Part shown: piece after piece, positions 1-64,000 of the stretch
Layout: every line of letters starts with the position of its first letter
How positions within the stretch are numbered: position 1 is the first letter of the stretch
Assembly (NCBI RefSeq): GCF_024679095.1
Contig: NW_026111754.1
Location: 496,001-560,000, forward strand
DNA length: 64,000 nucleotides
Reading direction: 5' to 3'
Source: Eriocheir sinensis
Lineage: Eukaryota > Arthropoda > Malacostraca > Decapoda > Varunidae
Made by a program: the position numbers and the translations under genes
The notes under the pieces: model-generated
Told to the model about the DNA's origin: nothing
The model's database searches: none
Seen by the model: only the letters and a program-made list of their open reading frames with translations

Positions 1-935
1 TAATGTGTATCTTGCATATATATTTCATACAAATTTATTATCTATTATTTATTTTCATGCAAATAGACATTCTTTTCATGATATTTTGTTTATTTATTTT
101 GACACGAATTTACCTAGATATGTATTTTGTATATATATTTTTATACGTATTTACACAATTTCATGTGTATTTTGTATATATATTTCTATAGAAATCTACG
201 TTATTTTATGTGTATTCGTATATATATTTTGAAACAAATTAACTTTGTTTTATATTTATTTTTGAATATCTCTTTCAATACATATTTACCTTACTGTATA
301 TGCATTTTGTATATTTATTTCAATACAAATTTAAATATTTTATGTGTATTTTGGTATATATATATTTTTTTAAAAAAATGCGCTATTTTATGGGAATTTT
401 GCATCTTTATTTTCATACAAATTTACATTATTTTATTGATATTCTGTGTATTTATATTGATAGGATTTTACATTATTCTATTTCTTTTTTGTAAATATTT
501 TTTTATACACTTTTACATTATTTAATGTGTATCTTTCATATATATTTTATACAAATTTACGTTATTTTAAGTGTATATGTTTATATATTTTCATTCAAAT
601 TTACATTATTTTATGTGTATTTTGTATATGTATTTCAATACAAATTTACCTAATTTTATGTGTATTTTGTATATTTCTTTTCATACAAATTTTAAATTTT
701 TTTGTGTTTTTTTGTATATAGTTTTATACAAATTTAGGTTATTTTATGTACGCATTTACATTATTTAATGTGTGTTTTGTATATATATTTTTATGCAAAT
801 TTACTTTATTTTATGTGCATTTTTGTACATATATTTTTCTAGAAATTTGCGTTATTTTATGTGTATTTGTATATGTTTTCTCATACAAATTTACATTATT
901 TTATTGCTATTTTGTTTATTTATTTTGATACGAAT
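1..935 (+). repeat. Satellite block 1, plus orientation, cut by window start
   Basis: T-rich strand is the plus strand. The subtype order closely follows 18,600-19,530 and 22,430-23,340, including the rare TATCTATTATTTATTT variant near 42-55 and GTACGCATTTAC at 748. The block ends at CGAAT, where it abuts an A-rich block. Confidence 0.9.
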
Positions 936-3900
936 GAAAATAGATATACAAAATATACATACAATAAACTAAATTTGAATTGAAATATATATACAAAATA
1001 CATAAAATAATGTAAATTTATATCAAAATATTTTAACAGATGCGCATAAAATAACGTAAATTTGTTTTAAAATATACAAAATACACATTAAATAATGTTA
1101 ATATGTATAAAAAAAATATATACAAAACACAAATAGAATAATGTAAAATCGTATCAAAATAAATACACAGAATATTAATAAAACAATGTAAATTTGTATG
1201 AAAATAAAGATGCAAAATACCCATAAAATAACGCATTTTTTTATATAAATATATATACCAAAATACACATGAAAAAATTAATTTGTATTAAAATAAATAT
1301 ACAAAATACACATAAAATAAGGTAAATCTGTATTGAAATAGATATGCAAAATACATATTAAACAATGTAAATTTGTTTCAAAATATATATACGAATACAC
1401 ATAAAATAACGTAGATTTGTACAAAAATATATATACAAAATACACATAAAATGAAGTAAATACGTATAAGAAAATGTATACAAAATACACATAAAATAAT
1501 GTAAATTCGTTTCAAAATAAATAAACAAAATACCAATAAAAGAATGTGTATTTGTATAAATATAAAATACACATAAAATAACGTAAATTTGTATAAAACT
1601 ATATACAAAAATACACAAAAGTAATTAAATTCGTATGAAAAGAGATATACAAAATACAGATAAAATAAGCTAAATTTGAATTGAAATATATATACAAAAT
1701 ACATAAAATAATGTAAATTTGTATCAAAATATTTATAAAAATACATATAATAACGTAAATTTGTTTAAAAATATATATACAAAATACACATTAAGAAAAG
1801 TAAATACGTATAAAAAATATGTACAAAATACACATATAATCATGTAATTCGTATCAAACTAAATAAACAAAATAGCAATAAAATAATGTAAATTTGTATG
1901 AGAAAACATATACAAATACATATAAAATAACGCTAATTTCTATAAAAATATATGTCCAAAAATGAACGTAAAATAAATTAACTTTGGATAAAAATATATA
2001 TACAAAACACACATTAAATAATGTAAATGCGTACATAAAATAACCTAAATTTGTATAAAACTATGTACAAAAATACACAAAAATTATTTAAATTTGTATG
2101 AAAAGAAATATACAAAATACACATAGAATTAGGTTAATTTCTATTGAAATACATTTACAAAATACACATAAAATAATTCTAATTTGAAAGAAAATATATA
2201 AACAAATACACATAATAACGGAAATTTGTATGAAATATATATTCAAAATACACATTAAATAATGTAAATATGTATAAAAAAATATATATACAAAACACAA
2301 ATAGAATAATGTAAAATCGTATCAAAATATATACACAGAATATTAATAAAATATTGTAAATTTGTATGAAAATTAAGATGTAAAATACCTATAAAATAAC
2401 GCATTTTTTATAAAATTATTGATACCAAAATACACATTAAATATTTGAATTTGTATCAAAATAAATATACAAAATGCACATACAATATGGTAAATTTGCA
2501 TTGAAATAGATATGCAAAATACATATAAAATAATGTAAATTTGTTTCAAAATATATATGCGAATACACATAAAATAACGTAGATTTCTATAAAAATACAT
2601 ATACAAAATACACATAAAATTAAGTAAATACGTATAAAAAAATGTATACAAAATACACATAAAATAATGTAAATTCGTATAAATATAAATAAACAATATA
2701 GCAATAAAAGAATGTGTATTTGTATAAATATAAATATACAAAATGCACATAAAATAACGTAAATTCATATAAAACTATATACATAAAATAACGCAAATTT
2801 CTATAAAAATATATGTACAAAAATGAACATAAAATAAATTTGCATAAAAATATATATACAAAACACACATTAGATAATGTAAATGAGTATAAAAATATGT
2901 ATACAAAATACCTATGAAATAATCTAAATTCGTATCGAATTAAATTAAGAAAATACCAATATAATAATGTAATTTTGGATGAAAATATATATACAAAATA
3001 CACATAAAATAAGGTAAATACAAACACAAATATACACATAAAATAATTTAAAATTGAATGAAATAAATATACAAAATAAACATAAAATAAGGTAAATTTG
3101 TAATGAAATATATGAAAAAATACACATAAAATAATATAAATTTGTATGAAAATATATATACAAATACACATTAAATAACATGAATTTGTATAAAATTTGT
3201 ATCAAAATATATACGAATACACACAATAAAATAACGTAATTTTTTTATGAAAATGTATATACAAAATGCACATAAAATAATGTAAATTTGTATAAAAATA
3301 TATAAACAAATACACATAAAATAATGTAAATTTGGATAAAATATATATACAAAATAAACGTTAAATAATGTAAATATGTATAAAAAATATATTCAAAACA
3401 CACATAGAATAATGTTAAATCGTATCAAGATAAATAAAGAGAATATCAATAAAATAATGTAAATTTGTATGAAAATAAAGCTGCAAAATATCCATATAAT
3501 AACGCATATTTGCATAAAAATATATATACAAAAATACATATAAAATAATTAAATTTGTATTAAAATAAATATACAAAATGCACGTACAATAAAGAAAATT
3601 TGTATTGAAATAGATATGCAAAATACACATCAATAATGTAAATTTGTATCAAAATATATATACGAATACTCATCAAATAGAGTAAATTTCTATGAAAATA
3701 TACATACAAAATAGATATACAAAATACACATATAACTAGTTAAATTTGTATTTAAATACATGTACAAAAAACACATAAAATAATGTAGATTTGTATGAAA
3801 TGAAAACAAATACATTTTATATAAAATATATATACAAAATACACATAGAATAATGTAAAATCATACCAAATAAATACACAGAATATCAATAAAATAATGT

Positions 3901-4646
3901 AAATTTGAAAATAAAGATGTAAAATACCCATAAAATAAAGCATATTTTTATAAAAATACATACACAAAATACACATAGATTAATCAAATTTGTATTAAAA
4001 TTAATATACAAAATGCACATACAATAATGTAAATTTGTATTGAAAAAATATACAAAATACACATAAAACAATGTAAATTTGTTTTAAAATATATATACGA
4101 ATACTCATAAAATAACGTAGATTTCTATAGAAATATATATACAAAATACACTTGAAATAATGTAAATACGTATAAAAATATATATACAAAATACACATTA
4201 AATAATGTTAATTCGTGTCAAAATAAATAAATAAAAATATCATGAAAAGAATGTGTATTTGTATGAAAATAGATATACAAAATACACACAAAATAACCTA
4301 AATTTGTATAAAACTATATACAAAAATAAACAAAAATAATTTAAACTTGTATGAAAATAAATATACAAAAAACATAAAATTAGGTAAATTTGTATTGAAA
4401 TACATATACAAAATACACATAAAATAATGTAAATTTGAATGAAAATATATAAACATATAGACTTAAAATAACGTAAATTTGTATCAAATATATATACAAA
4501 AAAAACATTAAATAATGTAAATATGTATAAAAAAATATATACAAAACACAAATAAAATAATGTAAAATCGTATCAAAATAAATACAGAAAATATTTATAA
4601 AATAATGTAAATTTGTATGAAAATTAAGATTCAAAATACCCATATC
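936..4646 (-). repeat. Satellite block 2, minus orientation
   Basis: This is the longest minus block of the left third. At 2,790-3,300 it holds, in reverse complement, the variant set seen at 8,180-8,600 and again in minus orientation at 26,220-26,650. That set is marked by TTCGTATCG followed by an AATTAAG stretch and by AATTTTGGATG. Part of 1,855-2,785 mirrors 1-930. Confidence 0.9.
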
Positions 4647-4740
4647 AAGTGTATTCGTATATATATTTTGAAACAAATTTACATTGTTTATATGTATTTT
4701 GCATATCTATTTTTGTGTATTCTGTATTTATTTTTGTTAT
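4647..4740 (+). repeat. Satellite block 3, plus island of about two monomers
   Basis: The island holds the GTATTCG and TTTTGCATATCTATTT subtypes and ends in the recurrent plus-to-minus junction TTTTGTTATACATAG. Together with the next 450 bp it is the reverse complement of 14,852-15,290. Confidence 0.85.
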
Positions 4741-6493
<1,753 letters not shown>

Positions 6494-6619
6494 TTATTTT
6501 GTATATCTATTTTATACAAATGTACGTTATTTTATGTGAATTTGTTTTCATTTCATACAAATTTGCATTATTTTATGTGTATTTTTTACATGTATTTAAA
6601 TACAAATTTAACTAATTAG
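6494..6619 (+). repeat. Satellite block 5, plus island of about three monomers
   Basis: The island begins with the minus-to-plus junction ACATAAAATTATTTTGTATA, which recurs at 32,853 and 39,680 and in reverse at 52,332 and 58,989. It carries the GTGAATTTGTTTTCATTTC and TTTTTTACATGTATTTAAA variants. Confidence 0.85.
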
Positions 6620-7713
6620 ATATTTTTATAAAAATACATATACAAAAATACACATAGATTAATCAAATTTGTATTAAAATTAATATACAAAATGCACATA
6701 CAAGAAGGTAAATTTGTATTGAAAAAATATGCAAAATTCACATAAAACAATGTAAATTTGTTTCAAAATATATATTCGTATACATATAAAATAACGCAGA
6801 TTTCTATAGAAATATATATACAAAATACACTTGAAATAATGTAAATACGTATAAAAATATTTATACAAAATACACATTAAATAATGTTAATTCGTGTCAA
6901 AATAAATAAACAAAATATCATGAAAAGAATGTGTATTTGTATGAAAATAGATATACAAAATACACATAAAATAACCTAAATTTGTATAAAACTATATACA
7001 AAAATACACAAAAATAATTTAAACTTGTATGAAAATAAATATACAAAAAACATATAAAAATAGGTAAATTTGTATTGAAATACATATACAAAATACACAT
7101 AAAATAATGTAAATTTGAATGAAAATATATAAACATATAGACTTAAAATAACGTAAATTTGCATCAAATATATATGCAAAAAAAACATTAAATAATGTAA
7201 ATATGTATAAAAAAATATATACAAAACTCAAATAAAATAATGTAAAATCGTATCAAAATAAATACAGAAAATATTAATAAAATAATGTAAATTTGTATGA
7301 AAATTAAGATGCAAAATAACCATAAAATAACGCATTTTTTTTATAAAAATATATATACGAAAAAAACATAAAATATTTGATTTTGTATTAAAATAAATAG
7401 ATATACAAAGTACACATAAAATAAGCTAAATTTGAATTGAAATATATATACAAAATAAATAAAATAATGTAAATTTGTATCAAAATACCTATACAAATAC
7501 ACATATAATAACGTAAATTTGTATAAAAATATATAAACAAAATAAACATTAAATAATGTAAATACGTATAAAAAAATGTAAAAAATACACAAATAATCGT
7601 GTAATACGTATCAAAATAAATAGACAAAATACCAATAAAATAATGTAAATTTCTATGAGAAAACATTTACAAAATACACATAAATAACGCAAAAATCAAT
7701 AAAAATATATATA
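6620..7713 (-). repeat. Satellite block 6, minus orientation
   Basis: A-rich monomers run here. 6,700-7,300 is a close repeat of 4,020-4,620 in the same orientation, with the same TTTGAATGAAAATATATAAA and CATATAGACTTAAAATAACG variants (offset about 2.69 kb). Confidence 0.88.
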
Positions 7714-8676
7714 ATATAATATATTTTTATACATATTTAAATTATTTAATGTATATTTTGTATATATATATATATATATTTTATCCAAATTTACGTGATT
7801 TTATATGTATTTGTTTATATATTTTCATACAAATTTACATTATTTTATGTGAGTTTTGTATATGTATTTCAATACAAATTTGCCTAACTTTATGTGTATT
7901 TTGCATATCTATTTTCAAACAAATTTAAATTATTTTTGTGTATTTTTGTATATATTTTTTTACAAATTTTAGTTATTTTATTTGTTTTTTGTATATATTT
8001 TTTCCTACAAATATACATTCTTTTATTGGAATTTTGTGTATTTAATTTTTAACGAATTTACATTATTTTATGTGTTTTTTGTATATATATTTTTCTACGT
8101 ATTTAAACTATTTTATGTGTATTTTATATATACATTTTCATAAAAATTTACGTTATTTTATTGTGTGTATTCGTATATATTTTGAAACATTTTATACAAA
8201 TTCATGTTATTTATATGTATTTGTATATATATTTTCATACAAATTTATATTATTTTATGTGTATTCTTACATATATTTTATTACAAATTTACTTTATTTT
8301 ATGTTTATTTTGTATATTTATTTCATTCAATTTTAAATTATTTAATGTGTATATTTGTATTTGTATTTAGGTTATTTTATGTGTGTTTTCTATATATATT
8401 TTCATCCAAAATTACATTATTTTATTGTTATTTTCTTAATTTAGCTCGATACGAATTTAGATTATTTCATAGGTATTTTTTATACATATTTTTATCCTCA
8501 TTTACATTATCTAATGTGTGTTCTGTATATATATTTTTTATGCAAACTAATTTTATGTGCATTTTTGTACATATATTTTTATAGAAACTTAAAACGTTAT
8601 TTTATGTGTATTTTGTATATGTTTTGTCATACAAATTTACATTATTTAATTAGTTTTTTGTTTATTTATTTTGATA
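7714..8676 (+). repeat. Satellite block 7, plus orientation
   Basis: The block starts at a small palindromic junction (ATATAATATAATATATTTTT) that is repeated at 44,412-44,440. It is directly duplicated at 44,424-45,370 and inverted at 26,170-26,900. It carries the rare TTAGCTCGATACG variant. Confidence 0.9.
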
Positions 8677-10424
8677 AGTATAAAAATATATATATCAAAT
8701 ACACCTAAAAAAATGAAAATTCGTATCAAAATAAATAAACAAAATTCCGATAAAAGAACGTATATTTGTAGGAAAATATATATACAAAATACACATAAAA
8801 TTACGAAAATTTGAATAAAAATATATACAAAAAAACAAAAAAATAAATTTAAGTTTTTATGAAAATAGATATACAAAATACACATATAATTAGTTAAAAT
8901 ATGTATTTAAATACATGTTCAAAATACACATAAAATAATGTAAATTTGTGTGATATGAAAACAAATTCACATAAAATAACGTACATTTGTATAAAATAGA
9001 TATACAAAATACATATAAAATAATATAAAATCGTATCAAAATAAATACACAGAATATCAATAAAATATTGTAATTTTGTATGAAAATAAAGATGCAAAAT
9101 ACCCATAAAATAAAGCCTATTTTTTTAAAAATACATATACATAATTACACATAGAATAATTAAATTTGTATTAAAATTAATATACAAAATGCACGTACAA
9201 TAAGGGAAATTTGTATTGAAAAAATATACAAAATGCACATAAAACAATGTATATTTGTTTCAAAATATATATACGAATACACATAAAATAACGTATATTT
9301 CTATAGAAATATATATAAAAAATACACATGAAATGACGTAAATACGTATAAAAATATATATACACAATACACATTAAATAATGTAAATTCGCATCAAAAT
9401 AAATAAACAAAATATCGATAAAAGAATGTGTATGTGTATGAAAATAGATATACAAAATATACATAAAATATTGTAAATTTGTATAAAACTCTATTAAAAA
9501 AATACACAAAAATAATTTAAATTTGTATAAAAATATATATACAAAATACACATAAAACTAGTTAAATTTCTATTGAAATACATATACAAAATACACATAA
9601 AATAATGTAAATTTGAATAAAAATATATAAACAAATACACTTAAAATAACGTAAATTTGTATGAATATATATAGAAAATACACATTAAATAATGTAAATA
9701 TGTATAAAAAAATATATACAAAACACAAATAGAATAATGTAAAATAGTATCAAAATAAATACACAGAATATTAATTAAATAATGTAAATTTGTATGAAAA
9801 TAAAGATGCAAAATACCCATAAAACAACGTATTTTTTATGAAAATATATATACCAAAATACACATAAAATATTTAAATTTGTATTACAATAAATATACAA
9901 AATGCACATACAATAAGGTAAATTTGTATTGAAATAGATATGCAAAATACACATAAAACAATGTAAATTTGTTTCAAAATATATATACGAATACACATAA
10001 AATAACGTAGATTTCTATAAAAATATATATACAAAATACACATAAAATGAAGTAAATACGTATAAGAAAATGTATACAAAATACACATAAAATAATGTAA
10101 ATTCGTATCAAAATAAATAAACTAAATGCCAATAAAAGAATGTTTACTTGTATAAATATAAATATACAAAATACACATAAAATAACGGAAAATTGTGTAA
10201 AACTATATACAAAAATAAACAAAAATAATTAAATTTGTATGAAAATAGATATACAAAAGACACATAAAATAAGCTAAATTTGAATTGAAATAAATATAGA
10301 AAATACATAAAATAATGTAAATTTGTATCAAAATATATATTTAAATACACATATATTAAAATTAATATACAAAATGCGTATATAATAAGGTAAATTTGTA
10401 TTGAAAAAATATGCAACATACACG
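8677..10424 (-). repeat. Satellite block 8, minus orientation
   Basis: Direct copy of 46,435-48,129. Shared rare variants include AAATACACC next to the left edge, TACATATACATAATTACAC and GCACGTACAATAAGG. It ends at the recurrent junction ACATACACGTTTACT. Confidence 0.9.
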
Positions 10425-11595
10425 TTTACTTATAGAAATCTATATTATTTTATTGGTATTTTGTTTATTTATTTTGATACGAATTACATGATTATATGTG
10501 TATTTTGTACAATTTTTTTATACGTATTTACATTATTTAATGTGTATTTTGTTTATATATTTTCATACAAATTTACTTATTAAATGAGTATTTGAATTAA
10601 TATTTTGATACAAATTTACTTTATTTCATGTATTTTGTATATATATTTCAATTCAAATTTAGCTTATTTTGTGTGTATTTTGTATATATTTTCATACAAA
10701 TTTAATTACTTCTGTGTATTTTTGTATATAGTTTTATATAAATTTACGTTATTTTATGTGTATTTGGATATTTATATTTATACAAATACACATTCATTTA
10801 TTGCTATTTTGTTTATTTATTTTGATACGAATTTACATTATTTTATGTGTATTTTGTGTACATTTTTTTATACGTATTTACTTCATTTTATGTGTATTTT
10901 GTATATATATTTTTATAGAAATCTACGTTATTATATGTGTATTCGTATATATATTTTGAAACAAATTTACATTGTTTTATATGTATTTTGCATATCTATT
11001 TCTATACAAATTTACCTTATTGTATGTGTTTTTTGTATATTTATTTTAATACAAATTTGATTTTTTGATGTGTATTTTGGTATATATATTTTTATAAATA
11101 AAAAAAATGCGTTATTTTATGGGTATTTTGCTTCTTTATTTTCATACAAGTTTATGTTATTTTAAGTGTATATGTTTATGTATTTTCATTCAAATTTACA
11201 TTATTTTATGTGTATTTTGTGTATGTATTTCAATACAAATTTACCTAATTTTATGTGTATTTTGTATATTTATTTTCATACAAATTTAAAATATTTTTGT
11301 GTATTTTTGTATATAGCTTGATACAAATTTAGGTTATTTTATGTGTATTTTGTATATATATTTTCATACAAATACACATTCTTTTATTGATATTTTGTTT
11401 ATTTATTTTGACGAGAATTTTATGTGAATTTGTTTTCATTTCATACAAATTTACATTATTTTATGTGTATTTTGTAAATGTATTTAAATACAAATTTAAC
11501 TTATTATATGTGTATTCTGTATATCTATTTTCATACAAATTGAAATTTATTTTTTTGTTTTTTTATATATATTTTTATTCAAATTTTCGTAATCT
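10425..11595 (+). repeat. Satellite block 9, plus orientation
   Basis: The subtype order is that of the 19-mer, then jumps at 11,412 from the ACACATTC subtype to GTGAATTTGTTTTC. It ends at the junction TTCGTAATCTTATAAAAATA, shared with 33,065 and 49,369. Confidence 0.9.
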
Positions 11596-12660
11596 TATAA
11601 AAATATATATACCAAAATACACATAAAATATTTAAATTTGCATTAAAATAAATATACAAAATGCACATACAATAGGGTAAATTTGTATTGAAAGAGATAT
11701 GCAAAAATACATATAAAACAATGTAAATTTGTTTCAAAATATATATACGAATACAAATAAAAAAAACGTAGATTTCTATAAAAGTATATATACAAATTAC
11801 AAGGAAAATTAGGTAAATACGTATAAAAAAAATGTAAACAAAATACACATAAAATAATATAAATTCGAATTAAAATAAATAAACAAAATACCAATAAAAG
11901 AATGTGTATTTGGATAAATATAAATATTCAAAATACACAAAATAAACATAAAATAAGGTAGATTTGTAAGAAAATATATGTACAAAATACACATAAAATA
12001 ATGTAAATTTATATAAAAATATATATACAAATACACATAAAATACCATGAATTTGTATAAAAATATATATTCAAAATAAATATTAAATAATGTAAAAGCG
12101 TATAAAAATATATACAAAGTACATATAAAATAATGTAAATTCGTTTCAATATAAATCAACAAAACACCAATAAAATAATATATATTTGAATGAAAAAAAT
12201 TTTACAAAATACACATAACATAACTAAAATTTGTATTAAAATATATACAAAAATACATAGAAATAATTTGAGTTTGTATGAAAATAGATATACAAAATAC
12301 ACATAAAACTAAGTAAATTTCTTTTGAAATGTATATACAAAATACCCATAAAATATTGTAAATTTGTGTCAAAATATATAAACAAATACACATAAAATAA
12401 CGTAAATTTGTATGAAAAATATATACAAAATACACATAGAATAATGTCAATTCGTATCAAAATGAATGAGCTGAATATCAATAAAATAATGTAAATTTGT
12501 ATGAAAATAAAGATGCAAAATACCCAAAAAATAAAGCATATGTTTATAAAAATACAGATACAAAAATACACATCGAATAAATAAATTTGTATTAAAATTA
12601 ATATACAAAATGCGTATATAATAAGGTAAATTTGTATTGAAAAAATATGCAACATACACG
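11596..12660 (-). repeat. Satellite block 10, minus orientation
   Basis: Matches 49,370-50,392 directly (1,065 versus 1,023 bp) and, inverted, the 16.7-18.4 kb region. Markers are ACACCAATAAAATAATATAT and ATCAAAATGAATGAGC. Confidence 0.9.
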
Positions 12661-12754
12661 TTTACTCATACAAATTTATATTATTTTATTGGTATTTTGT
12701 TTATTTATTTTGATACGAATTACATGTTTATATGTGTATTTTGTTCATATTTTT
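12661..12754 (+). repeat. Satellite block 11, plus island of about two monomers
   Basis: This short island lies between the junction ACATACACGTTTACTC and an abrupt return to A-rich monomers. It belongs to the first copy of a 367-bp tandem duplication. Confidence 0.85.
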
Positions 12755-13027
12755 ACACATAAAATAACGTAAATTTGTATGAAAAATATATACAAAATAC
12801 ACATAGAATAATGTCAATTCGTATCAAAATGAATGAGCAGAATATCAATAAAATAATGTAAATTTGTATGAAAATAAAGATGCAAAATACCCAAAAAATA
12901 AAGCATATGTTTATAAAAATACAGATGCAAAAATACACATCGAATAATTAAATTTGTATTAAAATTAATATACAAAATGCGTATATAATAAGGTAAATTT
13001 GTATTGAAAAAATATGCAACATACACG
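12755..13027 (-). repeat. Satellite block 12, minus island
   Basis: Near-identical to 12,388-12,660. Only scattered single-base changes are visible, for example GAGCTG versus GAGCAG and CAGATAC versus CAGATGC, which suggests a recent tandem duplication. Confidence 0.88.
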
Positions 13028-14484
13028 TTTACTCATACAAATTTATATTATTTTATTGGTATTTTGTTTATTTATTTTGATAAGAATTACATGATTATAT
13101 GTGTATTTTGTACATATTTTTTTATACGTATTTACATTATTTAATGTGTATTTTGTTTATATATTTTCATACAAATTTACGTTATTATATGTGTATTTGT
13201 GTAAATATTTTGATACAAATTTACTTTATTTCATGTATTTTGTATATATATTTCAATTCAAATTTAGCTTATTTCGTGTGTATTTTGTATATATTTTCAT
13301 ACAAATTTAATTACTTCTGTGTATTTTTGTATATAGTTTTATATAAATTTACGTTATTTTATGTGTATTTTCTATATTTATATTCATACAAATACACATT
13401 CTTTTATTGGTATTTTGTTTATTTATTTTGATACGATTTTACATTATTTTATGTGTATTTTGTATACATTTTTTATACGTATTTACTTCATTTTATGTGT
13501 ATTTTGTATATATATTTTTATTGAAATCTACGTTATTTTATGTGTATTCGTATATATATTTTGAAACAAATTTACATTGTTTTATATGTATTTTGCATAT
13601 CTATTTCAATACAAATTTACTTTATTGTATGTGTTTTTTGTATATTTATTTTAATACAAATTAAATTTTTTGATGTGTATTTTGGTATATATATTTTTAT
13701 AAATAAAAAAATGCGTTATTTTATGGGTATTTTGCTTCTTTATTTTCATACAAATTTACATTATTTTATTAATATTCTGCGTATTTATTTTGATACGATT
13801 TTACATTATTCTATTTATGTTTTGTACATATTTTTTTTATACAAATTTACGTTATTTTAAGTGTATTTGTTTATGTATTTTCATTCAAATTTACATTATT
13901 TTATGTGTATTTTGTGTATGAATTTCAATACAAATTTACCTAATTTTATGTGTATTTTGTATATTTCTTTTCATACAAATTTAAAATATTTTTGTGTATT
14001 TTTGTATATAGTTTGATACAAATTTAGGTTATTTTATGTGTATTTTGTATATCTAGTTTCATACAAATACACATTCTTTTATTGATATTTTGTTTATTTA
14101 TTTTGACGCGAATTTACATTATTTAATGTGTATTTTGTAAATATATTTTTATACGTATTTACATCATTTCATGTGTATTTTGTATAGTTTTAAGCAAATT
14201 TATATTATTTACTGTGTATTTTGTATATATATACTTATACAAATACACATTCTTTTATTGGTATTTTGTTTATTTATTTTGATACTAATTTACATTATTT
14301 TATGTGTTTTTTGTATACATTTTTTATACGTATTTACTTAATTTTATGTGTATTTTGTATATATATTTTTATAGAAATCTACCTTATTTCATGTGTATTC
14401 GTATATATATTTTGAAACAAATTTACATTGTTTATCTGTATTTTGCATATCTACTTTTGTGTATTCTGTATTTATTTTTGTTAT
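13028..14484 (+). repeat. Satellite block 13, plus orientation; left arm of the 14.8 kb palindrome
   Basis: Contains the cleanest 19-mer. Its reverse complement is block 16 (15,193-16,677): lengths are 1,457 versus 1,485 bp and the junctions at both ends are the same. It ends at TTTTGTTATACATAG. Confidence 0.9.
13528..14382 (+). repeat. Reference copy of the 19-monomer higher-order repeat (about 854 bp)
   Basis: Between two occurrences of the 44-bp GTATTCG subtype lie 19 monomers in a fixed order. Diagnostic fragments in order are GTATTCG, GCATATCTATTTC, TTATTGTATGTG, TTTTGGTATATATA, GGGTATTTTGC, ATTCTGCGTATTT, TATTCTATTTATG, TTAAGTGTATTTG, two ordinary monomers, GTATATAGTTTG, TTTAGGTT, ACACATTCTTTTATTG ending GACGCGAA, TTTAATGTG, TTTACATCATTTC, a TTTATATT monomer, ACACATTC ending GATACTAA, a monomer ending ATACGTA, and one ending ATAGAAA. 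The same order with the same period is seen at 27,119-27,977 (858 bp), and truncated versions recur on both strands across the window. Confidence 0.85.
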
Positions 14485-15192
<708 letters not shown>

Positions 15193-16677
15193 ATAACAAA
15201 AATAAATACAGAATACACAAAAATAGATATGCAAAATACATATAACAATGTAAATTTGTTTCAAAATATATATACGAATACATATGAAATAAGGTAGATT
15301 TCTATAAAAATATACATACAAAATACACATAAAATTAAGTAAATACGTATAAAAAATGTATACAAAATACACATAAAATAATGTAAATTAGTATCTAAAT
15401 AAATAAACAAAATACCAATAAAAGAATGTGTATTTGTATAAATATATATATACAAAATACACATTAAATAATATAAATTTTTGTAAAACTAGACAAAATA
15501 AACATTAAATGATGTAAATACGTATAAAATATATATATACAAAATACATTAAATAATATAAACTATGTCAAAATAAATAAACAAAATATCAATAAAAGAA
15601 TGTGTATTTGTATGAAAATAGATATACAAAATACACATACAATAACCTAAATTTGTATCAAACTATATACAAAAATACACAAAATATTTTAAATTTGTAT
15701 GAAAATAAATATACAAAATACACATAAAATTAGGTAAATTTGTATTGAAATACATACACAAAATACACATAAAAAAATGTAAATTTGAATGAAAATACAT
15801 TATCAAATACACTTAAAAGAACGTAAATTTGTATAAAAAATATGTACAAAACACAAATAGAATAATGTAAAATCGTATCAAAATAAATACACAGAATATT
15901 AATAAAATAATGTAAATTTGTATGAAAATAAAGAAGCAAAAATACCCATAAAATAACGCATTTTTTTATTTATAAAAAATATATATACCAAAATACACAT
16001 CAAAAAAATAAATTTGTATTAAAATAAATATACAAAAAACACATACAATAAGGTAAATTTGTATTGAAATAGATATGCAAAATACATATAAAACAATGTA
16101 AATTTGTTTCAAAATATATATACGAATACACATAAAATAACGTAGATTTCTATAAAAATATATATACAAAATACACATAAAACTAGTTAAATTTCTATTG
16201 AAATACATATACAAAATACATACAAAATATATACAAAAAAATATACAAAATACTCATAAAATAATGTAAATTCGTATCAAAATAAATAAACAAAATACCA
16301 ATAAAAGAATGTGTATTTGTATAAATATAAATATACAAAATACACATAAAATAACGTAAATTTATATAAAACTATATACAAAAATACACAGAAGTAATTA
16401 AATTTGTATGAAAATATATACAAAATACACAAAATAAGCTAAATTTGAATTTAAATATATATACAAAATACATGAAATAAAGTAAATTTGTATCAAAATA
16501 TTTATACAAATACACATATAATAACGTAAATTTGTATGAAAATATATAAACAAAATACACATTAAATAATGTAAATACGTATAAAAAAATATGTACAAAA
16601 TACACATATAATCATGTAATTCGTATCAAAATAAATAAACAAAATACCAATCAATAATATAAATTTGTATGAGTAAA
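15193..16677 (-). repeat. Satellite block 16, minus orientation; right arm of the 14.8 kb palindrome
   Basis: Reverse complement of block 13. It ends at TATGAGTAAACGTGTA, the reverse form of the ACACGTTTACTCATA junction that begins block 13. Confidence 0.9.
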
Positions 16678-19600
16678 CGTGTATTTTGCATATTTTTTCA
16701 ATACAAATTTACCTTATTATATACGCATTTTGTATATTAATTTTAATACAAATTTAATTATTCGATGAGTATTTTTGTATCTGTATTTTTATAAACATAT
16801 GCTTTATTTTTTGGGTATTTTGCATCTTTATTTTCATACAAATTTACATTATTTTATTGATATTCTGCTCATTCATTTTGATACGAATTGACATTATTCA
16901 ATGTGTATTTTGTATATATTTTTCATACAAATTTACGTTATTTTATGTTTATTTATTCATATATTTTGATACAAATTTACAATATTTTATGGGTATTTTG
17001 TATATACATTTCAAAAGAAATTTACCTAGATTTATGTGTATTTTGTATATCTATTTTCATACAAACTCAAATTATTTCTATGTATTTTTGTATATATTTT
17101 AATACAAATTTTAGTTATGTTATGTGTATTTTGTAAATTTATTTTCATTCATATATATTATTTTATTGGTGTTTTGTTGATCTATATTGATACGAATTTA
17201 CATTATTTTATATGTACTTTGTACATATATATTTATACGCTTTTACATTATTTAATATTTATTTTGAATATATATTTTTATACAAATTCATGGTATTTTA
17301 TGTGTATTTGTATATATATTTTCAAATAAATTTACATTACTTTATGTGTATTTTGTACATATATTTTATTACAAATCTACCTTATTTTATGTTTATTTTG
17401 TATGTGTATTTTGTATACAAATTTACCTTAATATATACCCATTTTGTATATTAATTTTAATACAAATTTAATTATTCGATGTCTATTTTTGTATCTGTAT
17501 TTTTATAAACATATGCTCTATTTTTTGGGTATTTTGCATCTTTATTTTTTATACAAATTTACATTATTTTATTGATATTCTGCTCATTCATTTTGATACG
17601 AATGGACATTATTCTATGTGTATTTTGTATATATTTTTCATACAAATTTACGTTATTTTATGTGTATTTGTTTATATATTTTGACTCAAATTTACAATAT
17701 TTTATGGGTATTTTGTATATACATTTCAAAAGAAATTTACCTAGTTTTATGTGTATTTTGTATATCTATTTTCATACAAACTCAAATTATTTCTATGTAT
17801 TTTTGTATATATTTTAATATAAATTTTAGTTATGTTATTTGTATTTTGTAAATTTATTTTCATTCATATACATATTATTTTATTGGTGTTTTGTTCATAC
17901 GAATTTACATTATTTTATATGTACTTTGTATATATATATTTATACGCTTTTATATTATTTAATATTTATTTTGAATATATATTTTTATACAAATTAATGG
18001 TATTTTATGCGTATTTGTATATATATTTTTAAATAAATTTACATTATTTTATGTGTATTTTGTACATATATTTTATTACAAATCTACCTTATTTTATGTT
18101 TATTTTGTATGTGTATTTTGTATATTTATATTTATCCAAATACACATTCTTTTATTGGTATTTTGTTTATTTATTTTAATTCGAGTTTACATTATTTTAT
18201 GTGTATTTTGTATACTTTTTTTATACGTATTTACTTAATTTTATGTGTATTTTGTATATATATTTTTATAGAAATCTACGTTTTTTTATTTGTATTCGTA
18301 TATATATTTTGAAACAAATTTACATTGTTTTATATGTATTTTTGCATATCTCTTTTAATACAAATTTACCTTATTGTATGTGCATTTTGTATATTTATTT
18401 CAATGCAAATTTAAATATTTTATGTGTATTTTGGTATATATATTTTTATAAGAAATGCGCTATATTATGGGAATTTTGCATCTTTATTTTCATACAAATT
18501 TACATTATTTTATTAATATTCGTTGTATTTATTTTGATACGATGTTACATTATTCTATTTGTTTTTTGTATATACTTTTTTATACATATTTACATTATTT
18601 AATGTGTATCTTGCATATATATTTTATACAAATTTATTATCTATTATCTATTTTCATACGAATACACATTCTTTTCATGATATTTTGTTTATTTATTTTG
18701 ACACGAATTTACATTATTTGATATGTATTTTGTATATATATTTTTATACGTATTTACATAATTTCATATGTATTTTATATATATATTTCTATAGAAATCT
18801 ACTTTATTTTATGTTTATTCGTATATATATTTTGAAACAGATATACATTGTTTTATATGTATTTTTGAATATTTCTTTCAATACAAATTTACCTTACTGT
18901 ATATGCATTTTGTATATTTATTTCAATACAAATTTAAATATTTTATGTGTATTTTGGTAAATATATTTTTATAAAAAATCCAATAATTTTTGGTAATTTT
19001 GCATCTTTATTTTCATACAAATTTACATAATTTCATTGATATTCTGTGTATTAATTTTGATACGATTTTACATTATTCTATTTGTTTTTTGTATATATTT
19101 TTTTATACACATTTATATTATTCAATGTGTATCTTGCATATATATTTTATACAAATTTATGTTATTTTAAGTGTATTTGTTTATATATTTTCATTCAAAT
19201 TTACATTATTTGATGTGTATTTTGTATATGTATTTCAATACAAATTTACCTAATTTTATGTGTATTTTGTATATTTCTTTTCAAACGAATTTAAATTATT
19301 TTTGTGAATTTTTGTATATAGTTTTATACAAATTTAGATTATTTTATGTACGCATTTACATTATTTAGTGTGTGTTTTTTATATACATTTTTTTGCAAAT
19401 TTACTTTATTTTATGTGCATTTTTGTACATATATTTTTATAGAAATTTGCGTTATTTGTATATGTTATCTCATACAAATTTACATTATTTTATTGCTTTT
19501 TTGTTTATTTATTTTGATACGAGTTACATGATTATATGTGTATTTTGTACATATTTTTTATACGTATTTGCAATACTTAATGTGTACTTTGTTTATATAT

Positions 19601-20050
19601 TTTTAAACAAATATACGTTATTATATGTATCTGTATAAATATTTTGATACAGATTTACATTATTTTATGTATTTTGTATGTACATTTCAATTCAAATTTA
19701 GCTTATTTTAGCTGTATTTTGTATATATTTTCATACAAATTTAATTACTTCTGTGTATTTTTGTATATAGTTTTATACAAATTTACGATATTTTTTGTGT
19801 ATTGTGTATATTTATATTTATACAAATACACATTCTTTTACTGGTATTTTGTTTATTTATTTTGATACGATTTTTATGTGTATTTTGTATTCATTTTTTT
19901 ATACGTATTTACTTCATTTTATGTGTATTTTGTATATATTTTTTATAGAAATCTACGTTATTTTATGTTTTTTCGTATATATATTTTGAAACAAATTTAC
20001 ATTGTTTTATATGTATTTTTGAATATCTCTTTCAATACAAATTTACTTCT
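16678..20050 (+). repeat. Satellite block 17, plus orientation
   Basis: The left part (16.7-18.1 kb) is a tandem pair with offset 707-715 bp. 17,745-19,240 is repeated at 20,530-22,010, and 18,460-20,030 is repeated at 22,290-23,890. The block stops at TTTACTTCT, where A-rich monomers begin. Confidence 0.9.
16705..18125 (+). repeat. Tandem duplication, unit about 710 bp
   Basis: The series of markers TAATTATTCGATG, ATTCTGCTCATTC, ACAAACTCAAATTATTTC, GGTGTTTTGTTGAT and TTTTGTATGTGTATTTTGTA occurs twice, with offsets falling from 715 to 707 bp. The second copy has lost about ten bases near 17,895. Confidence 0.85.
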
Positions 20051-23000
20051 CCATATATACCAAAATACACATAAAAAAATAAAATTTGTATTAAAAAAAT
20101 ATTTAAAAAACACATACAATAAGGTAAATTTGTATTGAAATAGATATGCAAAATACATATTAAACAATGTAAATTTGTTTCAAAATATATATACGAATAC
20201 ACATAAAATAACGTAGATTTCTATAAAAATATATACAAAATACACATAAAATGAAGTAAATACGTATAAAAAAAATGTATACAAAATACACATAAAATAA
20301 TGTAAATTCACATCAAAATAAATATACAAAATACCAATAAAAGAATGTGTATTTGTATAAATATAAATATTCAAAATACACATAAAATAACGTAAATTTA
20401 TATAAAACTATATACAAAAATACACAGAAGTATTTTAATTTGTATGAAAATATATATACAAAATAAGGTAAATTCGTTTCAAATTCAATAAACAAAATTC
20501 AGATTCTATAAAAATAATATAAAATCAGATTATCAGATTTTGTATATCTATTTTCATACAAACTCAAATTATTTCTATGTATTTTTGTATATATTTTAAT
20601 ACAAATTTTAGTTATGTTATGTGTATTTTGTAAATTTATTTTCATTCAAATATATATTATTTTATTGGTGTTTTGTTGATTTATATTGATACGAATTTAC
20701 ATTATTTTATATGTACTTTGTATATATATTTTTTATACGCATGTACATTATTTAATATTTATTTTGAATATATATTTTTATACAAACTCATGGTATTTTA
20801 TGTGTATTTGTATATATATCTTCATATAAATTTACATTATCTTATGTGTATTTTGTACATATATTTTATTACAAATCTACCTTATTTTATGTTTATTTTG
20901 TATATGTATTTTGTATATATTTATTTATCCAAATACACATTCTTTTATTGGTATTTTGTTTATTTATTTTAAATCGAATTTACATTATTTTATATGTATT
21001 TTGTATACATTTTTTTATATGTCTTTACTTAATTTTATGTGTATTTTGTATATATATTTTTATAGAAATCTACGTTTTTTTATTTGTATTCGTATATATA
21101 TTTTGAAACAAATTTACATTGTTTTATATGTATTTTTGCATATCTCTTTCAATACAAATTTACCTTATTGTATGTGGATTTTGTATATTTATATCAATAC
21201 AAATTTAGATATTTTAAGTGTATTTTGGTATATATATTTTTATAAGAAATGCGCTATTTTATGGGAATTTTGCATCTTTATTTTCATTCAAATTTACATA
21301 TTTTTTATTAATATTCGGTGTATTTATTTTGATACGAATTTACATTATTCTATTTGTTTTTTGTATATACTTTTTTATACATATTTACATTATTTAATGA
21401 GTATCTTGCATATATATTTTATACAAATTTATTATCTATTATCTATTTTTATACAAATACACATTCTTTTCATGGTATTTTGTTTATTTATTTTGACCCG
21501 AATTTACATTATTTGATATGTATTTTGTATATATATTTTTATACGTATTTACATAATTTTATATGTATTTTGTATATATATTTCTATAGAAATCTACTTT
21601 ATTTTATGTGTATTCGTATATTTTTTTTGAAACAAATTTACATTGTTTTATATGTATTTTTGAATATCTCTTTTAATACAAATTTACCTTACTGTATATG
21701 CATTTTGTATATTTATTTCAATACAAATTTAAATATTTTATGTGTATTTTGGTATATATATTTTTATAAAAAATGCGATAATTTTGGTTAATTTTGCATC
21801 TTTATTTTCATACAAATTTACATTATTTTATTGATATTCTGTATATTTATTTTGATACGATTTTACATTATTCTATTTGTTTTTTGTATATATTTTTTTT
21901 ACACATTTACATTATTTAATGTGTATCTTGCATATATATTTTATACAAATTTACGTTATTTTAAGTGTATTTGTTTTCATATTTTCATTGAAATTTACAT
22001 TTATTTTAACTCGAAATTACATTATTTTGTGTGTATTTTTTAAAAAAAAATTTATACGTATTTACTTAATTTTATGTGTATTTTGGGTATATATTTTTAT
22101 AGAAATCTACGTTTTTTTATTTGTATTCGTATATATATTTTGAAACAAATTTACATTGTTTTATATGTATTTTTGGATATCTCTTTTAATACGAATTTAC
22201 CTTATTGTATGTGCATTTTGTATATATTTATTTCAATGCAAATTTAAATATTTTATGTGTATTTTGGTATATATATTTTATAAGAAATGCGCTATTTTAT
22301 GGAATTTTGCATCTTTATTTTCATAAAATTTACATTATTTTATTAATATTCGGTGTCGTTATTTTGATACGATGTTACATTATTCTATTTGTTTTTATAT
22401 ATTTTTTTTATATATATTTACATTATTTAATGTGTATCTTGCATATATATTTTATACAAATTTATTATCTATTATCTATTTTCATAGAAATACACATTCT
22501 TCTCATGATATTTTATTTATTTATTTTGTCACGAATTTACATTATTTGATATGAATTTTGTATATATATTTTTATACGTATTTACATAATTTCATATGTA
22601 TTTTGTATATATATTTCTATAGAAATCTACTTTATTTTATGTGTATTTGTATATATATTTTGAAACAAACTTACATTGTTTTATATGTATTTTTGAATAT
22701 CTCTTTCAATACAAATTTACCTTACTGTATATGCATTTTGTATATTTATTTCAATACAAATTTAAATATTTTATGTGTATTTTGGTAAATATATTTTTAT
22801 AAAATATGCGATAATTTTTGGGAATTTTGCATCTTTATTTTCATACAAATTTACATTATTTTATTGATATTCTGTGTATTTATTTTGAAACGATTTTACT
22901 TTATTCTATTTGTTTTTTGTATATATAATTTTTATACACATTTACATTATTTAATGTGTATCTTGCATATATATTTTATACAAATTAACGTTATTTTAAG

Positions 23001-23890
23001 TGTATTTGTTTATATATTTTCATTCAAATTTACATTATTTGATATGTGTTTTGTATATGTATTTCAATACAAGTTTACCTAATTTTATGTGTATTTTGTA
23101 TATTTCTTTTCAAACAAATATCAATTATTTTTGTGTATTTTGTATATAGTTTTATACAAATTTAGGCTATTTTATGTACGCATTTACATTATTTAGTGTG
23201 TGTTTTGCATATATATTTTTTTTGCAAATTTACTTTATTTTATATGCATTTTTGTACATATATTTTTATAGAAATTTGCTTTATTTGTATATGTTTTCTC
23301 ATACAAATTTACATTATTATATTGCTATTTTGTTTATTTATTTTGATACGAATTACATAATTATATGTGTATTTTGTACATATTTTTTATACGTATTTAC
23401 ATTACTTAATGTGTATTTTGTTTATATATTTTTAAACAAATCTAAGTTATTATATGTATTTGTATAAATATTTTGATACAGATTTACTTTATTTTGTGTA
23501 TTTTGTATGTAAATTTCAATTCAAATTTAGGTTATTTTAGCTGTATTTTGTATATATATTTTCATACAAATTTAATGACTTCTGTGTATTTTTGTATATA
23601 GTTTTACACAAATTTACGATATTTTATGCGTATTTTGTATATTTATATTTATACAAATACACATTCTTTTACTGGTATTTTGTTTATTTATTTTGATACG
23701 ATTTTTATGTATATTTTGTATTCATTTTTTTATACGTATTTACTTTATTTTATGTGTATTTTGTATATATTTTTATAGAAATCTACGTTATTTTATGTGT
23801 ATTCGTATATATATTTTGAAACAAATTTACATTGTTTTATATGTATTTTGCATATCTATTTCAATACAAATTTACCTTATAGTATGTCCA
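17745..23890 (+). repeat. Overlapping direct duplications at offsets 2.79, 3.83 and 1.04 kb
   Basis: 17,745-19,240 matches 20,530-22,010 (offset about 2.79 kb). 18,460-20,030 matches 22,290-23,890 (about 3.83 kb). 21,250-22,010 matches 22,290-23,080 (about 1.04 kb). Shared markers include TTATTATCTATTATCTATTT and TATTAATATTCG. Blocks of about 0.8 kb thus occur three times. Confidence 0.82.
20051..20533 (-). repeat. Satellite block 18, minus island of about ten monomers
   Basis: 20,130-20,460 is the reverse complement of 19,740-20,045, making a small palindrome with its axis near 20,090. The right edge has three CAGATT words within 20,498-20,540, not seen elsewhere, and looks like a rejoining scar. 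Confidence 0.85.
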
Positions 23891-25164
23891 TTTTTTATAT
23901 TTATTTTGATACAAATTTTAATATTTTATGTGTATTTTGGTATATGTATTTTTATAAAAAATGCATTATTTTATGGCTATTTTGCATCTTTATTTTCATA
24001 CAAATTTACATTATTTTATTAATATTCTCTGTATTTATTGTTGATACGATTTTACATTATTCTATTTGTGTTTTGTATATATTTTTTTATACATATTTAC
24101 ATTATTTAATGTGTATTTTGTATATATATTTGATACAAATTACGTTATTTTAAGTGTATATGTTTATATATTTTCATTCAAATTTCCATTATTTTATGTG
24201 TATTTTGTATATGTATTTCAATACAAATTTACCTAATTTTTTGTGTATTTTGTATATTTATTTTCATACAAATTTAAATTATTTTTGTGTATTTTTGTAT
24301 ATAGTTTTATACAAACTTAGGTTATTTTATGAGTATTTTGTATATCCTTTTTCATACAAATACACATTCTTTTATTGATATTTCGTTTATTTATTTTGAG
24401 GAGAATTTAAATTATTTAATGTGTATTTTGTATATATATTTCTTATACGTATTTACATCTTTTCATGTGTATTTTGTATATATATTTCTATAGAAATCTA
24501 CGTTATTTTATGTGTAATCGTATATAGATTTTTAAACAAATTTACACTTTTATGTGAAATTTGTATATTTTTTCACAAATTTACCTTATTGTACGTGCAT
24601 TTTGTATATTAATTTTAATACACATTTAATTATTCTATATGTATTTTTGTATATGTATTTTAAAAAAAATATGCTTTATTTTATTAGTATTTTGCATCTT
24701 TATTTTCATACAAAATTACATTATTTTATTGATATTCTGTGTATTTATTTTGATACGATTATTCTATGTATATTTTGTATATCTATTTTAAACAAATGTA
24801 CGTTATTTTATGTGAATTTGTTCTCATTTCATACAAATTTACATTATTTTATGTGTATTTTGTACATGTATTTAAATACAAATTTAAATAATTATATGTG
24901 TATTTTGTATATCTATTTTCATACAAATTGAAATTTATTTTTTTGTTTTTTTGTATATATTTTTATTCAAATTTTCGTAATTTTATGTGTATTTTGTATA
25001 TTAATTTTCCTACTAATATACGTTCTTTTATCGGAATTTTGTTTATTTATTGTGATACGAATTTTATTTTTTTTACGTGTATTTGATATATATATTTTTA
25101 TACTTATTTACATAATTTTATATGTATTTTGAATATATATTATCATAGATATTTACTCTATATG
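20534..25164 (+). repeat. Satellite block 19, plus orientation, longest single-polarity block
   Basis: 4.6 kb of T-rich monomers. It contains two further copies of the 18.5-19.2 kb segment (21.25-22.01 and 22.29-23.08 kb) and a 19-mer-like run at 23.7-24.4 kb. The last 0.7 kb has distinctive monomers (TTACACTTTTATGTG, CGTTCTTTTATCGGAATTT) also found near 29.6 and 36.5 kb. Confidence 0.9.
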
Positions 25165-26310
25165 TTTATACAAAAAAAACACAAAAATAATTTAAATTTG
25201 TATGAAAATAAATATACAAAATACACATAAAATTAGGTAAATTTGTATTTAAATACATATACAAAATACACAAAAAATAATGTAAATTTGAATGAAATTA
25301 TATAAACAAATACACTTAAAATAATGTTAATTTGTATAAAATATATATAAAAAATACACATTAAATAATGAAAATATGTATAAAAAAATATATACAAAAC
25401 ACAAATAGTATAATATAAAATCGTATCAAAATATATACACAGAATGTTAATAAAATAATGTACATTTGTATGAAAACTAAGATGCAAAATACCTATAAAA
25501 TAACGCATTTTTTATAAAATTATATATACCAAAATACACATAAAATATTTGAATTTGTATTAAAATAAATATTTAAAATGCAAATACAATAAGGTAAATT
25601 TGTATTGAAATAGATATGCAAAATACATATAAACAATGTAAATTTGTTTCAAAATATATATACGAATACACATAAAATAACGTAGATTTCTATAAATATA
25701 TATATACAAAATACAAATAAAATTAAGTAAATACGAATCAAAAATGTATACAAAATACACATAAAATAATGTAAATTTGTATAAGTATAAATAAACAAAA
25801 TAAATAAGAGAGTGTGTATTTGTATAAATATAAATATACAAATGCACATATAATAACGTAAATTTGTATAAAACTATTTAAAAAATACACAGAAGTAATT
25901 AAATTTGTATGAAAATAGATATACAAAATACACACCAAATAAGCTAAATTTGAATTGAAATATATATACAAAATACATAAAATAAAGTAAATTCGTTTCA
26001 AAATATTTTAACAAATACACATATAATAACGTAAATTTGTAAAAAAATATATAAACAAAATACACATTAAGTAATGTAAATACGTATAAAAAAATATTTA
26101 CAAAATACACAAATAATCAAGTCATTCGTATCAATATAAATTAACAAAAAACTAATTAAATAATGTAAATTTGTATGAGAAAACATATATAAAATACACA
26201 TAAAACAACGTTTTAAGTTTTTATAAAAATATATGTATAAAAATGCACATAAAATTAGTTTGCATTAAAAGAATATATACAAAACACACATTAGATAATG
26301 TAAATGAGTA
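23170..26310. repeat. About 3.1 kb palindrome with axis near 24.74 kb
   Basis: Five pairs of markers sum to 49,465-49,480: GTATTCG at 23,805/25,670, GCATTATTTTATGG at 23,965/25,505, TTCTATTTGTG at 24,060/25,405, TGTTTTCTCATAC at 23,300/26,175, and the TTTGCAAATT region at 23,260/26,220. The spacer is about 0.75 kb and has different monomers. Confidence 0.75.
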
Positions 26311-26984
26311 TAAAAATATGTATAAAAAATACCTATGAAATAATCTAAATTCGTATCGAGTTAAATTAAGAAAATAACAATAAAATAATGTAATTTTGGA
26401 TGAAAATATATATAGAAAACACACATAAAATAACCTAAATACAAATACAAATATACACATTAAATAATTTAAAATTGAATGAAGTAAATATACAAAATAA
26501 ACATAAAATAGGGTAAATTTGTAATGAAATATATGTAAGAATACACATAAAATAATATCAATTTGTATGAAAATATATATACAAATACACATAAAATAAC
26601 ATGAATTTGTATAAAATTTGTTTCAAAATATATACGAATACACACAATAAAATAAAGTAAATTTTTATGAAAATGTATATATAAAATACACATAAAATAA
26701 TTTAAATACGTAGAAAAAAATATATAAAAAATAAACATCAAATAATGTAAATTCGTAAAAATTAAATACAAAATTCCAATAAAAGAATGTATATTTGTAG
26801 GAAAACATATATACAAAAAACAAATAAAATAGCTAAAATTTGTATAAAAATATATACAAAAATACACAAAAATATTTTAAATTTGTTTGAAAATAGATAT
26901 CCAAAATACACATAAAGTTAGGCAAATTTGTATTGAAATACATTTACAAAACTCACATAAAATAATGTAAATTTGTATGAAAAT
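25165..26984 (-). repeat. Satellite block 20, minus orientation
   Basis: 25,170-26,310 is the reverse complement of 23,170-24,420. 26,170-26,900 is the reverse complement of block 7. It switches back at AAAATATACACATTC with no obvious recurrent junction. Confidence 0.9.
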
Positions 26985-28040
26985 ATACACATTCTCTTAT
27001 TGGTATTTTGTTTATTTATTTTGATACGAATTTACATTATTTTATGTGTATTTTGTATACATTTTTGATTCGTATTTACTTCATTTTATGTGTATTTTGT
27101 GTATATATTTTTATAGAAATCTACGTTATTTTATGTGTATTCGGATATATATTTTGAAAAAAATTTACATTGTTTTATATGTATTTTGCATATCTATTTC
27201 AATACAAATTTACCTTATTGTATGTGTTTTTTCTATATTTATTTTAATACAAATTAAATTTTTTGATGTGTATTTTGGTATATATATTTTTAAAAATAAA
27301 AAAAAGGCGTTATTTTATAGGTATTTTGCTTCTTTATTTTCATTCAAATTTACATTATTTTATTAATATTCTGTGTATTTATTTTGATACGATTTTACAT
27401 TATTCTATTTGTGTTTTGTACATATTTTTTTTTATACAAATTTACGTTATTTTAAGTGTATTTGTTTATGTATTTTCATTCAAATTTACATTATTTTATG
27501 TGTATTTTGTGTATGTATTTCAATACAAATTTACCTAATTTTATGTGTATTTTGTATATTTATTTTCATACAAATTTAAAATATTTTTGTGTATTTTTGT
27601 ATATAGTTTGATACAAATTTAGGTTATTTTATGTGTATTTTGTATATCTATTTTCAACCAAATACACATTCTTTTATTGATATTTTGTTTATCTATTTTG
27701 ACGCGAATTTACATTATTTAATGAGTATTTTGTATTTATATTTTTATACGTATTTACATCATTTCATGTGTATTTTGTAGAGTTTTAAACAAATTTATAT
27801 TATTTAATGTGTATTTTGTATATATATATTTATACAAATACACATTCTTTTATTGTTATTTTGTTCATTTATTTTGCTACTAATTTACATTATTTTACGT
27901 GTATTTTGTATACATTTTTTATACGTATTTATTTAATTTTATGTTTATTTTGTATATATATTTTTTTTATAGAAATCTACCTTATTTCATGTGTATTCGT
28001 ATATATATTTTGAAACAAATTTACATTGTTTATATGTATA
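26985..28040 (+). repeat. Satellite block 21, plus orientation
   Basis: One clear 19-mer copy (27,119-27,977). From about 27,830 rightward it pairs with the very end of the window in reverse complement, sharing the private variant GTATTTATTTAATTTTATG. Confidence 0.9.
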
Positions 28041-28121
28041 ATTAAATTTGTATTAAAATTAATATACAAAATGCGTATATAATAAGGTAAATTTGTATTG
28101 AAAAAATATGCAACATACACG
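28041..28121 (-). repeat. Satellite block 22, minus island of about two monomers
   Basis: Bounded by TATATGTATAATTAAATTTG on the left and the ACATACACGTTTACTC junction on the right. Mirror partner is 63,711-63,790. Confidence 0.85.
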
Positions 28122-29048
28122 TTTACTCATACAAATTTATATTATTTTATTGGTATTTTGTTTATTTATTTTGATACGAATTACATGATTATATGTGTAT
28201 TTTGTACATATTTTTTATACGTATTTACATTATTTAATGTGTATTTTGTTTATATATTTTCATACAAATTTACGTTATTATATGTGTATTTGTATAAATA
28301 TTTTGATACAAATTTACTTTATTTCATGTATTTTGTATATATATTTCAATTCAAAATTAGCTGATTTTGTGTGTATTTTGTATATATTTTCATACAAATT
28401 TAATTACTTCTGTGTATTTTTGTATATAGTTTTATATAAATTTACGTTATTTTATATGTTTTTTTATATTTATATTTATACAAATACACATTCTTTTATT
28501 GGTATTTTGTTTATTTATTTTGATAAAATAAAATAAATGCGTTATTTTATTGGTATTTTGCTTTTTTATTTTCATACAAATTTACATTATTTTATTAATA
28601 TTCTGTGTATTTATTTTGATACGATTTTACATTATTCTATTTGTATTTTGTACATATTTTTTATGCAAATTTACGTTATTTTAAGTGTATTTGTTTATGT
28701 ATTTTCATTCAAATTTACATTATTTTATGTATTTTATGTATGTTTTAAACAAATTTACCTAATTTTATGTGTATTTTGTATATTTATTTCCATACAAATT
28801 TAAAATATTTTGTGTTTTTTGTATATAGTTTGATACAAATTTAGGTTATTTTATGTGTATTTTGTATATCTATTTTCATAGAAATACATTCTTTTATTGA
28901 TATTTTGTGTATTTATTTTGACGCGAGTATTCATTATTTAATGTGTATTTTGTATATATATTTTTATACGTATTTACATCATTTCATGTGTATTTTTTTT
29001 AGTTTTAAACAAATTTAAATAATTTAATGTGTATTTTGTATATATATA

Positions 29049-29136
<88 letters not shown>

Positions 29137-29379
29137 CAAATACACATTCTTTTATTGGTATTTTGTTTATTTATTTTGATACTAATTTACATTATTTTAT
29201 GTGTATTTTGTATACATTTTTTATACGTATCTACTTAATTTTATGTGTATTTTGTATATATATATTTATGAAAATCTACCTTATTTCATGTGTATTCGTA
29301 TATATTTTGAAACAAATTTACATTGTTTATATGTATTTTGCATATCTATTTTTGTGTATTTTGTATTTATTTTTGTTAT
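28122..29379 (+). repeat. Satellite block 23, plus orientation
   Basis: Begins at the ACACGTTTACTC junction and ends at TTTTGTTATACATAG, as block 13 does. Contains the TA tract at 29,039. Mirror partner is 62,446-63,710. Confidence 0.9.
29039..29131. repeat. (TA)n microsatellite, about 93 bp
   Basis: A TA run broken once by TTT near 29,051. It lies in the monomer preceding ACACATTCTTTTATTGG, which has only a short TATATATATA box at the homologous sites near 14,225 and 27,815. It is mirrored by the tract at 62,690. Confidence 0.95.
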
Positions 29380-29490
29380 ACATAGAATAATGTAAAATCG
29401 TATCAAAATAAGTACACAGAATATCAATAAATTATTTAAATTTGTAAGAAAATAAAGATGCAAAATACCCATAAAATAAATCATATTTAA
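29380..29490 (-). repeat. Satellite block 24, minus island
   Basis: About two and a half monomers between the TTATACATAG junction and ATATTTAAAAAAAATGTACG. Tandem partner 36,220-36,330, mirror partner 62,334-62,445. Confidence 0.87.
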
Positions 29491-30860
29491 AAAAAATGTA
29501 CGTTATTTTATGTGAATTTGTTTTCATTTCATACAAATTTACATTATTTTATGTGTATTTTTTACATGTATTTAAATACAAATTTAACTAATTATATGTG
29601 TATTTTGTATATCTATTTTCATACAAATTGAAATTTTTTTTTTGTTTTTTTGTATATATTTTTATTCATATTTTCGTAATTTTATGAGTATTTTGTATAT
29701 TTATTTTCCTACAAATACACGTTCTTTTATCGGAATTTTGTTTATTTATTTTGATACGAATTTTCATTTTTTTAGGTGTATTTGATATATATATTTTTAT
29801 ACTTATTTACATAATTTTATATGTATTTTGAATATATATTTTCATAGAAATTTACTCTATACATTTTTTTATAAGTATTTATATCATTTGATGTGTATTT
29901 TGTATATATATTTTATAGAAATCTGCGCTATTTTATGTGTATTCGTATATATATTTTGAAACAAATTTACATTGTTTTATAAGTATTTTGCATATCTATT
30001 TCAATACAAATTTACCTTATTGTACGTGTTTTTGTATATTTATTTTAACACAAATTTAATTTTTGATGTGTATTTTGGTATATATATTTTATAAATAAAA
30101 AATGCGTTATCTTATGGGTATTTTGCTTTTTTCATACAAATTTACATTATTTATTAATATTCTGTGTATTTATATTGACGATTTTACATTATTCTACTTG
30201 TGTTTTGTACATATTTTTTTATACAAATTTACGTTATTTTAAGTGTATTTGTTTATGTATTTTCATTCAAATTTACATTATTTTATGTGTATTTTGTGTA
30301 TGTATTTCAATACAAATTTACCTAGTTTTATGTGTATTTTGTATATTTATTTTCATACAAATTCAAAATATTTTTGTGTATTTTTGTATATAGTTTGATA
30401 TAAATTTAGGTTATTTTATGTGTATTTTGTATATCTATTTTCATACAAATACACATTCTTTAATTGATATTTTGTTTATTTATTTTGACGCGAATTTACA
30501 TTATTTAGTGTGTATTTTGTATATATATTTTTATACGTATTTACATCATTTCATATGTTTTGTATAGTTTTAAACAAGTTTATATTATTTAATGTGTATT
30601 TTGTATATATATATTTATACAAATACACATTCTTTTATTGGTATTTTGTTTATTTATTTTGATAATAATTTACACTATTTTATGTGTATTTTGTATACAT
30701 TTTTTATACGTATTTACCTTTTTTTATGTGTATTTTGTATATATATTTTTATATAAATATACATTAATTCATGTGTATTCGTATTTATATTTTGAAACAA
30801 ATTTACATTGCTTATATGTATTTTGCATATTCATTTTTGTTTATTCTGTATTTTTGTTAT
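29491..30860 (+). repeat. Satellite block 25, plus orientation
   Basis: T-rich monomers including CGTTCTTTTATCGGAATTTT, one GTATTCG subtype at about 29,936 and the next at about 30,776. Tandem partner 36,331-37,688, mirror partner 60,961-62,333. Confidence 0.9.
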
Positions 30861-32853
30861 ACATAGAATAATGTAAAATCGGATCAAAATAAGTACACAG
30901 AATATCAATAAAATAATTTAAATTTGTATGAATATAAAGATGCAAAATACCCATAAGATAAAGCATATTTTTTTCTAAAAATACATATACAAAAATACAC
31001 ATAGAATAATTAAATTTGTATTAAAATTAATATACAAAATGCACACATACAATAAGGTAAATTTGTATTGAAAAAAAACGCAAAATACAAATAAAACTGT
31101 GTAAATTTGTTTCAAAATATATATACGAATACACATAAAATAACGTAGATTTCTATAGAAATATATATACAAAGTACACATGAAATTATGTAAATATATA
31201 TAAAAATATATATATAAACTACATATTACGTAAGGTAAATTCTTGTCAAAATAAATAAACAAAATATCATGAAAAGAATGTGTATTTGTATGAAAATAAA
31301 TAATAGATAATAAATTTGTATGAAATATATATGCAAGATACACATTAAATAATGTAAATATGTATAAAAAAAATATATACAAAAAACAAATAGAATAATG
31401 TAAAATCGTATCAAAATAAATACACCGAATATTAATAAAATAATGTAAATTTGTATGAAAAGAAAGATGCAAAATTCCCATCAAGTAGCGCATTTTTTCC
31501 AAAAATATATATACCAACATACACATTAAATATTTAAATTTGTATTGAAATAAATATACCTTTATTGAAAGAGATATGCAAAAATACATATAAAACAATG
31601 TAAATTTGTTTCAAGATATATATACAAATACACATAAAATAACGTAGATTTCTATAAATAAATATATACAAAATACACAAAACTAGGTAAATACGTATAA
31701 AAAAATGTAAACAAAATACACATAAAATAATATATATTCGAAACAAAATAAATAAACAAAATATCAATAAAAGAATGTGTATTTGTATAAATATAAATGT
31801 ACAAAATACACATACAAAATAAACATAAAATAAGGTAAATTTGTAATGAAATATATGTACAAAATACACATAAAATAATGTAAATTTATATGAAAATATA
31901 TATACAAATACACATAAAATACCATGAATTTGTATAAAATTATATATTGAAAATAAATATTAAATAATGTAAATGCGTATAAAAATATATATAAAAATTA
32001 CATATAAAATAATGTAAATTCGTATCAATATAAATCAACAAAATAGCAATAAAATAATATATATTTGAATGAAAATAGATTTACAAAATAAACATAACAT
32101 AACTAAAATTTGTATTGAAATATATACAAAAATACATAGAAATAATTTGAGTTTGTATGAAAATAGATATTCAAAATACACATAAAACTAGGTAAATTTC
32201 TTTTGAAATATATATACAAAATACCCATAAAATATTGTAAATTTGTGTCAAAATATATAAACAAATACACAAAAAATAACGTAAATTTGTATTAAAAATA
32301 TATACAAAATACACATAAAATAATGTCAAATCGTATCAAAATGAATGAGCAGAATATCAATAAAATAACGTAAATTTGTATGAAAATAAAGATGCAAAAT
32401 ACCCATAAAATAAAGCATATTTTTAAAAACACATATAAAAAAATACATATAGAATAATTAAATTTGTATTAAAATTAATATACAAAATGTATATACAATA
32501 AGGTAAATTTGTATTGAAAAAATATGCAAAATACACATAAAAGTGTAAATTTGTTTAAAAATCTATATACGAATACACATAATATAACGTAGATTTCTAT
32601 AGAAATATATATACAAAATACACATGGAATGATGTAAATACGTATAAAAATATATATACAAAATACATATTAAATAATTTAAATTCTCGTCAAAATAAAT
32701 AAACAAAATATCAATAAAAGAGTGTGTATTTGTATGAAAATAGATATACAAAATACTCATAAAATAACATAAGTTGTATAAAACTATATACAAAATTACA
32801 CATAAATAATTTAAATTTGTATGAAAATAAATATACAAAATACACATAAAATT
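30861..32853 (-). repeat. Satellite block 26, minus orientation
   Basis: Holds the longest stop-free frame of the window (30,975-31,598, 207 codons), which is pure monomer periodicity. Tandem partner 37,689-39,680, mirror partner 58,990-60,960. Confidence 0.9.
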
Positions 32854-33065
32854 ATTTTGTATATCTATTTTATACAAATGTACGTTATTTTATGTGAATT
32901 TGTTTTCATTTCATACAAATTTACATTATTTTATGTGTATTTTGTACATGTATTTAAATACAAATTTAACTAATTACATGTGTATTTTGTATATCTATTT
33001 TCATTTAAATTGAAATTTATTTTTTTGTTTTTTTGTATATATTTTTATTCAAATTTTCGTAACCT
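32854..33065 (+). repeat. Satellite block 27, plus island of about five monomers
   Basis: Carries GTGAATTTGTTTTCATTTC and TTTTGTACATGTATTTAAA monomers between the TTATTTTGTATATC and TTCGTAACCTTATAAAA junctions. Mirror partner 58,777-58,989. Confidence 0.88.
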
Positions 33066-33612
33066 TATAAAAATATATATACCAAAATACACATAAAATA
33101 GTTAAATTTGCATTGAAATAAATATGCAAAATGCACATACAATAAGGTAAATTTGTATTGAAAGAGATATGCAAAAATACATATAAAACAATGTAAATTT
33201 GTTTCAATATTTATATACGAATACAAATAAAAATTCGTAGATTTTTTAAATTATATATATACAAAATACATATAAAATTAAGTAAATACGTATAAAAAAA
33301 TTTATACAAAATTCACATAAAATAATGTAAATTCGAATTAAAATAAATAAACAAAATACCAATAAAAGCAAGTGTCTTTGGATAAATCTAACTATACAAA
33401 ATACACATACAAAATAAACATAAAATAAGGTAGATTTGTAATAAAATATATTTACAAATACACATAAAATAATGTAAATTTATATGAAAATATATATACA
33501 AATACACATAAAATACCATGAACTTGTATAAAAATATATATTCAAAATAAATATTAAATAATGTAAAAGCGGATAAAAATATATATACAAAGTACATATA
33601 AAATAATGTAAT
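33066..33612 (-). repeat. Satellite block 28, minus orientation
   Basis: Carries the ATACCATGAACTTGTAT and AATGTAAAAGCGGAT variants. Ends at AATGTAATCTACTTTTT. Mirror partner 58,232-58,776; the 69-codon translations of the two are identical but for the final residue. Confidence 0.9.
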
Positions 33613-34030
33613 CTACTTTTTTTGTATATTTATTTCAATGCAAATTTAAATATTTTATGTGTATTTTGTTATTTTATGTTTATTTTGTATGTGTATTTTG
33701 TATATTTATATTTATCCAAATACACATTCTTTTATTGGTATTTTGTTTATATATTTTAATTCGAATTTACATTGTTTTATGTGTATTTTGTATACATTTT
33801 TTTTAACGTATTTACTTAATTTTATGTGTATTTTGTATATATATTTTTATAGAAATCTACGTTTTTTATTTGTATTCGTATATATATTTTGAAACAAATT
33901 TACATTGTTTTATATGTATTTTTGCATATCTCTTTCAATACAAATTTACCTTATTGTATGTGCATTTTGTATATTTATTTCAATGCAAATTTAAATATTT
34001 TATGTGTATTTTGGTATATATATTTTTATA
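33613..34030 (+). repeat. Satellite block 29, plus orientation
   Basis: Short plus segment ending at TTTTTATAAGATTACG, the reverse form of the TTCGTAATCTTATAAAA junction. Mirror partner 57,842-58,231. Confidence 0.88.
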
Positions 34031-35283
34031 AGATTACGAAAATTTGAATAAAAATATATACAAAAAAACAAAAACAAAAAATTCAATTTGTATGAAAATA
34101 GATATACAAAATACACATATAATTAGTTAAATTTGTATTTAAATACATGTACAAAATACACATAAAATAATGTAGATTTGTATGAAATGAAAACAAATTC
34201 ACATAAAATTCGCGTCAAAATAAATAATCAAAATATCAATAAAAGAATGTGTATTTATATGAAAATAGATATACAAAATACACATAATATAACCTAAATT
34301 TGTATCAAACTATATACAAAAATACACAAAATATTTTAAATTTGTATGAAAATAAATATTCAAAATACACATAAAATTATGTAAATTTGTATTGAAATAC
34401 ATACACAAAATACACATAAAATAATGTAAATTTGAATGAAAATACATAAACAAATACACTTAAAATAACGTAAATTTGTATAAAAAAAAATATGTACAAA
34501 ACACAAATAAAAATAATGTAAAATCGTATCAAAATAAATACACAGAATATTAATAAAATAATGTAAATTTGTATGAAAATAAAGAAGCAAAATACAGATA
34601 AAATAACGCATTTTTTTTATTTATAAAAATATATATACCAAAATACACATCAAAAAATTAAATTTGTATTAAAATAAATATACAAAAAACACATACAATA
34701 TCGTAAATTTATATTGAAATAGATATGCAAAATACATATAAAACAATGCAAATTTGTTTCAAAATATATATACGAATACACATATAATAACGTAGATTTC
34801 TATAAAAATATATATACATAATACACATAAAATGAAGTAAATACGTATAAAAAAATGTATACAAAAAACACATAAAATAATGTAAATTCGTATCAAAATA
34901 AATAAACAAAATAGCAATAAAAGAATGTGTATTTGTATAAATATAAATATACAAAATACACATAAAATAACGTAAATTTATATAAAACTATATACAAAAA
35001 CACACAGAAGTAAATTTGTATGAAAATATATAAAAATACACAAAATAAGCTAAATTTGAATTGAAATATATATAAAATACATGAAATAAAGTAATTTGTA
35101 TCAAATATTTATACAAATACATATATAATAACGTAAATTTGTATGAAAATATATAACAAAATACACATTAAATAATGTAAATACGTATAAAAAAATATGT
35201 ACAAAATACATATATAATCATGTAATTGTATCAAAATAAATAAACAAAATACCAATAAAATAATATAAATTTGTATGAGTAAA
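34031..35283 (-). repeat. Satellite block 30, minus orientation
   Basis: Contains the internal jump TTCACATAAAATTCGCGTC at 34,198 (a deletion-type junction) that recurs inverted at 49,190 and 57,668. Mirror partner 56,593-57,841. Confidence 0.9.
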
Positions 35284-36219
35284 CGTGTATGTTGTATATT
35301 TTTTCAATACAATTTACCTTTATTATATACGCATTTTGTATATTAATTTTAATATATGTGTATTTGAATTATATTTTGATACAAATTTACATTATTTTAT
35401 GTATTTTCTATATTTATTTCAATTCAAATTTAGCTTATTTTATGTGTCTTTTGTATATCTATTTTCATACAAATTTAATTATTTTTGTTTATTTTTATAT
35501 ATAGTTTTATACAATTTTCCGTTATTTTATGTGTATTTTGTATATTTATATTTATACAAGTAAACATTCTTTTATTGGCATTTAGTTTATTTATTTTGAT
35601 ACGAGATTACATTATTTTATGTGTATTTTGTATACATTTTCTTATACGTATTTACTTCATTTTATGTTTTTTTTGTATATATATTTTTATAGAAATCTAC
35701 GTTATTTTATGTGTATTCGTATATATATTTTGAAACAAATTTACATTGTTTTATGTGTATTTTGCATATCTATTTCAATACAAATTTACCTTATTGTATG
35801 TGCATTTTGTATATTTATTGTAATACAAATTTAAATATTTTATGTGTATTTTGGTATATATATTTTCAAGAAATGTGTTGTTTTATGGGTATTTTGCATC
35901 TTTATTTTCACAAATTTACATTATTTTATTAATATTCTGTGTATTTATTTTATACTATTTTATTATTCTATTTGTGTTGTGTATATATTTTTTTATACAT
36001 ATTTACATTATTTAATGTGTATTTTCTATATATATTTCATACAAATTTACGTTATTTTAAGTGTATTTGTTTATATATTTTCATTCAAATTTACATTATT
36101 TTATGTGTATTTTGTATATGTATTTCAATAGAAATATAACTAGTTTTATGTGTATTTTGTATATATATTTTTATACAAATTTAAATTATTTTTATGTATT
36201 TTGTATTTATTTTTGTTAT
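35284..36219 (+). repeat. Satellite block 31, plus orientation
   Basis: Starts at GAGTAAACGTGTATGTT and ends at TTTTGTTATACATAG. Its mirror partner 55,851-56,592 is about 194 bp shorter because it lacks roughly four monomers. Confidence 0.88.
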
Positions 36220-36330
36220 ACATAGAATAATGTAAAATCGTATCAAAATAAGTACACAGAATATCAAATTATTTAAATTTGTATGAAAATAAAGATGAAA
36301 AATACCAATAAAATAAAGCATATTTAAAAA
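36220..36330 (-). repeat. Satellite block 32, minus island
   Basis: Same length and content as block 24, with small deletions (ATATCAAATTATTT). Mirror partner 55,734-55,850. Confidence 0.87.
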
Positions 36331-37688
36331 AATGTACGTTATTTTATGTGAATTTGTTTTCATTTCATACAAATTTACATTATTTTATGTGTATTTTGTA
36401 CATGTATTTAAATACAAATTTAACTAATTATATGTGTATTTTGTATATCTATTTTCACAAATTGAAATTTATTTTTTGTTTTTTTGTATATATTTTATTC
36501 ATATTTTCGTAATTTTATGAGTATTTTGTATATTTATTTTCCTACAAATACACGTTCTTTATCGGAATTTTGTTTATTTATTTTGATACGAATTTTCATT
36601 TTTTAGGTGTATTTGATATATATATATTTTTATACTTATTTACATAATTTTATATGTATTTTGAATATATATTTTCATAGAAATTTACTTTTTACATTTT
36701 TTATACGTATTTACTACATTGATGTGTATTTTGTATATATATTTTATAGAAATTCCACGTTATTTTATGTGTATTCGTATATATATTTTGAAACAATTTT
36801 ACATTGTTTTATATGTATTTTGTATATCTATTTCAATACAATTTACCTTATTGTATGTGTTTTTGTATATTTATTTTAACACAAATTTAATTTTTGATGT
36901 GTATTTTGGTATATTTTTATAAATAAAAAAATGCGTTATCTTATGGGTATTTTGCTCTTTTATTTTCATACAAATTTACATTATTTTATTAATATTCTGT
37001 GTATTTATATTGATACGATTTTACATTATTCTACTTGTGTTTTGTACATATTTTTTATACAATTTACGTTATTTTAAGTGTATTTGTTTATGTATTTTCA
37101 TTCAAATTTACATTATTTTATGTGTATTTGTGTATGTATTTCAACACAAATTTAATAGTTTTATGTGTATTTTGTATATTTATTTTCATACAAATTCAAA
37201 ATATTTTTGTATTTTGTATATAGTTTGATATAAATTTAGGTTATTTTATGTGTATTTTGTATATCTATTTTCATACAAATACACATTCTTTAATTGATAT
37301 TTTGTTTATTTTTTTGACGCGAATTTCATTATTTAATGTGTATTTGTATATATATTTTTATACGTATTTACATCATTTCATATGTATTTTGTATAGTTTT
37401 AAACAAATTTATATTATTTAATGTGAATTTTGTATATATATTTATACAAATACACATTCTTTTATTGGTATTTTGTTTATTTATTTTGATAATAATTTAC
37501 ACTATTTTATGTGTATTTTGTATACATTTTTTATACGTATTTACCTTTTTTTATGTGTATTTTGTATATATATTTTTATAGAAATTCATTAATTCATGTG
37601 TATTCGTATATATATTTTGAAACAAATTTACATTGCTTATATGTATTTTGCATATTCATTTTGTTTATTCTGTATTTATTTTTGTTAT
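36331..37688 (+). repeat. Satellite block 33, plus orientation
   Basis: Second tandem copy of block 25 with many single-base deletions (for example at 36,559, 36,836 and 37,064). Mirror partner 54,345-55,733. Confidence 0.88.
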
Positions 37689-39680
37689 ACATAGAATAAT
37701 GTAAAATCGGATCAAAATAAGTACACAGAATATCAATAAAATAATTTAAATTTGTATGAATATAAAGATGCAAAATACCCATAAGATAAAGCATATTTTT
37801 TTCCTAAATACATATACAAAAATACACATAGAATAATTAAATTTGTATTAAAATTAATATACAAAATGCACACATACAATAAGGTAAATTTGTATTGAAA
37901 AAAAACGCAAAATACAAATAAAACTGTGTAAATTTGTTTCAAAATATATATACGAATACACATAAAATAACGTAGATTTCTATAGAAATATATATACAAA
38001 GTACACATGAAATTATGTAAATATGTATAAAAATATATATAAACTACATATTAAGTAACGTAAATTCGGGTCAAAATAAATAAACAAAATATCATGAAAA
38101 GAATGTGTATTTGTATGAAAATAAATAATAGATAATAAATTTGTATGAAATATATATGCAAGATACACATTAAATAATGTAAATATGTATAAAAAAATAT
38201 ATATACAAAAAACAAATAGAATAATGTAAAATCGTATCAAAATAAATATACCGAATATTAATAAAATAATGTATATTTCTATGAAAATAAAGATGCAAAA
38301 CTCCCATCAAATAGCGCATTTCTTATAAAAATATATATACCAAAATACACATAAAATATTTAAATTTGTTTTGAAATAAATATACAAAATGCACATACAA
38401 TAAGGTAAATTTCTATTGAAAGAGATATGCAAAAATACATATAAAACAATGTAAATTTGTTTCAAAATATATATACGACTACACATAAAATAACGTAGAT
38501 TTCTATAAAAAATATATATACAAAATACACATAAAACTAGGTAAATACGTATAAAAAAATGTAAAAAAAAATACACATAAAATAATATAAATTGAAACAA
38601 AATAAATAAACAAAATATCAATAAAAGAATGTGTGTTTGTATAAATAAATGTACAAAATACATACAAAATAAACATAAAATAAGGTAAATTTGTAATGAA
38701 ATATATGTACAAATATACACATAAAATAATGTAAATTTATATGAAAATATATATAAATACACATAAAATACCATGAATTTGTATAAAATTATATATTGAA
38801 AATAAATATTAAATAATGTAAATGCGTATAAAAATATATATAAAATTACATATAAAATAATGTAAATTGCATCAATATAAATCAACAAAATACCAATAAA
38901 ATAATATATTTTAATGAAAATATATTTAAAAAATACAACTAAAATAACTAAATTTTTTATTGTAATATAAACAAAAATAAATAGAAATAATTTGAGTTTT
39001 TATGAAAATAGATATTCAAAATACACATAAAACTAGGTAAATTTTTTTGAAATATATATACAAAATACCCATAAAATATTTTAAATTTGTGTAAAAATAT
39101 ATAAAAAAATAAAGTAAAATAACTTAAATTTTTATTAAAAATATATACAAAATATAATATAAAATAATGTCAAATCGTATCAAAATGAATGAGCAGAATA
39201 TCAATAAAATAACGTAAATTTGTATGAAAATAAAGATGCAAAATACCCATAAAATAAAGCATATTTTTAAAAAAACATAAAAAAAAATACACATACAATA
39301 ATTAAATTAGTATTAAAATTAATATACAAAAATGTATATACAATATAAATTTGTATTGAAAATATAAAATAATATAAAAGTGTAAATTTGTTTAAGAATC
39401 TAGATACGAATTCAAATACTATATCGTAGTTTTCTATAGAAATATATATACAAACTAAACATTAAATGATGTAAATACGTATAAAAATATATACAAAAAC
39501 ATATTAAATAATTTAAATTCTCGACAAAATAAATAAACAAAATATCAATAAAAGAGTGTGTATTTGTATGAAAATAGATATACAAAATACTCATAAAATA
39601 ACCTAAGTTTGTATAAAACTATATACAAAAATACACATAAATAATTTAAATTTATGAAAATAAATACAAATACATAAAAT
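37689..39680 (-). repeat. Satellite block 34, minus orientation
   Basis: Second tandem copy of block 26. From about 38,600 onward it shows growing numbers of short indels against block 26. Mirror partner 52,333-54,344. Confidence 0.88.
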
Positions 39681-39887
39681 TATTTTGTATATCTATTTTG
39701 TACAAAATGTATGTGTTATTTTATGTGAATTTGTTTCATCATACAAATTTACATTATTATATGTATTTTGTACATGTATTTAAATACAATTTAACTAATT
39801 ATATGTGTATTTTGTATATCTATTTCATTTAAATTTAAATTTATTTTTTTTGTTTTTTACATATTTTTATTCAAATTTTCGTAACCT
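39681..39887 (+). repeat. Satellite block 35, plus island
   Basis: Second tandem copy of block 27. Mirror partner 52,121-52,332. Confidence 0.85.
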
Positions 39888-40432
39888 TATAAAATATATA
39901 TACCAAAAAACATAAAATAGTTAAATTTTGCATTGAAATAAATATGTCAAATGCACATACAATAAGGTAAATTTGTATTGAAAGAGATATGCAAAAATAT
40001 ATAAAAAATAATGTAAATTTGTTTCAAAATATATATACGAATGTTACAAATAAAAACAGATTTTATAAAAATATAGTATACAAAATACATATAAAATTAA
40101 GTAAATACGATAAAAAATGTATACAAAATTGCATAAAATAATGTAAATTGAAATAAAAATAAATAAACAAATGTTTCCAACAAAAGAAAGTGTATTTGGA
40201 TAAATCTAATATACAAATAATACACATACAAAATAAACATAAAATAAGGTAGATTTGTAATAAAATCATATTTATGTAAATATAGCATAAAATAAATGTG
40301 TGTAAATGTATATAGAAAATATATACAACACAATATTAAAATACTACATCTAGACATATTAAAATATATATTCAAATAAATATTAAATAATGTAAAAGTA
40401 TAAAATATATATAATAAAGTATAAATAATAAT
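39888..40432 (-). repeat. Satellite block 36, minus orientation
   Basis: Second tandem copy of block 28, much eroded (for example TTGGATAAATCTAATATAC and irregular monomers at 40,260-40,350). Mirror partner 51,574-52,120. Confidence 0.83.
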
Positions 40433-40506
40433 CTACTCTTTTTTTAGACATTTAATGTTGGGACTTTTAAATATTTTATGTGGGCCATTTGTATATATAT
40501 TTTATA
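40433..40506 (+). repeat. Satellite block 37, plus remnant
   Basis: A shortened copy of block 29 with unusual G-rich words (GTTGGGAC, GTGGGCC) not present in sister copies. Mirror partner is the 53-bp island 51,521-51,573. Confidence 0.75.
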
Positions 40507-41410
40507 AGATTAAGAAAATTTAAGAAACATATACAAAAATAAAAAAATCAATTTCACCATGAAAATATATATACAAAATACAATATGTAATTAGTTAAAT
40601 TTGTATTTAAATACATGTACAAAATACACATAAAATAACCTAAATTTAATATCAAACTATATATATACAAAAATAATACACAATATATATTTTAAATGTA
40701 GGCAAAAGTAAATATACAAAAATACACATAAAATTATGTAAATTTATTGAAATACACACAAACAACACATAAAGAATAATATTTGAATGAAAAAATACAT
40801 AAACAAATACACCTAAAGCAATAACGTAAATTTATATAAAAAAAATATGTACAAAAACACAAATAGAATAATGTAAAATCGTATCAAAATAAATACACAG
40901 AATATTAATAAAAATAATGTAAATTTAAAGAAAAATAAAGAAGAAAAATAAACTATAAAATAACGTATTTTTTTTATTTATAAAATATATATACCAAAAT
41001 TACATCAAAATTGAATTTGTATTAAAATATATATACAAAAAACACATACAAAGTAAATTTATTGAAATAGATATAAAATACATATAAAACACAAATTTGT
41101 TTAAAACATATATAATGAATACACATAAAATAAGTAGATTATAAAATATATATTAAAATACACATAAAGCAAAGTAAATAAGGCAAAAATGTATAAAATT
41201 ATTATAAAATAATGTAAATTGCATCAAAATAAATAAACAAATACCAGTAAAGAATGTGTATTTGTTCATATATAAGAGGTGCACACATAAAAGCCATGTA
41301 AATCTATATCAATCTATATACAAAAATACAGAAGTATTTAAATTCAGGTTGTATATATACAAAATACACGTAAATAAGCTAAATTTGAATATGTTTAAAT
41401 AATAATAAAT
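40507..41410 (-). repeat. Satellite block 38, minus orientation, eroded
   Basis: Copy of block 30 with many indels; 904 bp against 1,128 bp in its mirror partner 50,393-51,520. The right boundary is uncertain. Confidence 0.75.
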
Positions 41411-42304
41411 AAATTGAATTATTCTGATGTATTTTTGCATTCAGTATTTTATAAACATATGCTTTGCTTGGGGTATTTTTGCAGGTACTTTATTTCATGT
41501 GCCAACTTCACATTGTTTTAATGATAGTTCTGTTCATTCATTTGATATGAATTGATATTATTCTATGTATTTTGTATATATTTTCATAAAAAATTTACGT
41601 TATTTTATGTGTATTTGTTTATATATTTTGGACAAATTTACTTAGTTTTATGTATTTTGTATATCTATTTTCTACAAATTCACAAATTATTTTCATATAT
41701 GATATATTTTAATAAATTTAGTTATGTATTTAAAATTTATTTTCATTCAAATATATATTTTTTATTGGTGTTTTGTTGATTTATATTGATACGAATTTAC
41801 ATTATTTTATATGTAATTTTGTATATATATTTTATATTTTTTCTACATTATTTAAAAATTTATTTTAACATTTTATACAAATCATATTTTTATGTATTTG
41901 TATATATATTTTTAGCAATTTACATTATTTTATGTGTGTATTTTGTAATTTTTTTACAAAATTACTCTTATTTTATGTTTATTTTGTATGTGTATTTTGT
42001 ATATTTATATTTCATTCAAATACATTTTTATTGGTATTTTGTTTATATATTTAATTCGAATTTACATTATTTTATGTGTTATTTGTATACATTTTTATAC
42101 GCTACTTTTAATTTTATGTGTATTTTGTATATATTTTATAGAAATTCCACATTTGTATTGTATATATATTTTGAAACAAATTTACATTGTTTTATATTTT
42201 TGCATATCTCTTCAATACAAAATTTACCTTATTGTATGTGTATTGCTGCATGGCCTAATGTAAAATTAACTATTTTATTATGGGATGGTATATATATTTT
42301 TATA
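41411..42304 (+). repeat. Satellite block 39, plus orientation, eroded
   Basis: The left half corresponds to 16.75-17.4 kb (ATAAACATATGCTTTG, TTCTGTTCATTCATTTGAT) and the right half to block 29. Contains stray words GCAGGTAC, TGCCAACTTC and GCTGCATGGCC. Mirror partner 49,370-50,392. Confidence 0.75.
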
Positions 42305-43445
42305 AGATTAATGGTACTAATAAAAATATATAAAAAACAAAACAAAAAACTAAATTTGTATGAAAATAGATATACAAAATACATATAATTAGTTAAATTT
42401 GTATTTAAATATGTACAAATACACATAAAATAATGTAAATTTCAGGGCGAAATGAAAACAAATTCACATAAAATTCAAGTGTCAAAATAAAATAATCAAA
42501 TATCAATAAAAGCAGTCAGTATGAAAATAGATATACAAATATAAAAGAATCACTGTATCAAACTATATACAAAATAAAATACAAAATATTTAAATTTGTA
42601 TGAAAAATAAAATTCAAAATAATACAAAATTAAGTAAATTTGTATTGAAATACACACAAAAACACATAAATAACAAATTTGAATGAAAATAATACATCAA
42701 CAAATACATCTTAAAAGTAAATTGTATAAAAAAATATGTACAAAAAACACAAATAAAATAATGTAAATCAAATAAAATAAATACACATAATAAATAATGT
42801 AAATTTGTAGAAAATAGCATAAATACCTATAACGCATTTTTTATTTGAAAAATATATATACCAAAATACATATCAAAAAAATTAAATTTGATTAAAAATA
42901 TACAAAAACACATAAGGTCAAAATTTATATTAAAATATGCAAAATACATAAAACAATGCAATTGTTTCAAAAATATATATATATATATTATATTAACGTA
43001 GATTTCTTTAAAAATATATATACATAATACACATAAATGAAGTAAAATGTATATAAGAAAACACATAAAGGATGTACCTGTATCAATAACAAACAAAATA
43101 GCAATAAAGAATGTGTATTTATAATATAAATATATAAAATACGCTGAGTGAAATAAATACTATAAACTATATACAAAACACACAGAAGTAATTAAATTTG
43201 AAGGAAATATAGATGTAAATACACAGTAAAATAAGCTAAATTTGAATTGAATATATAAAAATACATGAAATAGTAAATTTAATGTAAATATTTATAAATA
43301 CACATATAACGTAAATTTGTAAGAAAATATATAACAAAATAATAATATTAAATAATGTAAATACGTATAAAAAATATGCACAAAATACATAATATGTAAT
43401 TGTAACAAAACAACAAATACTAATAAAATAATATAATATGATAAA
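42305..43445 (-). repeat. Satellite block 40, minus orientation, eroded
   Basis: Copy of block 30, recognisable by AAATTCAAGTGTCAAAAT in place of the AAATTCGCGTC jump. Mirror partner 48,130-49,369. Confidence 0.78.
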
Positions 43446-44230
43446 CGTAATATGTTGGGTATATTTTTTCAATATACTTTACTCTTATTATATACGCATT
43501 TTGTATATTAATTTAGTATATGTATTTGAATTATATTTTTGATACAATTTATATTATTTTATGTATATTCTATATATATTTCTAACTAAATTTAGCTTAT
43601 TTTATGTGTCTTTTGTGTATATCGTATTTTCACAAATTTAATTTTCTGTCTATTTTGTATATAGATTTATAATTTTCCGTTATTTTATGTGTATTTTGTA
43701 TATTTATATTTATACAAGTAAACATTCTTTTTTATTGGCATTTAGTTTATTTATTTTGATACGAGATTATATTATTTTATGTGTATTTTGTATACATTTT
43801 CTTATACGTATTTACTTCATTTTATGTATTTGTAGTATATATTTTACAGAAATCTATTTTATTTTTATGTATTCTGTATATATATTTTGAAACAAATTTA
43901 CATTGTTTTATGTATTTGCATATTTAATGGCATTAAATGTACTCTTTATTGTATGCATTTTCAGAAGGTTTATTGTACACAAATTTAAACATTTCATAGT
44001 ATTTTGGTATATATATTTTCATAAAAAATGTTGTTTTATGGGTATTTTGAATCTTTATTTTCAGCAAATTACATTATTTTATTAATATTCTGTGTATTTA
44101 TTTTTATACTATTTATATTATTCTATTTGTGTTTTGTATATATTTTTTATACATATTTACTATTTATTTTAATGTATTTTCTATATATATTTCATAAATC
44201 CATATTTTTATGCATTTTTTTTATTCAAAT
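43446..44230 (+). repeat. Satellite block 41, plus orientation, eroded
   Basis: Copy of block 31 (offset about 8.16 kb) with numerous small changes. Mirror partner about 47,340-48,129. It ends the left arm. Confidence 0.78.
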
Positions 44231-44423
44231 AAATGATGTAATTTGAATTTAAAATCAAAATTTTTATAACAAGGTAATTAAAATATAAATAAATGCACAT
44301 AAATAACGTAATTTAAAATAGAATTTTAGCCCTGTAAATAAATAAACAACTGTAAAAAAAATATATACAAAAATAATATAAATAATTTATAATAAACATT
44401 GTAATATCAATAAAATATATATA
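44231..44423 (-). repeat. Satellite block 42, minus island, poorly matching
   Basis: A-rich, with few recognisable monomers and one TAGCCCTG word. Its last 40 bp match 7,690-7,713 including the AATATAATATATTTTTAT palindrome. Confidence 0.65.
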
Positions 44424-46368
44424 ATATAATATATTTTTATATATATTACAATATTTAATGTATATTTTGTATATATGTATATTTTATCCAAATTTACGTG
44501 ATTTTATATGTATTGTTTATATTTTCCACAAATTTACATTATTTTATGTGAGTTTTGTATATGTATCAATACAAATTTGCCTTAACTTTATGTGTGTATT
44601 TCTTGCATATCTACTTTTCAAACAAATTTAAATTATTTTTTGTGGATTTTTGTATATATATTTTTATACAAATTCTTTGTTATTTTATTTGTTTTTTGTA
44701 TATATATTTTCCTAGCAAATATACATTCTTTTATTGAATTTTTGTGTATTTAATTTTTACAGAGTTTACATTATTTTATGTGTGTATTTTGTATATATAT
44801 TTTTCACGTATTTAAATCTATTTTATGTGTATTTTATATACATTTTCATAAAATTTACGTTATTTTATTGAGTGTATTCGTATATATTTTGGAAACATTT
44901 TATGCTAAATTCATGCTATTTTATGTGTATTGTATATATATTTTCAAGGTTACAAATTTATATTATTTTATGTGTATTCTTACATATTTTGGTTTTACAA
45001 ATTTACCTATTTTATGTTTATTTTGTATATTTATTTCATCTAATTTAAATTATTTAATGTGTATATTTGTATTTGTATTATTCAGTGTTATTTTATGTGT
45101 AGTTTATATATATTTTCATCCAAAATTACTATTATTTTTTATTGTTATTTTCTTAATTTAACTCGATACGACTCTAGATTATTTGCATAGGTATTTTGTA
45201 TACATATTTTTATACTCATTTACATTATACTATCTAATGTGTGTTTCTTGTATTTTTTTTTTATGTAAACTAATTTATGTGTGCTATTTTGTACATTATT
45301 TTTTATAGAAACTTAAAACGTTGTTTTATGTGTATTTTGTATATGTTTTCTCATTCAAATTTTACATTATTTAATTGGTTTTTTGTTTGTTTATTTTGAT
45401 AATGAATGACTTGATTATTGGCGTATTTTGTAAATATTTTTATACGTATTTACATTATTTAATGTGTATTTTGTTTATATATTTTTTACAAATTTACGTT
45501 ATATGTGTATTTGTTAAAATATTTTGAAACGAATTTATTTTTATTTTATGTATTTTGTATATATATTTCAATTCAAATTTAGCTTATTTTGTGTGTATTT
45601 TGTATATATTTTCATGCAAATTTAATTACTTGTGTATTTTTGTATATAGTTTTATACAAATTTACGTTATTTTATGTGTATTTTGTATATTTATATTTAT
45701 ACAAATACACATTCTCTTATTGGTATTTTTGTTTATTTATATTTATAATGAATTTACATTATCTTTATGTGTATTTTGTATATTTTTTTACATTTTTGAT
45801 GTATTTTGTATTTGTATTTCAATTTAATTTTATGTGTATTTTGTATATATATATTTATAGAAATCTACGTTATTTTATGTGTATTCGTATATATATTTTG
45901 AAGCAAATTTACATTGTTTTATATGTTTTATATCTATTTCAATACAAATTTATTTTATTGTATGTGTTTTTGTATATTTATTTTAATACAAATTCAAATA
46001 TTTTATGTGTATTATGGTATATATAATTTTATAAAAATGCGTTATTTTATAGGTATTTTGCATCTTAGTTTTCATACAAATGTACATTATTTTATTAATA
46101 TTCTGCATATATTTTGATTCGATTTTATATTATACTATTTGTGTTTTGTATATATTTTTTATACATATTTGCATTATTTAATGTGTATTTTTATATATAT
46201 TTTATACAAATTAACGTCATTTTAAGTGTATTTTGTTTAGAATTTCATTCAAATTTACATTATTTTGTGTATTTTGTATATTTATTTATACAAATTTACC
46301 TAATATTATGTGTATTTTGTATATTTATTTTCATACAAATTTAAATTATTTTGTGTTTTTGTATATAC
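44424..46368 (+). repeat. Satellite block 43, plus orientation
   Basis: 44,424-45,370 copies block 7 with many small insertions. 45,370-46,368 adds a 19-mer-like run with the GTATTCG, GTATATAGTTT and ATTCTGC subtypes that has no counterpart at 8.65 kb. Confidence 0.83.
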
Positions 46369-48129
46369 ATATAGAGTAAATTTCATGAAAATATATATTC
46401 ATATAAAATTATGTAAATAAGTATAAAATATATATATCAAATACATCAAAAAATGAAAATTGTATCAAAATAAATAAACAAAATTGATAAAAGAACGTAT
46501 ATTTGTAGGAAAATAAATATACAAAATACATTCTTTTATTGAAAATTTGAATAAAATATATATAAAAACTAAAAATAAATTTCAATTTGTATGAAAATAG
46601 ATATACAAAATACACATATAATTAGTTAAATTTGTATTTAAATACATGTAAAAAATACACATAAATAATGTAAATTTGTATGAAAATGAAAACAAATTAC
46701 ATAACATAACGTACATTGGTATAAAATATATATACAAAACATACATAGAATAATGTAAAATCGTATCAAAATAAATACACAGAATATCAATAAAATAATG
46801 TAATTTTGTATGAAAATAAAGATGCAAAATACCCATAAAATAAAGCATATTTTTTAAAAATACATATACATGAATACACATAGAATAAATAAATTTGTAT
46901 TAAAATTAATATACAAAATGCACGTACAATAAGGAAATTTGTATTGAAAAATATATAAATGCACATAAAACAATGTATATTTGTTTCAAAATATATATAC
47001 GAATACACATAAATTAACGTATATTTCTATAGAAATATATATAAAAATACACATGAAATGACGTAAAACGTATAAAATATATATACACAATACACATTAA
47101 ATAATGTAAATTCGCATCAAAATAAATAAACAAAATATCAATAAAAGAATGTGTATTTGTATGAAAATAGATATACAAAATACATAAAATATTGTAAATT
47201 TGTATAAAAACTCTATTAAAAAATACACAAAAATAATTTAAATTTGTATAAAATATATATACAAAATACATAAAACTAGTTAAATTTGTATTGAAATACA
47301 TATACAAAATACACATAAAATAATGTAAATTTGAATGAAAATATATAAACAAATACACTTAAAATAACGTAGATTTGTATGAAATATATATATACTAAAT
47401 ACACATTAAATAAAGTAAATATGTATAAAAAAATATATACAAAAGAGAAATAGAATAATGTAAAATAGTATCAAAATAAATACACAGAATATTAATAAAA
47501 TAATGTAAATTTGTATGAAAATAAAGATGCAAAATAATCATAAAACAACGCATTTTTTTTATGAAAATATATATACCAAAAAAACACATAAAATAATGTA
47601 AATTTGTTACAATAAATATACAAATGCACATACAATAAGTTAAATCTGTATTGAAATAGATATGAAAAATAATCATAAAACTATGTAAATTTGTTTCAAA
47701 ATATATATACGAATACACATATAATAACGTAGATTTCTATAAAAATATATATTCAAAATACACATAAAATGAAGTAAATACGTATAAGAAAATGTATTCA
47801 AAATACACATAAAATATTGTAATCTCGTATCAAAATAAATAAACTAAATGCCAATAAAAGAATGTTTACTTGTATAAATATAAATATACAAAATACACAT
47901 GAAATAACGGAAAATTGTATAAAACTATATACAAAAATAAACAAAAATAATTAAATTTGTATGAAAATATATACAAAAGATAAAGTAAGCTAAATTTGAA
48001 TTGAAATAATATATAGAAAATACATAAATAATGTAAATTTGTATCAAAATATAATTCAACATATATTAAAATTAATATACAAAATGCGTATATATTAAGG
48101 TAAATTTGAAAAAATATGCAACATACACG
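46369..48129 (-). repeat. Satellite block 44, minus orientation
   Basis: Copy of block 8. The first 70 bp (AGAGTAAATTTCATG) resemble 55,373-55,440. It ends at ACATACACGATTACTC. Confidence 0.88.
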
Positions 48130-49369
48130 ATTACTCATACAAATTTATATTATTTTATTGGTATTTTGTTTATTTATTTTGATACGAGTTACATGATTAT
48201 ATGTGTATTTTGTACACATTTTTTTATACGTATTTACATTATTAATGTGTATTTTGTTCACATATTTACGTTATTATATGTGTATTTGTATAAATATTTT
48301 GATACAAATTTACTTTATTTCATGTATTTTGTATATATATTTCAATTCAAATTTAGCTTATTTTGTGTGTATTTTGTATATATTTTCATTCAAATTTAAT
48401 TACTTCTGTGTGTTTTTGTATATAGTTTTATATAAATTTACGTTATTTTATGTGTATTTTGTATATTTATATTTATACAAATACACATTCTTTTATTGCT
48501 ATTTTGTTTATTTATTTTGATACGAATTTACATTATTTTATGTGTTTTTTGTATACATTTTTTTTACTTCATTTTATGTGTATTATGTATATATATTTTT
48601 ATAGAAATCTACGTTATTATATGTGTATTCGTATATATTTTGAAACAAATTTGCATTGTTTTATATGTATTTTGCATATCTATTTCAATATAAATTTACG
48701 ATATTGTATGTGTTTTTTGTATATTTATTTTAATACAAATTTAATTTTTTGATGTGTATTTTGGTATATATATTTTTATAAATAAAAAAATGCGTTATTT
48801 TATGGGTATTTTGCTTCTTTATTTTCATACAAATTTACATTATTTTATTAATATTCTGTGTATTTATTTTGATACGATTTTACATTATTTTTATTTGTGT
48901 TTTGTACATATTTTTTTATACAAATTTACGTTATTTTAAGTGTATTTGTTTATGTATTTTCATTCAAATTTACATTATTTTATGTGTATTTTGTGTATGT
49001 ATTTCAATACAAATTTACTTAATTTTATGTGTATTTTGAATATTTATTTTCATACAAATTTAAAATATTTTTGTGTATTTTTGTATATAGTTTGATACAA
49101 ATTTAGGTTATTTTATGTGTATTTTGTATATCTATTTTCATATAAATACACATTCTTTTATTGATATTTTGATTATTTATTTTGACGCGAATTTTATGTG
49201 AATTTGTTTTCATTTCATACAAATTTACATTATTTTATGTGTATTTTGTACATGTATTTAAATACAAATTTAACTAATTATATGTGTATTTTGTATATCT
49301 ATTTTCACACAAATTGAATTTTTTTTTTTTGTTTTTTTGTATATATTTTTATTCAAATTTTCGTAATCT
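48130..49369 (+). repeat. Satellite block 45, plus orientation
   Basis: Contains the GACGCGAATTTTATGTGAA jump at about 49,187. Counterparts are blocks 55 and 30 (inverted). Ends at TTCGTAATCTTATAAAA. Confidence 0.9.
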
Positions 49370-50392
49370 TATAAAAATATATATACCAAAATACACATAA
49401 AATATTTAAATTTGCATTGAAATAAATATACAAAATGCACATACAATAAGGTAAATTTGTATTGAAAGAGATATGCAAAAATACATATAAAACAATGTAA
49501 ATTTGTTTCAAAATATATATACGAATACAAATAAAAAACGTAGATTTCTATAAAAATATATATACAAAATACACATAAAATTAAGTAAATACGTATAAAA
49601 AAATGTATACAAAATACACATAAAATAATGTAAATTCGAATTAAAATATATAAACAAAATACCAATAAAAGAATGTGTATTTGGATAAATATAAATATAC
49701 AAAATACACATACAAAATAAACATAAAATAAGGTAGATTTGTAAAAAAATATCTGTACAAAATACACATAAAATAATGTAAATTTATATAAAAATATATA
49801 TACAAATACACATAAAATACCATGAATTTGTATAAAAATATATATTCAAAATAAATTTTAAATAATGTAAAAGCGTATAAAAATATATATACAAAGTACA
49901 TATAAAATAATGTAAATTCGTATCAATATAAATCAACAAAACACCAATAAAATAATATATATTTGAATGAAAATAAATTTACAAAATACACATAACATAA
50001 CTAAAATTTGTATTAAAATATATACAAAAATACATAGAAATAATTTGAATTTGTATGAAAATAGATATACAAAATACAAATAAAACTAGGTAAATTTGTG
50101 TCAAAATATATAAACAAATACACATAAAATAACGTAAATTTTTATGAAAAATATATACAAAATACACATAGAATAATGTCAATTCGTATCAAAATGAATG
50201 AGCAGAATATCAATAAAATAATGTAAATTTGTATGAAAATAAAGATGCAAAATACCCAAAAAATAAAGCATATGTTTATAAAAATACAGATACAAAAATA
50301 CACATCGAACTATTAAATTTGTATTAAAATTAATATACAAAATGCGATTATAATAAGGTAAATTTGTATTGAAAAAATATGCAACATACACG
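49370..50392 (-). repeat. Satellite block 46, minus orientation
   Basis: Direct copy of 11,596-12,660 with one monomer missing near 50,090. Mirror partner is the eroded block 39. Confidence 0.88.
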
Positions 50393-51520
50393 TTTACTCA
50401 TACAAATTTACATTATTTTATTGGTATTTTGTTTATTTATTTTGATACGAATTACATGATTATATGTGTATTTTGTACATATTTTTTTATACGTATTTTC
50501 ATTATTTAATGTGTATTTTATTTATATATTTTCATACAAATTTACGTTATTATAAGTGTATTTGTATAAATATTTTCATACAAATTTACTTTATTTCATG
50601 TATTTTGTATATATATTTCAATTCAAATTTAGCTTATTTTGTGTGTATTTTGTATATATTTTAATACAAATTTAATTACTTCTGTGTATTTTTGTATATA
50701 GATTGATATAGATTTACGTAGTTTTATGTGCACTTTGTATATTTATATTTAGACAAATACACATTCTTTTATTGGTATTTTGTTTATTTATTTTGATACG
50801 AATTTACATTATTTTATGTGTTTTTTGTATACATTTTTTTATACTTATTTACTTCATTTTATGTGTATTTTGTATATATATTTTTATGGAAATCTACTTT
50901 ATTTTATGTGTATTCGTATATATGTTTTGAAACAAATTTACATTGTTTTATATGTATTTTGCATATCTATTTCAATACAAATTTACTTTATTGTATGTGT
51001 TTTTTGTATATTTATTTTAATACAAATTCAATTTTTTGATGTGAATTTTGGTAAATATATTTTTATAAATAAAAAAAATGCGTTATTTTATGGGTATTTT
51101 GCTTCTTTATTTTCATACAAATTTACATTATTTTATTAATATTCTGTGTATTTATTTTTATACGATTTTACATTATTCTATTTGTGTTTTGTACATATTT
51201 TTTTTATACAAATTTACGTTATTTTAGGTGTATTTGTTTATGTATTTTCATTCAAATTTACATTATTTTATGTGTATTTTGTGTATGTATTTCAATACAA
51301 ACTTACATAATTTTATGTGTATTTTGTATATTTATTTTCATACAAATTTAAAATATATTTGTGTATTTTTGTATATAGTTTGATACAAATTTAGGTTATT
51401 TTATGTGTATTTTGTACATGTATTTAAATACAAATTTAACTAATTACATGTGTATTTTGTATATCTATTTTCATACAAATTGAAAGTTTTTTTTGTTTTT
51501 TTGTATATGTTTTTATTCAA
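50393..51520 (+). repeat. Satellite block 47, plus orientation
   Basis: Follows block 13 closely to about 51,400, then jumps to GTACATGTATTTAAATAC. Stops abruptly inside a monomer at TTTTATTCAA. Confidence 0.88.
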
Positions 51521-51573
51521 ATACACATACAATATTTAAATTTGCATTGAAATAAATATACAAAAAAGGTAGA
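51521..51573 (-). repeat. Satellite block 48, minus remnant
   Basis: Just over one A-rich monomer, followed by AAAAAAGGTAGATTACATT, the same minus-to-plus junction as at 58,231. Confidence 0.8.
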
Positions 51574-52120
51574 TTACATTATTTTATATGTACTTTGTAT
51601 ATATATTTTTATACGCTTTTACATTATTTAATATTTATTTTGAATATATATTTTTATACAAATTCATGGTATTTTATGTGTATTTGTATATATATTTTCA
51701 TATAAATTTACATTATTTTATGTGTATTTGTAAATATATTTTATTACAAATCTACCTTATTTTATGTTTATTTTGTATGTGTATTTTGTATATTTAGATT
51801 TATCCAAATACACTTTCTTTTATTGGTATTTTGTTTATTTATTTTAATTCGAATTTACATTATTTTATGCGAATTTTGTATACATTTTTTTTATACGTAT
51901 TTACTTAATTTTATATGTATTTTGTATATATATTTTTATAAAAATCTACGTTTTTTTATTTGTATTCGTATATATATTTTGAAACAAATTTACATTGTTT
52001 TATATGTATTTTTGCATATCTCTTTCAATACAAATTTACCTTATTGTATGTGCATTTTGTATATTTATTTCAATGCAAATTTAACTATTTTATGTGTATT
52101 TTGGTATATATATTTTTATA
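51574..52120 (+). repeat. Satellite block 49, plus orientation
   Basis: Carries TTCATGGTATTTTATGTG and TTTTGTATGTGTATTTTG variants and ends at TTTTTATAAGGTTACG. Tandem partner 58,232-58,776 (547 versus 545 bp). Confidence 0.9.
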
Positions 52121-52332
52121 AGGTTACGAAAATTTGAATAAAAATATATACAAAAAAACAAAAAAATAAATTTAAATTTAAATGAAAATAGATATACAAA
52201 ATACACATATAATTAGTTAAATTTGTATTTAAATACATGTACAAAATACACATATAATAATGTAAATTTGTATGAAATGAAAACAAATTCACATAAAATA
52301 ACGTACATTTCAGTATAAATAGATATACAAAA
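52121..52332 (-). repeat. Satellite block 50, minus island
   Basis: Ends at ACAAAATAATTTTATGTG, the reverse form of the junction at 32,853. Tandem partner 58,777-58,989. Confidence 0.88.
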
Positions 52333-54344
52333 TAATTTTATGTGTATTTTGTATATTTATTTTCATACAAATTTAAATTATTTATGTGTATTTTTGTATA
52401 TAGTTTTATACAAACTTAGGTTATTTTATGAGTATTTTGTATATCTATTTTCATACAAATACACACTTTTTATTGATATTTTGTTTATTTATTTTGACGA
52501 GAATTTAAATTATTTAATATGTTTTTGTATATATATTTTTATACGTATTTACATCATTTCATGTGTATTTTGTATATATATTTATAGAAATCTACGTTAT
52601 ATTATGTGTATTCGTATATAGATTTTAAACAAATTTACACTTTTATGTGTATTTTGCATATTTTTTCAATACAAATTTACCTTATTGTATATACATTTTG
52701 TATATTTAATTTTAATACAAATTTAATTATTCTATATGTATTTTTTTATATGTATTTTTTTAAAAATATGCTTTATTTTATGGGTATTTTGCATCTTTAT
52801 TTTCATACAAATTTACGTTATTTTATTGATATTCTGCTCATTCATTTTGATACGATTTGACATTATTTTATGTGTATTTTGTATATATTTTTAATACAAA
52901 TTTACGTTATTTTTTGTGTATTTGTTTATATATTTTGACACAAATTTACAATATTTTATGGGTATTTTGTATATATATTTCAAAAGAAATTTACCTAGTT
53001 TTATGTGTATTTTGAATATCTATTTTCATACAAACTCAAATTATTTCTATTTATTTTTGTATATATTTCAATACAAATTTTAGTTATGTTATGTGTATTT
53101 TGTAAATCTATTTTCATTCAAATATATATTATTTTATTGGTATTTTGTTGATTTATATTGATACGAATTTACATTATTTTATATGTAATTTTTATATATA
53201 TTTTTATACGCATTTACATTATTTAATATTTATTTTCAATATATAATTTTATACAAATTCATGGTATTTTATGTGTATTTGTATATATATTTTCATATAA
53301 ATTTACATTATTTTATGTGTATTTTGTACATATATTTCATTACAAATTTACCTTATTTTATGTTTATTTTGTATGTGTATTTTGTACATTTATATTTATA
53401 CAAACACACATTCTTTTATTGATATTTTGTTTATTTATTTTGTTTCGAATTTATATTATTTTATGTGTATTTTGTTTACATTTTTTTATACGTATTTACC
53501 TAGTTTTATGTGTATTTTGTATATATATTTTTTATAGAAATCTACGTTATTTTATGAGTAGTCGTATATATATTTTGAAACAAATTTACATTGTTTTATA
53601 TGTATTTTTGCATATCTCTTTCACTAGAAATTTACCTTATTGTATGTGCATTTTGTATATTTATTTCAAAACAAATTTAAATATTTTATGTGTATTTTGG
53701 TATATATATTTTTATAAGAAATGCGCTATTTGATGGGAGTTTTGCATCTTTATTTTCATAGAAATATACATTATTTTATTAATATTCGGTATATTTATTT
53801 TGATACGATTTTACATTATTCTATTTGTTTTTTGTATATATATTTTTTTATACATATTTACATTATTTAATGTGTATCTTGCATATATATTTCATACAAA
53901 TTTATTATCTATTATTTATTTTCATACAAATACACATTCTTTTCATGATATTTTGTTTATTTATTTTGACAAGAATTTACATTACTTAATATGTAGTTTA
54001 TATATATATTTTTATACATATTTACATAATTTCATGTGTATTTTGTATATATATTTCTATAGAAATCTACGTTATTTTATGTGTATTCGTATATATATTT
54101 TGAAACAAATTTACACAGTTTTATTTGTATTTATCGTTTTTTTTCAATACAAATTTACCTTATTGTATGTGTGCATTTTGTATATTAATTTTGATACAAA
54201 TTTAATTATTCTATGTGTATTTTTGTATATGTATTTTTGGAAAAAAATATGCTTTATCTTATGGGTATTTTGCATCTTTATATTCATACAAATTTAAATT
54301 ATTTTATTGATATTCTGTGTACTTATTTTGATCCGATTTTACAA
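52333..54344 (+). repeat. Satellite block 51, plus orientation
   Basis: Tandem partner 58,990-60,960. The right end lacks the usual ATTATTCTATGT before ATAACAAAAATAAA, a 12-base loss that its partner does not share. Confidence 0.9.
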
Positions 54345-55733
54345 ATAACAAAAATAAATACAGAATAAACAAAAGTAGATATGCAAAATACATATAAGCA
54401 ATGTAAATTTGTTTCAAAATATATATACGAATACACATGAATTAAGGTAGATTTCTATAAAAATATATATACAAAATACACATAAAAAAAGGTAAATACG
54501 TATAAAAAATGTATACAAAATACACATAAAATAGTGTAAATTATTATCAAAATAAATAAACAAAATACCAATAAAAGAATGTGTATTTGTATAAATATAT
54601 ATATACAAAATTCACATTAAATAATATAAATTTGTTTAAAACTATACAAAATACATATGAAATGATGTAAATACGTATAAAAATATATATACAAAATACA
54701 CATTAAATAATGTAAATTCGCGTCAAAAAAAAATAAACAAAATATCAATTAAAGAATGTGTATTTGTATGAAAATAGATATACAAAATACACATAAAATA
54801 ACCTAAATTTATATCAAACTATATACAAAAATACACAAAAATATTTTGAATTTGTATGAAAATAAATATACAAAATACACATAAAACTAGGTAAATTTGT
54901 ATTGAAATACATACACAAAATACACATAAAATAATGTAAATTTGAATGAAAATACATAAACAAATACACTTAAAATAACGTAAATTTGTATAAAAAAAAT
55001 ATGTACAAAACACAAGTAGAATAATGTAAAATCGTATCAATATAAATACACAGAATATTAATAAAATAATGTAAATTTGTATGAAAATAAAGAAGCAAAA
55101 TACCCATAAGATAACGCATTTTTTTATTTATAAAAATATATATACCAAAATACACATCAAAAAATTAAATTTGTGTTAAAATAAATATACAAAAAACACA
55201 TACAATAAGGTAAATTTGTATTGAAATAGATATGCAAAATACATATAAAACAATGTAAAATTGTTTCAAAATATATATACGAATACACATAAAATAACGT
55301 AGATTTCTATAAAAATATATATACAAAATACACATCAATGTAGTAAATACGTATAAAAAAATGTAAAGAGTAAATTTCTATGAAAATATATATTCAAAAT
55401 ACATATAAAATTATGTAAATAAGTATAAAAAATATATATATATCAAATACACCTAAAAAAATGAAAATTCGTATCAAAATAAATAAACAAAATTCCGATA
55501 AAAGAACGTGTATTTGTAGGAAAATAAATATACAAAATACTCATAAAATTACGAAAATATGAATAAAAATATATAAACAAAAAAAAAAAAATAAATTTCA
55601 ATTTGTATGAAAATAGATATACAAAATACACATATAATTAGTTAAATTTGTATTTAAATACATGTACAAAATACACATAAAATAATGTAAATTTGTATGA
55701 AATGAAAACAAATTCACATAAAATAACGTACAT
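54345..55733 (-). repeat. Satellite block 52, minus orientation
   Basis: Tandem partner 60,961-62,333. Both have ACACATCAATGTAGTAAATA followed by an abrupt jump to AAAGAGTAAATTTC, a shared internal breakpoint. Confidence 0.9.
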
Positions 55734-55850
55734 TTTTTTTAAATATGCTTTATTTTATGGGTATTTTGCATCTTTATTTTCATACAAATTTAAATAATTT
55801 TATTGATATTCTGTGTACTTATTTTGATACGATTTTACATTATTCTATGT
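55734..55850 (+). repeat. Satellite block 53, plus island
   Basis: About two and a half monomers between ACGTACATTTTTTTTAAAT and CTATGTATAACAAAA. Tandem partner 62,334-62,445. Confidence 0.87.
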
Positions 55851-56592
55851 ATAACAAAAATAAATACAAAATACATAAAAATAATTTAAATTTGTATAAA
55901 TATATATACAAAATACACATAAAACTAGTTATATTTATTGAAATATATATAAAATACACATAAAATAATGTAAATTTGAATGAAAATATATAAACAAATA
56001 CACTTAAAATAACGTAAATTTGTATGAAATATATATAGAAAAATACATTAAATAATGTAAATATGTATAAAATATATATACAATAAATATAAAATATATA
56101 ATAATAAATTTGTATTGAAATAGATATGCAAAATACACATAAAAACAATGTAAATTTGTTTCAAAATATATATACGAATACACATAAAATAACGTTTTAT
56201 AAAAATATATATAAAAAACATAAAATGAAGTAAATACGTATAAGAAAATGTATACAAAATACACATAAAATAATGTAATCTCGTATCAAAATAAATAAAC
56301 TAAATGCCAATAAAAGAATGTTTATTTGTATAAATAAATATACAAAATACACATAAAATAACGGAAAATTGTATAAAACTATATATAAAAATAAAAATAA
56401 TTAAATTTGTATGAAAATAGATATAAAAGACATAAAATAAGCTAAATTTGAATTGAAATAAATATAGAAAATACATAAAATAATGTAAATTTGTATCAAA
56501 ATATAATTCAAATACACATATATTAAAATTAATATACAAAATGCGTATATAATAAGGTAAATTTGTATTGAAAAAAATATGCAACATACACG
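55851..56592 (-). repeat. Satellite block 54, minus orientation
   Basis: Lacks about four monomers near 56,075-56,105 relative to its mirror 35,284-36,219. Also similar to 47,190-48,129. Confidence 0.87.
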
Positions 56593-57841
56593 TTTACTCA
56601 TACAAATTTATATTATTTTATTGGTATTTTGTTTATTTATTTTGATACGAATTACATGATTATATGTGTATTTTGTACATATTTTTTATACGTATTTACA
56701 TTATTTAATGTGTATTTTGTTTATATATTTTCATACAAATTTACGTTATTATATGTGTATTTGTATAAATATTTTGATACAAATTTACTTTATTTCATGT
56801 ATTTTATATATATATTTCAATTCAAATTTAGCTTATTTTGTGTGTATTTTTTATATATTTTCATACAAATTTATTTACTTCTGTGTGTTTTTGTATATAG
56901 TTTTATATAAATTTACGTTATTTTATGTGTATTTTGTATATTTATATTTATACAAATACACATTCTTTTATTGCTATTTTGTTTATTTATTTTGATACGA
57001 ATTTACATTATTTTATGTGTTTTTTGTATACATTTTTTTATACGTATTTACTTCATTTTATGTGTATTATGTATATATATTTTTATAGAAATCTACGTTA
57101 TTATATGTGTATTCGTATATATATTTTGAAACAAATTTGCATTGTTTTATATGTATTTTGCATATCTATTTCAATATAAATTTACGATATTGTATGTGTT
57201 TTTTGTATATTTATTTTAATACAAATTTAATTTTTTGATGTGTATTTTGGTATATATATTTTTATAAATAAAAAAAATGCGTTATTTTATCTGTATTTTG
57301 CTTCTTTATTTTCATACAAATTTACATTATTTTATTAATATTCTGTGTATTTATTTTGATACGATTTTACATTATTTTTATTTGTGTTTTGTACATATTT
57401 TTTTATACAAATTTACGTTATTTTAAGTGTATTTGTTTATGTATTTTCATTCAAATTTACATTATTTTATGTGTATTTTGTGTATGTATTTCAATACAAA
57501 TTTACATAATTTTATGTGTATTTTGAATATTTATTTTCATACAAATTTAAAATATTTTGTGTATTTTTGTATATAGTTTGATACAAATTTAGGTTATATT
57601 ATGTGTATTTTGTATATCTATTTCACATAAATACACATTCTTTTATTGATATTTTGATTATTTATTTTGACGCGAATTTTATGTGAATTTGTTTTCATTT
57701 CATACAAATTATTATTTTATGTGTATTTTGTACATGTATTTAAATACAAATTTAACTAATTATATGTGTATTTTGTATATCTATTTCATACAAATTGAAT
57801 TTTTGTTTTTGTTTTTTTGTATAATATTCAAATTGTATTCT
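56593..57841 (+). repeat. Satellite block 55, plus orientation
   Basis: Same content and order as block 45 (1,249 versus 1,240 bp; offset about 8.46 kb), and mirror of block 30. Confidence 0.9.
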
Positions 57842-58231
57842 TATAAAATATATATACTAAAATACACATAAAATATTTAAATTTGCATTGAAATAAATAT
57901 ACAAAATGCACATAATAAGGTAAATTTGTATTGAAAGAGATATGCAAAATACATATAAAACAATGTAAATTTGTTTCAAAATATATATATGAATACAAAT
58001 AAAAACGTAGATTTCTATAAAATATATACAAAATACATAAAATTAAGTAAATACGTTAAAATGTATAAAATACACATAAAATAATGTAATTGAATTAAAT
58101 ATATAAACAAAATACCAATAAAAGAATGTGTATTTGGATAAATATAATATACAAAATACAAAATAAACATAAAATAACAAAATACACATAAAATATTTAA
58201 ATTTGCATTGAAATAAATATACAAAAAAAGT
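57842..58231 (-). repeat. Satellite block 56, minus orientation
   Basis: Mirror of block 29. Many single-base deletions compared with 49,370-49,720, for example TAAATACGTTAAAATG. Confidence 0.85.
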
Positions 58232-58776
58232 AGATTACATTATTTTATATGTACTTTGTATATATATTTTTATCCGCTTTTACATTATTTAATATTTATT
58301 TTGAATATATATTTTTATACAAGTTCATGGTATTTTATGTGTATTTGTATATATATTTTCATATAAATTTACATTATTTTATGTGTATTTGTAAATATAT
58401 TTTATTACAAATCTACCTTATTTTATGTTTATTTTGTATGTGTATTTTGTATATTTAGATTTATCCAAATACACTTTCTTTTATTGGTATTTTGTTTATT
58501 TATTTTAGTTCGAATTTACATTATTTTATGTGAATTTTGTATACATTTTTTTATAAGTATTTACCTAATTTTATATGTATTTTGTATATATATTTTTATA
58601 AAAATCTACGTTTTTTATTTGTATTCGTATATATATTTTGAAACAAATTTACATTGTTTTATATGTATTTTTGCATATCTCTTTCAATACAAATTTACCT
58701 TATTGTATGTGCATTTTGTATATTTATTTCAATGCAAATTTAACTATTTTATGTATTTTGGTATATATATTTTATA
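58232..58776 (+). repeat. Satellite block 57, plus orientation
   Basis: Second tandem copy of block 49 and mirror of block 28. Shares TATCCGCTTTTAC with block 28 (as GTAAAAGCGGATA), where block 49 has ATACGC. Confidence 0.9.
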
Positions 58777-58989
58777 AGGTTACGAAAATTTGAATAAAAA
58801 TATATACAAAAAAACAAAAAAATATATTTAAATTTAAATGAAAATAGATATACAAAATACACATATAATTAGTTAAATTTGTATTTAAATAAATGTACAA
58901 AATACACATATAATAACGTAAATTTGTATGAAATGAAAACAAATTGGCATAAAATAACGTACATTTGCAATAAATAGATATACAAAATA
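58777..58989 (-). repeat. Satellite block 58, minus island
   Basis: Second tandem copy of block 50 and mirror of block 27. Confidence 0.88.
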
Positions 58990-60960
58990 ATTTTATGTGT
59001 ATTTTGTATATTTATTTTCATACAAAATTAAATTATTTATGTGTATTTTTGTATATTGTTTTATACAAAGTTAGGTTATTTTATGAGTATTTTGTATATC
59101 TATTTTCATACAATACACACTTTTATTGATATTTTGTTTATTTATTTTGACGAGAATTTAAATTATTTAATATGTTTTTTGTATATATATTTTTATACGT
59201 ATTTACATCATTTCATGTGTATTTTGTATATATATTTCTATAGAAATCTACGTTATATTATGTGTATTCGTATATAGATTTTTAAACAAATTTACACTTT
59301 TATGTGTATTTTGCATATTTTTTCAATACAAATTTACCTTTTATTGTATATACATTTTGTATATTAATTTTAATACAAATTTAATTATTCTATATGTATT
59401 TTTTTATATGTATTTTTTTAAAAATATGCTTTATTTTATGGGTATTTTGCATCTTTATTTTCATACAAATTTACGTTATTTTATTGATATTCTGCTCATT
59501 CATTTTGATACGATTTGACATTATTTTATGTGTATTTTGTATATATTTTTAATACAAATTTACGTTATTTTTTGTGTATTTGTTTATATATTTTGACACA
59601 AATTTCACAATATTTTATGGGTATTTTGTGTATATATTTCAAAAGAAATTTACCTAGTTTTATGTGTATTTTGAATATCTATTTTCATACAAACTCAAAT
59701 TATTTCTATGTATTTTTGTATATATTTCAATACAAATTTTAGTTATGTTATGTTTATTTTGTAAATCTATTTTCATTCAAATATATATTATTTTATTGCT
59801 ATTTTGTTGATTTATATTGATACGAATTTACATTATTTTATATGTAATTTATATATTTTTATACGCATTTACATTATTTAATATTTATTTTCAATATATA
59901 ATTTTATGCAAATTCATGGTATTTTATGTGTATTTGTATATATATTTTCATAAATTTACATTATTTTATGTGTATTTTGTACATATATTTCATTACAAAT
60001 TTACCTTTTATTTTATGTTTATTTTGTATGTGTATTTTGTACATTTATATTTATACAAATACATTCTTTTATTGATATTTTGTTTATTTATTTTGTTTCG
60101 AATATATATTATTTTATGTATTTTGTTTACATTTTTTATACGTATTTATTTAGTTTTATGTGTATTTTGTATATATATTTATTATAGAAATTCACGTTAT
60201 TTTATGTGTAGTCGTATATATATTTGAAACAATTTACATTGTTTTATATGTATTTTGCATATCTCTTCAATAGAAGTTTACTTTATTGTATGTGCATTTT
60301 GTATATTTATTTCAAAACAAATTTAAATATTTTATGTGTATTTTGGTATATATATTTTATAAGAAATGCGCTATTTGATGGGAGTTTTATATCTTTATTT
60401 TCATAGAAATATACATTATTTTATTAATATTCGGTGTATTTATTTTGATACGATTTTACATTATTCTATTTGTTTTGTATATATATTTTTTATACATATT
60501 TACATTATTTAATGTGTATCTTGCATATATATTTCATACAAATTTATTATCTATTATTTTCATACAAATACACATTCATTTCATGATATTTTGTTAAATA
60601 ATTTTGACAAGAATTAACATTACTTAATATGTATTTTATATATATATTTTTATACGTATTTACATAATTTCATGTGTACTTTGTATATATATTTCTATAG
60701 AAATCTACGTTATTTTATGTGTATTCGTATATATATTTTGAAACAAATTTTTCAATACAAATTTACCTTATTGTATGTGTGCATTCTGTATATTATTTTT
60801 AATACAAATTTAATTATTCTATGTGTATTTTTGTATATGTATTTTGGAAAAAATATGCTTTATCTTATGGGTATTTTGCATCTTTATATTCATACAAATT
60901 TAAATTATTTTATTGATATTCTGTGTACTTATTTTGATCCGATTTTACATTATTCTATGT
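58990..60960 (+). repeat. Satellite block 59, plus orientation
   Basis: Second tandem copy of block 51 and mirror of block 26. Single-base deletions and small gaps become frequent at 59,850-60,760. Confidence 0.9.
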
Positions 60961-62333
60961 ATAACAAAAATAAATACAGAATAAACAAAAGTAGATATGC
61001 AAAATACATATAAGCAATGTAAATTTGTTTCAAAATATATACGAATACACATGAATTAAGGTAGATTTCTATAAAAATATATATACAAAATACACATAAA
61101 AAAAGGTAAATACGTATAAAAAATGTATACAAAATACACATAAAATAGTGTAAATTATTATCAAAATAAATAAACAAAATAATAAAGAATGTGTATTTGT
61201 ATAAATATATATATAAAATACACATTAAATAATATAAACTTGTTTAAAACTATACAAAATATATATGAAATGATGTAAATACGTATAAAATATATATACA
61301 AAATACACATTAAATAATGTAAATTATGTCAAAAAAATAAACAAAATATCACTAAAGAATGTATTTGTATGAAAATAGATATACAAAATACACATAAAAT
61401 AAATTCTAAATTTATATCAAACTATATACAAAAAATACACAAAATATTTTGAATTTGTATGAAAATAAATATACAAAATACACATAAAACTAGTTAAATT
61501 TGTATTGAAATACATACACAAAATACACATAAAATAATGTAAATTTGAATGAAAATACATAAACAAATACACTAAAAATAACGTAAATTTGTATAAAAAA
61601 AATATGTACAAAACACAAATAGAATAATGTAAAATCGTATCAATATAAATACACAGAATATTAATAAAATAATGTAAATTTGTATGAAAATAAAGAAGCA
61701 AAATACCCATAAGATAACGCATTTTTTTTATTTATAAAAATATATATTCCAAAATACACATCAAAAAATTAAATTTGTGTTAAAATAAATATACAAAAAA
61801 CACATACAATAAGGTAAATTTGTATTGAAATACATATGCAAAATACATATAAAACAATGTAAAATTGTTTCAAAATATATATACGAATACACATAAAATA
61901 ACGTAGATTTCTATAAAAATATATATACAAAATACACATCAATGTAGTAAATACGTATAAAAAAATGTAAAGAGTAAATTTCTATGAAAATATATATTTA
62001 AAATACATATAAAATTATGTAAATAAGTATAAAAATATATATATCAAATACACATAAAAAAATGAAAATTCGAATGAAAATAAATAAACAAAATTCCGAT
62101 AAAAGCACGTATATTTGTAGGAAAATAAATATACAAAATACTCATAAAATTACGAAAATATGAATAAAAATATATACAAAAAAACAAAAAAATAAATTTC
62201 AATTTGTATGAAAATAGATATACAAAATACACATATAATTAGTTAAATTTGTATTTAAATACATGTACAAATATATATAAAATAATGTAAATTTGTATGA
62301 AATGAAAACAAATTCACATAAAATAACGTACAT
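60961..62333 (-). repeat. Satellite block 60, minus orientation
   Basis: Second tandem copy of block 52 and mirror of block 25. Confidence 0.9.
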
Positions 62334-62445
62334 TTTTAAATATGATTTATTTTATGGGTATTTGCATCTTTTATTTTCATACAAATTTAAATAATTTTAT
62401 TGATATTCTGTACGTATTTTGATACGATTTTACATTATTCTATGT
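62334..62445 (+). repeat. Satellite block 61, plus island
   Basis: Mirror of block 24 and second copy of block 53. Confidence 0.87.
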
Positions 62446-62685
62446 ATAACAAAAATAAATATAAAATACACAAAAATAGATATGCAAAATACATATAAAC
62501 AATGTAAATTTGTTTCAAAATATATACGAATACACATGAAATAAGGTAGATTTTCATAAATATATATATACAAAATACACATAAAATTAAGTAGATACGT
62601 ATAAAAAATGTATACAAAATACACATAAAATAATGTAAATTAGTATCAAAATAAATAAACAAAATTATAAAAGAATGTGTATTTG

Positions 62686-62781
<96 letters not shown>

Positions 62782-63710
62782 TATATATATATACAAAATA
62801 CACATTAAATTATATAAATTTGTTTAAAACTAAAAAAAATACACATGAAATGATGTAAATACGTATAAAAATATATATACAAAATACACATTAAATAATG
62901 AATACTCGCGTCAAAATAAATAAACAAAATATCAATAAAAGAATGTATTTCTATGAAAACAGATATACAAAATACACATAAAATAACCTAAATTTGTATC
63001 AAACTATATACAAAAAAACACAAAAATATTTTAAATTTGTATGGAAATAAATATACAAAATACACATAAAATTAGGTAAATTTGTATTTAAAAACATACG
63101 CAAAATACACATAAAATAATGTAAATTTGAATGAAAATACATAAACAAATACAATTAAAATAACGTAAATTTGCATAAAAAAATATGTACAAAATACAAA
63201 TAGAATAATGTAAAATCGTATCAAAATAAATACACAGAATATTAATAAAATAATGTATATTTGTATGAAAATAAAAAGCAAAATAATAATAAATAACGCA
63301 TTTATTTTATTTTATCAAAATAAATAAACAAAATAATAAAAGAATGTGTATTTGTATAAATAAAAATATAAAAAAATACATATAAAATAACGTAAATTTA
63401 TATAAAACTATATACAAAAAATACACAGAAGTAATTAAATTTGTATGAAAATATATACAAAATACACACAAAATCAGCTAATTTTGAATTGAAATATATA
63501 CAAAATACATGAAATAAAGTAAATTTATCAAAATATTTATACAAATACACATATAATAACGTAAATTTGTATGAAAATATATAAAAAAAATACACATAAA
63601 ATAATGTAAATACGTATCAAATAATATGTACAATATACACATATAATCATGTAATTGTATCAAAATAAATAAACAAAATACCAATAAAATAATATAAATT
63701 TATGAGTAAA
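62446..63710 (-). repeat. Satellite block 62, minus orientation, with TA tract
   Basis: Mirror of block 23. Shares its private variants (TACGTATCTACTT and TTATGAAAATCTACC when read on the minus strand). Confidence 0.9.
62690..62793. repeat. (TA)n microsatellite, about 104 bp, imperfect
   Basis: AT dinucleotides with a CTAT interruption near 62,717 and an AAAT near 62,777. Mirrors 29,039-29,131; the interruptions differ, so the two tracts have changed independently. Confidence 0.94.
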
Positions 63711-63790
63711 CGTGTATAAGGTATATTTTTCAATACAAATTTATCTTATTATAAAAGCATTTTATATTAATTTTAATACAAATTTAATTA
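63711..63790 (+). repeat. Satellite block 63, plus island
   Basis: Follows GAGTAAACGTGTATAAGG and ends at AATTATACATATAAAC. Mirror of block 22. Confidence 0.85.
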
Positions 63791-64000
63791 TACATATAAA
63801 CAATGTAAATTTGTTTCAAAATATATATACGAATACACATGAAATAAGTTAGATTTCTATAAAAAATACATATACAAAATACACATAAAATTAAATAAAT
63901 ACGTATAAAAAATGTATACAAAATACACATAAAATAATGTAAATTAGTATCAAAATAAATAAACAAAATACCAATAAAAGAATGTGTATTTGTATAAATA
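63791..64000 (-). repeat. Satellite block 64, minus orientation, cut by window end
   Basis: Reverse complement of 27,830-28,040, still matching at the last base. Confidence 0.88.

Follow-up and report, generated by a model that had tools for sequence, protein, structure and literature searches.

The window, a 64,000-nt stretch of an Eriocheir sinensis contig (NW_026111754.1, forward-strand positions 496,001 to 560,000; the contig is called C1528 below), is occupied from 1 to 64,000 by a 45-bp AT-rich satellite (consensus TTTTATGTGTATTTTGTATATATATTTTTATACAAATTTACATTA, 16% GC) arranged in blocks of alternating orientation. Coordinates are those of the window unless prefixed by the contig, C1528:572,173 being 76,173 in window numbering. 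The same satellite continues for 100 kb on both sides, and the 264 kb examined consist of it throughout, save one LINE insertion. The LINE reading frame returned 32 matches, of which 4 are from Cherax quadricarinatus and the other named ones from a turtle, a ray and a record labelled Pseudomonas. Allowing up to 3 mismatches, the assembly contains 25,677 forward and 25,636 reverse monomers (0 and 0 for the control), the monomer places listed are spread over many large contigs, and the satellite's share of the assembly is, by extrapolation, very roughly 10%. We take the satellite to be abundant and dispersed in a large decapod genome.

We called orientation junctions by a two-strand profile search (HMM) with the 45-bp monomer. 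The sequence-only reading had described a giant palindrome, here P1, in which twenty successive orientation blocks are mirrored about one axis, and the search bears this out. Twenty junctions of the left arm (28,038 to 43,456) pair, from the outside inwards, with twenty of the right arm (48,130 to 63,792), and the junction type is the same in 20 of 20 pairs. The sums of paired junction coordinates run from 91,586 to 92,071, as compared with the earlier estimate of about 91,570 to 92,070, and the irregular block lengths, said to be mirrored beyond chance, correlate at 0.992 when the best of 20,000 permutations reached 0.86. Exact phase pairs are mirrored in just 6 of the 20, which we take to be loose placement of junctions by the HMM. 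A local inverted match between the arms, which had been proposed as a check, was also found. Copies were identified by k-mer chaining of the sequence against itself, and two long inverted chains connect 27,827–35,788 with 56,105–64,000 and 35,700–41,390 with 50,621–56,363, followed by a weaker third (40,879–44,161 with 47,414–50,801). Unrelated same-strand 1-kb blocks have a median identity of 86% and a 95th percentile of 93% (150 pairs). A long palindrome of irregular blocks, made of one 45-bp satellite, is confirmed to be present in the assembly, far above chance.

Leaving gaps aside, the P1 arms agree at 97.8% of positions; their alignment of 29,964 columns has 606 mismatches and 644 gaps, with several indels of 43–166 bp. 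At this identity, a simple fold-back-read artefact is unlikely. The arms are also larger than had been described. The left arm, copy A (15,137–44,157 at least, plus strand), matches the reverse complement of copy A′, which begins at 47,418 (minus strand), fills the window to 64,000 and runs on to about 76,173 (C1528:572,173), with about 16.6 of its 28.8 kb inside the window. The match weakens to about 93–96% in the inner 4–5 kb (about 40,000–44,157 in A). Two stretches had been singled out as sharing private variants between the arms, and both do match (29,163–29,390 with 1 mismatch in 228 positions and 34,709–34,963 exactly over 255), but the first is not private, having an exact direct copy at C1528:586,781. 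The left arm contains a direct duplication (28,298–40,482, plus strand; 28,298–33,661 with 35,371–40,482, offset about 7.07 kb), whose mirror in the right arm pairs 51,531–55,974 with 58,192–62,639.

The palindrome had been viewed as a single structure with its own spacer. It is there, but it is not isolated and its spacer is not special: P1 is two members of an alternating three-copy set, A–A′–A″, of ~30 kb each. A′ and A″ form a tighter palindrome, P2, which is 98.7% identical outside gaps and whose 546-bp spacer contains a (TA)n tract; its centre lies 12.4 kb beyond the window. A direct repeat, D1 (12,759–44,186, plus strand), is a copy of C1528:570,408–602,306 in A″ at 98.6% outside gaps, with a per-kb identity of 99.4–100% at 16–27 kb and of about 94.5–96% over most of its last 4 kb. 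Private sites number 308 in A, 285 in A′ and 48 in A″. A (TA)126 tract (14,598–14,849), at the centre of a small palindrome with inverted arms at 12,027–14,588 and 15,089–17,671, has its counterpart in the (TA)n at the P2 centre (C1528:572,199–572,437), and inspection of the printed sequence shows that A′ terminates beside a (TA)n tract. The sequence that follows A″ (605.2–606.9 kb) resembles 632.1–633.8 kb and not another unit head.

The P1 spacer (44,158–47,417, about 3.26 kb) comprises about 200 bp that are partnerless (about 44,200–44,403, within the sequence compared) and, from about 44,403–44,458 onwards, the end of A′, which is absent in A and present in A″ (C1528:602.3–605.2 kb). Five long relatives (88–93%) begin at 44,403; long relatives of the spacer lie at two other places in C1528 and on other contigs. 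The P2 spacer has no partner between the P2 arms, but other genomic places carry its right part. As for inverted microhomology at the spacer edge, the satellite background gives homology everywhere.

When the genome was searched with the P2 centre (40 places scored of 14,642 candidates), both sides were found in full at just two, both in C1528, at 571.5 and 509.8 kb, and these are diverged copies (94% overall). At the remaining 38 places the main same-strand match begins at query positions 637–929, at or beside the (TA)n. Three of these (on C1335, C1462 and C1517) have a weak left-side match (300–430 bp, 80–87%) beside the right part, where something like the P2 join may be older. Among the 40 places scored per query, no full palindromic join was found outside C1528. 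On another contig, C405, about 18 kb is collinear with two C1528 stretches of opposite orientation (94.6% and 94.9%).

Inverted partners are not peculiar to these arms. Of the 264 kb, 82% falls within inverted copies with an identity of 96% or more, and copies of at least 1.5 kb comprise 240 inverted and 247 direct pairs, which are not independent of one another. From 90% identity upwards, every bin holds nearly equal numbers of the two orientations, among the closest copies (25 inverted and 20 direct at 98% or more) as well as the older ones (127 inverted and 137 direct at 90–96%). Copies less than 10 kb apart are mostly direct (22 versus 7 inverted), indicating that ordinary tandem duplication acts too.

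The 264 kb contain 187 orientation junctions, after exclusion of 6 of 193 that fell inside the LINE, and the median block is about 1.1 kb. Clustering places the junctions in 44 families, or 38 if wider flanks are used; the largest family has 31 copies and 23 junctions were seen once. A looser clustering (9 clusters), whose threshold was too loose, was replaced by these. So few families for 187 junctions indicate that most junctions were inherited through copying. Among the once-seen junctions, 8 of 23 are no more than 30 bp away from an edge of a copy with 97% identity or more; the share is 14.6% for the 158 junctions whose families have three or more members and 5% for random positions. Flips at one monomer dyad were unsupported, since the axis phases look scattered along the monomer, which counts against a switch at a specific site. 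Orientation junctions were no closer to (TA)n tracts than random positions (P = 0.25), leaving (TA)n unsupported as a general junction mark. The commonest junction is nearly invariant over its 31 copies. Identity falls off from 0.97 to 0.88 around junctions and from 0.95 to 0.89 around random anchors under the same match rule (25 of 110 junction anchors used, 22 random anchors usable), slightly more steeply for junctions within the first 150 bp. With a fall-off so like that of random anchors, specially conserved inversion sites are not clearly supported, and the apparent conservation may arise from how the copies were picked. The copy-number part of this control is uninformative because random anchors match many adjacent monomers.

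Comparison of copies also yielded 20 clean gain or loss sites, several of them overlapping and not independent, in which gain is indistinguishable from loss; one includes the LINE, and details are given for 17, the three above 9 kb being omitted. The same test gave no unambiguous in-place inversion, although it is blind to inversions between long inverted repeats. Of the 38 raw events with an inverted middle, most came from aligning a stretch to itself, and 5 site pairs were left.

We lean towards a mechanism of orientation-blind segmental copying with later exchange between copies, probably via fold-back or template switching. Segments of about 1–30 kb would be copied and inserted about equally well forwards or backwards, and repetition over time would produce strand symmetry at three levels: monomers genome-wide, ~1-kb blocks and multi-kb segments. 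At this locus, an inverted copy A′ would have been made from A″, with a (TA)n tract as the point of joining, creating P2 with its 546-bp spacer; a direct copy of A″, namely A, would then have been placed beside the far end of A′, creating P1 with its 3.26-kb spacer. Segments would afterwards have been exchanged among the three. The inner 4–5 kb of A are only about 93–96% like A′ and A″, so one recent copying event is not enough to account for A. The likeliest engine would be fold-back or template-switch DNA synthesis following fork stalling or breakage. What the sequence shows is the geometry, the identities, the orientation counts and the restriction of the full joins to C1528 among the places scored; how the events were ordered, whether fold-back took part, what (TA)n did and whether copies exchanged segments are inferred.

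In the textbook account, satellites evolve by unequal crossing-over, which produces head-to-tail arrays. A broader proposal, which we put forward only tentatively, is that inverted and direct copying have about the same success in every identity class seen from 90% up, that the satellite is strand-symmetric from the monomer to 30 kb, and that unequal crossing-over, whose copies are all direct, is not the main source of copies.

The alternative that survives best, though we consider it unlikely, is an assembly artefact in which divergent copies or haplotypes were joined head-to-head at inverted repeats, so that A–A′–A″ would be absent in the animal. In its favour, the 264 kb are all satellite but for one LINE, the contig is listed at exactly 1,200,000 bp, and full joins confined to C1528 among the 40 places scored per query are what a misjoin would give. 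The near absence of private sites in A″ (48 versus 308 and 285) would likewise suit a consensus of A-like and A′-like reads. Heterozygosity in marine invertebrates spans a range that takes in 1.3–2.2%, the divergence seen between the copies. Yet the arms are separated by hundreds of substitutions as well as indels, several of 43–166 bp; two diverged versions of the P2 join exist in C1528, which does not look like one misjoin made by computation; C405 carries about 18 kb that line up with two C1528 stretches of opposite orientation; and the older copies (90–96%) are also about half inverted.

It is improbable that A, A′ and A″ were first in tandem and that the middle copy was flipped in place, by balanced inversion between inverted blocks combined with unequal exchange. 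The substrate is common, since blocks of opposite orientation alternate across the region; the process predicts a 1:1 orientation at equilibrium; and the five site pairs, with segments of 1.3–10.7 kb that look flipped relative to their flanks, are compatible with it. In all five, however, at least one member has flanks that are mutually inverted repeats, and they are no proof of a flip. The 20 clean gain or loss sites also stand against it, though the test would miss any inversion between long inverted repeats. In addition, about 3 kb at the end of A′ is absent from A, the sequence after A″ matches 632.1–633.8 kb instead of a unit head, and A′ ends by a (TA)n tract and not within a long inverted block.

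Selection for the architecture, an idea put forward for Tribolium in which big dyads are kept because hairpins or loops aid (peri)centromeric chromatin, is very improbable here. The resemblance to the tens-of-kb dyads and recurrent inversion junctions of Tribolium madens, in the accessible part of that report (PMC13081366), and the near invariance of the commonest junction would fit it, but junction identity falls off much as at random anchors and may reflect the choice of copies, the blocks are numerous and irregular, and the listed monomer places are on many large contigs. A foldback-type transposable element with long inverted repeats made of satellite, suggested by inverted arms of tandem units that flank a spacer and have relatives on many contigs, is scarcely credible: homologous segments stop at a wide variety of points, the order in which they are joined varies, and the spacer is mainly arm sequence.

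If inverted and direct copies are truly equal over a range of identities, replication-based copying becomes testable from genome sequence. Inverted partners are ordinary in the satellite, which seems to be copied backwards about as often as forwards; this would point to copying errors, not ordinary crossing-over, as the source of its growth. Large satellite dyads would be extended past Tribolium to a crustacean, suggesting that copying by itself can generate them incidentally, with no need for selection on hairpins. Should the joins be misassemblies, they would be a useful warning on palindromic joins in satellite contigs.

Primate sex-chromosome palindromes have near-identical (above about 99.9%) arms of tens of kb. 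The Eriocheir palindromes share the tens-of-kb inverted arms and possibly arm-to-arm exchange, but the likeness that had been drawn fails on identity (97.8% for P1 and 98.7% for P2 outside gaps), and their arms are satellite within a network of copies, not isolated. Human inverted duplications with a single-copy spacer, explained by fold-back in the accessible text of PMC3907307, similarly place long inverted copies around a short spacer; their spacers span 766–70,466 bp, a range that includes P1 (about 3.26 kb) and lies just above P2 (546 bp). As presented there, each of those cases is a one-off clinical rearrangement, in many instances with a terminal deletion, whereas inverted copying in Eriocheir appears repeated within the satellite. 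Of the Eriocheir spacers, that of P1 has a copy in A″, and that of P2 lacks a partner between its own arms but has its right part repeated in the genome.

Decapods carry abundant satellite families, according to the available text on the crayfish satellitome (PMC13130569) and on Decapoda repeats (PMC10454600). In that text, 'inverted' and 'orientation' are absent from the former, and the latter has 'inverted' once, about DIRS elements, and lacks 'palindrom'. A literature search for alternating-orientation satellites in decapods turned up beetle and moth work. The term "macro-dyad symmetries" is reportedly also employed in 2026 work on Edessa bugs (PMC13427858).

The closest known system is the "macro-dyad symmetries" of Tribolium. 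The accessible part of PMC13081366 describes, in T. madens, T. freemani and T. castaneum, megabase satellite regions with orientation-changing arrays and palindrome-like structures of up to 75 kb, mostly with two opposite subarrays per array and few predominant types of inversion site, and reports that the dyads, at putative (peri)centromeric places, were checked on raw HiFi reads; the Eriocheir palindromes are known from the assembly alone. Against two subarrays per array, Eriocheir has 187 junctions in 264 kb with a median block of about 1.1 kb, and its palindrome repeats an entire series of irregular blocks in mirror image. Its junctions fall into 44 families (largest 31 copies, 23 singletons), with a fall-off of identity much like that of random anchors. 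In both systems, satellite arrays switch orientation and form dyads of several to tens of kb.

We placed the orientation switches (junctions) of the 45-bp, AT-rich monomer with a cyclic two-strand profile search and compared the two arms of P1, the palindrome claimed by the sequence-only reading. As claimed, each arm holds 20 mirrored junctions which, paired from the outside in, are of the same type in 20 of 20 cases, with paired coordinate sums of 91,586–92,071 and mirrored block lengths (correlation 0.992, compared to a best of 0.86 in 20,000 permutations). The exact monomer phase is mirrored at only 6 of the 20 pairs. Outside gaps the arms are 97.8% identical (606 mismatches and 644 gaps in 29,964 columns), against a median background of 86% over 150 pairs of unrelated blocks. 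Two stretches had been offered as shared private variants; one matches across the arms exactly over 255 bp and the other with 1 mismatch in 228, and the 228-bp stretch is not private, recurring in direct orientation in the same contig, C1528. P1 is a genuine feature of the assembly. The chief interest, more than this single palindrome, is that an abundant satellite seems to have grown without regard to orientation.

P1 joins the first two of three copies of ~30 kb: A (C1528:508.76–540.19 kb, direct), A′ (C1528:540.46–572.17 kb, inverted) and A″ (C1528:572.72–605.23 kb, direct). The second palindrome, P2 (A′/A″), is tighter than P1 (98.7% identity, 546-bp spacer), while A and A″ form a direct repeat, 98.6% identical, at an offset of ~61.6 kb. 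The inner 4–5 kb of A deviates, being about 93–96% identical to A′ and to A″. The P1 spacer (window 44,158–47,417) is mostly the end of A′, which is missing from A and retained in A″. Its five longest relatives among the best 40 of 30,974 candidates all begin at query base 174 (two in C1528 and one each in contigs C1327, C49 and C405), and ~200 bp at the P1 centre (window 44,200–44,403) lacks a good partner both within the 264 kb and at the loci compared.

At the P2 centre sits a (TA)n tract, and window 14.6–14.85 kb holds a copy of this centre in which the tract is (TA)126. Within the satellite of C1528:396,001–660,000 there are 25 pure (TA)n/(AT)n tracts 30 bp or longer, up to a maximum of 252 bp. 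We searched the genome with 1,901 bp of the P2 centre and scored the best 40 of 14,642 candidate places. The full query is matched at two, both in C1528. In the remaining 38, the main same-strand match begins at query 637–929, at or beside the tract, and in 35 of these the right-part match has beside it no notable same-strand match to the first 636 query bases. The other three carry a weak left-side match adjoining the right half (300–430 bp, 80–87% identity; C1335:103,755–104,171, C1462:188,695–189,121 and C1517:429,314–429,623), and their sequences are perhaps those of older or independent palindromic joins. Because these 38 places have no full left side, the full left arm is seen joined to (TA)n only in C1528 among the 40 places scored. 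An inverted duplication may have begun at the fold-back-prone tract, in which case the other places would represent the undisturbed state. The main doubt is assembly misjoining. A misjoin would likewise be private to one contig, as the P2 join is among the places scored; against this, the P2 join is present twice in C1528, as diverged copies.

Private sites are far fewer in A″ (48) than in A (308) or A′ (285). A″ tracks A over about 511.7–522 kb and A′ over 534–540 kb, with patchy affinity in between, and its affinity runs number 58, compared to 108.7 expected by shuffling (minimum 86 in 5,000). Exchange between copies would produce such a mosaic, and an assembly consensus from mixed reads would equally do so.

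Noise of a single contig does not account for the orientation blocks: ~18 kb of the 25.8 kb read in C405 (384.7–402.7 kb) is collinear with C1528:436.8–455.1 kb (direct, 94.6%) and with C1528:598.3–616.6 kb (inverted, 94.9%), and C1327 has 5.5 kb in common with C1528 at 99.0%. The 30-kb A–A′–A″ arrangement has no replicate in the few stretches read outside C1528.

The window corresponds to C1528:496,001–560,000. At 2-kb resolution, the 264 kb read around it (C1528:396,001–660,000) is 45-bp, 16%-GC satellite of alternating orientation throughout, with the sole exception of an insertion at ~401.2–404.7 kb. This LINE insertion (C1528:401,225–404,735) interrupts the satellite with fragmented LINE-type reading frames, of which one has an endonuclease domain and others are reverse-transcriptase-like, and is absent from related satellite copies elsewhere in C1528. 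Of the 32 matches to its frame, 4 belong to the crayfish Cherax quadricarinatus, which supplies the best named relatives and makes a decapod the probable source. One 10-kb stretch sampled at 800 kb shows the same satellite and a second non-satellite insertion (C1528:807–808 kb), whose 312-aa transposase-like frame has the Pfam DUF4817 helix-turn-helix above cut-off and HTH_32 below it, and which, by eye, we take to be mariner-like. C1528 is listed at exactly 1,200,000 bp, possibly because it was cut during scaffolding. A 367-bp local tandem duplication (window 12387–13121, 98% identical) indicates that ordinary direct duplication also happens in the satellite.

Inverted copies are ordinary in this region. 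Chains of at least 1.5 kb number 240 inverted and 247 direct, counted as pairs that are not independent events, and the balance holds in every identity bin from 90% upwards, with bins near 90% approaching background. At distances below 10 kb, direct pairs outnumber inverted ones (22 versus 7). Copies of at least 96% identity cover 82% of the 264 kb when inverted and 86% when direct. Across the assembly (1.765 Gb, 2,158 contigs), 25,677 monomer matches are forward and 25,636 reverse when 3 mismatches are tolerated, and the control gives none in either orientation; a crude extrapolation from the 72 such matches in the region puts the satellite at ~10% of the assembly, roughly 186 Mb. Segments of the left arm have relatives on many contigs, at 82–97% (best match per place among the best 37 of 40,341 candidates, the query's own place not listed).

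The 187 junctions in the 264 kb collapse into 44 families, or 38 with wider flanks (6 LINE-internal junctions excluded), and therefore most junctions are copies of older ones. Their phase, by inspection, looks spread across the monomer. Of the 23 junctions seen once, 8 sit no more than 30 bp from an edge of a copy that is at least 97% identical, compared to 5% at random, as expected if every inverted insertion leaves new orientation switches; for the 158 in families of three or more, the share is 14.6%. The ~1-kb blocks and the ~30-kb palindromes would then be products of one process at different sizes. There are 20 clean gain or loss sites (some overlap, and one includes the LINE). No in-place inversion could be called without ambiguity; the five site pairs that a flip could explain have inverted repeats as flanks, which leaves the comparison blind there.

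In the literature searched, mostly outside subscription papers, we found no precedent on point for a decapod satellite or one of alternating orientation. Human chromosomes are known to carry fold-back inverted duplications whose spacers are short (PMC3907307). Of the published structures we located, the macro-dyad symmetry of Tribolium satellites comes nearest; its dyads reach 75 kb and were checked on raw reads (PMC13081366). Dyads are common to both systems, but in C1528, unlike Tribolium as described there, the blocks are short and numerous, and an entire irregular series is present in mirrored copies. The A–A′–A″ satellite palindromes are of a kind already known, in a variant that is new.
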